NCBI RefSeq assembly: GCF_025602895.1
Contig: NW_026516310.1
Location: forward strand, 94,157-158,156
Length of the DNA stretch: 64,000 bases
Reading direction: 5' to 3'
DNA from: Polychytrium aggregatum
Lineage: Eukaryota; Chytridiomycota; Chytridiomycetes; Polychytriales
The position numbers and the translations under genes are program-made. The notes beneath the pieces are model-generated. The model ran no database searches and was not told the origin of the DNA. It saw nothing but the letters and a program-made list of their open reading frames with translations. Shown in pieces: positions 1 through 64,000 of this stretch; position 1 is the stretch's first letter, and each line of letters opens with the position of its first letter.

Positions 1-2401
1 GGGATGCCTTGAAGCTTCTCAACTCGATCTTGATTGAGGCAGGGGCAACCCGCATCAGCATGGCTCAGTACATTCACTTGCCTTCACTGTGCAAGATACT
101 GGTCTGTATACTGAGTCCAGTCTGTTGTCGTACTTGCTTCCATATCTGCCTTGTTCTCGGGATGGCCCGGTTTCATACTCAAAATCCGGTGGCAGGGATG
201 CCCGAGGCGAAGTCGGCGACCGATAAAGACAATCATGTGGTCATCTGTCGGTATCTCTGACGCGCACTCAAGCATGCTCCTTATTGCTGGTTGACATTTC
301 TCTCAGATGAATGACATTTCCGAGCAGTACCTGCAGCAAATCAAATCCAGTAGCTTGCCACCAGCCGATAGCGCGATCGCGGCGGATTCAGCAACGTCGA
401 GCCCCATGTTCGACATGCTCCATATCCCGGTGTGGAATATTATCAACGAAATAATGAACGAAAACCACTCTGTAAGTACCCGGCTAGAGCGAGATTGCTT
501 GAGCCAGGTTGAGATTACTTCGGCGTGATAACATGTACATAACATTACAAAGCAATTCAAGGAAGTCATTCGCGAGAACCTCGTGTCTTTTTGGGACCAC
601 AAACTTGGCGTTGGAATATGCAGCAAGTATGTGGACAGTCAGCGCATCAGAGAGGGGCCGCAGAGCTAGCATCCGCAGCTGCCGCCTCTTCTTGCTCAAA
701 GCGAGACGCCAGATTAATGCAGTTCAAACTTCCACAGCGACCTCACCACAGCCAAGATAGCAATGCTCTTCATGAGGGACATGTTGAAATATACGTGGTC
801 CAAAGATCTGCAGTCGCTCCTTGTGGGCTGCTTGACTGACGCAAACGAAGCCGCCGGAGTCTCCGCTCTTTCTGGGCACATCGGCCGCGGCTCGTCCGAG
901 GTTTGTGTTATGCCAACCCAAGCTGAACCTTGCACTGAGGGGTACAGCCATAGCGACAGAGCTGATGTGATGATGGATTGACTGTGATTACAAACTGCTC
1001 CCGGTTGCCCTATCGATGCACGACCATATGCCGATTCCAGAATGTTGACTCTGCAATGCTACCTTCGTCGTGCCCCAGTTGATGGAGGCAGCACTATCGC
1101 TTCTTTACTACCTACTATCAACAGATCACGGCGCTGTCACCACCATGCTGGCGACGCCGGAGAGGTCACTGCAGTGGGACTTGGAAGCATCCGACTCTGT
1201 TTCGCCGTCAATGACGCTTGAGAGCGCACTCTACCAGTAAGAGTCCCGTTTTTGTTTTGTTATCTTGAGCCCAGTAGTCGCCTCGATGCGTCCTCCGAAG
1301 CCAAACCAGCTGCATATTCGATGCTCAAATGCGGCCGGCCTGGAATGATACTCTACTGTTTCCTTTGCATCGACGGTTGTATGGCCGACAAATCCCACGG
1401 TTAATTAAACTGACGGATACGCTCTCTATGCAGTCTCTTCCAAGTCGCGCACATTGTCAACCGCAAAGAGCATGTCGAAGCGATGCAAGCCCCCGACATC
1501 ATACCTCTCACCCGCATTTTTGAGCAATGTTTTTCCAGAGACACAAGCTCGGCCACGATATTTGCGCCAGTCTCACGCCAGTGCATGCTTCCGAAGCATC
1601 TTTCTGGCTGGCAGCTTCGCTCTGTCGGAAACGAGCTCCTTTCAAATGTGCTACTTACATTGCATCAGTTTCCGACGCTTTCGTACAACAGCCAAGTGCT
1701 GCTGACAAGCTCTATTCTCGTGATTGCTCGGCTTCGGCTGGGTCGAGAACGCTCAAGGACATCGAGTCAGACATCGCTTTGCCAGAAGCAGAGCCGCGAA
1801 GCCAAGACACCATTGATAGACCCATATATTTGCAACCTGATATGTACCTTGGAGATGGTGCGTTCGACGGCAGTCGATCACGATATGTCAGCCCGGACTC
1901 GGCCTTGCTCTTGAATCGGAAGAGTTCCGCAGCATTTCCATGTATCTAACGGTTTATCATCGGCCAACGACTCGCCTTTAGATTCATGAAAAGTTCACCG
2001 TCTACATCATCGAAGACAACATATTGGATGTTCAAGCCAAGATGGAGAGAATCAAGAGCGATATCGGCTCTGGGCCCATCAACAGCCGCCAACCGACCGA
2101 GAGACAGCATAGTCGGAAAGGAGATGCGCCGCATTTGTCGGCCCTGCCCACCGTTCGACCGTCGGACCTGCAGAGTTCCGAGACGAGACAGCCACCTCGA
2201 CCGGTGGTGCCGACACCTTCGGGCCGTGGCCGGCGCTCCTCGTTCTTTGTCCGTCGCCCGCCTCGTACCCACGAAAACGAAACCAAGGTCCTGCGCTCAT
2301 GTTTGGTCCTCCGTGAGTTTGCCGTTGAGCTTTCGGAAGTTCTGTTCATCAATCAGCGAGCCAGCAACTTCATGCCGGAGGACGATTCGGTTGATTGGTA
2401 G
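1..2401 (+). CDS. FHIP/RAI16-like protein (Hook-FTS complex subunit), 5' partial, multi-exon
   Basis: The gene enters from the left edge; the first coding stretch (from base 3) reads DALKLLNSILIEAG. Later exons lie near 307-471 (acceptor ctcag before 307, donor gtaagt at 472), 553-628, 761-845, 1065-1235, 1480-1710 and 1990-2401, ending at TAG 2399-2401. Three segments occur in the order known for the FHIP/RAI16 family: a helix ending LLTLHQFPTLSYNSQVLLTS, then IHEKFTVYIIEDNILDVQAK, then the C-terminal LVLREFAVELSEVLFIN, which resembles the family's VVLEEFCKELAAIAFV block. The last exon also carries a Ser/Arg/Pro-rich linker near 2080-2270. Known members bind FTS and Hook and link dynein to early endosomes. 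The assignment rests on short motifs and some exon joins are guesses, so it is moderate only. The true start lies outside the window. Confidence 0.55.
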
Positions 2402-2610
2402 GCTGTGACTGTAGTATCGAAAGTTGGTTGGTCCAGCCCGAAGCGCCCGTGCTCGACTCTTCCGGGCAAAGCGAGGTGCGAAGGAGCGTCTGGCCCATCA
2501 CCCTGATTACTCCACGACGTCACCAATGAGAAATTAAGACAGGTGGTATTCGCTCTTATGAAAATAGAACTCGTGTTATTCGACTGGAAGAGTTATATTA
2601 TGACTGGAGC

Positions 2611-5194
2611 TTATTCGTCGAGTGAGCCCGATACCCTTCGTTTGTGGCTGCTGCCAGTGCCAGGCGGGCCCCGGGAGCGCGGATACGCCTCCGAGGAGCC
2701 AGGTCGCTCATATTTGCGTCGAGAAAATAGGGGCTTGACCCACTGGTCATCAAAATTTATGAACCAATGCGGTGCCGAGCGCTCGGTCGCGATAGGGGGC
2801 CCATCCGACAGGGGCTGGGAGGACGCGTAGCTTGAGACCGACGAACGTGGAGCAAACGATGCCAGCGGGTGCTCGTCCTCATATTCGTATCGATAGCCAG
2901 AGTCGTCATCGTCATCTTCAAAACCGTCGACGCTTGAGTCTGTAGCATCGTCTATGTCGTCAGCGAGGGCATGATTTCTCTTGGGGCCGACATCTGTTTC
3001 GATTTTCAGTCGTTCGAGGGCATAGTTTGTGGTACCGCCAAGAATCAACACGCTAATGACACATACGACCAGAGTCGTTGAGCGAATGATGTCTCCGGCT
3101 TTACCGGTGACTTCAAAGGCAAGGGCAAAGGCGATGGCACCACGGAGACCGGCCCACCACATCATCCATTGGTGGTTCTTTGGAAGGTGGTTCACTTTCC
3201 CGTAGAGTCGATATGTGACCGAGTTGACCAGCCAGGCTAGAGGCACCGTTGAGATGTAGCGAGCCACCAGCAATATGATCTAGTGGTTTACGATTTGCGA
3301 CGAGCGCGGCGAGTCATCGTTCCTGTCAACATCGGTGGCAACCCCGCTGCCCTATTTGATTGGTGCCCACAGGGCCGACATCCAATTACACCAAGCCGAT
3401 ATGCTGTTGCGTTGTCGAATCGAGGCGAGCCTCCAATAGCGTCGGAATTGCCGTGGCACGGGAGCAAGATCTCGGCCAATTCGGAGACGCTTCACTCACC
3501 AGGATCAAAACGATCAGGACCGGCAGGAAAATAGAGTCTGATCGGGTAAAGATCGATATTCCCAGGTAGATAAAGACAAAGTTTTCACTCATCTGGGAAA
3601 GCACCCGAAACATGTACTTTGTGGTCCGTCTCGAACGCAGGCTGAGATTGTCGTACGCATAGTGCTTGAGAGTGATGCCACAGAACAGCAGCGAAACTAT
3701 TCCAGACAGGTGACAGCCGTTGGAGAGCAGATACGAGGCATATGCCAAGAGCAACACCATGCACGACTCTAGCGACGGATACTCAAACAGCTGCGAGTGC
3801 TTGAGCATGAGAGTGCAAATCAAAGCCATGATGACGCCTATCATGAGCGATCCAAAAAATAGAGCCGAAAACGACCCAATTCCATAGAAAATGCTAGAGA
3901 GTGAGAAGGCGGAATCGCTGTTGAAGTTGGAGAGGGTGCTGCGAACGTGGCAAAGGGGAAAAGATACAATCGTAAGGATCCACTCTGGTTGCCTCGACTA
4001 GCCCCGATTCGCATTGGCGCCGCCCAGCCGCACGAGCGAAGGCACACGATTTGACATACGTGAAGAGTGCGATGGCAACCGAGTCGTTCAGGAGACTTTC
4101 GCCAAAGATGATCGCATAGAGCTGGGGATCGACTCTGCGCTGATGGAAGATGGCCAGGACTGTCACCGGATCCGTTGACGACAAGATGGCTCCGAAGACG
4201 AGACAGTCGAGTAGGGACAACCCCAGTGCGTGGATGCCAGTCAGCGCAACCAGGTAAATCATGATCCTGAGCAACGATATCGTGGGAGGAGGAGGCAAGG
4301 AGTGAGCACAGGTCAGCCACACACAGCTGGGGCACGGCTTCCGGCCCCATCTCTTGTGACTGTTGGACGGGTCCTCGTTCTTTGTAGCCGAGAAGGTCAC
4401 ATACCCAATGACAAGTGTAGATATAAAGGTTCCCAGGAATGCAAAGGTCAGAATCGATCCAAAGTTGCGGAAGAAACGCTCCTGTGATTGAGCCAGAGAG
4501 AGGCGTGCGGACAGCAGTCCGAGTTAGCACTGCGCTGTGGATCATCGTTCCACTGTCGCTTTGCACGAGGACATGGCCGTGCGGCTGCAGCTTGCAATCG
4601 GCGCTCCGCTGCCATCAACCAGACCCGTATGGATCAAATCGCGTCACCGCTTTGCTGGGCCGTACCCGTTTCATGTCGTATCCAGAGTTAAGAATGATTG
4701 GTGGCAGAAGCAGATTGAAAAAGTACCGATGATCAAACGAAACGATTTCTTGAAGCCCCTCGACTGAAAGACGTGGTTCAGGCACATGCAGGGTCAGTGT
4801 CAGCTTGGCTTGGGTGCAGCAAACCCGATCGAGGAGGCACGATGGAGCACCAAGGTTTCAACGTGTGCTGCCGGTCGGGGGAGATGCTTGAAAATCACGG
4901 CGAGATGCTTGAAAACCACGGCGAGATGCAGGCACATCAACGACACGGCTTTGCACAACATGGCTTACATGAAGAGAGCTTGATGAAGAGGCCAACAACC
5001 AGACCGAGGATCAAGGAGACAACCGTCTCATGGATGAATCGGATTTGGTTGCGTTGCAGCAGATACGATATCAGCACAATCGCGAGGAGCAAGACGATGA
5101 GGATAAGAAGCGCCCATGTCGTCAGCAACTCGGACTGTGACCCAAGAGTGCTCGCATCGGGAACTGGTGTGTACTGCGACTCGGGAGGATCCAT
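2611..5194 (-). CDS. NHX1: Endosomal/vacuolar Na+(K+)/H+ exchanger
   Basis: Multi-exon CPA1 antiporter that exchanges luminal protons for Na+ or K+ in late endosome, prevacuole or vacuole membranes. Exon 1 (start at 5194) has a hydrophobic segment followed by [18 protein letters not shown]. Next come [15 protein letters not shown] (about 4690-4770), [20 protein letters not shown] (about 4400-4470), the core [12 protein letters not shown] and [17 protein letters not shown] (4070-4290), [20 protein letters not shown] with [15 protein letters not shown] (3540-3840), and [15 protein letters not shown] (about 3150). All are diagnostic blocks of yeast Nhx1 and animal NHE6/9. ESLLND holds the ion-binding Asp. 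The C-terminal cytosolic tail (about 110 aa) begins with an Asp-rich run and becomes Ser/Arg-rich. It is transcribed away from USP39 across a shared 0.65-kb spacer. The intron after exon 1 contains a 21-bp tandem repeat. Confidence 0.95.
4881..4930. repeat. 21-bp tandem repeat in NHX1 intron 1
   Basis: Two full copies (4881-4901 and 4902-4922) of a unit starting gagatgcttgaaaa, plus a partial third. One base differs between the full copies. It lies between the first and second NHX1 exons. Confidence 0.8.
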
Positions 5195-5850
5195 GACGAC
5201 GAGCGACTGCCAGATGAGTATTTCGCGGCAATGCTGCTTGAGTAATCAGCAAGGCCGAGGTAGTGTCTCGATAAATTCTGCCCTTGCAGATGTGTCGTCT
5301 CGGGATTGGTATCTGGGTTAAGTGGCCAGAGGAGTTTGGAAAGCGCCACGACGAGTGCTTCCGAGCATTCGCGAGCGATTGGCTGGCCCGTGGATGTGGT
5401 TGAAGAGCCACCGGGTGGCAGATTCCAGAGGGCCTGGGCTGGAAACGGTCAGCTCTTTGGTGAGGCGAGGCGAAACAGATCGCCTGGGGCAATCTCGGCA
5501 GGCAACTGATCGTCGGGACAGACGGCAGGGCGGTGTGTTGGGAGACTGATGATGCAAAGGAGACAGCACGGCGAATGAAGGACGAGCGGAAATGCCCAGG
5601 ACGACAGCACGCCGAGAAGCGAGAGCACGCCGAGAAGCGAGAGCACGCCGAGAAGCGGATCCAGCCAGGGCGGATCCAGCCAGGGCGGATCCAGCCAGGG
5701 CGGACTGTTCGGCGGATCTGGCCTGATCTTGCCTGATCTTGCCTGGTCCGGATCGATCTGGTCGGCATCGATCTGGTGATATCCCCCATCTGCAATCCGG
5801 CGCCAGCTTCCCCTCTGCACTGGACATATCCGTTTATCACCACCACCCGA
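5195..5850. other. Divergent intergenic/promoter region between NHX1 and USP39, with a compound minisatellite
   Basis: The two genes start outward from this 656-bp spacer, so it should hold both promoters. I see no clear TATA box. Most of the middle (5606-5745) is tandem repeat, listed separately. The long open frames across the repeat are low-complexity and unsupported. Confidence 0.6.
5606..5745. repeat. Compound minisatellite (18-bp, 15-bp and 12-bp units)
   Basis: Three blocks follow one another. An 18-bp unit (agcacgccgagaagcgag) occurs about three times at 5606-5657. A 15-bp unit (ggatccagccagggc) occurs three times at 5657-5701. A 12-bp unit (cctgatcttgcc) repeats at about 5720-5743. 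The 15-bp copies appear identical. Confidence 0.9.
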
Positions 5851-8574
5851 ATGGTCGACGCATCAGAGCCCGCGGAACAGAAGCGCCCCCAGCCCGAGGA
5901 CCCGGACGACGATGCGCCTGTTGTCGCCAAGCGGCCGAGACAGGCGCCTGCCAAACCCATCAAGGGTCTGTTTCTCGACACTGTCAACAGGCACATGCTT
6001 GACTTTGATTTCGAGAAGCTGTGCTCTGTATCGCTCTCCAACCTCAATGTCTATGCCTGCCTCGTCTGTGGCAGGTATTTCCAAGGTACGTCACCCCACT
6101 GTCTCCAGCCATCCCGAAGTCTTCGAAGGCCGTCGACTCGCAGGCCACGGTTTGTGCTGCGATCTCGAAAGCACTCTCCAGTGCGTCGCTGTAAATCATG
6201 CGACCTGCTAGGACCAACTGGGCTAACAGTATTGATCCGGAAGGACGGGGCAAGGCGTCGCACGCCTACTTTCACAGCCTGCACGAGGATCACCATGTCT
6301 TTATCCATCTCGAGAACCTCAGGATATATATCCTGCCAGATGGGTACGAAGAGACAGAGGCGTCTCTCAACGACATCAAGGTAAGAAACTGCAGCCGCGT
6401 GCTACGACTGCATAGTCCAGAAGGTGACAACGTCTCCCTCGCTTGTGCTCATTGCCGCCATGTGATGTAGTACGTCTTGAAGCCTACCTTCACCAAGGAG
6501 CAGATTCAGTCGCTCGATAGCTCCGAAAGGTACTCCTACGATTTAAACAACAAGCCATATCTCCCAGGTAAGTTGCGGCTCCTTCTCTTGATCGTTGCTC
6601 CGGTTTAGGTAGCTGTTGCCGTCATAGCTGCGCGCGGGGCTGCGCTCTTTATACTCGAATGCAAAAATGCGGACCGGTAATCCAAATTGCTCGATCACAA
6701 GGGTTTGTCGGACTCAACAACATCAAAGCCAACGACTATGTCAACACCGCCATTCACGCCCTGGCACATATCAAACCGCTGCGAGACTTTTTCCTCCTCG
6801 GGGATTTGCCGGAAAGCTCGGAGCTTGGTATGGCGAGCGCAAAACCACTGCGGCACCCAAAGTGGGCGATCTGGCTGCTTGTGCAGCGCCATGGCGGGCA
6901 CTTGCAATTATCGATCCGTATATCGCGGCCAGTCATTGACAAAGCACACATACCCGCACTCGACCGACTTAGCCCGGAGATTTGGCATTCTTGTCCGGCG
7001 AATCTGGAATCCTCGAGCCTTCAAGGGCCAAGTGAGCCCCCACGAATTCTTGCAGGTAATCATCTCTCCGTTTCCCGCGATGACCTGAATGAAACTCCCA
7101 GGAAAGTAGAATATCCATCTTCACACTCTTGCTAATGACACACGATGGCCTGCAGGAAATGGCGAACTCGAGTCAAAAGAGGTTTACTCTGACCAAGCAG
7201 ATGGACCCCATCGACTTTATAGTCTGGTTCCTCAACACACTCCACACCGATCTCGGCGGCAAGAAGAGCGGTAGTAAAAGTCAGTTCCACCCAGTGCGAT
7301 GCGGTCGACTCGCGTGCATGAGCGACCGACGAAAATGGCCCTCAGGCTGGCCGTGCTAGCATAGGCCAAGCAACATTGACCAAGTATGCTCATGTCACTC
7401 GCTCGGCTCCCTGATGCAGGCATCGTGCACAATACTTTCCAGGGTCAGCTCCGGATCGAAACCCAAGAGATCGTGGCAAGCGAAGACAACAGTCAAGCAA
7501 AGGTCTTTGACCTCAACCGAGGTGAGAGCAGCGCAGTTCGACTTGGCCCATCGTATGGCTGGTGCCGGCGTCGTATTGAGGGCGCTACGCTGCGAATCAA
7601 GATGAGAATGGCACGAGTAACGCCTTTTCTTTTTGTATCTTCCCAGAGATCAAAGTATCGCATGTGCCCTTCATGTTCCTGACACTGGACCTGCCGCCGC
7701 CTCCGTTGTTCCAAGACGAAATCGAAAAGAACATTATCCCGCAAGTGCCTCTGTCGATGCTCATTCAGAAATATGATGGCGTCGCTGGACAGGTGCGTAT
7801 GTTTCTGCGAGTCAGGGCAGGTGTCTCCAGAGACGGCAGATGCAAGGATGACACTAGGCCCTGCAGAGTCAGTCCGACTGTTGCCCCTCAGAGGGGATGG
7901 CCATGCGATCGCGCTTGCATGCAAAAGAATCAACCATGGCGTTTGATTCCTACATACCGCAGGAGCAAGGTAAAACGCTGAGGCGCTTCAAGATCACCAA
8001 GCTCCCTCAATTCTTGATCTTCCATATAAAACGATTTACAAAGAACAACTGGGACCTCGAAAAGAACCCAACGATCGTCACATTTCCGATCCGAAACGTC
8101 GATATGAGCGAGTGTAGGCGCCGGCGGATGCACAGCAGGATCGCTTGCTGGAGGAAAGGGAACGCGGCTGATCCGGACCTTGCATCAAATCATAGGCTAC
8201 GAAGGAGATACCGGTGTTGAAACTCGATACGATCTTGTGGCGAACATCTGCCACGAGGGCAAGCCGGGCTCGGGCAGTGGAACATACAAGGTGCATGTGT
8301 ATTGCAAAGGCAAGGATCAGTGGTTCCAAATTCAAGACCTGATCGTCGAAGAAATCATGCCGCAGATGATTTTCCTGTCGGAGTCGTATATCCAGGTATG
8401 GCTGCTGTCGCCGGCAATATCAGGCATGGGACAAGCCACCATCTATGCTGGATCAATCGCCGTCACCGCGCTGCTGTTGACGGACTCCTTGGATACTGAC
8501 TGTACACGAACGACGTGCCGTGTTTGCAGGTATGGGGCCGCCGAGAACCCGAAGGCGAAGACATGTCCCACTGA
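5851..8574 (+). CDS. USP39: Sad1/USP39-type tri-snRNP assembly protein (inactive ubiquitin hydrolase)
   Basis: Multi-exon gene; ATG 5851, stop TGA 8572-8574. Sad1/USP39 is needed to join U4/U6.U5 tri-snRNP to the spliceosome. After a charged N-terminus comes a ZnF-UBP domain (YACLVCGRYFQG near 6060, then HAYFHSLHEDHHVFIHL near 6260-6310). The inactive USP fold follows: GFVGLNNIKANDYVNTAIHA near 6700-6760, where the usual Cys-box cysteine is Asp (NDY), as in human USP39. Later blocks are FLNTLHTDLGG (about 7230), LPQFLIFHIKRFTKNNWDLE (about 8010) and DQWFQIQDLIVEEIMPQMI (about 8330). The last exon restores YIQVWGRRE across an intron at about 8396-8529, matching the family's YIQIWKRRD end. It is divergent from NHX1. 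The zinc finger and the non-catalytic Cys box make the call firm. Confidence 0.95.
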
Positions 8575-8978
8575 TCCCGAACGAACCCAGTCAGGCCTGG
8601 CCGGTCGCCGAGCACTGCTTGCCAGGAACACGTATGCCGGACTTTTCGATTGTGCTGTCGTCCTGGGCCGTGCGATTTGGTTTGAGTCCTGGCTGGCAAT
8701 CCCTTTGACTTGGTTGGTTTCAGGAGTGTGGTGCATGTGTGGTGCATTCACTCGACCCTCTGGACAGCCCCGTGGGTTCTCAATATCAATATACACAGCC
8801 TTCTCTTGGTTGGTCTCGTCTGGAGGCGACCCTTGTCATGGGATGGGAATCTCGTGGCAGCCACAGCCATAGCCACAGCCACAGCCGCCCCACAAGACCA
8901 AGACCAGCGGGCACTTCCCCTTTCGCCCCCATTCCCCCACATCGTTGGAGCGCCCTCGTCAGGAGACAAACAGCCGCC
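8575..8978. other. Intergenic region upstream of the arrestin-SH3 gene
   Basis: About 400 bp between USP39 and the next gene on the same strand. It contains a short cagccacagccatag-type repeat at about 8861-8893. The open frame upstream of 8979 is in phase with the next gene but encodes only Ser-His repeats, so I read it as 5' UTR. Confidence 0.5.
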
Positions 8979-10544
8979 ATGGTCTCGGAACAGGTGCGGG
9001 CTATCCAAATCGTAAGCGCCGTCAACTCTGCCGGCGAGTCCGTCGCGCAGACAACCCCGGGCGCCGCTGTGCTGATCGTCCCAGCGACCATCAAAGTCTC
9101 ACTCGACTGCGACGTCCGAGACATTCACGTCTCCTTTGGTAATGCAACAGGATCCAGCGGATGCAGCGAGAGGCGCTGTTGTCGGTGCAGGGTGCCATCG
9201 ACCGGACCGCCTTTCTCCTGTGGTCCAAATCTGATCTCCATTTCCGGTACAGGGGTCGAAGGAACCATCGCTGCAACATGGTACGAGGACGGCCCTCGGC
9301 TGCTCTGCAAGCCCTTCTTCAGCAGCGGCGTGGTTGTCTACGACTCAACCGCTTCCGGCCCGCTTTCGGCAGGCACACATGGGTTTCCGGCCAAGCTTCA
9401 GCTGCCACTCGCTCAGACACCGCCGACGTTCGATTACGGCAACATCCGCATCAGCTACAAACTCAAGGCGATAGCTGTGTGGACCAGACCGAGCAACATC
9501 ATGACCAAGCTCGGGCAGAGCCCCAGCGCAAGCGGCACCCCCGTGCGCTCCAGAAGCACCGAGCGGTCGATGCTCATCCTTCCAGGCGACCATGCGCAGA
9601 TGCTGGCCAACCGGCGATGCCTGACCTTCAGTGCAGCCGTGCGGGTGCCTGACGAGCCAGCCCCGTTCAAGTACCTGGCATCGCTGCAGCGCAACGTCGT
9701 CATGCCTGGTGACAACATTGTCGTGCAGCTCACTTGCCAACACGACGATGGAAAGATTGCCATGGTGGTCATGAGCATGATCTTGCGAATTGCCATCCGG
9801 GATGCCGAGGACCGCAGCTTTGTCGAGGAAACCCGCTTGGGCGAGCGGACCCGGACGACCCGCTGGAATGCACTGGAGACCAAAAACCTCCACGGCATCG
9901 TGCCGGCCACGGCCATCCCGTCGCTCCAGTCGAGCGACGTTCAGGTCCAGTATGAAGTACGGATCAAGCTGTTCACGACGCTCTCCAATCACCCGATTGT
10001 CGACCTGCGCATCCCCATCCGGGTCATCCCGCCGACCGTCAAGACCCTCCCAAACGAGCCTGTGCAGATCCCCCTGCTGCCTCGGCTGCAGTCGCAGATC
10101 AGAAGCAGCCCCCTGCCGACGGCCTCAGCCGAGTCTGAGGTCTATGAGGTCGCCTACCCATACGTACCGAGGCGTCCCGACGAAGTTCCCTTGGACTGCG
10201 GAGATGTGGTCGTTGTCGTCCATATCTACGACGACCTGTGGGTCGAGATCGAGAACAGGGCCAAACAGATGGCGGGCGTCTGCCCTCTGCATCACTTGAA
10301 GCGAGTCTTTGACAACACCATGGCTGCACGCGCCTGGATCCGCATCGTCGAGCTGGAGGGTCCACCCGAGCCAGCCGCCCAGCCGGACGCCGAGCCGGAC
10401 GCCGAGCCGGTCGTCGAGCCTGGCACTGCTTCCGAGGCAGCGCCTGTTTCGACCATGAACCGCAAATCGTCGATGCAGCGGCACTTTGATTTCTTGAAGA
10501 GCAACCGCAAAAGTTCGCTCCCCGCCAGATTGAAGACGGCCTGA
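8979..10544 (+). CDS. Arrestin-like protein with C-terminal SH3 domain
   Basis: ATG 8979, stop at 10542-10544. The N-terminal half has an arrestin-N pattern: WYEDGPRLL, then a GTHGFPAKLQLPL block and IRISYKLKAIAVW near 9360-9480. An arrestin-C-like half follows (NVVMPGDNIVVQLTC near 9690-9740, to LRIPIRVIPP near 10005-10033). Residues encoded at 10150-10310 form an SH3 domain with ALYDY-like YPYVPRRPDEVPLDCGDVV, then DDLWVEIENR and GVCPLHHLKRV. An Ala/Glu/Pro tail follows. A 114-nt intron (9139-9252, gtaatg...tacag) is in phase and stop-free; splicing gives SFG joined to VEGTIAATW, which restores the arrestin strand. The spliced protein would be about 483 aa. Alpha-arrestins recruit ubiquitin ligases to cargo; the role here is unknown. 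I see no PPxY motif. Confidence 0.8.
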   Translation: MVSEQVRAIQIVSAVNSAGESVAQTTPGAAVLIVPATIKVSLDCDVRDIHVSFGNATGSSGCSERRCCRCRVPSTGPPFSCGPNLISISGTGVEGTIAATWYEDGPRLLCKPFFSSGVVVYDSTASGPLSAGTHGFPAKLQLPLAQTPPTFDYGNIRISYKLKAIAVWTRPSNIMTKLGQSPSASGTPVRSRSTERSMLILPGDHAQMLANRRCLTFSAAVRVPDEPAPFKYLASLQRNVVMPGDNIVVQLTCQHDDGKIAMVVMSMILRIAIRDAEDRSFVEETRLGERTRTTRWNALETKNLHGIVPATAIPSLQSSDVQVQYEVRIKLFTTLSNHPIVDLRIPIRVIPPTVKTLPNEPVQIPLLPRLQSQIRSSPLPTASAESEVYEVAYPYVPRRPDEVPLDCGDVVVVVHIYDDLWVEIENRAKQMAGVCPLHHLKRVFDNTMAARAWIRIVELEGPPEPAAQPDAEPDAEPVVEPGTASEAAPVSTMNRKSSMQRHFDFLKSNRKSSLPARLKTA

Positions 10545-10961
10545 GCGGCGCCCGTGAACTGACGCTGTCGCCATCAGGGCTGCCTCCTTCCTCGATGCTC
10601 AGCAGCGAGTCTCTTCTGATACTTTCTTTTGTTCCTCCTTCTGTCCTTCCTTCTGTCCTTCCTTCTGTCCTTCCTTCTGTCCTTCCTTCTGTCCTTCCCC
10701 CTGTCCGCCTCATTTCTTCCCTGTATCCTATGCGCTATTCCTTGTGCTCTACTGTATGTGTATGTGTATGTGTGTGGTCCTGTCTCATCTGCGTTCTGTT
10801 GCAGCGGCGCCCTGCTTCATCAGCGTCTGCCTCATACTTGTCGTGCGGCATCAGCGTCGCTCTCTTGCAGAGTTTCAGCGGCACGGTTGACGGATTCTCT
10901 CAGCCATGAAATGTATTCTTATTGACAAATGCGTAGAGTCAGCTTCGCTTCAGATCAAACT
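10545..10961. other. Convergent 3' intergenic region between the arrestin-SH3 and PARP genes
   Basis: Holds both 3' ends. It contains a pyrimidine-rich tandem repeat (10629-10705), a short tgtgta run near 10755-10775, and otherwise nothing I can assign. Confidence 0.6.
10629..10705. repeat. Pyrimidine 12-bp tandem repeat
   Basis: About five copies of ccttctgtcctt with slight decay at both ends. One strand is almost purely C/T. Confidence 0.9.
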
Positions 10962-13900
10962 CTAGTATCGCGACTTGTAGTTAAACTGTTGCACGGACGG
11001 TTCAGAAGGCAGTGGACCAGATCCCAAGGATTAGTGTCTGTGTGTACTGAGTGTGCTGTACAATCTTGAGACTAAAGGAGCCGGTTCTTACCTTCATCTT
11101 GATCAAGTACCGGACCTTGATCTGGGCAACGTCGTAGACAATGAACTCTGTTTTTCGCATTCCCCAGAGACCAGGATTCTCTATATTAGCTGGGCTGCAG
11201 CAAGAACTCGGCGCGACCAGCCGGTCAAGACCGGGGGGGCAAACTTGCTCCATGCAGTCCGTGCCTTCCCTCCCCCATAGTCATGACAAGTCACCGCACG
11301 CTTACCGTTATAGAGCAAGTGGCCCTTGACGTTGGTGCTTACACCCTTGCCACACGGCACTTGGACACCATCCGGCAGCGTAACCGTTGATTTGGGATCG
11401 GGGGCGGTGCCGCCACATCCCTTGGTCGAGTGGGCGTTGTTGTTCTTGCGGTTCTGGTCGGCATTATAGTCGGAATGGAGCAGCTCGTTCTCCTTGCCCA
11501 GTGCGACCTCACACAACAGAAGCACGCCCGTGTTCTGCGACGACGACGTGAAGCAATAGTTGGCCGATTTCGAGACCATATCGGCAAAGTAGACACCCTT
11601 GCCGAACATGTAGCCGGTCACAGGCGCTTCGGGCGGGGCGATGCGCAGGCCCTGGCTCAAGATGCCCACAAAGTTGGTGAGGCGAGAACCATGCCACAGA
11701 AGCTTGCGGTTGGTGCCGACCTCCTTGTCCTCTGCCATCTTGCTCTTGAACCGATCCTCTTCGCCGTCGCGCGCAACCTCGAAAACATCGAGGACCTCGA
11801 GATTGTACTGGTTGTGGGTTGCAGCATGGGTGTTTTGCGTGTACTTGTCGATAAGGGACCAGGTTTCGGAGTCGCGGTCCACGGGCGTGAGCCCGCACTT
11901 GAGCGAATGGTACTTTGCGTCGATGGGATTTTCGTCGAGGTTGTTCTGTGCGGTCTTGAGCACAGTCTGGGCAATCTGGATATCGCCAAGGGCCTCGACC
12001 ATCTCGAGCTTTTGTTTCAGGAGGGGGCCGTTGTTGATCACCGGCGGTATTTGGCGCCCGCTAAACGCATGCGGAATAATGGTGTCTGCAAAGCCAGAAG
12101 ACGACAGACGGCAGAAGGGGATGAGTGGCGGTGTCGTCGGCCTCGGAAAATCGCAAAGATCTATGCGCTGATGGCAGCGAGCTTCTGTTGCTGAGCACAG
12201 CGGCAAGCCTCCAGTGACTTACAGAAGGACGAACTGAGGCTGGTCAGGACGTTGTTGCGCTTGGCACCCTCCATCTCGGCAGCGATTTGCTTCAGGACTT
12301 CGTAGCCCTTGGCGATATTGTCCTTGGTGAGCTTGCCAAGGGGCATTTTCTTGGCTAAATGGCGGGGCAGATGTCAGTCGCCAGTCAATATCACATGTTT
12401 AGTAAGGTAGAGCGACGGATCCGAAAACCAGCCTACCGTCGTAGCCAATCTCGATCATGGCCTTGGTCATCATCTCGAGGTTGCTGATGAGACCGACGAG
12501 GTCCTGGACACGCTTGTCCAGTTTGGAATCAGGGATCTTCACAGGCGATTTGTTGGCTTTGTCGAGTTCTTCCTTGGTTTGCTCATCGTCGTCACCAAAG
12601 TCTCTCTCGATCAAAAAGTACTGGTTGATGCGGAGACACAAGGGGAGAACAGAGCGACGTCAGCGCAGACATTGAACGCGCCATGCACACCCCAAGGCAC
12701 ATGAGTCTCAACGGGCCGGCATACAACGCCGTCCTCCCACTCTCCCTGGTGAGCAAGATGATTGTTTGGTGAAGAAAAATCGACGCCACAGCACAGCATC
12801 TCTGTTACCTTTCCAGGAACCTTTGTGAACTTTGCTCGGTTCGCCCACTGATTGCGAGTCTTGTCGCTGAACTTGGACTCGAACATAGCGATGGCTCCGG
12901 TTCGCGATGTCGCAACATGCTTGCTTTGGCCCACAGCGCCAACGCGGCCCCAGCGGTTCCAGAAATAGTACTGCTCGGAGTTGTCATCTTTGAGGACCTG
13001 GATGATGTAGAACTTATTGTTGTTGTTGGCGATCTCGGTCTGGTTCAGCATGGCATCTGTTTGGCGTTGCAATGGGTGAGAACCGAGCATGGGCAGTCTG
13101 GAAGTCTGGCAGGCGGTTGATGTCGTGCCGATCCGGAAGAAGCTGCTTTCGGGCTGTCCAGCCGTACCGTTGCACTCGATCACCACCGTCTCATTCATAT
13201 CCTGAGAGCACCCTCCCTCCCCCGGAACTCACCGTAGACGATACCGTCGGCTTCGAGAACGTGTGTGCGACTGGCAAAGGGAAACACCGAGTCGACGGCC
13301 TGTCGAGAACATCAATGGCAACCCGCGCACATACAAATGCATCAGATCGGGCTCCGGAGCAGAGACCCACCCGTGCAAGCGTCAAGGGAGCATCCTCGCG
13401 CTGCATATGGCTCAAATCAAGCGAATACTCACGGCCCGGCCTTTCTTGATGACCTTGACCAACTTGACCTCTTCTTCGACGGCCATTGCGGCATCTTTGC
13501 CATCGATCTTGGCGTCTTTGTCTTCGGACTTGGCGTCGGCACTGTCATCGCTGCTGGTCTTGAGGCGCTTGCTTCGGGACGGGCGACTATCTTTGGCATC
13601 CGTATCCGCGGCTTTGGCATCCTTGACATCGGGCGTCGCCTTGGAAGCATCAGCAGTTGCAGCGGCATCGTCATCGGCATCGTCGTCTGCAGGACGCTTC
13701 TTGGAGCCAGATGCGGTAGAGCCTGCTGAATCTTTGGGATCGTGCAGAGCCGGGGCCTTGGGCGACAGCTTGTATGTGCCGTCGTCGAGCTTGGTGCCTT
13801 TCTCTGCAGATTCCTTGATAAAGAGGGGTGAAACGATGGTGACATCTGGGCGTTCCAGAGCCTGGCGGATCTTGGCGCTCTGCTTGGGCGCATCCAACTC

Positions 13901-14110
13901 GTCCTGCGTTGCGATCAGGTAGGTGACCTTCTTGGTGAGGGATGCGGCCACGGTCCCAGCACGAGATGCGATGACCGTGGCCAGATTGTCGGGAAGCTTG
14001 GCGGCCTCGGGACTCAGGGCAAAGACAAGCGATTCAAAGATGGCCGGGGGAGCAGCATCGGCATCGGCATCGGCATCCTTGGCAGCTCTGGCGGATCGTC
14101 TTGGAGGCAT
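10962..14110 (-). CDS. PARP: Poly(ADP-ribose) polymerase (BRCT-WGR-regulatory-catalytic)
   Basis: Start at 14110 (MPPRRSARAAKD), stop TAG at 10962-10964. Domains in order: a BRCT-like region (FESLVFALSP to IVSPLFIKES, about 13800-14030), an acidic/Lys linker containing SKKRPADDD and RSKRLK nuclear-signal-like runs, WGR (FWNRWGRVGAVGQ, about 12930-12975), the helical regulatory domain (MPLGKLTKDNIAKGYEVLKQ, about 12290-12346), and the catalytic domain. Its H-Y-E triad is visible: LLWHGSR, GKGVYFAD, and a Glu made at a splice junction. Joining LLYNG (donor near 11304) to the exon starting AGTTCATTG near 11155 gives LLYNEFIVYD. A tiny last exon encodes FNYKSRY, matching the FNFKTSLW end of human PARP1. 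There are no PARP1-type zinc fingers. It should add ADP-ribose chains at DNA breaks. Confidence 0.96.
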
Positions 14111-14805
14111 TTCTGAGGAGGGAAGGACGGTACGGGAAAGGTGTAGACGAGACGAGGGGGGCGAATGAAGGAGACGAAATCGACAAGATCTGCGATCGCG
14201 GAGGGCAAAGCGGGACAGGTGCCGAGACACAGGCGCAGCGAGGGAGCGGCAAAGACGGTAGTGAGGGGCGACGGTGGGTGCGATCGCGGCGGACGGGGCT
14301 TTTTATGTACGGGGGGTCAATGCAAAGCAGCGACTCGGCAACGGGGGCAAACACAGCACACAAACAAATCGGGCAGAGCCAAGCAGAACACAAACAGGCG
14401 GTGCTTTGAACAAAGCAACCGCCCCGGCGGATGTATGGATTGATACGCAGCGGAGTGAAGGATGTGGTAAAGTGATAGTACACATTGATGGAGTGATAGA
14501 TACACATTGATGGATGTGCAGTGGAGTGATAGTACACATTGATGGAGTGATAGATACACATTGATGGATGTGAGGTGCAGTGTGGCATCCTGGATATATG
14601 CAATGGAGTGATGGGGCAGCTATGAACCCATCACTGATGCACTCCGGCTCCAGTCCAGCGCAATCGCCGTCGCCATTGTTTCGCTTCGGCTCCCCCCCCC
14701 CGATCACAGATCGCACCACCATCCCTCGCCTCTATTTCCGTGGGAAGCGATCCGCCGCAACGCCGGGTGCATCCTGGGCAGCCATCCGAGCTTGAATTTG
14801 TCGCC
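14111..14805. other. Divergent intergenic region between PARP and the CCDC180-like gene
   Basis: About 700 bp with both promoters. It carries a 54-bp tandem duplication at 14471-14577 and a C run at 14693-14701. No gene is supported; open frames on both strands are low-complexity. Confidence 0.55.
14471..14577. repeat. 54-bp tandem duplication with internal sub-repeats
   Basis: Bases 14471-14518 recur at 14525-14572. Each copy holds two versions of an acattgatgga(g/t) sub-unit, so the array is a repeat within a repeat. Confidence 0.9.
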
Positions 14806-17800
14806 ATGGCCCGCTCAATGGCATCCGACCGTCGATACCGCTCGCTGCCTGAGCTGCGTGCGGTTCCCAAAACATCGTCGCCGTGGCGGTCGATGGTGGG
14901 AAAGGCCCAAGCGCTGGGCTCTGGTCCCATTCCTGGCCAAAAGACGAAACGGCTGCTGCCTCTGGCCCACTCTCTCGAGGAGCGCATCGATAAACTGATC
15001 GAGGCGAGCATCGTCCCGCACAAGATCGAGGCAGAAAAGACCCCGCTCCCCGTCATCGCGCCGGGATCAAGAGGCCCTGGAACCATGCAAAAGAAGCTGA
15101 TCGAACAGAGGTACGGACGCTGCTTCTCGCATGTCTTGACAGCGGCGCTGCAGCTGGCCTGCTGTCGGGCAAAACACTCCCATTCCGGTTCCGATGTCGC
15201 TGCTCATGAGCGGCGCGGCCTCCGTGTCTCACACCAACAGATTCCAGCAAACCAGCTCAAAATACAAATCCCGGCTGGACCAACTCGTTGCCGAATTCAA
15301 GCAGTCGAACGTCCAAATCGTAAATCAGTTCAAGGAAACCTGGACGGCGGGCCGCTCTCGTATGGACTGTGTTGCTGCATTCGTGCCATCATTTACACCG
15401 ATGCTTCGACTCCAAAGCTTTCGCCGTGTCCTTGCCTCTGACCTATATATACACACACACCCTTCTCGAGCAGGTCTTGAGGAAATCTTGGCTCTAATCG
15501 ATACCGACAAACTGTCCAGGCTGGTTGCCGACGACTTTGAGCATCTCAAGAAGCTCTCGCATGAATTGTCCGGGCATCGGCAGGCCATGATCGAGATTCT
15601 GGAAAACAATTTTGATAGCTTCAGACGCACCTTTACCGAAAAGTCGTCAAAGCTCCTCCTGGAATACGGAAACGAACTACACAAAATCTACTACCAGGTT
15701 CCCAGTCTGGTCGCTCGCATTGTTCAGGTATGCGGCGGGACACGAGATCCAGGCGGCCGTGCGCGGTGTGTAAGCGAAACGGGGCTGGCCGACGAGGAAA
15801 GAGCGTCGATAAGGATGGAAATTGCAGGAGGAGTATCAGGAGCGAGCCAGGTTGCATGCCCATAACGGTCGAGAGGGCAACGGCACAGACATGCACACGG
15901 ATGCCGACATGCGCACTGATGCCGACATGCCCAACAGGAGGAAACCATCCTGGCCGATAGCCGCCTGCTTGAGACTTCTGAAACAATGCTCAAGTACGTC
16001 ACCGTCATGAGGAGCATCAACGTCGACATTGACAGGCAATTCAGTGATATCCTGTTGGAGTGCAAAGAAGCTTGGAAGAACATGCGTGTCAAGTTTCTCT
16101 TTGAGCAGCACTTTGAGTGCGTGAGAACCCTCCAAGACATTGACTTTGACAAGTTCTACGGGCACGCACAAGCATTTATGAGCCAGCAGTTTGATCAGCA
16201 AAAAGAGCTGGTAACGCAGGCGCCAAAGCCCTTCGAGCACGCTTGGAAGCAGATTTGGTTGGGATAGAGTGATCTCACATGCCCATCGACCGCGGCTCGG
16301 TTTGCGCAATAGCTTAACAGGATCGCCGAAACTGCAGCCGAGAATCTCACACTCGAATGGGTCAACACCTGGAGGGCATCAAACTTGGGGACATACCATA
16401 AAATAGAAGACTCGGCTCGTCTCTTTCAGCACAATGTGGGCCACATGGAGCAGACCATTGAAAAAAGCTGCCAAGAGAGCATGAAGAAGCACAAGAAACT
16501 GATTGTCAGCTGCGGAATCGAAAGCACGACCGAACTGGAAAGTCGATTGGAAGGTAGACCGCCCACACCTCCTCTCCCCTTAGCCTGGCATATGTTCAGC
16601 TAGCCCCACACTCAACCACCCCACTCGTCCCCCTCCCCGCTCCCTTCAGAGCCTGTAAAAAAGTTCAAGAAAACGAGTCAGTTTCTCGCCGGCAAGCGTG
16701 CTGCCATGATGCTCATCAGTCAGGCTGGAAGAAATCGCGATGTGCTTATGGTCGTCGCCGATATCATGGCCTGTATTCTGAGCATAAAGGGAGAGCAAAA
16801 GGTACGTCAGCACACCCGGCGTCTGTGGCCGGCACCATTTGCGTGCGACTCTTGCAAACAGCTTTGAATCAAGCTTACACTCTCCTCGGCTCGCTCAGGC
16901 CAAGCTTGTCACCCTCGAAGACGAGATACAGTCTCGTCTCCGAGACATGCATGGGATCTATGTTTGTGATTATCGGTGGTTTGAGAAGCAGCTTTTCCAC
17001 GAAGTCGAGCGAATGAAAAAGGAGGACAGCGAAATCGGCGTCTACCAGCGCCTTATGAACGCCAACAAGCTCCTGGATTCGATCGAAGAAGGTGGGCGTC
17101 CGGCACGGCCCTCCATTCTACATGTCGCCGACTCATTCGTCCATCGCTATCAGCCCAGCGAGGCTTCCACTCCAGAGGCGTGATTGTCATCCACACCCTG
17201 CTCGAAAACGTCCAGCGCCTATTTACCAAGTTTCGCGACCAGGTGTGTATCACTAGACAACTTTGAGCACATGTGACCTAAAGCTGACTTCAGGTTTCTT
17301 GCCTAGATGAGTGCTTTCCTTGACGTCGTTCCGTATCTGGAAGAATCTTCCTCCGGGCTTCAGTCCAAGGGAAACAAGGGCAAGGGTAGGCATGCGGTGA
17401 CGCCGCTGTAAGTGCATCTCGGCTCGATGCACACAATTAGTGCTTGTTGTGACCCGCCGCTTCCATGACCTCGATGGCAGTATCCTTCAACGACGATGCC
17501 GGCAGCAAAGTCAAGGCCCCAGTAAAATCGCGTATGCTTGAAAATGCCCTGTACTTGATGCATTGTGCAGAGCGTTGCGTGTCGCTCATGGACGCCACAT
17601 GGGATGTGAAACTTGCGTAGTTTAGCAGGGCCGCTGAAGGCCGCTGAGGGCCGCTGAGACACAATCGGCGCTCGAGAGGCTGTCCTGGCTTCGCTAACAG
17701 GGATTGTGGTTGCATGGACAATCGACTTTGCTCCGCCCCCGACAGCGGTCAACACTTCCGGCATCACCTTCACCACACCCAGAGGACACGTATACACGAT

Positions 17801-20800
17801 TCCGACAGTGGATAACGAGATCGAGTTTTTCTACAAGAAGGTCAAGTCCTGGAGAGACGACCAAGCAGCAAGGCTGCTCGCGCCTGCACACTTGGCCAAG
17901 AGCACCGATGTCCACGTAGCCGGCCGAGGGGAAGGCAAGCAGCAGGATCAAAACGCCGACCGACCCGGCAACATGGATTTAGAGAAGGCGTTCCCATCTC
18001 TGGATGCCGAGGCATTTCTGGCTGACGACGCAGCCTACTACCCAACAGATTCGGACGCCGTCGGAAACATAGGCATCATCGATTCGACGGCCTGCCCACC
18101 TGCCGTCGATCTGGAGCACGAAAAGTTGGTGGTGGAGGTTCCACAACTTCCGAGCAGTAGCCTGGTGGACGTTAGAGTCTACATCCAAAAGACATATATG
18201 CAAATGGTCGACACTTGGGAAATGCAGGTCGAGAAGCAGGTCTCATCGCGGATCCAGGAGAAGGTGGGACAGCTGACCAACGAGCTGCACGCAACGCTGT
18301 ACCGCTACGAAAACCGACGACGGGACGTCGAAGATCAATACCGAAACCGTCTTGGTAAGCAATTGATGCGGGAAGGGACACAGCAGATTTGACTCAGTCA
18401 GCCGTGCGGCTGTCGACTTTTATCACTCGAGCGACAGGCAGCTTGATCGCATCTCAGAGTTTGATATGTGTGATGGAGACGGTGCGGAGCGGCTTGGGTG
18501 CTTTGGCTGATTGGCTTGGGTTCTTTGGCCGATCGGCTATTGCAAATGAATTGACATTCTGCCTCGAATCATGGGGCTGCCGGTTGCGACAGAGGAGATT
18601 GGTTTGCGTGCCGTGCTGAACGAAAAAGAAGCCTTCATTATCGAGCACCGCATCGAGCAGCTCAAGCTCAGCTTTACATCTTCGATCGACCGGCTCGAGC
18701 TCCTGTCGCGCGAGTTCACCGTCTCCGTCACGCTCCCGACCATCGAGCAGCTGCGCCGCATCAAAAAGTCGACGCAGATGCAGTCGGCAAGGGCCCTGTT
18801 CAACGAAAAGCTGGAAGCCCATACCAAATTCATGAAAGAATCGCTGTCGAGTGCCCTTTCAACGTTTCAGTATGGCTGCGATGTCCTGAAAAAGAGCCGG
18901 TGTGAGCAACACATTCAGGCATGGCGCATCATCAACCAGCGCCATCCCAAAACCGACCTCATCTACGAGCTCGAGGCCTGGGTCTCCACCCACGATGGGC
19001 GCATCGATCGAGTGCAGAAGGAGGTCGAAGCGCATGCCATCCGGATGGAGGATGAGGTCTGGTCTCATTCCGAGGAGGTCCGATTTCTCGAGGCCATCGA
19101 CGACGTCCTGTCCAAGACGAAACTCAGGCTGCGTGCAGAGGCAAGTCTATTGAGCTCCAGGTTTCGCCTGCCGTCGTAACCATCTCCTCTGGTTCATCTC
19201 GGTGGCTTTCTCACCTCGGAAATGTGTGGATCGATTTGTCTTGCGCTCAATGAGCTCCTTGGTATCGATCTAACGTCCCGAATCCTTCCCTCCCACACAC
19301 ACTCATGCCACCAAGTTCAGATGGCATATATGGGCCAGCTGGACATGATCATCCACCAGAAGCTTGACCTCTTGAAGTTTCTGGCAAACAAGGAAAACTT
19401 CAATTGGGTGAGTGACGGGGCGAGTTGCTTGCGGTAGTCAGCAACTCAGTTCCCATCGTGCTGGAAGCTGTCGGGCAGTGCTGATGAGTCGGGAGCAACC
19501 CACTCGGTGGGATGGATCATTGCACACTGTATGATATCAAAGTGGACAGTTGATTGCTCTGCCAATATGGCTTCTTCCCCCAGAGGGCTTCATGGATATC
19601 CGCACCCCAATATAGAGAGCTCAGTCGGTGATGGCTTTGTAGGACTCGATCAACTCACACCCAAATCCGTACTTTGGAATCACAGGACTCGGTTTGCCAG
19701 CTCCTCTGCACCCTTAACGAGCTACGGATTCTTATCGTCAACATGACCCGGTACTCCAACTCCCTTACCGAGTCGTTTGATCCAAGTCGGGTCCAGGTGC
19801 CGGTGACACTGGAGAAGACAAAATGGATGTCTTCAGGGTGAGCCGTGGGCATCGTCGACACTGCTCTGCTTGTAGCTGCCGCTTGCATTCATCACCAGGT
19901 TGACAATCACATGGCCATATTAACGAGCACTGTCGATGCCCCCTCCACCAACGCATCCAACATCCTGCGTCTTTGCTGGAACCAAACAGCTCCGAGTTTT
20001 TCCTTCTGTCACATCCATCAGTGAAGAAAATCATCACACACGACACCTATGTCGGCCAGGCTTTGACCCTTACCCAGACGATTCTCTCGGACTCGCTGCA
20101 CGAGATCAAGCCGACGTACCAAGAGCGGGTCCAGTTGATCTGGGACGAAACTTCTGCCTCTGTTGAGCTCAAGAGTCAGGTGAGGGCTCGGGGTCTGGGT
20201 TTCCCTGATATCCTATAGGACCAACGGGCTTTGGCTGCATCGTCGTCCGCATGAGCTGCGACCCGGGCCATCGTGTATACAATGCTTCGTTTGGTGTATC
20301 GGCTCGGGTTGAAGTGCATTCTATTGCCCACGCATCCTCACCCGCGCACACATCGATTTGCTCCGCCCCGATGCTTTGTCCATAGGAGTTTTACTCGTCG
20401 CTCCGACACACCATCAAGCGAACGCAGGAGATTCCTCCGACCTTTCCGGAGTATAAAAAGACTCTCGACGGGCGTATGCAAGGGCTGAAGGACGATTCAG
20501 AGTCCAGACGGCTTGACTTTTCAAAAGGTTGGCTGCCGCTGAATCGCTTCGGCCGTGCCCTGCCATTCACACGGTTCCGTCACCCGAGCCTCGCCAACAC
20601 AACTAATCCAATGACTTTGTCAGGCCTCCTCGCGATTGTTGTGCAATACTTTGACATCATATCCCACAGCTCCGAACACATCCTCTCGTCGCTCTACAAG
20701 GACGCCTCGTTCGTTTGCGAAGACACCTGGCAACAGGAGTCGCAGTCATTTGCGGACGCATGGAAGTCGGAAGCACGACGGCGGAAAGCACTGTACAGCT

Positions 20801-21600
20801 CGATGAAGCCTCGGCTCGGCCACCCAAACAACAAAAGCGAGCTGGATGTGTTTGAGTGTTCGGCCGAGAAACTCAAGAAAGACTTTGAAGGCCGCATCGT
20901 CAAGGTTCGGTCGTCGTATGAGGCTGCACTGGACAAGATTCGAGTCCAGTACTTGGTCGAGATGGAGTATCTGAAAACTAGCTTTCTCGCGTTGATGAGT
21001 GCCTCAGTCCACAGCAACGACTTGATCATCCCAGGTGCGTTTTGTGCCAAGGCAGCCGTATCTGTGCTGGTCGATGGTAGAGCAGGGATTGCTGTGTCTG
21101 ATACCGGGTTTCGTCGCAAACAATAGGCGATCCGCCAGCTGTGCCAAAGCAAACCATCCGATCAATCATCAATGCCCGTCGGGCTAAAAAGAGCCTCGAC
21201 GAGCTTCCGCTGCGGTCAGCAGCAGCATCGACAGCAGTAATAGCCTCAGGTTGGTGGCTACGGGCTGGGGTGCCGACTCTAGTTTCTGGACTGCTGAGTG
21301 TCACTGCTTTGTCCTTAGAGCAGACGCTACGTTGGTTGTATTCTCACGCCAGATCATCGCCAACTTCGTCTTGCAAATGGTGCGATAGACACCACAGAAC
21401 GCACCAAGAGCGTCGTATCGCGCTTTGCCCAGGTGCACCAAGACTTTAGCAATCGCTTTTCGCAGGATATTCGTCGCCGGCAGCTGCACGTTCAAAGCCA
21501 GGCGGAGGAGCAGAAAGCCAGGAACGACCTGTGGTTCGCGAATTGGAGAGACTCCATCCTGCAGATCCTGCAGCTGTTTGATCCGAACAAGAGCCTGTGA
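14806..21600 (+). CDS. CCDC180: CCDC180-like flagellar coiled-coil protein (DUF4455/DUF4456)
   Basis: A long gene with many exons; probable ATG 14806 (an in-phase ATG at 14740 is possible), stop TGA 21598-21600. Exons can be followed by splice continuity, for example donor at 15111 joined to the acceptor before ATTCCAGC (about 15240), giving [15 protein letters not shown]. The product is almost entirely charged helix. N-terminal exons (15240-17410) match the DUF4455 style ([40 protein letters not shown]). A less conserved centre spans 17700-19150. C-terminal exons (20000-21010) match DUF4456 ([40 protein letters not shown]). CCDC180 is known from cilia and sperm flagella of animals and flagellates, so it fits a zoospore-forming fungus. 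A split into two genes near 17.4-17.7 kb is not excluded, but no stop or start supports it. Confidence 0.8.
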
Positions 21601-21916
21601 CCTCTGCGCCCTCATGTCCTCGGCTGCGAGACCAGCGTGAGATTCGATTCGATTGGATCGCCATAATACACATATCCCGACACCGGCGTTCAGATTATTC
21701 AAATGCAAAGACGAGAGACTGTGGCGACAGCGTCCGCGCACGATATTGCGTTTTCATGATCAGCTTGTGTGCGGCACCCATCACCACAAAGGGCGGAGCA
21801 CCCATTCAGCTTGCCTCGATCTGGGCTTTCCTCGAGATCTCCCTCCCTCCGGCAGTCGACCCAGCCCAATCTGCATCGTGCCTGACCATCCCCGGCGTGC
21901 TCCCAATCTACTCGTC
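21601..21916. other. Short intergenic region upstream of PPIL4
   Basis: 316 bp between same-strand genes. I see no repeat or conserved site. The open frame that runs in from 21653 is in phase with PPIL4 but resembles no protein. Confidence 0.5.
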
Positions 21917-24062
21917 ATGTCCGTGCTGCTCGAAACATCGCTTGGCGATATTGTCATCGATCTGGAGGTCAAGAAGGCCAGGCAGTCGTGCATCAACTTC
22001 CTCAAGCTCTGCAAGGCCAAACGCTACAACTTTGCACTCTTCCACAACGTCCAAAAGAACTTTACAGCCCAGTGCGGCGACCCCTTTGGCACCGGAAACG
22101 GCGGCGAATCGATCTGGGGGTATGGCTGGTGATCAGGGCCTTGCTGGACTGCTGGATCGTGTGGAGATCGCAAAGCTGCGGCGATCCGATGGGCACCACC
22201 AATACCGACTTGCAGGAGGCTGTGGTGTGCATTTTGGCTCGGCGACTGCATTCCTCAACTCATGCACTCGTCTCGCTGCCCTCTCGTTTGCCACTAGAAT
22301 CATGAAAGGCCCTGCCTACCGCCTGTTTGCACCCGAGATCCATCCAAAGCTGAAGCACAACAAGAAGGGCACAGTTTCGTTTGCCACTCTGGGAGCCGAC
22401 GAAAGCGGTCTCCCCGTCGCTGGTTCCCAGTTTTTCATCACTCTGTCTGACGACCACCTGGACTATCTGGACGGCAAGCAAGCAGTTTTTGGATACGTCG
22501 CCGAAGGATTCGAGACTCTCGACAAGATCAACGCCGCCCTCTCGGACGAATCAAACCGGCCGTTCCGTGATATACGGCAAGTATAAGCTGCCTTTGACTC
22601 GGCCCACCCGCTCGCCCGCATTCTGTGCACCGGGGCCGATCCAAGAGGGATATTGCTGCCGTCTGTCAGCGCCATCTGTCAGCACCATCCGAGATCGTGG
22701 ACTCATAACCCTGTCCTGCTCCCGCCCGCCTTCGTCTGGTAGGATCCGGCATACCATTGTTCTGGACGATCCCTTCGATGACCCGGAGGAGCTGCTGCCA
22801 TTCGTCCCCGAGCAATCTCCCGAGCCCACTGAGGAGATGATCAAAGCCGGTCGCATCGGTGAAGACGAAGAGCTCTTCCCTGATGTGGATCCAGAGGAAC
22901 TTGAACGCCAGCAAAAGGCCAAGGAGGCCGCCGCACAGGCGCTGACCCTCGAAATTGTGGGCGACCTTCCATTTGCCGAAATCAAGCCACCGGATACTGT
23001 CCTCTTTGTCTGCAAGCTGAACCCAATCACCCGTGATGAGGATCTGGAGCTCATCTTCTCTCGGTTTGGCGAGATCGTGAGGTATGCATGCCTCGGCGGT
23101 GTGTCCAGCCGTTTTTGTTTGGCTCGTACGATGAGAGCTGGCTAGCTAAACCGGCTCTGCCTATGCTTGACGATAGCTGTGAAGTCATTCGCGACAAGAA
23201 AACTGGCGATTCGCTATGCTATGCGTTTATCGAGTTTGAGGCCAAGGAGCAAGCTGAGGAGGTGAGTGCCAGCATGGATGTCCGCGGGCAGCGTCGGCAC
23301 CTCATCAACAGAGGATCGAATGCACCAAACGATTAGGTCCAAAGCCAATACGGACAATTGCCGTGATGTATTGGATACTAAAGAGCGCGAACATTTGGCT
23401 CAGGCGTACTTCAAAATGGACAACGTGCTTATTGACGACCGGAGAATCCATGTGGACTTTTCCCAGAGCGTCTCCAAGTTGCATCTCGATTTCATGAGTA
23501 AGCGTTCTGGCGGACTGCCGCTGTCGCTGCTCCGGACATGCGCTCTAACGCACATTCCTTGGTTGATTCCGAACCAGGATCCAAGCAATCTGGGGGCGAA
23601 TATGGAGCTGGATTCCAAAAGCGATCCAAGTATCGTGTTGCCGACGAGGAAGAGAAAAACTACGATCTGGTGTTTGAGCACGAGGGGAACCTGGATTCCG
23701 AGAAGAGCCAGGGAAGCAGCAAGCGAAGACGGGTCGACGACGACAACGAACCCGGCGACAACGAACCGCAACCGGTGGTGTCTCGATCTGATTTATCGAC
23801 AGAAAGCAGGCGGGGCGACGGACAACGACCGGAGGGACGATCGACAGGGTGGAGCCGAGGCGACAGTAGAGACGTCTATCGCAAGCAAGATCGCGATGAT
23901 TGGCGAAACGACCGGCGAAGCGACCGGCGAAATGACCGGCGAGATGACCGGAAAGACGACCGGCGAGATGATCGACGAGATCACCGCCGAGATGATAGAC
24001 GGGATGATCGACGAGATGATCGACGGGATAACCGATATCGCTCCCGATCTGACCGCAAGTAG
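21917..24062 (+). CDS. PPIL4: Cyclophilin-RRM peptidyl-prolyl isomerase (PPIL4/Rct1 type)
   Basis: ATG 21917 ([17 protein letters not shown]), stop TAG 24060-24062. The cyclophilin domain covers exons 1-2 ([15 protein letters not shown]; then [23 protein letters not shown] and [15 protein letters not shown] near 22370-22540). A DDPFDDP spacer leads to an [23 protein letters not shown] near 22995-23055, then [19 protein letters not shown] at 23205-23262, split by introns, and [16 protein letters not shown] at 23434-23480. The C-terminal exon ends in about 20 Arg-Asp/Asp-Arg dipeptides (23870-24062), an RS/RD-like tail. PPIL4/Rct1 proteins are nuclear, associate with the spliceosome and influence RNA polymerase II CTD phosphorylation. 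This domain order is unique to the family, so the call is firm. Confidence 0.95.
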
Positions 24063-24308
24063 CCGAGTCTGCCGACCACGCCAAGTGAATGGAGCACTTT
24101 GGCAATCAGAGCATTGAATAACCACTTTCCCGGACTGCATCGGGCCATCAAATTATATGTGGGCCTGCATGCATTGATGAGTTCGCGAGCTCAGTCGTTT
24201 GGCTGGATGAGTGGATCTTGAAGGGATGACAGACTTGGTGGTGGCGAACGTGGATTTGGAATGGGTGCGTATTACCATCCAAAAAGCAGTACATGTACAC
24301 TCTAAATA

Positions 24309-24593
24309 TGAGCGAACGGGACACCACACCCGCTTCCATGAACATGAAGTATGTGATGAGCTTGCGTCAAGCTGAGCCATAAGAAGGGCGATGTGGATGG
24401 CGACGGTGCGCTTGAATAGCTCAGAGTACCGAGCAAACCGCTGCCTCCGAGGGCTGGATGCATTGCCCTTGCCTTGACGCCATGACATATCGCCAGCGGT
24501 GAATGGTGGTGCTCTTGGACACACTGGCGAATGGTCATGGCCAGTGCGCGATGGTATTGGGAACAAGTTATTCGGTCATTGACCAATAACCAA
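24309..24593 (-). pseudogene. Fanzor fragment A (TnpB-like, decayed)
   Basis: On the reverse strand the fragment starts at 24593 and reads CSQYHRALAMTIRQCVQEHH, then after a frameshift MSWRQGKGNASSPRRQRFAR. These align with YSKRQRTVHEMCKQVIDQ and ASWKQGKGYASSPRRLRFAK of the longest copy at 40850-41797. It ends at the first zinc knuckle. It is about 90-95% identical by eye to the fragment at 53790-54076 and both break at exactly the same base on the 5' side. It lacks RuvC-I, RuvC-III and the second zinc knuckle, so it cannot be active. Confidence 0.75.
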
Positions 24594-24699
24594 GGTGTCC
24601 TGTTGACTGTAAGGCTCAATACCAGGGAGTCCTGATTCGTTTTGCCGATGCCGGACGATCGCATGTCGAAAATCCGTCGAAAAGCCATCAAATACCACT

Positions 24700-24754
24700 C
24701 CCACATCCACATCCACATCCACATCCACATCCACATCCACATCACATCCACATC
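24700..24754. repeat. (CATCCA)n microsatellite
   Basis: About nine hexamer units with one shortened unit near 24743. It lies about 400 bp upstream of the chitin synthase start. Confidence 0.95.
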
Positions 24755-25149
24755 TCTGCGGCTGCCCTCCCCCCCCCCAAGGGATCGTCGCAGCGCCCGC
24801 CGGTCCGTGTGGCCTGTTGGTCCGAACAGCGGAGCCCATGACAAGCGCGGCCCTGGAGCGAGCGGGCCCTCGTCCGGCACCAGGGACTCATCGGAGCTTG
24901 TCAGCTTGCCCCCGACCGAGGGCAGAGGGATGCAGCTGGGAGAGGGGAGATGGAATGGTCCTCCAGCAATAAGTAGTGCCCTCGGATCGCTCGCTGCGAG
25001 ACTTCGTCTTCCAGATCCCAACCCCCTTGATCGATTCACATTGCTGTGATCTGTTCACGCCATCTCGCCCAGACTACTTTTTTTCTCCGCAACAGCATTG
25101 TTCTCCCCTTTATCTGCATATAGGCCCTCCAAGCTCGCTGCCGCAATCG

Positions 25150-28100
25150 ATGGACCCGAACATATCCCTCGCTGGAGCAAAGCCAGAGCCACTGATCGCT
25201 GTCGGCGGACGAACCGTCAGCCTCATGCCTCAATCGGGAGCCCACTCTGGCTTGCCACCGGCCCAGTCCAGCCCCGCGGCCGAGTCCGCCAGACATCTTA
25301 GTGACGATGTTGCTAGCGGTAAAGTCGAATCATGGTATATATCCATTCCTGCCAGGGAAGCTGGGCCTCCACCAACCCCACGGCCACGGACCGATCGCAT
25401 CAAGCACGACGGGGCTGTCTCGGTCGGGTCTCTCGAAAACACTCTTTCCGACACCAACTTCCGCCATTCAAGCGTCACTCGATCGGAGCGGGCCATCATG
25501 ATGGACCAAACCCTGTCTGACTCGGCAACGCAGCTGACAGTCTCGAGCCGCTCGCTGCCCTGGGGAAACGATCTACAGCCCAGCCCAGCGTCCACACAGG
25601 CCTGGCTTCAGAACCGCATGGATATCAAGCCAACCCCTCCCGCCGGCCACTTGACCATCAGCCAGCCCGTTCCCAGCCAAGTGGCCGAAATCGCAAGGTA
25701 TCACGCGGGCGAAGAGTTTCGGACCCTCCGGTACACAGCTGTAACCTGCGATCCCGATGAGTTCATGCAAAAGGGCTACACCCTGCGCCAGTACAACTAT
25801 CAGCGACATACCGAAATCGCCATTGCCGTAACGCTATACAACGAAGACGAAAAGGCTCTCCTGCGCACCATACGCTCTCTCATGAAGACCGTCTCTGATC
25901 TGTGCAATCGCAATCGGTCCAAGATTTGGGGCGGTGAGGGCTGGCAGAAGGTTACTGTGTGCCTGATTGCCGATGGCCGCGAGAAATGCCATCCCCGGGT
26001 CCTCAGCGTCCTCGGTCTCATGGGCCTCTACCAAGAGCATTTACTCGTGCCAACTGTCAACGGAGAGCCTGTTACGGCTCACATATTTGAGTACACAACT
26101 CAAGTCTGTGTCGACGACAATTTTGAAGTCCAACCCAACGAGGGATATGCTCCTGTGCAAGTGAGTAGTTCTTGCAACCGATGTGAGCCGGATCGGCTCG
26201 TTCCGGGCAGTTGTAAAGCGCACTTGGCGATCTTGTCCGTTGATTGCACGAATGAGCCGCCAAACCAAGCAATATCTACAGACTTGGGTTGAGAATGAAT
26301 CTGCAGTACCGGGAGCAATCCAATCGGGTGAGCTTGTCGTCGCCTGAGACTGATTGAGCCGTGTTCGATCGTGCCATAGTTTATATTTTGTTTGAAGGAA
26401 AATAACCAGAAAAAGATCAACAGCCACCGGTGGTTCTTCAATGCTTTTGGCCCGCTCCTGTGCCCCAACATCTGCCTGGTATGTCTGGTCCATTTACCAT
26501 TCACCGCCTTCAGACGAGGCCCACGTACCACACGGCAGCGAGGCTCTGAGTGGGTTTTGGGGTCTATCTTGGACACTTGGGCTGGAAACGAGGAATGGCC
26601 ACTCTGTCCGCCGTTGCTTGCGTTGACAGCAAGGTTCTCAACCTTCCATGATTGATGCAGCTGCTCGACGTCGGAACCAAGCCCTTCTCCGGAGCCATAT
26701 ATCATCTATGGAAGGCGTTTGATCGAGATCCGCACCTTGGTGGGGCTTGTGGCGAAGTGTGCGCCGAGCTGGGCAAGTTTGGCGCTGGCCTTCTCAATGT
26801 CCTCGTTGGGGCTCAGAACTTTGAGTACAAGATGAGCAACATCCTGGACAAGCCCACCGAGTCTGTCTTTGGTTACATCAGCGTCCTCCCTGGGGCATTC
26901 TCTGCATATCGCTACTCGGCGATCCAAGGCCGCCCACTCGAGATGTATTTCAGAGGGGAGCTTCTCAAGTACAACACCTCCAGCAAAGTGACTGCATCGA
27001 CCGCCAATATGTATCTGGTGAGCGCACCGTTCGAGCGATCGTCTGCCTGCAAATCCTGTGCCCCTGGACCTCGAAACAGATTCTCACGACTCCTCTGCAA
27101 TATACATGTGGTCACAATGGGCTTGGCCAGGCCGAGGACCGCATTCTGTGCTTTGAATTGCTCACCAAAACGCAGCAGAGATGGTCACTCAAGTATGTCA
27201 AGTCCGCCAAGGCAGAGACTGATGTCCCAAAGCACATCACCGAGTTTATTACCCAGCGCCGACGCTGGCTCAACGGCTCGTTCTTTGCCATGGTGTACGC
27301 ACTTTCTGGGGCGCACCGCATTCTTCAGTCAAGCCACTCGATTCCGAGAAAGATTCTGCTCGTGATCCAGTTTGTGTACAACGCTATATCCTTGATCTTC
27401 AGTTGGTTTGCGCTGGTGAGTCGCAGTCGCGTTTGCATTCGGGATTGCTTCTGCCGCTTCACCAAGGGACCATGTACTAACTGTGTATCGCCGGCCCAGT
27501 CCTCGTTCTACCTGACATTTTACTTTCTCGGCGGACCAAGCCAATCTAACCCGGCGGCCAACAGCGGCATGGTCGATCCATTCTTTGGCTATGGAGACGT
27601 GGTTTTCCAAATGCTTCAGCAACTCTACATCGGGTCGCTGGTGCTGACCTTTGTGGTTTCGCTTGGCAATCGTCCCAAGGGCTCCAATTATGCCTATCTG
27701 TTTTGCTTCCTTATCTTCACCTTCCTGATGATGGTGAGTGTGTGGGCTAGGATCCCGTGGGCTCCTCAGCACGGGTTGTCTGAGCCGCTCGGCGATGTGG
27801 ATCGTCGGTACATGGCCTTGGTGTTAAACAGCGTTCTTGCTCCGCAGGTGATGCTCTACCTCACCGGGTTTGCGATATTCCAGAGTCTGCCAAAGTATGA
27901 TGGCTCTGTGGCATCGCTGCCGAGCTTGCTCGGGCAACCCGTCTTCCGAGACATTCTCATTGCGGTGGGATCATCGTATGGACTCTTCATCCTCTCGTCG
28001 CTGCTCTACTTTGAAGTCACTCATATCATCGGGTCAATGCTGCAGTATATTCTGCTGCTTCCGTGCTTCACGAACATCCTGATGGTTTACGCATGTAGGT

Positions 28101-28729
28101 GTCTGCACTTCCTGTCCAATCTGCAGCATGTCGCAAAACCCATACTCAGTGTCGAGTGTGTCGGGAGAACAGTGCATCAAGCGGGCCATGGAGCATGCTG
28201 GCCATCGTATCTGATCCTCCTTGGCGACGCAGTCTGCAATATCCACGACGTCACTTGGGGCACCAAGGGAGAAAGCTCGTCGCCAATCAAACATGAACCT
28301 GCTGCCGACGCAGCAGGACTGGAGGCGGCCGCAGCCAGCGAAAGCGACATGGATGTCTCTCAAACTAGAAACGGGATCGATGCAGAATTCGATGCCGCCG
28401 TAGCGCACCTGCGAGCCGGCCCCAACAACCGGGAGCGGCCAGGGGCAGACGAGGCGCTGACCATCAGGGATCTCAAGACGCTGCAGGAGGACTACTTCCG
28501 ACGGTTTCGCTCCAACGTCGTGCTGCTGTGGATTGCAAGCAACTGGCTTCTGGTGCTGGTGCTGACCAACCCCAAGTGGTCCACCGTCTTTTACCAGACC
28601 CTGGGTGTCCGAGCGACGCCCGAGTTCAATCCGTACCTCAAGTTTCTGTTTTACGTCTTTGCGGGCATGGGAATCTTCCGCTTCTGCGGCTGTGTGATCT
28701 ATTTGGTGCTGTTCATGATTGGTCTTTGA
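25150..28729 (+). CDS. Chitin synthase (division 1 type, GT2)
   Basis: ATG 25150 ([13 protein letters not shown]), stop at 28727-28729, with several introns. The product polymerises GlcNAc from UDP-GlcNAc into chitin at the plasma membrane. A Pro/Ser-rich N-terminus leads to the CS1N-like segment ([19 protein letters not shown]) and the catalytic core: [19 protein letters not shown] (about 25815-25870), [20 protein letters not shown] after an intron, LLDVGTKP (the catalytic Asp), and [20 protein letters not shown] (about 26892-26951). [11 protein letters not shown] follows an intron ending about 27129, and [13 protein letters not shown] is near 27255. EDR and QRRRW are the acceptor-site and processivity motifs. 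At least six hydrophobic segments follow, ending in LVLFMIGL. No myosin or chitin-binding domain is seen. The class within division 1 cannot be set by eye. Confidence 0.95.
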
Positions 28730-28759
28730 TGGGTTCGTGGCCCTTTGTCCCAAAGGAAG

Positions 28760-29070
28760 TGATACAGAGTGCCGATGATACTCATACTCATGAGAAGCAA
28801 ATGGAGCGCTGTGCCAATATGGTGAAAACGGCCTTCACCCGGAGGTCGCCAAAGTGGTTCCTCTTGCAGCTTTTGAAGACCGCGGGCTGTCCTCCGGCCC
28901 ACAATCTCTCTCTTCGACCCACAATCTCTCTTCGACCCACAATCTCTCCAGTCTCCACAATCTCTCCAGTCTCCACAGTCGCCCCGCACAGCGATCATGT
29001 TGCGCGCCAGGTTGACGTCGCGATTCCACACGGTATGGCAGCTGTGATTCTTGGGTCATTCGGTTTGCAT
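28760..29070 (-). pseudogene. Fanzor fragment B (C-terminal part, interrupted by a minisatellite)
   Basis: The reverse strand reads HSCHTVWNRDVNLARNMIAV near 29000-29060, aligning with ASCHTLWDRDINATRNMISV of the longest copy. The second zinc knuckle and the RuvC-III Asp context are therefore recognisable. A tandem repeat (28899-28978) is inserted next. The tail QPAVFKSCKRN then matches RPGVFKTMLPK in another frame. It is a decayed, non-coding remnant. Confidence 0.7.
28899..28978. repeat. 17-18-bp minisatellite within Fanzor fragment B
   Basis: Copies of cccacaatctctcttcga and of ccacaatctctccagtct, about two to three of each, arranged side by side. Confidence 0.85.
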
Positions 29071-29452
29071 CCCTGCTCCGGCGGCGACTTGTGGTCCTGG
29101 ACGCACTGAAGATGGAGGCCGTCTCTCCTGGGCTGTGGATGATCGCACAGTATCGCAAGGCAGCGATCCAATGGCCTGCCCGTCCCATTGTGGGGGCAGC
29201 CAAAGCGCAAGCACAAGCCGCCCGCATTGTCTGGGTGGCTTTGCCTGCATCTTGTCGGATCACCCCGGTCTGCATCTTGCCGGATCATCTTGGGCTGCGT
29301 TGCTGTCGTCCACACCTCGTCCGTCTGCCTGGGAACCCAACACATCCCGCTGCCCCGGCTGCCTGTCGACCGATCCGTTCGCCCGCAAGCATCCAACCCT
29401 TGTGTGCCTCTTCCTCCAGTGGCCCGCCCTTGGAGCATCAATCCGCAAACCC

Positions 29453-32400
29453 ATGTCCGAGCGCGCTGATGCCAAACCCCCGCCTCCTGGTCTTGCCCAG
29501 GCGAGCTCACAAGCCCCGCAGCCCTCCGTCTTGAGCAGTTCACCAAGGCGAAGATCGGTTCCTCGGAATACCTTCAATGGCCTGTCCAGTGACCCGACTC
29601 CGTCGGCTATCCAGCTTGTCGGCTCGGCGACCGTCCCGGGCAGTCCTGCGAGCGTCCCACCCGTTCGAGAGCGTCGGTCCTTTTCGCATTCTCCTGCCGA
29701 CCGTGCTGCGGCTGATGGATATCTGCAGCATGGCCACGAAGACCATGTGCATGATCACATCCATCACCATCAACACCATCATCACCATCATCACCGGCAC
29801 CACACGCCGTCTCCCGCCCCGCATCCGCATCCGCACACCCATGCAGCGAGCGCATCGATTGACAGCCTTGTCTCTGGAAACCGCAGCCGTGCGCAATCTG
29901 TCATTTCCAAGCTTGGCTCCCGGCTTAGTCTGCGTCACCCGAGAGAGATCCTGGCCTCAGCCGATACGGTTGTGCGCTTACGGAACGGCTCTGTCCTGAG
30001 TCGCGGCACGCTGTTGAAGAGCGACCACTTCGATACAGGTATGGCCGACCAGAGGTGTGGTAGACGATGTAATGTGTGCGATGCGGTGCCATGGAATGTG
30101 GTGAGCTGTCGAGCCATATCCGGTTGCTGCATACGGTCGTAGCTAGCTTGTGCCAACTAAAGAAGCAACGACACTCGTCTCGTTAGGCTTCCATACCCGC
30201 ATCGACTTCTACCTCCACGGAGCCCCCAACTTCCGCATGGCCGACATGAACATCTTTGGTGTGGCTCAACCCAAGATCTCGGGCATCTCTACGGTCCTGC
30301 GTCTGTTGAGCTGCTACCCCGGAACGCCCGAGTCCACCCCTTGCATCTGGTTCTCGACCCGAGAGGAGCCCATGATCTATATCAATCAGAGCCCCTTTGT
30401 CCTGCGGGAGTGTGATAATCCGATGCGTAACGTGCGCACTTACCAGGGTATCAGCGCCAGCCGGCTTGAGAATATGGAAGAGCGTCTCAAGGAAGATATT
30501 CTCGCCGAAGCGGCTCGCTCAAACGGTCTCATTCTCGTCCACGACGAAATCCGTGAGTAGCATGCTGCCCCGCCGACCACTGCTACCCGCACGTTGTACC
30601 AATTTACTTTCTGAGCAGGTTGTGTCCGTCGAATGGGCTCATACGCAGCTTTGCAGTGGCTTCTGTCGTTGTTGGGGGTTCTTACGCTAATGTGCTGCTC
30701 TCACAGACACGGGCAAGATTGTTCCCACCTGGATGTCGGTGGATTCCGTACAAACGCTCAGGGAAGTCTTCCAGTCGTTTGTAGCCGAAGGCTACCCCGT
30801 CAAGTTCTTGCGCATCCCCGTAAGCTCTGACCAGGCTCCCGAGGACCAGTATATTGACGAATACGTCAATGTCATCAAGAGCGCCAGCATCAACGACTCG
30901 TTGGTCTTCAACTGCGGCATGGGTGTTGGTCGAAGTACGTTGTGGCATCATCTATCACGGCGACGCAGTGATTCCGCGCTGTCGGGGTGTCTGAACATGA
31001 TGGCGCGAGCAGCTTGCGCGGCTCTCTGCTCGTCCCAATGAGCTTGCTCCTACACACCTCAAGACCGCTGCGATATTGATCCGTGGACCTGCTTTGGTGG
31101 CTGACACTCTCGCTGGTATGCTCTTTTACAGCAACGTTTGCCATGGTTGTCGCAATGCTGATCCGACGAGCTCAAATCATGGCCAAGGGCCTGGATGATC
31201 CTGTACCTATCAATTACTTCCACTTGAACGAAGGCTCGCAGTCCGAGCTGTGGAACATGGAGGAAAACGAGGTGCAGAACCGCGCTTTGCTGAAGCTGGT
31301 TCAGGTTCTGGAGATCAGTAAGTGCTCGTGGCGACCGCATAGATGTCATGGATAGTATGGGCGGCGCGGATACCGTGGGCCATACAAGCCTGGCTATCAT
31401 TGCGGCCATGGGTAGATCAGAGGCAGTTCGCTGATGACCTCCCTCAACCTGTCCCGATCCTAATCAGTACATTGTTCATACGCTGGTTTGCACTGCTTCA
31501 GGTCTTGGCGGGAAGGTTAAAAATCGGTCTGCTATCGAGTGGGCTCTTGCTCGCGGCCCGCTGATCGATGATCTCAAGAACGCCATCATGGGCAATTATC
31601 AGTGCATTCTACAGCTCTGCAGTGTGCTCCAGGACGGAAATGACAGCAAGAAGCTCCTGGATGCCATTATCGACAGATGTAGGTCGCAGCTGCGTAGGAC
31701 TGCTAGCGATCACATCAAGCAAATGGTGAATTCGTGCTCTGACCGAATGACATCCTGGTTCCGTGGCTCTGATTTGCTGCAGGCGACATCATGATCAACT
31801 TACGCGAGGCGATATTGATGCATCGCATTCGATACTCCAATATCGGCGACGAGGTCTCGCTCGAGAAATCGCTGGGATGCCTCGAAAAGTACTTCTTCCT
31901 GCTCGCGTTCTGCTCGTATGTCAATGAGTCTTGCTCCGGCGAGCTGAGCTCCTTCGGCAGCTGGCTTAAGGATCGACCAGGTATGTGTAGGCCGGAAGGA
32001 AGGAACATTCGACTTGCTCAATGCCGACTGCTCGACTGGTTACGATGCCCACCTCACGAGCGTGTATGTATGCCTGTTCGGCGCATTGGCGAGTAGAAAT
32101 ATGGCGGATGCTCCAGAATATCCGCCACCGCGGGCCTCGGCTCTACCTCTTCCGCCCTGTCGAAGATCTGTCCGTCTTTGCCGAGGAAAAGGACACGCTC
32201 ATGGGATGGGGCCAGGGTCCTGCGCGCAAGAACATAAACGAACTCGAAACCTACGTCATCAAGGTAACTGCACCTGTCTTCTCCACTACGGGAAAGAGCT
32301 GCTCTGAATAGCTCGGAGCGGCTTCAGCCCGCTCGGATCTCATGTGCAGGACTAATACTGGGTCCCACGGCCCGCATTCTAGTCGCGCCAAGGCATCGTC

Positions 32401-35400
32401 TTGGTGCCGCATACCATTCTCAAGGTCGACTTTTGGTCGGCCAAGGCGTCTCTGCAAGTCGAAATTGAGGGGGCGTCCAATTTCAGGTGAGTTTCTATCG
32501 CACTTGTTTGGCTTGCAGCAGTGGCTAGCTCCAAGCGATGTCCATTCTGACTCGGTCGTGTACAGAAAAATACCAGGATTGAGTATCTATGGCGTTGCCC
32601 AGCCCACCCTCAAAGGAATCCGGAACGTAATCAACGAACTAACCAAGGAGCATCCACCCGACACCGTGGTCTACTGGATCAATCTCCGAGAGGAGCCGCT
32701 GATATACATCAACGGCACGCCCTATGTGCTCCGCGACCAGTACTTTACTTTGCGCAACATCAAGTCCTATGCTGGAATCACGTCCACGCGCCTGGAGTTG
32801 ATTGAAGACCGACTCAAGGAGGACGTTGCGTTCGAGCTCTCGAATTACGACAGTCGGATTCTCCTCCATCGAGAAATCAGCGACAGCAAAGTAACGGGTA
32901 TATGGGAGGACTGCACCATGGAGCATGTTCTCACGATCCGGGAAATCATGGGTCAACTCAACAATGACGGCGCTCTCAAGATATCGTACTACCGCGTCCC
33001 GACTACGGCCGAGGCGCCGCCCGATGAAGAAGACTTTGACACGCTGCTGGGGATCCTTGCAGCTGCCAACTTGAAGAGCACGGCCATTGTCCTGTATGTA
33101 TCAAGGGTTGGCAATATCACGGTCGCGGGATAGAATGCCCCCCCCCATCCTGAAATTTGCCCACAGGCCGGTGGGCTCTATTCGCTCGCCAGCTGCGGTT
33201 CTGCTTTCGGAGTCTTCTTGTTGCTGGCTCACGACTCGCGAGCGTTGTGGCCAGCTTCCTGTTCGGATGTGCTGCTACGTTATGGCAGATGTTGGGCTGC
33301 CTACTATTTTGTTCATTTTGGAGACGCCCCCATAGCTTCTCTGGCAAGGACAAGCTCATGGCATACCTCCGCGCGAGAGTATTGCGGCTGTTCGTCTGGG
33401 CTAGCCCTCACCCTGACAATCTCTTGATTTCATCCAGAAACTGCCAAATCGGAATGGGTCGCTCAACCGTAGGAACAGGTGTGTTGGCTCGAAAGGACCC
33501 ACTCGGACTTTTACATCTAAGAGATGAAGATGTCATTATGGTGACCCCGTGTGCCTAACTCTATCCCCATCCTCGTCTTCTGACCCACTTGTCTCAGTCC
33601 TGGTCTCGGTGTTGACGCATTGGCTCAACGGAACGACTCCAGTGCCCAGTCCTCAGCAGCGGCCGCGACTCAACTATCAGATCATCCACTCGCTCCTCCG
33701 TGTGATTCGTAATGGCCTTGAGTGCAAAGCGGTTGTCGATAACATCGTTGACAACTGCGGCGCATGCCTGAACATGCGCGATTCAATCGAATCATGGCGG
33801 CTCAAGGCCGAGAGCGCTGACAGCGAGGAGCAGCGCCGTCAGGCCGTGCGGAAGGGTCTGAACAACCTCAAGCGCTACTTCATGATGATAGTCTTCCAGA
33901 GCTACCTGGACCAGCACTCGCCGGACATGAAGGACCGGCTGGAGGGCTTCAGTCAGTGGCTTTCGCGGCATCCAGAGTTCAAAACCATGCGCGAAGAGCT
34001 TCATAATGCCGACGAGAAGTGCCTCATGCCAGTCGAGAAACTCGAGCCCGGTATGTCGCACAGGTGTCGCAGCGAACTTTGTAGCAGGTGTCGAGTGATG
34101 CACCAAAACAAGCTCAGCGAGAGGAAGAATTCTAGAGCTCACCGCTTGTTTGTGTGTATGCAGGCGATGGAATTGCCTTGACCAATGAGGTCATGGAGGT
34201 CGTCAACCAGCGCAATGGAAGCGTTCTGGCGCAACACACAATCCTCAAGTACGACATGTTCCCGGGTGCTCAGAAGCTGTCGCTGACTGAGCGCATTGAA
34301 GGTAGGGCCAAGCTGTCCTCGAGTCGGGCGGCGGCACAACCCGGGAGTGAGTGGCATGGAAGCACGAGCGCCAGTGCACCGGGGCCTACACTGAGACAGC
34401 TCGACGCTGCTGACTTTTTCGGCTCTCACACCAGGCGCCCCCAACTATCGAAGAGTGCCCCTTTCTTCATTTGAGACGTGGCGAGTCGGCCCGCTCAGTC
34501 AGCACTCGCTCTCGTCAAAGAGCTCGTCGCTCTTAGACTCCTCCTCAGAAGCCCATCTGTTATCGGACTATCCCTCGGTGTATGGCATCGGCATGCCTAC
34601 CAAGGACGCCATCCGCAGTGTGCTGGCCAAAGTTGGCGCCGGCCCCGATGGCGAGCGGAGACTCCTTTGGACCAGTTTGCGTGAAGAACCCGTCATCTAT
34701 GTGAACGGTATGGGGTGTTTGCGAGGATGCATGCAGGGAGCTTGTGTCTGTGGAAGGTTGTTGTGGGCTCTAACTCGCTGCTATCTCTCAGGGCGTCCCT
34801 ATGTCTTGCGGCTGTTCCAGGACCCGCTCAAGGTACGCGCCTACCCATTCCGCCAATGCTAAAGTTTGAGGCGACCGTAGTGCAACGTGTATATTTGCAG
34901 CCTCAGAGACTGGGAATCGGCATAACGAGAATTATGTTCCTTCGGGTAGCCACGGCAGACCATCGACTCTAACAGTGCTGATATATCCATCTCCATCCGA
35001 CGCAGAATCTTGAGGCAACTGGAATAGCGCGCGAGCGTGTCGAGAGAATGGAAATGCGCATGAAATTCGACATCATTAGTGAGCTTCGCAAGTACCAGGG
35101 CCGCCTGCTGCTTCATGAAGAAGAGATGCTCAAGGACGGACTCTCGATTGTTGTAAGTCTGGTGCTTGGACCGTGTTCAGGCGGCGTCGCAGAGTCGGAA
35201 GAGTTGACGCATGCAGAGTCAGTCGTCCTCTGACTGGCGCTCTATCGTTGCTGTGCTAGCCTATCTGGGAAAGCGTTCGCGAGGAAGATGTCCAGACACC
35301 GCTGGAAATCTACAAATCAATCCAGGAAGAAGGATACCGCGTCGACTATTTAAGAATTCCGATGTAAGTGCAATGGCTCCTTCAGTGCATGGCATTATTC

Positions 35401-36477
35401 GTTGTGTATGGGCGGCAGCCTGCAAATAGCGGCGGGGGGTGTGACTTCATCGCGATATCCCGCGATGGCAATTGATACCTGATCGTCGCTGCATTCCCAT
35501 GTCTCGGACTTCAGCACGGATGAGCAGGCCCCGATTCCGGATGTTTTCAACCAACTGGTGGACCGCGTCCTGAAAGTCGACACGGCATGCGACAAGATGT
35601 TCAACTGTCAGATGGGGTATGTTGCAACTCGATAGATTTTGCTGGATATGCAGCGGCGGAGGCGCAGTCTCGCCAGCGATGATTTGCGCGATCGACCAAT
35701 GCACGGCCGCCCGCTGCGGGTTGAGATACAAGTTGCTGTAAAGCACCTGTCGGCGGCGCACTCGGTACAGGTTACAGCGCCGTTTGAAATGCAGCCTTGA
35801 TCAGCAACGGAGAGAGCGGAAGCGTTGTATGTTGGTTTTCTAACAATGCGTTGGATTGGCTCTTTCCTGGACCTACTTGATCCATGTACTCCAGCCGAGG
35901 CAGAACAACCACGGGCATGGTGATTACATGCATCATGGAAATGGTGGTGGGCAATCCCGCGCTGATCGAAAGCCAGCATACGCTCGATGCATCCGACGAG
36001 CCCGAGCTCTTGGCCGGAGAAGCGGACAACCGCACCCGGTACCAGAAGGGTGAATATCGGGTGATTCTCCAGCTCATCCAAGTGCTCCAGTATGGCAAAC
36101 TGGCCAAGAAGGTCACCGATCAAGCCATCGACACCTGCGAGCACCTCCAAAATCTGCGCATAGCCATCTTCGATTACAAGCTGCGGGTGGAGGCGATCGA
36201 AGTCGGAACCAAGAAGCACTCGTCGCTGATGAGTGTGGCGCTGAACTATCTGATTCGATACTTTTATCTGATTGTGTTTGCGGACTATTTACTCGAGGAA
36301 ATGTCGACCCACCAGTGGGGAAGTGCCTGGAGACGGCGCATACGATCCCACAAGGAGCCGACTGCACCGGAGCACGAGCACAGACCGCTCCAGCCCAAGA
36401 AAATGTTTAGCGAATGGCTCAAAGACCGACGGGAGATTGCGAATATCGTGAGCCAGGCCAACCAATCGCTCGACTGA
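29453..36477 (+). CDS. PALD1: Paladin-like protein with three PTP-like (phytase-type) modules
   Basis: Likely ATG 29453, stop at 36475-36477, about 20 exons. After a Ser/Pro-rich N-terminus with a His-rich run (about 29755-29805) there are three homologous modules. Each opens with an RNGSVL...LKxDxF-type strand (about 29970, 32370, 34215) and continues with a REEP(M/L/V)IYIN block. Each holds an intact CX5R loop: CGMGVGR (30912), CQIGMGR (after the acceptor at about 33437) and CQMGRGR formed across the intron at about 35619-35893. All three loops are followed by Thr/Ser-Thr as in dual-specificity phosphatases. Fungal homologues are annotated as inositol-hexakisphosphate (PTP-like phytase) domain proteins; animal paladin has been called a pseudophosphatase. 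The substrate is unknown. Exons near 31.3-32.1 and 35.2-35.5 kb are poorly resolved. Confidence 0.88.
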
Positions 36478-36671
36478 TGAAATGGCTGCCCCGCCATCGA
36501 GTAGTTTGCCTGCCGACGCTGTCCCTTGGCGGGACGCAATGGTATCCGGGGTCATTCGTCTCGAATCAGTGTCCCCGTCTGTTTGGTGGATGGAATGTAC
36601 CAGTCGATGCCAGAGGTGGAGCACTTTGCTCCGTTTTGAGCAACCTGCAACGAATGAGCTGCCCTCAATCC

Positions 36672-36755
36672 GACCTGTTCTGGGCCAGAGCTGTCGTTAA
36701 TTTCTGGGCCTGAATACACGCTTATCCATCGCCTTTCATGACCAAACAGCATGTC
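36672..36755 (-). pseudogene. Fanzor C-terminal tail, reverse copy (fragment C1)
   Basis: The reverse strand contains gtgtattcaggcccagaaa, matching the tail of fragment E (gtgtattcaggacccagaaa, near 53640) and the GVFKT codons of the longest copy (gtgtattcaagacc at 41638). It lies directly beside a forward-strand tail. Confidence 0.55.
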
Positions 36756-36764
36756 CAAGCAGAC

Positions 36765-37030
36765 CGGGGCGGAGCGACTCGAGGAGATCGATGGTCTTGA
36801 TCTCGAGAATGCACGGAGATGTCCAAATGGCCGAATGCGGACACTGCATTACTGCATCGCGGCACCAAGCCCGGTCGAACGAGCAGATTGGCCGGATGTA
36901 TTCAAGGCCATGCTCCCGAAACCAACCGAAGCCACTGGATTGCCAACAAGCACCGCAGTGCAATCCCATGGCCTGCCCACCGCGGCCTACAGATCAGCAG
37001 GCTTCACCCCAGGGCATCTCGTCCTGTTTC
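36765..37030 (+). pseudogene. Fanzor C-terminal fragment, forward copy (fragment C2)
   Basis: Reads AERLEEIDGLDLEN, aligning with FKRLESPEYLDIDS of the longest copy. In another frame MAECGHC corresponds to the RSCASC knuckle. Then VFKAMLPKPTEATGLPT aligns with VFKTMLPKPTQTKRLPT. The RuvC-III stretch is deleted between these blocks. The 3' end near 37030 is unclear. Confidence 0.75.
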
Positions 37031-37179
37031 GTTCCGAACGAGCTGTATTTTGGAAACGTCGTGGTCCTCGGCTTGACCGCTCCAGATCACATCGGGAGCG
37101 CCGGTACTCCTGAAAACTTTGCTTCCACAAATGCCGTCAAAGTGCCGATGATCATCATGCACGTCGTTGGGGCGTGTGC

Positions 37180-38459
37180 TCATTGAATCATGCACGTTCG
37201 GGATGTGGCGGCGCTTTCGTTTTTCTTGGGGCCCTTGGTCGACTGCCCGTCGATGCTGTGCCGCACCTGTGTGCTTGACACTGGAGGCGGAGGCTGCTTT
37301 GGCGGCTTTGGCTGGGGTATGATGACGTTGGCCTTGACAACGGGCTGGGAAAAGCGAGCCCATGGTGTGTCAGGATGAGTACGAGTCCGATGACGGCAGA
37401 ACGATCGCGGGCACTGAATCTGGCTCGACGCAGACGCTGCTTACCGCCATCCCTTCGATTTCAGAGCCCTTGAGAGGAATGCCAAGAATGTCGGCAGCGA
37501 TCCGAACGATGGAGGTGCTGACCGAGTCGCCCGTCTTTGCCGAGACCAGAAAGGAGGCCATATTGTACTCCTTGGCAAACATCAGATGCCGCTCGACTGT
37601 AACTGTTCGCATGTGGATCATGTCCACTAGAATGCGGTGCAAGATCAGTCAGATCAAGAGGCCGGGGAACCACGGCGGAACAGGCGTGTCGAACCTGGCC
37701 CATCCACGACGCAGCGAGCTGATTGTGGGATTGGGATGCGAGCTGCTCGTCTACCTGCTCAGGGCAAGCCGGAGGAGGGAGCGAGTCGACTTACTCTTGT
37801 TTCCCACAAGTACCGAGTAGGGCAGCCTCACGTCAACCATGAGATGCGCTTCAGCATCAGGAGAGCCTCCGGCCTCGGCTGCAGACTTGGGTCCTCCCTC
37901 GCCATGGCTTTGTGCAGAGAGCGACAGGCTACGCTGTGCCATCGCGGAGGGATCGCTTGCCGGGGCGACAAAGCTCGCCCTATCGCCGCGCAGATAAATC
38001 TGCTTGACGAGCTCCATCCAGGCTTCCAGATGGTGAAAGGAGCCCACGTGTGTGATGTCGTAGACAAGCACCAAAGCGTCGGCTGAGAAAAGGTAGTTGC
38101 TTGCCATCTTTGAGGTCAAGATCTGGCCGCCGGCGTCCCAAAGTTGGATGGTAATCGATCGATCCCCTGTGCAGAGAGTCGGGCGAGCAGAATAAGCCGA
38201 TGCGCTTGCGAAGAGGGGAGGAACGAGCCCGACGAATGAACTGCACCGAAGGCGCTCGCGATAGTAATGCGCTGGATGCCCGACCCTGCAGTACAATCCG
38301 CTTCTGAAAAAAGTCCAGTCCCAGCGTTTGATGGTACTCGGACGAGATGCAGTCTTGCGAGAACCGTTGCGCCAGGCTGGTCTTGCCCGTGGCACCATCG
38401 CCCAGCAGGACGAACTTGAGGAGTGGCTCTGGCCCTGATGGTGATACTCCGTCCAGCAT
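37180..38459 (-). CDS. RAB28: RAB28 small GTPase
   Basis: Start at 38459 (MLDGVSPSGPEPLLKFVLLG). P-loop GDGATGKTS; switch I HQTLGLDFFQKRI; after an intron, G3 WDAGGQ, where RAB28 characteristically has WDIGGQ. The NKxD motif is built across an intron: GNK(A) joined at the tag acceptor gives GNKMDMIHMRT. G5 is SAKTGDS. LGIPLKGSEIEG then splices (donor 37444, acceptor 37345) to a last exon at 37180-37344 that reads PVVKANVIIP and ends in the prenylation box CMIQ, stop 37180-37182. Reading through the last intron instead gives a soluble-looking end at 37370. An insertion of about 45 Ser/Ala/Gly-rich residues precedes LVGNK. RAB28 acts at the base of cilia/flagella and is a BBSome/IFT-linked cargo in several organisms. 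Confidence 0.92.
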
Positions 38460-38877
38460 TGCCTGCGTCGCTCGCGAGAGTAGTTGCTGATGGAGTGCGG
38501 GCAGAAATGGGTGGATGGATAGATAAATGGAAGAGAGGCGAGATTTGGACCAGCAAAAGGTGCAACGGTGCAGCGATGCTTGGTGGGAACATGCCCCTTG
38601 GTTCACTCTGTAGCGCGGGCCATGAGGGTTCAGCGCAATCACGACCGCTCTCGCTCGGATGGTGTCGCCAGGGCGGCAAGCCTCCATCAGACAACCAGAC
38701 GATCTGGATCGAGTTTCCCTCGCCCTGTGGTCCCTGTGGTCCATCGAGGCGACAACGGCAGCAATGAGTCGACGCTCGGTTGGCGGCCCGGCATCGACCG
38801 ATCTAACACTGTATTGCACAAGTTGGAGCCGATGGCCCGAGCAGCAACATCAGCTGCACACGCCACATGCAGTGCGC
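38460..38877. other. Intergenic region between RAB28 and coatomer zeta
   Basis: About 420 bp between the RAB28 start and the coatomer zeta stop, both on the reverse strand. It probably holds the RAB28 promoter and the zeta 3' UTR. No repeat or site stands out. Confidence 0.5.
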
Positions 38878-40015
38878 CTATTGTCGCAGAGATTTGGTGA
38901 GCTGGTCTCGGGCGGCCTGCAGGGCTTGAGCGATTGTCTGCTCAGCAAGAGGAATGCTCTCGCCCTCATTCTTCTTGGTAACTCGCCCGGCGACCTGGGA
39001 GGAATCCGACTCGAGGATAATGCTTTGTGCACAGCACGATGCAAGTCGAGTTACGAGACGGCGAATGGTTAGGACGGCGTTCGTGGAATGCCAGCTCGAT
39101 ACCGATTCTGCCCAAAGAGGCTGTCGATCCGGCACGGTCGACTATCGACTCGCCATCGACTGAAGCGATCAGCGAGATCGCCGCTATGCGTACCCGTCGT
39201 CTATTGTCTCGTCCAGGGCCAGAATGGCCAAATCCAGATTCTCGAGGATCGACCGCTTCTCTGGGGACTGCTCGCTGCAGTCACAGCGCAAACGATGGCA
39301 AGCGTGACGCAAGGAGAAGAGATGTGAGTGTGAGTGTGGCTTGATCGTATCACTTGGAGACGGTAAGGAGACCGGCTGGCGCCCAGAGGCCAAACCACAC
39401 CCGCGACTTACCGGAAGAGCATGCACAGAGCCTCATAGTAGGTGTTGAGAATGCTGGCGAGAATGAGCTCGTTTTCCTCAAGAGATCCAATGATGTAGAT
39501 GAAGATATCGATGTTGAACTTGTAGACGACGATCTGGTTGTCGATCATTATGATGTGGTCGCCGATCGCTGAATGCAGAGCCAGGGTGGCAGGCAGCGTT
39601 TCAGCCGGCACGAGCAAGAGTGTCAGAAAGGGACTGCTGCTGTCGGCGACGCATCCAGCTGATCTGCACCGACCCACAGCCGTGGCTGTCCAGAAGGTAT
39701 ATCACAATTCCAGTCTGCATCGCGAGTCTCGGCAGCCCATCAGCATCCAGCGATCGCAGTCCACGTCAGCTCAGCGAGCGGTCACGAGCTGATGATTCGA
39801 GATGGGAGCTATAGCGAGCAGCAGTGCCGAGAATCGGAGCGGCTGCGAAAAGTACCAGATGCGCTGCTTGATTTCTTGGTCTTTTCAAACAGGGTCTTTT
39901 CGAAAGCCTTCTGGTCCTTGGCGGTAGGGTACTCGGACGAGTAGTATTTTGACAACAGACGCTTGCCCTCGGAATCGAGGATAACAATGGCGTTGATGCT
40001 CTTGAGTGTCAGATT
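38878..40015 (-). CDS. RET3: Coatomer subunit zeta (COPI), first codons unresolved
   Basis: A small COPI adaptor subunit of the AP sigma type, acting in Golgi-to-ER traffic. Reverse-strand exons: NLTLKSINAIVILDSEGKRL with KYYSSEYPTAKDQKAFEKTL (39880-40015), VVYKFNIDIFIYIIGSLEEN and ILASILNTYYEALCML (39415-39570), SPEKRSILENLDLAILALDE (about 39200-39270), and IILESDSSQVAGRV with LAEQTIAQALQAARDQLTKS (38878-39060). The order and blocks match yeast Ret3 and animal COPZ1. The exon at 40015 begins with an acceptor (ccccag), so a short 5' exon with the ATG lies upstream, probably between 40.03 and 40.85 kb. I could not fix it. Confidence 0.92.
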
Positions 40016-40849
40016 CTGGGGCCGAGGAAGAGAGCATGAGCGACTCCACTCTTGGCCAGTCCTTGCTTTGGCAACGGATGAGTTTCAAGATATGATGCAT
40101 CTGTGGCGGCGATGCCACCTCGAAGCAGTCCCGGTGTTTGCAAAGAGCACGGAAACAAGTGGGTGGCATGGCAATACGGGGAGCGATCTCGCCGAAGCAG
40201 AACAGGTCTACGACCGAGGCGGCGGAGGAGAGCGCAGACAGACACCATGTGGATTGGCGGGTGCGAGCTTACAAGCGATGAGTGGACCATGGCTCCTGGA
40301 GACAAACAGATGGCAGATGCGGGCGGCGACGGAGTGTGCGATGGATGCAGCGAGAGGATGCGCTGGAGGCAGGGGCGCGACGCAAGCCGAAAGCGGAAGC
40401 GGCAAGGCGCAAGGCGCAAGACGCAAGGCAAAAGGCGCAAGACGCAAGATCGGCTCGATCCGGCTGCAGCCGCGGTCGCCAAAAAAACGCCATTGCTTGC
40501 GCATCCAAGACAGCACTATCAATTTTTTCCGGCCCCTCGCGGCTGCTCATCTCGGTCACCTGAAAGTCACGTTGTATGTGGCGCAGCAAAAGTTGGAATC
40601 CGGCCATGGCCGGTTGGCGGCATTTGGTATCACCTTGAGCCGATTGACGGTGGTGGTGGGCGACTGGTGTGGAGGAATGACCAATTGTATCATTGTTGGA
40701 AGCTCCACTCCGATTGCGGACAAGAACCACCACCATCTGAATCTCTCTGGTTGGAAACCTAGTCAAGCGTGGCTGTGTGTCAGCGAGATGACATGATCGT
40801 TTGGCTATCAGGCAAGACTCACCTTGACAAGATGTTTTCCCACGACTGA
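40016..40849. other. Region upstream of coatomer zeta with purine-rich hexamer repeats
   Basis: Should hold the first zeta exon and its promoter. It contains a cgcaag(g/a)-type repeat (40381-40450). A good reverse-strand donor (gtgagt) lies near 40824, and another possible one near 40560. No coding exon could be confirmed. Confidence 0.4.
40381..40450. repeat. Degenerate cgcaag(g/a) hexamer repeat
   Basis: About ten imperfect units with strong purine bias on the plus strand, upstream of coatomer zeta. Confidence 0.75.
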
Positions 40850-41797
40850 TTGAGCGAGCGATGCGTTTCTGGATCCGAATCAAGGACGCCACTGCACAGT
40901 ATCTCTGCCAGCCCAAAATGCGCTGGTTTTGAGGAGATTCTCTCTTCCCCAAGGGCAGAACCAGCCATCGCTGCTATTTTCTCGCCAGATGGCTCCCAAG
41001 CGAAAGACACCAGCCAGGCGACCAAGTGGATCCAGAGCACCCACAAGATCCTTGGTCTGCAGCAATGGATGAGCACCACACCAAGTCCCAAGATCCCTGG
41101 GTTGGATCCCTTCCTGCGATACATTCGCCATGTGTTCGATGGAGACATGCTGGACAAGCAGCTGTACTTCAGCCTGACCCGGCGACGGCGATTCAAGCGA
41201 CTCGATCTCTACAGCAAGCGACAGCGCACCGTCCACGAGATGTGCAAGCAAGTCATCGACCAGGCACCAAAGGAGACCGAAGTGGTGATTGCCTTTGGGA
41301 ATGCCTCGTGGAAGCAAGGGAAGGGATACGCATCCAGTCCCAGGAGGCTCAGGTTCGCCAAGTATTTCGAGCAATTCCACCATCACCAGAGACGCCCACC
41401 AGACCGATCCGTCTCCAAGATCCATGTGTGCTCGGTGAACGAGTTCAACACATCCCAGGTGTGCTCACATTGCCAGGAATTCAAGCGACTTGAGTCACCC
41501 GAGTATCTTGATATCGATTCACCACACTTTGTCCGGAGCTGTGCAAGCTGCCATACGCTGTGGGATCGAGACATCAATGCAACCAGGAATATGATCTCGG
41601 TATGCCAGTCGATCATCGCCACAGGAGATCGGCCGGGTGTATTCAAGACCATGCTTCCCAAACCAACCCAAACAAAGAGATTGCCAACGAAGACAGGAGT
41701 GCAATGCCATGGCCTGCCCGCTGGGCCTACAAGTCAGTCAGCGGGGTTCAGACATCTGAAGCCAGAAATGGGATCTGTCCCGTTTCTTTCTGGATAG
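40850..41797 (+). mobile_element. Fanzor (eukaryotic TnpB-like) ORF, 5'-truncated, fragment D
   Basis: A single open frame of 315 codons. From about residue 90 it follows the Fanzor/TnpB C-terminal plan: a basic helix (LTRRRRFKRLDLYSKRQRTV), the Fanzor block VVIAFGNASWKQGKGYASSP, and VCSVNEFNTSQVCSHC, where the Glu sits in the position used as the rearranged RuvC-II residue. A four-Cys zinc ribbon follows (CSHC...CASC) and then RuvC-III WDRDINATRNM with its Asp. The tail reads GVFKTMLPKPTQTKRLPTKT. No RuvC-I DPG-type motif is found upstream, so one catalytic Asp is missing and the product should not cut DNA unless the first half is encoded elsewhere. Residues 1-85 look unrelated. Fanzors are RNA-guided nucleases carried by eukaryotic mobile elements. 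This is the best preserved of six loci in the window. Confidence 0.85.
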
Positions 41798-41925
41798 ACT
41801 GTAAGCATCTTGTTCCTTGTGCATTTCGACAGTGGATGCCGGGTCGCCCATATTCTGGGCAGTCCACTTCGGGGTTGCCGTCCCTCTTGGGATGGTCGAT
41901 GGGAGGTGTTTGACTCCCTTGTGCA

Positions 41926-41927
<2 letters not shown>

Positions 41928-41962
<35 letters not shown>
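41928..41962. repeat. (TG)n dinucleotide microsatellite
   Basis: About 17 uninterrupted TG units. Confidence 0.98.
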
Positions 41963-41963
<1 letters not shown>

Positions 41964-42107
41964 CGGCGAGAGGCTTCTCGCCTTCCCTCGGGGGTCTCTC
42001 GCCAGAGACTGCTCTTCTCGCCTTCCGAGGTGGCTCCGAGAGCGCGTTTTTTCGTTCTCGCTCATTTTTTTAACAAGAAATTTTTTCATAGTGCAGGCGC
42101 CAAACAT

Positions 42108-42181
42108 CTGCAACCGCATCGGCATCGGCTTCTGCAACCGCATCTGCATCTGCAACCGCATCGGCATCGGCTTCTGCATCT
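42108..42181. repeat. Imperfect hexamer-based tandem repeat
   Basis: Units such as tgcaaccgcatc, ggcatcggctt and tgcatc alternate, with a longer block of about 48 bp repeated about one and a half times. Confidence 0.75.
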
Positions 42182-42319
42182 GTCGAACGTCGGCTCACTG
42201 CTCAACGCTCGTCGCCTCCTCCCCCGGCACCCTTCCGTTCTGCACCAGCCGTTTCCCAGCCAGTCCCAGCCAGTCCCAGCCAGCAGCGCCCAACTGCCGT
42301 CCCAGCAACAGCTTCGACC

Positions 42320-43671
42320 ATGTCTGCCTCAACACCAGCTGCCATGGCTCCGACCTCGTGGAGGCGCTATATCCCTTCAAGGGGATGGCTCATCTTCTTG
42401 GGCATCACCTCCTCGATTGCCTCCGCTGCCCTCTACGACAAGTACCAACTCAAGATTGTCCGCGAAGATCTCAAGAAGCGAGCCTCGCAGCTCGCAGCAA
42501 TGCCGATGGATACGCGAGAGACCCCCAGAAAGGTCCTCGTCTATCTGGCGCCCTCTCAGTGGGCTACGTATTCGTTCAAAGAGTTTGTCAAGCCCGGTAC
42601 GTTGTCATGAAAGCCACCTTGAGCCGGAGCATGTGACGGAACAGCGCCGATGCGATCTCGGCAGCGATCTCGGCAGCGATCTCGGCAGCGATATCGATGC
42701 GTTGGTTGTTTCCCACACGAGTGCAGTCATGGGCATTCCTGTTCAAAACACAGGCGACTCCGATCTCGCTGCAAGGCCAAATGCGCATGCACCAGTGGTT
42801 GGGTTTGGTGCCAACCCCACTGGCGCTTGAATCGGCGTCGCTGGACATGAAAAATGTCTAACCGTTTCTTCGTAATCGCCCCCTCGTTTATCTTGGTTGC
42901 TTGGGTACGTCAGTTTTCGATGCCGCCGCCCTCGATTACGAGATCCTGGAGCCGTCCAAGCCCCATATTGTCCGAAAGGCCATGCGCGAGCTCATCTGGC
43001 GTGGCAAGGAAGAGCAGATCGAGCGGGAGGAAAAGTACCGCCAAGCCGTTCTGGCTGCACCAAAGACGTGGTTTGGCGGCCGTATCCCTGTGGAGCTGGA
43101 GGAGGAAGACAACCCTGTCTTGGCACACTCGTACCGCTACTCGTCCCGGCGGGCTTTGGTCGCTGTCGGCCCCGAGGCCTGGGGCGAGCTGCTGGCTGGC
43201 CTTGAGGAAGGATCGCTGTCGACTCGTCCGCCGCCCAAAGAGCTCACCGAGACTGAGCTAGAGCCCGCGGAAACCGCTGCCGATGCAAGTCTCTCCGAGG
43301 CCGACCGCAAGAAGAAGGAGACCGAGCGGCAACAAGAACGACAACGGCGGGAAGAGCAGGAAAGCTTGCATCCCCAACTCGAGTTGGCACAGTCCAACCT
43401 GCCTCCCCAGTTTGCCTTCCCCATCATTTCGTTCGTCCCTGGCAAGAATCTGACGGGTTTCAAGAACTTCCCCATGCGCATCGCCGGCTGGTTCAACCAG
43501 CGTGCGACGGCCAAGGAAGTTGGAGAGGAGGCTCTCAAGATCGTCTTTGAGAAAACGAGAGCTTTTGACTCGGACCGGGATTACTACTTGGGACACGAGC
43601 ACCTTCCCCAGGACCAGTGGCCATCGAAGCCCGATCCTGTCATTGCCGAGAGACTTTCGGTGTATGCTTAG
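42320..43671 (+). CDS. TIM54: Mitochondrial inner-membrane translocase subunit Tim54
   Basis: ATG 42320, stop 43669-43671. Tim54 belongs to the TIM22 complex, which inserts carrier proteins into the inner mitochondrial membrane, and is a fungal lineage gene. The N-terminus has the family pattern: a basic segment, a membrane span (GWLIFLGITSSIASAALYDK), then RKVLVYLAPSQW and YSFKEFVKP. An intron (donor after position 42599, acceptor before 42918) joins VKP to VFDAAALDYEILEPSK, matching the family's VKPxLxAxAVDYE. A coiled, Glu/Arg-rich middle and a C-terminal EALKIVFEKTRAF and PDPVIAERLSVY block follow. The 'MGTS' start at 42901 is an artefact of reading through the acceptor. Confidence 0.87.
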
Positions 43672-44396
43672 AATGGAATACGAAATGTGCCTTCTCTCGA
43701 CAATGTCCTTTGAGCACACGCGGACACCCCTCGTCCAGAGCCTGCAATATAGTCTACCTCGACAGCCCAAGATTTTCGCCGCCGATGAGGATGACAATGA
43801 CGAATAGTGCGATGGTCTATGCAGTAACGACACTTTACCGTCGGCATGATGGTGATGGCCGAGGGGGGGGGCGAACTGTCGTCATTTTGATGGTTTGTCA
43901 TATCGGTGTTGGCCCAAGAACTTGGTTACAGTGTGCAAGTCGCTCATGGGATCGGCCGGCGGGATGCGTGAACATTGCAGCCAAAGCCACTGGCATCAAC
44001 GGCGGCAGGATGGGAATGATTTGATGAGGCCCCTGATGCGTATTTCCCAACTCTCTTCCTCAGCCATGATCATATGAGTGGACTGTATTTGCTGCTTCTC
44101 TAGAGAGCTGTGTTTGCTCAATGCAGTGCATGATGTCAGAGAACTTGTGCGCCTATGTGTCTATCGATAACAAGCCCACATCGACCAACGCACCGATAAA
44201 AGTCCCTCGCGAAGGTTTATTCGCAGAAACCCAGTGCCCAGCCCCAGAGCGGTATTCACATGGTGCCATCCTCAGCACCGAGGCAACGCTCGGATAGCCA
44301 GCTAGTCTCAACTTTGGAAACGACCCTCGGAAAGAGCCAGCGGCTGTTGGTGATGGCACAGGCGCGCCCTTATGATGTGCGGGCTTTGCCGTCAAG
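43672..44396. other. Convergent intergenic region between TIM54 and the GT32 gene
   Basis: About 725 bp holding the 3' ends of both genes. There is a G run at 43864-43872. I see no gene, transposon remnant or strong repeat here. Confidence 0.6.
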
Positions 44397-46236
44397 CTAC
44401 ATCTTCTCCAGCCCCATTTCGGTCGTGAGGTCAGCGTTCATCATCTGTGGCTCCCAGCTGTGACTCCAGTATGTTATCGATACCGTCCGCTCTGTTGTGA
44501 CAAGGGCCTTGCATCGTTCGACGTTGAACATGCGAATGTTGGTTGCAGCGCAGACCTGGTAGTGCGGAGAGATGTTGCTCCAGTCGTACGGAAACACAAT
44601 GTCTGCGGGGGGTGGGTGGGGTGGAGGTGACAAGTACTGTCAAATGTATGCGTGGGCGGCCTCTCGATGCGAAGGGCTGCCCGATCGGTGCCGATGGATC
44701 GCTCGATTATATGCCGATCGACCGCTCGATTCCACCCTGCAAACCCTTGGGACATGATGCACACACGGCTCAACGTCATGGGACTCACTCAGTCGCTGCC
44801 TACCTGCATCTGCGATGAATACCGGCTCTCGCTGAGCCAGAGGCAGCTGAATATAATTCAAAAAGACTCGATGGAGCATGGCAGGACCGGTGACATACTC
44901 GGCGTTGACGCTCAGCCAGGGATCTCCATGGCTGCGACGGTGCTCCATGGTGTTCATGATGTCTTGCAGACAGTGCATCCAGTAGGAATGATTGGGCTTG
45001 GATGCCATCCAGGCATTAGGCAGGCTGTGCTGCCACCAGGGACTGATCTGAGTGCCCATCTGGCCCAGAATCAGCTCGCGACCTTCCACCAGGTCGTCAA
45101 GGGGCCTCAGGGACTCCATGTCGAGGTCAGCATAGACTGGGGTACCAAGTCATCGATGGCCATCCAATAGTTGAGCCAAACGACCGGGTCATTGGAGTCC
45201 CATCAAGTCCAAGACACGACCGGCATCACCAAGCACAGATACATGTCAGGTCAGAATACGAGTGGAAGACGATCAGCTGGGTTAGAAAATAGCCTCACTT
45301 GCCTCGTGGGAAACAGAGACCCAATCGGCGTCCATCTCATCACTGCATCGAGAGACTGGCACCAAACGTCGTCTGCCATTGACAGGACACACCCAGATTC
45401 TCCGAGTCGGTCGGCTCGATGCGTTCAGCTCTCGCACATCGCCAACAGCATCGTATGATCTTTGGGCCAGGGCGGCTCTGGACAGCGGGCACCACCAGCC
45501 GCCAGCCGCCATCCCGCTCTGACGATTACCTCCTCCGTATTTATGCATGTAGATATATCGGGCTGCGTCAGCGCGCATAATTGGCTTTGGAAGCGAGTCA
45601 TAGGTGCTCAGGAACCACGGATAGTGGTGACTAACGAGATTGCGGTTCTCCTCATCGGTCCAGAGGATATAGGTCCAATTCGGATGGTTGGCTTTCCAGG
45701 TGGCGGACCAGTGCTCGAATTTCTGGAAGGATGGCAGGGCGCGATTGTCCGGTCGAGCGACATGACATGGCGAAGAGAGCGAGGAGGTGAGGAGAGAGCG
45801 TGTTCGAGCTGCATCGACAGCAACAGTGGCAGTGGCCGATTCGAGTGTGCATTGGCCACGGGCGGAACGATGATACTCGCAAGCATAACGCAGGACGGGT
45901 GATATCGAGAGTCACTCCGCGTGCAATCGTCAGCACCCACGCAGCGACACGAACCGTGGGCAGGCAATCTGTCTTCCAGCTCTGGTGAATGATCTTTGGA
46001 AACGGCCGCCGCGCCTCGTCGAGCATGTCGGGTGTCGACTTTGATATGTAGGCGACATCAATCTTGCGGAAATGCGGCCGCAGATGGATCACGATGAAGA
46101 CCACAGCAAGGACGATGGTCAGTCTGCTCAAACACCGCAGCACCGGCCGATACAGCCGCAATTCATTGACGGCGAGCAGCTGGAGAATCACGGGCTTGTG
46201 GCCGATCTTGTAGTATTGCGGCAGCAAGGGTTTCAT
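44397..46236 (-). CDS. GT32-family (Och1-like) type II Golgi glycosyltransferase
   Basis: Start at 46236 (MKPLLPQYYKIGHKP), stop 44397-44399, several introns. A signal-anchor (LTIVLAVVFIVIHL) near residue 42 is followed by FPKIIHQSWK, the GT32 N-terminal signature. Next is FEHWSATWKANHPNWTYILW (about 45660-45720), then MRADAARYIYMHKYGG (about 45535-45578). After an intron the DxD block VYADLDMESLRPLDDLVEG (45080-45140) gives the usual GGxYxDLD context once spliced. Later exons carry SPWWQHSLPNAWMASKPNHS, with GDPWLSVNAEYVTGP nearer 44890. The last exon starts DIVFPYDWSN and ends in HSWEPQMMNADL. GT32 enzymes include alpha-1,6-mannosyltransferase Och1 and sphingolipid mannosyltransferases. The donor and acceptor sugars here are not determinable by eye. 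Confidence 0.86.
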
Positions 46237-47197
46237 GGCTGCGTTGGCTCGATGGCGGATCGGGGTCGTGGAATAGAATGCAGGTCAGGCGGCAGAGTAG
46301 CTTGAGAGGAAAAGGCCAGAATCTCTGTCGTCGAGAAGAGATCCGATCGGACAAGGGCGCTGCGACCGCCGGACGAGACTGATACGCAGGGAGGATATGA
46401 TTGTCGGAAGCCGCGACTGCCAGGAGCAAGCAGCGAAGAGGCCGAATCGCGCTGTGATGCGTCGATCGGGCGCTGTGGTGGAAATCGGGTGGATGCCGGT
46501 GGCAAACGGGCTCTGCAAATCGATCCGACCGGGCGAGGAGGCCGTCCCTGGCTCAGGCGAGGCCGGACTGGCTGGGGCCAAGATCGAAACGATGGTGTTG
46601 CTTGGGGCGGCGGGGTTTCCCGCCATATTTTCGGGATCCTGGCATCGGCGCAGAGCGCCGCTGTTTCCCGCCGCTCCTCCAAAGGCTGCATATCCTGGAC
46701 CGACGGCATCGGCGGGGACAGGACGGTCTGTTGAAAAGGACAACTCTTGAGCACACCGCACGGCCGTGTCGGTTCGTGTTGGTGTGTGTGGCATGGCCGT
46801 GCATATCTCGGATCAATGCCATGGGCGACGGCAATGGTGCGCCATGAAGAGTCCATGACTGTGCTGGTAGATGATTGCCGACGGCGATCCAGATCCAAAT
46901 CCAGATCCAAATCCAGATCCAGATCCAGATCCGCAGCATGGCGCATCACACCGGGTCCAGCACGCAGCACGAGTCACAGCCGGAATCAGTCCATGGAAGC
47001 CTCCATGATGGACATCTCTCTAGGGGCGCAGCCCCGATTCGTCCTCAGTTCCGAGAATTCAAGAGCGGAAAGGGCTGTCGCGAGCCCACAGGCGGAGGGA
47101 TGCTGTTGTTGGGTGGCCAAAGATCCACCCGGGTCTCTATTTGGGCTCAAATCATAGTAAGTCGGCGTGGCCGCCTCGTTCGCCCGGCACGATCAGA
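46237..47197. other. Intergenic region between GT32 and GT71 genes with a hexamer repeat
   Basis: About 960 bp upstream of GT32 and downstream of GT71. It holds an agatcc/aaatcc repeat (46886-46932). A 245-codon reverse frame runs through here and ends at the GT32 start, but its composition follows the repeat and it resembles nothing. Confidence 0.55.
46886..46932. repeat. (AGATCC/AAATCC)n microsatellite
   Basis: About eight hexamer units, with A/G variation at one position. Confidence 0.95.
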
Positions 47198-49019
47198 TCA
47201 GGGTTTCGGCTCGGTCACGGAATCCGACTTGGCTGGTTCCGCCGCAATCACTCTGCCAAACATCGGTCCTTGCTCGATCCACAACCGGTGGTTTGACTCG
47301 GCAGCTTCCTTGTATGTTCCGTCAAAACTGCCCATTTGTCCGTCCAGCTGCCCGTCCTGATAGAGACAGAAAGGGTTGCCTTCATGGGGCCATGTCCAGC
47401 GATGCGTCGTCCAGGTGATATCGGTCGACCAGTGGGTGACGTTGAGGGTCTTCGTTTTGCCAGCAACATCGTGGCGATCAAAGACGAGTCCTCCGTTCAT
47501 CCAAAACGGATGGCCAGTGTCGTCCTGGTGGAAGAGACCGCCACATACGCCGTTGTCGGGGGCCAGGTACCCGGCAGCCCCACCGCCATGGCGCTCAAAG
47601 TAAAATGGTTGCCGCATCATTTCAAAGGCAATCCAGAACAACTCCTTGTCGCCTTTGGTGTTAGATGGAGAAGTAAATACCGTGTGGGGTGAGTGATGCG
47701 AGTGTCAATACTCAACCAGGTCAAGAAGTCTGGTCGAGTTGCCGAGCCGAGCCAAGGAGTGGAGATTGCGTCTGGAAATGCAACCGCACTCGGAGTTGCT
47801 GCTGGTGATCTCGTGCCCCGGCAATCTCGTCACGCTCATGCAGCATCACAGTACGCTTGCCAAGGCTGATCTTACGACAAACGCATTTGGACGAGGCAAG
47901 ATCTAGATCTCTGCTCGCATCCGAGCCGATCTTGCCGCCAGCGAATAGGTACCCACCATAAAAGGCGCTCCAGAGCGGACCACGGAAGTGATTGCCGTTC
48001 AGCAATGCGATCAAGAGGAGCTCGTAGAAGTTCTTGCTCTTGTCGATGGCAACAACGCCCGAGTCGACCTCGTGGTCGCTGAGGCCCAGGTAAACTCGGC
48101 TGTTCTGCGTCACGTATTCGGATGGCGGCCAGACCAGCTTCCGGAGCATCTTGAAGGGCATGTTGCGGCCCTTGGATCCGGGGTTGTGTGTGGTTCGATC
48201 ACGGAAGAGATAGATGCCGGTTTGCTGGTATCCCTTGAACCGGAAGATCGCCTTGGGGTCCTGGAAGAACAATATGTCGGCATCGATCAGGATGGCCTCC
48301 TTGAACGAGCTCGCCATCAGGGCGTAGGGCTTGTACGCAAAGGTGGTAACGGCGACGGCGACGGGGTCGATAAAGTCATTCAGGTTCTTGACCACGAGAT
48401 TGGGGATCTGGGCGAGGAGCTTGATGTTCTCGGCATCCTTGGCCGTGCCGACGCTCGTGTAAAAGACCTCGATTGGGAGGGTCGAGTTTACCGAGAAGCG
48501 AATGCTGCGAACGGTATGGTAGGCAAACTCAAAGTGGCCCAGACCGCAAGTGAGGACGATGCCCTTGTCGACGATGTAGGAGTTCCTCATGCTCTGGATC
48601 GACTTGAATTGGCGCTTTCGATCGATGAAGGGGAAGAGGCGCTCCTCGAGCTCCTGGATGGCAAGCCGCAGCGCAGGAACGTCTGGATCATGGATGTTGG
48701 CAGCACGCACAGGGAAGCCGACGAGCTCCTTGTACAGCGACATATGGCGAATCAGGCCGTTGTAGTCGTTCAAAGCAAGGGCGGATTGCTTCTCGGTGCT
48801 CCATCTGTCCAGCAGCTTGGTGATGCCCTCGGCACTGGGAACCGGAGCTGGTTTGGTGGGGCTCGGTTCGGGTGGGCTTGGTTCGGGTGGGTTTGATTCG
48901 GGGAACTGGTTCTTGTCCTCTGGCGTCGAGATCGGTTTGAAGCCCATGACGAAAAACAGTGCCACGACCGACAGGACAATTACGGCGACAAGCAGCCTGA
49001 AGCGTCTTGTCGAAAGCAT
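47198..49019 (-). CDS. GT71-family (Mnn1/Mnn2-like) mannosyltransferase
   Basis: Start at 49019 (MLSTRRFRLLVAVIVLSVVA), stop 47198-47200. A short cytosolic tail and a signal-anchor (residues 8-27) are followed by a Pro/Glu/Ser stem. The catalytic part has GIVLTCGLGHFEFAYHTVRS, LPIEVFY and ILIDADILFFQDP with the DxD metal site. It continues with SDHEVDSGVVAIDKSKNFYE. One intron (about 47643-47990) then joins to GDKELFWIAFEMMRQPFYF, a hallmark of the Mnn1/Mnn2 family. The end reads WPHEGNPFCLYQDGQLDGQ. These Golgi enzymes add alpha-mannose to N- or O-glycans. It lies tandem with the GT32 gene on the same strand and divergent from nicastrin. Linkage specificity (alpha-1,2 or alpha-1,3) is open. 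Confidence 0.88.
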
Positions 49020-49664
49020 GATGCAGCGACGGTGCCGACGAGCGGTATCGGGTTGTTTGGGCTGGTGGAGGAGGAGGGAGGAGGGATGGATGAGCTGGCG
49101 ATGCTTCTGTGGAAAGCGTTGGGTGCTATCGGGCGGGAATCAAGCAGGACAACGGATCAGCGAGACGCTTGGAGCCCGGGGGATGAGCAAGAGGACGACC
49201 GAGTCGATGTCGGATGGATGCGATGGATGCGATGGGACGACCGAGTCGATGTCGGGTGGGATGGCCAAGTGTTCCAAACCAGCCGATGGGCGGCGGCAGC
49301 GAAAACGGCTTCCAGCACGGGTCTTGGCCCCGGCGCGAGGACTCCCTTGTGCGATGCGCGTGTGCGCCCTGGGCGGTGGCACAGCGTGGCCGTGGCAGTG
49401 CGCGCCCCTTGCGATAGCGTGGCACGGACGCGTTGCGTGCGCCGCTGTTGTTGTCGCCGCCTGTTTGTGTTGCCGCCGCCGCCGCTTTTGCCCGCCGCCA
49501 CTGTTGCTGCGTGCCTTGCCTGCACGCCCACGTGCCAGCCGGATGCATTCGATCCGCCCGCCCGGCTGGATCCGGCACCGTCGCCGTCGCTCTCGTCTCG
49601 CTGCCGTCGTGTCCACACCCAAGCTCCACCATCTTCCAAGCGCAACCACGCCGCCGTCGCCAAC
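49020..49664. other. Divergent intergenic region between GT71 and nicastrin
   Basis: About 645 bp, GC-rich, with short gatggatgcgatgg repeats near 49210-49235. Long open frames occur on both strands here because stops are rare in GC-rich DNA. None resembles a protein family. Confidence 0.55.
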
Positions 49665-52600
49665 ATGAAGGTCCTGATGCGTGCTGCCGCGGCGCTGCTG
49701 CTGCTCTGGGGTACTGTGCAACCGCATGCATTGCGTCTTGATTCTTACGGATCCGCATGGGTGTGCGTCTGTTTGCCCGTCATCATGCATCGAGCTGCGT
49801 CGACTCACTCGGCGCCAAACCCATTCCACAGCCCTGTCGCTCCAGACCGCCATTGCCCAGTCTGCCGACATCAATACCCTCAACCGAGCGATCTATCAAG
49901 GCATCAGTGTCAGTGGATGCACCCGGATACTCAACGCCTCCGGAACGACAGGATGTCAGAGTGCGTCTCGTTTCTCTTGCTGTTGCTCTCCTGTTTGCCT
50001 TTCCCCTGGTCTGGATGCAAACAATCATGACGGTTCCGATGCCATTGCACGGAGCATCTGCTTGGAAATCCCGCCAAGCCGCTCGAGGGCCAAGCGCACA
50101 TCAGACTATTCGATCCAGTCGTGTCGATGGGCTGGAGCACTGACTCGGTGCCTCTCCAATATCATCATCCCCGACAGCCTTCGGCGCCGTTGGCGTCCTC
50201 TACATGGCTGCCACCCAATCCGACGTCGATGGCTTCTCCTCAAACACCCCTGCTGGAAGCTATGCCGTCGTCCTGAGCTACAGTTTGCTATCCAGGTATG
50301 CTGTTGAATTCCGATGGCCGTGTCTGCAGCGACGAGAAGAGACAATCGCGCTGTAGCTTTATTCTCATGCCATCTCCATCGCCATCGCCATCGCCATCGC
50401 CATCGCCATCTCCATCGCCATCGCAGCCAGAATCTGCTGACACTCCGAAACTCGGGCAAGCTCGCGGGCGTTATTCTTATCAACAACGGAACGAGCGCCC
50501 AGGTCGCTCCTCCCCTCACTGTCTCGGCCGACTCGACGTGCCCCGGCTGTCAATTCGGTCTCTATGCCAACGACGGCCCATACTATTCGTGGAATCCCAA
50601 GGTTCGGTGGTGTCTCTGTCTCTGGGCGGGATTCGTCTGGCCGTCGCTGTCGGACCCAAATACGCGCACACAAGCACTCTGCATCATATGGTTGACTCTG
50701 ACTCTGATGGATCCGATCAACCGACAACGATACCGTCGTTTGTTCGATTCGGCCCTGCTCGCGCTTGGGAATTGCGTCTGCTGCATTATGAACTATTTAG
50801 GGAAGCGGATTGATGTTCCAGAGCTTCGACTATCCAATCGTTGCCATTTGGGCACACGATCCCGGGTCTGTCCAGAGTCTCGGCACTCTGGTCGAGGTTC
50901 GTGATGCTCCTGGTTGGCTCATTCTGCTGTGCTCCACGAGAATGGGGGTTGGGTTGGGTTTGTGGAAGTAACCGTCCTCCTGGGTCTCGCCGTCGTCAAG
51001 GCCACAGCCTCCAACCAAGCCAGCGGATATGCGCAAAATCCGCTCTATTATGTGCAATTCGACGCAACCATGTCGGCGGCTGTCGATGCGGCAACATGTC
51101 TGAGAAGAGGTACATTCCCCCTGCGAGCACATACTCTGTGCATATCTCTATACATCCGCCTTCCCACAACCGCCACCCACGCTCTCTCTGGGTGGACATA
51201 ATCTGATCTATTTGCTGCCATTCAGGCACCTGTGATCCGATCGGAGATCATTCGGTCTGGTCGACGTTCTCGACCAACATCACCCGAAATGACGGCAAGG
51301 GAATCATTGTGGTCTCTTCTCGGATCGACAGTGTTTCCTTCATCCACGATTTTTCGTTTGGTGCCGATGCCACCCGTGCCGGCCTTGTCGTATCGATGGC
51401 GATTGCAGACGCTCTGTCAAAGGTCTGTCCGGCGCTTGCACCCTGCCGTGCCACTGCTGGAGGAATGGTCGTCTATCTTACTCGCATGGCAGCAGCCAAG
51501 CGCTTTCTGGCACTAATCGCAGTCTGTGCACTGGTTCATAGTCGCCCACGCCTATGTACCAAATGGCCAAGCATGTCCTCTTCACCTATTTTGATGCCGA
51601 GTCGTGGGGTCTCAGCGGATCGGAGCAGTTTCTGAACGACATTTCGACACCATTCAAGTGTCTTGTCAGCAACCCATCAGCGACAACGGCTGCGTGTCCA
51701 TTCACCGGCATGAACTGCAGTCAGCCGTGCTTTGTGAACACCGAGTTTCAGCGCCTGGACTCCAGCAAGATCGAAGCCTGGATCGAGTTCGACCAGATCG
51801 GCAACCTGGATCAAGTCATCAATGATTCCGGCCCGAGCATCTCCAGCAACATCTACACCCACATCAATGATGCCTCTGACGCGGCCACGTTGCAACTCGA
51901 GAGCATGTTTCTCAACAACCCGAATCTGCCGCCTGTGTCCTTCAACAAGTCTGGCCAGGTTTCGGTAACGATCCAGACCGCGCGATCAGCCACAAGCAAC
52001 CTGCGGCTTCCTCCATCCAGTGCCATGTCTCTGCTCAAGCGGCGGAACGTACCCAGTATCGTCTTTGCTGCTTACCGCGACAGCTATCCAGAGTGAGTTT
52101 TCCTCCGATACCCGAACTGCCTGTGCCGCAGTCCCCCTGGTTGATCCATCCCGCCTAGTATATGCGTCAAGTCTGGTCTTGCACTTGCCAGCACCAACGA
52201 CAGCCGCTCACCGCGTCTGTTGCTCAGCTACTTCCACAGTGAATACGACAACGGCCTTGCCTGGAACAGAGCCCAAGTTGCTTCGCTCTGTGCCTTCGCC
52301 AACGCGACTGCCCGTAATGTCTGGACGCTGGCCTCTGGCAACAACACCACTGCTCCTCCGAGCGTCAGTGTGAACTGCACCTTGGTAAGCTGGGCATCGC
52401 CCATGGCAGGCACGTTGCTTGTGAAGTTTGGTTCTTTCGCGGGGCCATAGAGTTGGCGTGCTTGCTCACGTTGTTGCTGGGCCTGGCTCACCAGCCGATT
52501 CTTGGCGATGGCTGCGTAGGGAAGACTGCTAGTGCAATGCATTCTTACTTTTATGAACACTGTCTACACCCCTTCGCCTTGAATGTGTGTGTTCCTGCTA

Positions 52601-53520
52601 TGTCTCAAAGGTGGCCAGTCTGCTGGACTGCATGACCCGAAACCTCTCGTGCAGCACGCTTCAACCACTCTGGGCTAATCAAAGTAAGTACAGCCTCCAG
52701 ACGGATTGTGCGAGAGAGGCTTGGATTCCGCAGAAGCAGTGGTTGTGAAGAGCGAGCGCAGATAGCCCCATGGGCGGTCTATGCTCGGTTTTGGTGCATC
52801 TGCTTGTGACTCGGCCGTCGGTGCCGATACCGACGTTTACTTCAATGGCATGCCCAAGGCCGCAGCCAAACTCGATCTCACGCTCGCTCCGGTCCTGCTG
52901 CGGCTGCCAGTCTCAGGTGTGCCGACGACGAGCTCGGACTACGCCTCGGCCTTCCAGTACGACCAAAGTCTCCAGCTGATGCCCTACATGATCAATCAGT
53001 TCATGTTCAACATCACGGCCACAAGCCGCATATCCAACTGCTCAACGAGCCAGGACTGCAGTTATGCGAACGGCTACCAATGCATCGCAAATAGCTGCAT
53101 CATGTCGCGCACGCACTACCACTACGCCTACAGTCCAGGTATCGCCAAGGATCCGAACTCTGGCCTGTGGGTCGTGGCGGATGCAACCAAGCCTACCTGG
53201 ACTGAGAGCCGGTAAGTTCTTGGAAATCTCTTGGCCTTTGTGTCCGCAGTCAAAGGAGCCGATCGTGTTTTATCCTGAAGCGCCAATGAAGGCCAGGTCA
53301 GACTCTGGCGCTCCCACCGCTTCTTTGGCTGACTCTGTCGACTCTGTACGGCTGGCCGCTGTCGCTCAGATGGAACAACATACGCATTCGTGTCTTCAAG
53401 AGCTCCTCGCTTGCGTACCAGTGGATCGAGTTGGTAGTTGGTGTGGTCCTGACAGCCGTCACCGTCGCGGCAACGCTCTGGGCACGCAAGCTGGTGAACA
53501 AGCACTTCAAGACCGATTAG
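49665..53520 (+). CDS. NCSTN: Nicastrin (gamma-secretase subunit)
   Basis: ATG 49665 begins a signal peptide (MKVLMRAAAALLLLWG); stop TAG 53518-53520; about 12 exons. Nicastrin is the large glycosylated ectodomain subunit of gamma-secretase. Recognisable blocks: ISVSGCTRILNASGTTGCQS near 49900-49960, GVLYMAATQSDVDGFSSNTP, SGKLAGVILINNGTSAQVAP, MFQSFDYPIVAIW, and YVQFDATMSAAVDAATCLRR. The peptidase-like core is IIVVSSRIDSVSFIHDFSFG and VLFTYFDAESWGLSGSEQFL (about 51565-51630). Many Cys and N-glycosylation sites are visible. The last intron (about 53212-53365) joins TESR to WNNIRIRVFKSSS, followed by a membrane span (LVVGVVLTAVTVAATLW) and a short KLVNKHFKTD tail, the expected type I topology. 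Presenilin, Aph-1 and Pen-2 are not in the window. Confidence 0.88.
50370..50424. repeat. (CCATCG)n microsatellite in a nicastrin intron
   Basis: About nine hexamer units with two ccatct variants, located in an intron upstream of the exon starting near 50440. Confidence 0.95.
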
Positions 53521-54428
53521 TCGATCTCGCCCGCGACTGGTGCTGCCATGCAACGTATGAGGAGGAGGCGGAGCTGGATGCAGCGTACTCAAAAATGAAA
53601 TAGACACCCTGCTTTGAGCCAGGGCTGTCGCTTGTTTCTGGGTCCTGAATACACCCATCGGTTGCTGCGCTACGATGCTGCAGTCCGAGTCGCTGTACAG
53701 TATGGAACCGCGATCTCAATGTAATTGTGGAGGCCAGCGGGCAACGAGAGGACCGGACTGTGTGGATCTCTCTGCGGCCTCCGTTTGGCACATGAGCAAA
53801 CGGGGCGCCACACCCGCTTCCATGAACATGAAGTATGTGATGGCTTGCGTCAAGTTGAGCCATAAGAAGGGCGATGTGGATGGCGACGGTGCGCTTGAAT
53901 TGCTCAGAGTACCGAGCAAACCGCTGCCTCCTGGGACTAGATGCATTGCCCTTGCCTTGACGCCATGACACATCGCCAGCGGTGAATGGCGGTGCTCTTG
54001 GACACACTGGCGAATGGTCATGGCCAGTGCGCGATGGTATTGGGAACAAGTTATTCGGTCATTGACCAATAACCAAACGAGAGCACACCCAGATGGCAAG
54101 CCAGTGCCGGCCAGCTTGACTGGAACCGCGCCGTGGCCAGCCACACGGGTGGCTCGATCCGTCGTGCAGCCGGCTTTTGCGAGATCTCGTCTTCTCTGCG
54201 GCTGCCCGTCTCGATTCCTCCTTGATCCGCAGAGGCCCATCAACGCACCGCCGACAGCGAGACCTCACCGAGCAGCGATCTGCGCAGACACCCCGCCGAC
54301 AGCCGAGTACCCAGAGGCGCTGTGTACGATCTCTCGTTTCTGCGCTCCAGCCGATCACTTGCAAGGCTCTCTATTAGCCAGCCGCCCCGCTACTTCGATA
54401 AGGGATCGACGACACTCCGACCCTCGAC
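53521..54428. other. Intergenic region with Fanzor fragment E
   Basis: About 900 bp between nicastrin and Aquarius. The left half is the reverse-strand Fanzor remnant. The right 350 bp is presumably the Aquarius promoter and shows no repeat. Confidence 0.6.
53590..54076 (-). pseudogene. Fanzor fragment E (longest decayed copy)
   Basis: The reverse strand starts at 54076 with the same base as fragment A and reads CSQYHRALAMTIRQCVQEHR, then VSWRQGKGNASSPRRQRFAR. GTTTGCTCATGTGCC near 53790 corresponds to the VCSHC knuckle. The second zinc knuckle and RuvC-III are blurred. Near 53640 gggtgtattcaggaccc matches the GVFKT codons of the longest copy, giving a tail VFRTQKQATALAQSRV. Several frameshifts make it non-functional. 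Confidence 0.72.
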
Positions 54429-57400
54429 ATGGCACCAACGCCCGAAACATCGCACCCGCCCAAGACCGCGGATCTGGGCTTCTTTTCATCTGGAGCCGAA
54501 GACCCGATGCTGGTCGACGGGCCCGATCAAGCCACAGAGCCACCTGCGGCAGAGCTTGAGGCAGCCCTGCCGGCCGCTGACCAGGATTCCGAGGCCGTCG
54601 CCGGCACGAGCGCATCGTCCAGGGAGCGACCCGAGATCTTTGCGCCGACGCTCGGCGAAATCGAAAGCGACGAGATCACCAAAGTGGCCAGCCTCAACTG
54701 GGGCCTCGATCTCGCCGACGAAAGCATCCGCTTCGACACCGACCTTGCCCGGCGGATCTGGGAGAGCGAGCTACTTGGGACAGACTTTTCGCTCAAAAAG
54801 ATCATGCTCCTGGAATACAGCCAATACCTCGAAAGGGTAAGCTGGCTCTGCATCCGCCACCGACAGCCGCAATATGCAATTCTGCTCTCGCTGTGCATCA
54901 GATGGCCTGTGGATACGGGCCCCGTGCAGAGCGGCTGACCTGTCGCTAACCTCCATTTCCATTCCAGTATCTGTGGCCCGGTCTGAAGACCGAGGAGACC
55001 CTCGACTTTCACGTCCTCTCGATCATCGTCATCATCAACGAAAAGTTCCGAGAGCGAGTAACCGGGGTCTGGGACGTCGTCACTGCCGACAAGGCCAAGT
55101 TCGCGTCATTCTTTGCGCATACCCTCCGGCTCATGATCAATCCCGAGGGTCTGTCGCTCAAGGTCGAGCGTTTCTTGGTGACATTCCTTATCAATGCCTT
55201 TGCATCGCTCGAAAACAAAGTCATCCGCTCTGTGTGCCAGCCTCTGGTTGGCATCGGGATTTGGGTCTCGCTCGCCGATGGTCGACGAGAACTTGAGTTT
55301 GGGCGCCATCGCCCGATCCAGGACCTGTGGAAGAAGGCCGAGGACCAACTGAAAAAGTCAAAGAGTAAGGCAGCGACTCTCCCCTTGCAGACAGAGCCAA
55401 AGCCATGGGGGTGGATGTGATGCGCATCCGATCTGCTCCGTCTGCTGTGCAGCTGCTGACCCATCTCCTCGTTCCGGCCGTGGCTACACAGACAAGCCCA
55501 AGATCCAAGCTGAGCGAGTGTTCTTTTCCAGGCTCGTCCAGCACTTTTACGATATCCTTGAATCAATCCCAAAGGCGGGCAAGACGCCCAAGGATACGGT
55601 GTTGTACTGCGAGCGCTTCCTTGAGCTGATGATCGACATTGAGGCTCAGCTTTCGACCCGCCGCTTTGTCAACGTGCTGCTCCATGATCACCACTTTGTG
55701 GCTATATGCCAAGCCAGCGCCCTTGCGAGTCGAGGACGAGAAACCCAGCACATCAACCGCGATCTGAGAGACTCTTTCAGCCGACACGAGGCCACCGAGG
55801 ACGGTGATCTGTTTGTTCAGCTGTTGGACAAGCTGGAGCACTACACAAAGTTTGAAATCGATGACTACAAGGGCATCGCGCTCTCTGACGCCGACATGCT
55901 CAACCAGCACTATCGCCAAATCCACCGACTACAGAAGCTGGCATTCGCAAAGTACCGCGATGTGCTCGAAGAGTTTGCCCTCGCCAACGTCGGCAGCATC
56001 GAGTCGCACGAAGGCTTCACGAAGCATTTTTCCAAGCTCGACCACGAGACCCTGATCAAGTTCTGCCGGGACATTGGCGTGCGCGCGGAGAAGCTTGGCG
56101 GTGGCAAGTTCTACAGCAGCGAGTTTCTGTGCACCGTCTTGGAGCGCACGTACTGCAAGCGCAAAAGCCAGATCGAGGCGATCAACTCGACGCCTCTCTA
56201 TCCCAACGAGGTACGTTTGCCTCCAGCGAGGCTGTCGAGTGGCGGGTGACGGATGCCCAGGCGCCATCATGGCGCAAACGTCAACGTGCCGATCGTGAGG
56301 ACCAAATCACACAGTCTTGCGGTTCCTCCCAGGCTTTGCCTATTCTGCGTAGCCTTGTATCCGCTGCGCGGGAGTCCACGAACCTGCCATCTTGTGCATT
56401 TCTGACTGACTGCCGTTTACCGTCCCTTTGGCTCAGATCGCTCTGTTCGATGAGGTCACGGTACCCAACGAGCAGTATTTTTCGAACGACCACTGCCTGG
56501 CGATCCCGAAACTTAACCTGCAGTTCCTGACCGTACACGACTACCTGCTGAGGAACCTCAACCTGTTCCGGCTCGAGACCACGTACGAGATCCGCCAGGA
56601 CATTGAAGATGCTGTGCAGCGGCTCTCTCCAAAGTACAACCCGGACGCCGGCAACAGCACCTCGACCGTCTTTTCTGGATGGGCTAGAATGGCGGTTCCG
56701 GTCACAGAGGTAAGCGAGGTGGTGGACGTGCTGCTCACTACGGGGGTGCCTGCGGGTCCAACATCGCGCTGGAGCGGTGGCTCGATGATGCTCATCCTAT
56801 GTCGTCGCTCTCAGTTCCGAATCCGAACTGTCTCGGAACCCAAACTCGGGGAGGTCAAGCCGGCATATGTCACCGCAGACGTGAGCTTTTCCCTCCAAAA
56901 GTACTCCGAATCGATCCAGCGTGAATGGGACACGCTCCGGCCCCATGACATTGTCTTTTTGATCGGCATCCAAATGGAGCCTGAGCTCTTGGGCTGGAAC
57001 CAGCGCAAAGAACGCCAGAGCAAGACCCGTGCCGGTACCAACTTCCGACGAACGTTCGGCATCAAGTACATTCGCGGCGGTGAGGTCGGCGATTTTGTCG
57101 ACGACAATGGTCGGCCCCTCGACGAGAGCGCTGCCCTCCCTGGCACCAGCGACGGCAGCGGCGACAGCTTCACTCGCAAGCCTTTCAGCGAGCGGCCCAA
57201 GCCCAAGGGCCACCGCCGCAATCTCCGCATCTTCCTGGACACCAACCAGTATCAGCTCGATTTGCATCACCAGAAGCAAACTGGCGCTGATGTGTATGGG
57301 ACCCTGAACGTTCTCATGCGCAGAAAGCCTCAGGAGAACAACTTCAAGGCTGTGCTGGAGACTATCCGCGACCTGATGCAGAGCGATCTCGTTGTGCCCA

Positions 57401-60400
57401 ACTGGCTCGAAGACATCTTTCTCGGATACGGAAACCCTGGCAGCGCTGCCTGGAGCGAGATGCCGGAACCCGTTCGCACGATCGATTTCCGCGACACCTT
57501 TCTGGACTGGAGCCATCTTGCCAGCAGCTTTCCGGGCAAGGTAGGCGGCGCACAGTGGTGATCTCGCTGAACAGCCAAGTGGCCCCTCAATTGTGCTGTC
57601 CACTAGCTCAGCCTTCTATCAAGCCGTGTGTGTCCTCGGCCTGTCTGGAATCGCGCCTCTGACTGCGATATCTTTGATTTCATCTGCAGAAACTCGTGGC
57701 ATCCAGCGATGGCAACACTGACGACGATGGTAACATTCGCCCGCCCTTCATCATTACCTTCCCGCCTGGACTCTTCAGTCACAAAAATGGCAGCTTGGAG
57801 GCATCTGTCTCGACGGGTGCAAAGCGAAAGCTGCCCGAGCTGCAAGACCTCGATGAAAGCATGGATGTCGATGAGCCAGATCAAGATGGCCTCGCAGTCC
57901 GCACATACAAGCCGCTCAACATGGGTCCGTACCCCGAGAACATTCCAAAGAAAAACGCCGTGCCCTTCACATCGTCCCAAGGTAAGGGAGATAGGTCTCG
58001 GAGATCCAATGCCGACGATGCAGGAGGCACGACCGACTGCTGGAATGGTATCTGCCAGTACCCGTCTAAAGACGAGAACATGGGATTGATGTCAAAGGCA
58101 TTGTTGTGTGGTATCGGCGAGTTGTCAAGACAGTTGAAGGTCGGCTATATGCCAGATAGCCCATGAAAAGTGGATTCAGAGTACTGATCCACATTCGGTG
58201 TTGACGCCATCGCTTCTTGCGTTCACAGTCCAGGCCATCCATTCGGGCACTTCGCTTGGCCTCACCATGATTGTTGGCCCTCCGGGAACTGGCAAGACCG
58301 ACGTTGCCGTCCAGATCATCGCCAATCTCTATCACAACTACCCCGAGCAGCACACGCTGCTGATCACCCACAGTAACCAGGCCCTCAACCAGCTCTTTGA
58401 GAAGATTGCTGCACTCGACATCGATCCCCGCCACCTGCTTCGTCTCGGACACGGCATGGAGGAGCTGGAGATCGAGGGCGTTGCCGGCAACTGGGGCAAG
58501 GCCGGGCGTGTGAACTCGTTCCTGGAAAAGCGACTCCAGCTTCTTGCGGAGGTCGACCGCCTCGCGGCCAGCCTGGAGGTGCCCGGTGCCCACGGCTCCA
58601 CGTGCGAAACGGCCGGGTACTTTTACCGATACCATATCCTGACACGCTGGGAGCACTACCTCAGCCAGATCAAAGATCAGGATCCCGACGAGGGCACCCT
58701 GCAGAAGCTTGTCTCGACCTTCCCGTTCGCCGCTTTCTTCTCCAACGCGCCAGAGCCGCTGTTTGCGAGCGCCAACTTGTACGAAGAAGCGCTTGACGTC
58801 GCGGAGGGGTGCTTCCGGCATCTCAAGAACATCTTTGAGGAGCTGGAAGAGATCCGTGCCTTTGAGCTGCTCAAGTCCAGCCGCGACCGATCCAACTATC
58901 TCTTGATCAAGGAAGCCAAGATCATTGCACTGACCTGTACGCATGCCGCCCTCAAGCGACGGGAGTTGGTGCAGCTGGGCTTCAAGTACGACAACGTTGT
59001 GATGGAAGAAGCCGCACAGATTCTCGAGGTCGAGACGTTTATTCCCTTGCTGCTGCAGTCGCCTGAGGAAGACGGCAAGAGCCGCCTCAAGCGGGTCATC
59101 ATGATCGGAGACCACAACCAGCTACCCCCCGTCGTGAAGAACATGGCCTTCCAAAAGTACGGCAACATGGAGCAGTCCATGTTTACTCGTTTTGTCCGGC
59201 TTGGCGTGCCGACAATCGAGCTGGCTGCCCAGGGTCGTTCGCGCAGCTCCATCGCCGAGCTCTTCCGATGGCGCTACCACAGTCTCGGCGACTTGCCGTC
59301 GGTGTGCAACCGAGAGGAGTATCAGCGCGCCAACCCCGGTCTGGCGTTCGAGTTCCAGCTCATCGATGTCGGCAAGTATCTGAACAAAGGCGAGACCGAG
59401 CCTCGGCCACACTTTGTCCAGAACCTGGGCGAGGCTGAGTACGTGGTCGCCACGTACCAGTACATGCGACTGCTGGGGTAAGTTGTTGGGAGCAGGAGAG
59501 AAGGGCCTTGGCTGGTGCCGCTGGCGCCGTCACAGAGGGGCGGCTGCGTGTGGGCAGAACCGAGAGCAGTCCGCAGGATATCCTGCGGCGGTCGCCTGGC
59601 CCGCGCCAATCTTCATCAAACGTTGGCCCAGTGTTGCTCATGCGTCATTCCCATGCTCTGTTGTTGTGCCTTCGACCCCATAGGTACCCCGCAGAGAAGA
59701 TCTCGATTCTTACGACCTACAACGGCCAGAAGGAGCTTATCCACGATGTTCTCGAGCGCCGCTGTTCGTGGAATCCGCTCTTTGGCCGCCCGGCTCACGT
59801 CTCAACGGTCGACAAGTTCCAGGGCCAGCAGAACGACTACATCCTGCTGTCACTCGTGCGTACCAAGACCGTCGGCCATCTGCGCGACGTCCGCCGTTTG
59901 ATTGTGGCAATGTCGCGTGCCCGACTCGGTCTGTACGTCTTTTGCCGCCAGAAGCTCTTCCAGAACTGCTTTGAGTTGCAGCCCGTGTTCTCGATCTTTG
60001 CCAAGCGCCCGACGGATCGGTTGTGGCTCGTCACAGGTGAAAAGTATGGCGCATGGGACCGCGCCGCTGCCGAGCCGGTCGTGGTTCGCCAGGTCGCCGA
60101 GACCAGCGACCGGGCAAAGGATGGGCCTGTGAGCACCAGTAGCACCAAGAAGACCCGAACGCCGGCCAAGAAGTCAAAAGCTGGGCCCAAGGCTGCCGCC
60201 CTTGTTGCTGCCGATGTCGATGCCGATGCCTCCAGTGCCGCCCCTCCGTCGACTGGCGGTGACTGGAAGCCTGCTGAAGCCTGGAAGGAGCGCGTCTACG
60301 GCATGGCCGGGGTCGAAGCGATGGGCACGTATGTCCACCAGATGATCCAAGAGCAGCTCGCTCATCTCAAGGTCCAGCGAGACGCAGCCTTCCAAGCCGA

Positions 60401-60491
60401 GATGACCGTAGCGCAGCCTGAGGCTGTCGAGTCGACCGAGACCGCCGCTCAGGACGAGGGCGACGACGACGAGGATGAAAATGATGCCTAG
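54429..60491 (+). CDS. AQR: Aquarius (AQR/Cwf11) intron-binding spliceosomal helicase
   Basis: ATG 54429, stop 60489-60491, about 9 exons. AQR is an SF1 RNA helicase that binds introns upstream of the branch point within the spliceosome. After an Ala/Glu/Pro N-terminus the armadillo-like part begins [20 protein letters not shown] (about 54968). It continues with [20 protein letters not shown] and [20 protein letters not shown], then [14 protein letters not shown]. The helicase core is clear: [20 protein letters not shown] (58258), [34 protein letters not shown] (motif II with EEAA), [20 protein letters not shown], and [14 protein letters not shown] after the last intron (59480-59682). [20 protein letters not shown] and [13 protein letters not shown] close the core. 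A low-complexity Ala/Glu tail follows. Similarity to human AQR is near line by line. Confidence 0.97.
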
Positions 60492-60594
60492 TCGTGCGAC
60501 CCGCAGCCGACTCTTTCTTTCGATTCGGGCATCGAGGGTGCTGATCGCGAGTCCTGCATCCCAATGCGGTGCGCAACGTGATTACAGCGTTTGT

Positions 60595-60690
60595 AAATGA
60601 AATGAGACACCCCCGTTTTTAACCAGGACAGTGTTTTTCTGGAACCTGAATACACCCACCCACTCATCGCATTCATGGCCAAGCACATCA
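60595..60690 (-). pseudogene. Fanzor C-terminal tail, reverse copy (fragment F1)
   Basis: Reverse strand: gggtgtattcagg near 60645-60657, then ggtgtctcatttcattta, which resembles ggtgtctatttcatttt of fragment E. The same segment type occurs at 36672-36755. It ends where the forward fragment begins. Confidence 0.55.
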
Positions 60691-60915
60691 CCATCTTGAT
60701 ATCGAGAAACCACACTTTGTCCGGAGCTGTGCAAGCTGCCATACGCTGTGGGATCGAGACATCAATGCCTCAAGGAACATGATCTCGGTATGCCAGTCGA
60801 TCATCGCCACAGGAGATCGACCGAGTGTATTCAAGACTGTGCTCCCGAAACCAACCAAAACCACTCGATTGCCAACCAGGACGGGAAACAATCTTTCTGG
60901 ATAGACTGTATACAA
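60690..60915 (+). pseudogene. Fanzor C-terminal fragment, forward copy (fragment F2)
   Basis: Reads LDIEKPHFVRSCASCHTLWD, then RDINASRNMISVCQSIIATG, then SVFKTVLPKPTKTTRLPT, almost identical to residues in the longest copy (41505-41700). It then has a short deletion and ends with the same ctttctggatagactgta stretch. It is the closest relative of fragment D in the window, so it is probably a recent truncated copy. Confidence 0.9.
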
Positions 60916-61147
60916 CCAATGTATTCGAGGGAGCTATGTGGATGGGCGGGGCAAGGAGCGTCAGACAACAGCCCGAGAGAGGTGGACAAAAACAATCAAG
61001 AATCGGATGGGTGGGTGGCTGGAAAGGGCCAGGACGGAGGCCAGGGCTTCTCGCAGCCGCATGTGGGCGATATCGTGGAAAGTCGCTGCGAAGACAGAAC
61101 CAAGATTGTGGAGGGGGGGAGAGGGGCGATACCGCAATCGCTGAAAT

Positions 61148-63988
61148 TCAAGCAGCCTCGGTCAAGGCGCCATCCTCGTCTTGCTCATGGGCAATCACCG
61201 TGCAGGTCCCTTCATCATTCTCGTTGTATGTATCGGTGAATCCGGCGTCGTTCGGGGGCCGAGGACTGGCCGCGGCCAGGCTTTGTCGGCGAGTGCTGCT
61301 GCTCTCACGTCGCCGATCAGCGCTGATGGTCTCGTCTTCGGCATAATCTTCCAGGTCGTATTGGTCCATGGAGTCAAACTCTTCCTCCTCAAAGTACGAG
61401 GGATCGTCAGGAGTCAGGTTGCTGAGGCCGCCTGTGCCGTCGTCGCTTGGTGCAGCGGCCCTGCGCTCCGTAGCCATCTTGACCCACTCGTCGAAATCAA
61501 AGTCTTCAAAGTCGACTTGGGCAAAGGGGTGATCGAGCAGCTGCGCAGCAGTCGAACGCCTCTCCGAGTCGCTGTATGGAGAAGGTCGCATGGTTGAGAA
61601 GAGCAGCCGCAATGAGCCCCATGGCCTTGCGTCGCCAAAGCCTCACGCACACACCCGGCCCGTGCAAAGAGCAAGAAATGAAGCGATCGAGTGCGTGGGG
61701 GGGGGGACGTGCAACCTACACGACAAGACAATCGTTGATGAATGCCTTGGAGGCTTCCGACAAACTATCCGGGATCGGGGGTGAATTGCCTGTGCCCAGC
61801 AGGTAGACAATGTTACCATGCACCTTGTGCCAAGGATGGATGCCCGTCAGCATCTCGAGGACCAGGCAGCCCAGACTCCTGGAGGATTGTGAGCAGATGA
61901 AATGCAAGTGAAACCGAGGCAAAGCAAAGCGATGCGGGATATAAAGCAGTGTCTCTGTCAGTATGAATGTGATATCCGCGGGCCAACAAATGAGATGACC
62001 CCGGCCCCTCAGGCAACAGGCACAAATGGAAAGCCATCACGAGCAACCACGATCCACAGTGCCTCGGGTACCACGGATCCTCACCAAATATCAATCTTTG
62101 CACCGTATCCTTTGCCTCGGGCGACCTCGGGAGCCATCCATGGGACAGTGCCCTGCATCGACATGTTTGTCAGGCGCTTGTAGGTGCGCTCAGTGTCTGT
62201 ACAAGATGCAGATGGGATTCGTCAGGACCGTGCGCTATAACAACGACCAATCTCATACGAACGCTGTAATGGTGGGTGCCCAAGGTGATCGCGAGCATTC
62301 ATCCACGAGGGACATGGCTGTCCAAGACAGAGTGCTTACCGGTTCGCTTGGAGATGCCGAAATCAGAGATCTTTGCCACTCCGTCAACATCGACCAGAAC
62401 TGGGCAATAGAAGGGGCCAGACAGAAGTGCATTCCCAGTGAGTTAAACAAAGGAGGAGGATGGGGCGATCAGGGGGGGGATGTGTGGCAGCTGGGCCATC
62501 CAAATCGGCATCGTGTTTGGCGCAACCAAGCGATGTCCTGGCTGCATCTGTTGCGGCAGTCCTGTCAGCCACTCACCATTGGCACCCTTGATATCACGAT
62601 GGATGATGCCCCTAGACGCCGGATAAAGTTGTGGAATCACCGCTTGTGTCAGACACGAAGCTGTGGCCTCGCTGGAGCCCCGCTGTAGCCTCTTTGCAGC
62701 AGAGCGCGGCACGCCCACCCTCCTGCACGAAAGACGACTGCGTTTGTACTTACTTTCCATGCAGGTAAGAGAGGCCACAGAGGATCTGCATGGTCATGTG
62801 GCGCGTGATGTCGTCGTCGAACTTGCCGTACTTGGCCAGACAACTGGCAATCGAGCCACCAGACACGTACTCGAGGAAGACGTTGAACGTGGTGGGAGTC
62901 ACCTCCGACCCTGAGAAACATTGGCACATCCGTTCGTCAGGCACTCTGCTTCCACCGGACTCGACGAGCCACACATATCCATGCACGCGCACGCGCACAT
63001 CATGCACATGCAGACGCTTACCAAGGTAGCGGACAATGTTGATATCGTCCAGTTCCTCGAGCAGCTCGATTTCCTTGCGGAGAGCCTCCTCCTTCTTGCG
63101 CTTCTGGGCGTCGTTGGCGGTGCCCAGCACGACTTGCTTCACTGCCATGATCTGGAGGGTATCCAGATCCAGTCCGTGGAACACACGGCCGTAGGCACCT
63201 TGGCCAATAAGTCGGCCTTGCTCCCAACGTATCACGCGCCGGATGCTGTTCTGAGGCTGCTCTGTCTGCGTCGCAGGCTCGACGCCACCGTGCTCGCCTT
63301 GATCACCCTCAGCGGCCAGGGCCACCTGAGCAGCCAGGAAGGAGTCCTCTGAGTCTGGGATGCTCGAGCGGGCTCGGCTCTGGCGGATGCTTGTCTCGAA
63401 CACCGAGTCAGCCATAATAGATGAGCTGCGTCGCTGGATCGAAGGCGAGCCTTTGACAAACGAAACAGCGTCGACATCGGCGTCGACATCGGCATCGGTA
63501 TCACCTGCAAGCCCGGCATCGGCGGCTCCAGGGACAAGAACGGTGTTGATTTTGGTGTCCGCGTCGGCATCCATGCCGGCGTCGATATCGCTAGCATCCT
63601 CCTCGCTTTCCTCCAGCAAAGCCTCGCGAGCACTTGCTCCTTCAAACGAAGGGCGACCCTTTGCCGATTCGGCACGCGACAGCAGCGAGGGTTTGCGCAA
63701 ATGAAGCTGAGGAGAGGAGCGGTGGGTGCTGCCAATGTACTCGTTCAGGAGGCCATTGATGGAGACGTCCGAGTTGCTGCGACCAATGCCACTGGGCAGA
63801 TCCAGCCGATAGATGCTCGGCATCACATCCGAATCGGCGCTCGGGAGGCGGCTAAGCTCGGAAGCGGCATCGTCGTCAATGTTGTAGCCGCGTGACTTGA
63901 CTTCGATCGACGGTCGAGCCGCGCCGCTGTCCTCGGAAGTATTTCGCTGTCGGGCATTTTGGGCAGCAGTGCCTGCCCGACGGATCAT
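61148..63988 (-). CDS. STE11/MEKK-type MAP kinase kinase kinase
   Basis: Stop at 61148-61150; the upstream-most ATG in the window is at 63988, and more 5' exons may lie beyond the right edge. A long acidic N-terminus (with Asp-Ala/Val repeats at about 63450-63560) leads to the kinase: WEQGRLIGQGAYGRVFHGLD (Gly loop), IMAVKQV (Lys), EEALRKEIELLEELDDINIV, FNVFLEYVSGGSIASCL, GIIHRDIKGAN (HRDxKxxN), and VDGVAKISDFGISK (DFG). GTVPWMAPEVARGKGY, DIWSLGCLVLEMLTGIHPW and RSTAAQLLDHPF follow. HRDIKGAN and GTVPWMAPEV are typical of MAPKKKs such as Ste11/Bck1. A C-terminal tail of about 110 residues is rich in Asp, Glu and Ser. At least six introns interrupt the kinase domain. The exact subfamily is open. 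Confidence 0.9.
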
Positions 63989-64000
63989 GGAGGTACTAGT

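Follow-up and report, generated by a model that had tools for sequence, protein, structure and literature searches.

The Fanzor-derived sequence near 40.9 kb in the window (the whole 64,000-nucleotide stretch of DNA that was analysed) is a short, internally deleted copy of a Fanzor1 element, family A, with sharp limits and CACTAT...ATAGTG ends; the limits and the internal junction recur at many other loci. It also carries remnants of a Tc1/mariner-type element. We think it likely that a Fanzor carried by a mariner-type element passed into a CACTA-like one and that short passengers then spread by way of the outer ends; the nuclease would function in an RNA-guided manner.

Two Fanzor families in the window

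A sequence-only reading had placed six loci of a single Fanzor family in the window. All six were recovered when the window was searched by tblastn with Fanzor proteins of the same genome, with best E-values of 2e-8 at 24.3 kb, 6e-6 at 28.8 kb, 3e-11 at 36.7 kb, 1e-163 at 40.9 kb, 3e-9 at 53.6 kb and 3e-35 at 60.6 kb; the reversed window gave no match at E ≤ 0.01. The open reading frame at 40850–41797 scored 38.1 bits against Pfam PF07282 (cut-off 26.3). The Fanzor identity was upheld, but the single family was not: there are two, whose Fanzor1 proteins are 42% identical. The plus-strand loci at 36.7, 40.9 and 60.6 kb are members of family A, and the minus-strand loci at 24.3, 28.8 and 53.6 kb derive from family B, a Tc1/mariner-type element.

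The genome search for full-length copies that the same reading had proposed recovered both element ends and catalytic motifs. RuvC-I DPG is present in all six family A and all three family B full-length frames. A regular expression for the RuvC-II Glu in its displaced position, six residues ahead of the zinc ribbon, with the RuvC-III Asp after it, matched 6/6 frames of family A and 0/3 of family B, where the sequence by eye reads E-x6-CSKC and then CKNPSC, the second knuckle being wider. Two zinc-knuckle-like C-x2-C-x4-H-x7-C motifs were seen by eye at the family A N-terminus. The best match of a family A profile in the PDB was SpuFz1 chain 8gkh, at a weak E of 0.024, and a single-sequence phmmer search of the PDB with one 901-aa frame returned no match. 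Family B encodes a 790-aa Fanzor1 together with a DDE_3 transposase (PF13358, E 1e-19 at locus L049; frame-broken at L050) and is flanked by TA, found after the right end in 3/3 copies and before the left end in the one copy where that end is readable.

The 24.3-kb copy (24298–24609, minus strand) has TA on both sides and is probably a complete miniature element of family B, its right end scoring above shuffles and its left end not. The derivative at 28962–29164 (minus) contains a Fanzor C-terminal piece (28987–29052) and a weakly matching transposase-like piece (29102–29164, E 0.2); that at 53792–54076 (minus) matches the 24.3-kb copy at 96% identity across 286 bp. Two Fanzor C-terminal fragments of family A were located by tblastn, at 36769–37005 and 60680–60901 (both plus). 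No recognisable element ends were found at 36.7, 53.6 or 60.6 kb, and searches of the window against Rfam and for tRNAs gave no matches.

The short family A element occupies 40514–42093 (plus strand, 1.58 kb). Its ends are CACTATCAA and TTCATAGTG, and a 3-bp target duplication, CAG, can be read on the left at 40511–40513 and on the right at 42094–42096. Within it lie a 43-bp relic of the family B DDE_3 transposase tail (DVFPRLIERAMRFW) at 40830–40872 (plus; 93% identical to L049, with E 2e-4 by tblastn of the window) and the native Fanzor ATG (MAPKRKTP) at 40989–40991 (plus), which does not share a reading frame with the C-half that is left. At a shared CACC (41008–41011, plus) about 1.8 kb is absent relative to full-length copies, and with it RuvC-I and everything upstream save the first codons. 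The C-half (41012–41797, plus) retains the RuvC-II Glu codon (41441–41443), the zinc ribbon, the RuvC-III WDRD (41561–41572) and the stop codon (41795–41797); a structure prediction for it (pLDDT 34.9) was set aside. Spanning the stop codon is a TA-terminated fossil mariner-type right end (41776–41803, plus), identical to the family B right end at 24/28 positions. Further right, a near-invariant segment with predicted stems (41966–42059, plus; diversity 0.007–0.019) is a candidate guide-RNA scaffold from its sequence, with a fold only weakly better than shuffles (z −0.7 to −2.3). The element ends 227 bp upstream of a probable Tim54 gene start (Pfam match, start codon chosen by eye), and the proposed accumulation of Fanzor loci near gene 3′ ends could not be distinguished from intergenic location.

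Copy number and variation shared by short and full-length copies

Heavy colonisation of the genome, also proposed earlier, is borne out by 663 PF07282 and 1701 C-half protein matches, both first-look candidate counts of which 150 each were scored, all of them matching. The two family A ends were found at 136 and 123 places, the deletion junction at 114 and an undeleted marker at 76, reversed controls giving none. Lengths fall into discrete classes among 63 paired ends, 28 of which belong to the short class. Smaller copies, of 278–295 bp and of 665 bp, also occur; the 665-bp copy (contig C370, 229382–230046) has the right block and is not among the left-block matches listed. None of 45 pattern stretches on viral contigs was confirmed.

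Short and full-length family A copies are undifferentiated over most of the element (Fst ∼0), except beside the deletion, where Fst rises to 0.28 on one side of the junction and 0.10 on the other, values reached by 1/500 and 3/500 permutations in a comparison with only six to nine full-length copies. This pattern suggests heavy ectopic gene conversion among family A copies. Two other accounts of how the copies vary were rejected. CpG- or RIP-like hypermutation does not explain the divergent alleles, 152 of the 409 differences being transversions and 79 CpG transitions. Conversion in place, by which a long copy would turn into a short one, is not borne out, since none of 34 allelic pairs was mixed (24 short/short, 10 long/long), in a search of 105 short and 76 long sites with hand-chosen anchors that favours short/short pairs, since several anchors already were such pairs.

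An assembly or polishing artefact, in which reads of other copies were used, is a less probable but still substantial possibility for both the shared variation and the divergent alleles; it would leave the elements untouched, together with their ends, the junction and the fossils, and would do away with gene conversion. Scaled by among-copy variation, allelic differences amount to 0.04–0.15 in the outermost 50–100 bases and 0.16–0.59 inside, a drop expected if short reads were anchored in unique flanks, and in some allelic pairs the flanks are identical and the element differs. However, events should be fewer near the edges under conversion as well, because homology is needed on both sides, and some allelic differences lie within 25 bases of the element end. 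The 299 kb of loci and window contain no N, and contigs of > 1 Mb run across the repeats, which suggests long reads.

We are more sceptical of a Fanzor-run drive network, in which full-length copies would supply the nuclease and > 100 deletion derivatives the guides, guided repair, and not just transposition, maintaining and homogenising the family once it had passed from mariner ends to ends of the CACTA type. Empty donor sites would be cut, and template-switching repair might then leave allele-specific conversion tracts and deletion derivatives. A fixed guide directly after the fossil mariner end was tried and rejected, the 30 bases past its TA being variable, with a diversity of 0.073 and 0.110. 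The many short derivatives are a natural experiment in which to ask if guide regions at the right end persist once the protein is gone, and if gene conversion within its own family is promoted by a Fanzor.

Likeness without exchange could also arise if the same deletion had recurred in various full-length copies at the CACC microhomology. Such microhomology does exist at the junction, and Fst ∼0 over most of the element would fit, but the raised Fst on either side of it does not, and repeated origin of 114 identical junctions seems improbable; we regard recurrence as unlikely. Equally doubtful to us is a regulatory role of the short-copy C-half, translated from an internal ATG, over the full-length nuclease. 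Third codon positions in short copies do vary about twice as much (0.096) as first and second positions (0.053 and 0.043). However, the pattern recurs in full-length copies and variants pass between both pools, so that the signature may be borrowed, and the native ATG is not in frame.

Outer CACTA-type ends and inner mariner fossils

The outer family A element has CACTA...TAGTG ends with a short terminal inverted repeat. Equal 3-bp flanks were found in 15 of 27 non-duplicate copies and not in the other 12; the mean in 1000 shuffles was 2.6 and the maximum 8. A CACTA-type transposase (PF02992, Transposase_21) occurs at 29 places in the genome, 28 of them over the cut-off. As family B is a TA element and a TA lies inside both family A ends, these could in principle be mariner ends too (TA within CAC-TA-T), the 3-bp duplication being misleading. 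We consider this very improbable, because in almost every copy listed the CAC and GTG beyond that TA belong to the repeat, with the duplication outside them, and because family A contains, 290 bp further in, a distinct mariner-like right end.

That inner right end scores 36, against a maximum of 26 in 200 block shuffles, and matches at 21–25 of 28 positions in 52 family A copies. The mariner left end was sought in family A and not found. The 14-codon piece of the family B transposase tail upstream is 93–95% identical between the families over its 43 bp, far above the likeness of their Fanzor genes, so that simple common descent fails for this relic. Both points count against the capture proposed next.

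Under the capture that we favour, a Tc1/mariner-type element that resembled family B in carrying both transposase and Fanzor would have become nested inside another whose ends were of the CACTA type. Of the mariner, the left end and the greater part of the transposase would then have disappeared, the right repeat and transposase tail persisting as fossils. The composite would now move through its outer pair of ends, CACTAT...ATAGTG, making 3-bp duplications, a CACTA-type transposase presumably being supplied from elsewhere in the genome. One copy would have lost ∼1.8 kb within the nuclease gene while its two ends and right-end region survived, and multiplied as a passenger, 40514–42093 being one such copy. 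Full-length copies may supply an RNA-guided nuclease, and each right-end copy could give a guide RNA for its own empty site, which would be cut and then refilled by repair.

The earlier description, one copy nearly intact in its 3′ half and the rest decayed, fits 36.7, 53.6 and 60.6 kb, where no ends were recognised, but fails for the bounded 40.9-kb element and probably for 24.3 kb; as an account of the whole, decay of one family has almost no chance of being right in view of the two families, discrete size classes, common junction and duplications.

Relation to known elements

CACTA (EnSpm) DNA transposons have CACTA...TAGTG ends and make 3-bp duplications. Family A resembles them in both respects, and a PF02992 transposase that might serve its ends occurs in the genome, but the element itself has neither transposase nor long terminal repeats. 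MITE-like internal deletion derivatives keep both ends, lose part of their coding sequence and reach high copy number, as do the abundant short family A copies; unlike them, the short copies share variants with full-length ones throughout, except near the junction.

No paper pairing Fanzor with CACTA was found in the literature collection searched. An alga preprint, in the portions available, names EnSpm-Plavaka transposons and, in another place, gives the most abundant repeat as a Fanzor element that is uncharacterised (PMC12633428); it was also, among the matches listed, the one retrieved for Fanzor with gene conversion, the others being by title reviews or methods papers. Fanzor1 is known from Tc1/mariner-type elements, as in SPu-1/SpuFz1 of Spizellomyces punctatus (PMC3627910, PMC10432273), and guide-RNA loci without protein, 'ghost loci', have been described (PMC10432273). 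Many transposon families that are unrelated to one another carry Fanzor1 genes, the reason being left to future study (PMC10711439). As far as the accessible parts of these papers go, our elements share with mariner-borne Fanzor1/SpuFz1 the RuvC DPG and displaced Glu, and family B also the TA flanks and DDE transposase. Family A differs in its CACTA-type ends, 3-bp duplications, inner fossil mariner end, lack of a transposase and N-terminal zinc-knuckle-like pair (seen by eye). It appears to be a readable fossil of a change of Fanzor1 vehicle, in which the old right end still spans the stop codon within the new element.

Two Fanzor families among six loci

The sequence-only reading had placed six loci of one dispersed Fanzor family in the window, at about 24.3, 28.8, 36.7, 40.9, 53.6 and 60.6 kb. 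Ten open frames taken from this genome's Fanzor loci (six of family A, three of family B and one of a third kind) served as tblastn queries against the window. All six loci were matched, while the reversed window gave no match to these frames at E ≤ 0.01. The loci stand, but not as a single family: the proteins of family A (Fanzor1 with CACTAT...ATAGTG outer ends) and family B (Fanzor1 in a Tc1/mariner-type element with a DDE_3 transposase) are only 42% identical. The minus-strand loci at 24.3, 28.8 and 53.6 kb are closer to family B (75–82% identity, versus 53–74% for A), and the plus-strand loci at 36.7, 40.9 and 60.6 kb to family A. Measured from the first Met, five of six family A proteins are 853–881 aa long and the other 933 aa; all three family B proteins have 790 aa. 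By hand count, frames of at least 700 codons occur at 59 of 150 scored Fanzor places in the genome.

By eye, the N-terminus of L043 and other family A proteins carries two zinc-knuckle-like C-x2-C-x4-H-x7-C motifs before the Fanzor domains, and family B has one. A further dispersed repeat adjoins Fanzor fragments at window positions 60582–60695 and 53581–53657, with matches also in loci L019, L039 and L041. The third, TnpB/Fanzor2-like family lies on contig C379 and, at L048:2306–4094 and 6200–7988, on contig C124, where the copies form an inverted pair of 1789 bp (99.9% identical); its 477-aa frame joins an IS607-transposase-like N-terminus (E 4e-12, below the curated cut-off) to a TnpB domain (over the cut-off).

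The internally deleted element at 40.9 kb

The locus at 40.9 kb, earlier described as nearly intact at its 3' half, is a Fanzor1 element that has undergone an internal deletion and spread; it has CACTA-type ends and contains mariner fossils. The record it gives of a Fanzor's probable change of transposon is unusually clear. In DNA comparison the limits of the unit, 40514–42093, were identical at other places. Six full-length copies hold about 1.8 kb more than the short copies, located at a shared CACC; the deletion removed the RuvC-I DPG and everything upstream of it bar the first codons, so that the C-half is not in the frame of the native ATG. Target duplications were sought in 27 copies (30 of 55 compared short-type loci, complete enough by set limits, plus five full-length copies, minus eight allelic duplicates). 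Flanks were equal over 3 bp in 15 of the 27, a number that averaged 2.6 and never exceeded 8 when the pairings were shuffled 1000 times; 2-bp equality showed no excess over shuffles in these copies, and 4–8 bp gave one match in all.

The window belongs to contig C11 of an assembly of 64.7 Mb in 418 contigs. Chitin synthases, Tim54, nicastrin and aquarius are among the products of its genes, which we take to point to a fungal host. Many loci are present twice with near-identical flanks, and the assembly therefore seems to contain many regions as two haplotypes. Further copies do exist elsewhere in the genome: allowing up to three mismatches, and counting both haplotypes where both are assembled, we located 114 places with the deletion junction of family A, 76 with the undeleted marker, 136 left ends and 123 right ends, and the reversed controls gave 0 each. 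When the first 100 left ends were paired with the first 100 right ends, at least 63 elements were obtained among the ends listed: 4 of 278–295 bp, 1 of 665 bp, 28 of 1.44–1.64 kb, 1 of 2.6 kb, 17 of 3.33–3.43 kb and 12 of 3.70–3.88 kb. The last class is explained by a 366-bp insert (TGTCA...TGACA) in the 5' leader of the full-length family A copies L043, L044 and L045, a short way upstream of the Fanzor ATG. It has AGAAC on either side, as a solo LTR with its 5-bp duplication would, and its uninterrupted site is seen in L041 and L042; it may act as a promoter.

Mariner fossils in family A

In the family B locus L049, a DDE_3 domain (E 1e-19) lies in an open frame of 325 aa upstream of Fanzor; in L050 the transposase frame is broken, and L047 is covered only in part. 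TA directly follows the right end in all three family B copies, and in L049, the sole copy with its left end covered, stands on both sides. Two pieces of such an element are found in family A. A 43-bp piece (window 40830–40872) codes for 14 of the last 15 residues of the L049 transposase, with 93–95% DNA identity between A and B, and is, oddly, far more alike between the families than their nuclease genes. A 28-bp sequence at 41776–41803, lying over the Fanzor stop codon and with TA at its end, shares 24 of its 28 positions with the family B right end; it scores 36, whereas the best of 200 block shuffles reached 26. Agreement of 21–25 of 28 was found in 52 of 54 scorable aligned family A copies, and diversity is 0.036 here versus 0.165 before and 0.073 and 0.110 after. 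Four family A copies were tested for a mariner left end, and none showed one. The simplest reading of these sequences is a nested capture, in which a Tc1/mariner-type element carrying Fanzor would have come to lie within an element with CACTA-type ends, giving rise to family A. PF02992 (CACTA-type transposase) domains occur at 29 places in the genome (for example C201:122238–138172), 28 over the cut-off; two groups with equal scores, of 10 and 6, lie in 156-codon frames.

Shared variation and the right end

Comparison of fourteen allelic pairs gave 409 differing sites; at 308 of them, each of the two variants is also seen in two or more other copies. Differences are grouped in tracts in several pairs, and the element is clearly more divergent than either flank in nine (for example 3.4% versus 0.1 and 0.3%, and 2.7% versus 0). 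Against this, two pairs have a single differing site, and in four (L009/L052, L011/L077, L056/L059 and L066/L084) one flank is itself 2–6% divergent. The closest copy overall is the allele in 13 pairs, L053/L065 being nearer to other copies; within nine tracts, picked because the alleles differ there, a non-allelic copy was closer in 17 of 18 allele comparisons, with one tie. Short and full-length copies (44–45 and 6–9 sampled) are undifferentiated except beside the junction, where Fst is 0.28 (bases 440–497; reached by 1 of 500 permutations) and 0.10 (bases 499–640; 3 of 500), as compared with −0.03 to 0.01 away from it. By codon position, the two groups show similar diversity (short copies 0.053/0.043/0.096, long copies 0.055/0.039/0.110). 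We read the shared variation as probable ectopic gene conversion. An artefact of assembly correction might also lie behind it, and predicts much of the same pattern, including allelic differences that become scarcer towards the edges of the element.

Towards their right side, family A elements have a GT microsatellite (window 41929–41962) whose length differs between copies. Diversity is 0.007–0.019 in right-end bases 41966–42059 and 0.008 at 41834–41863, compared with 0.079 in the last 34 bases; a 5' non-coding block at 40674–40833 is also low (0.012–0.013, short copies). Stems are predicted in the right end, but across ten copies folding falls below that of shuffles by just 0.7–2.3 standard deviations. 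The family A right end is a likely candidate for the guide-RNA scaffold, by analogy with the Fanzor loci described in PMC10432273 and PMC10711439.
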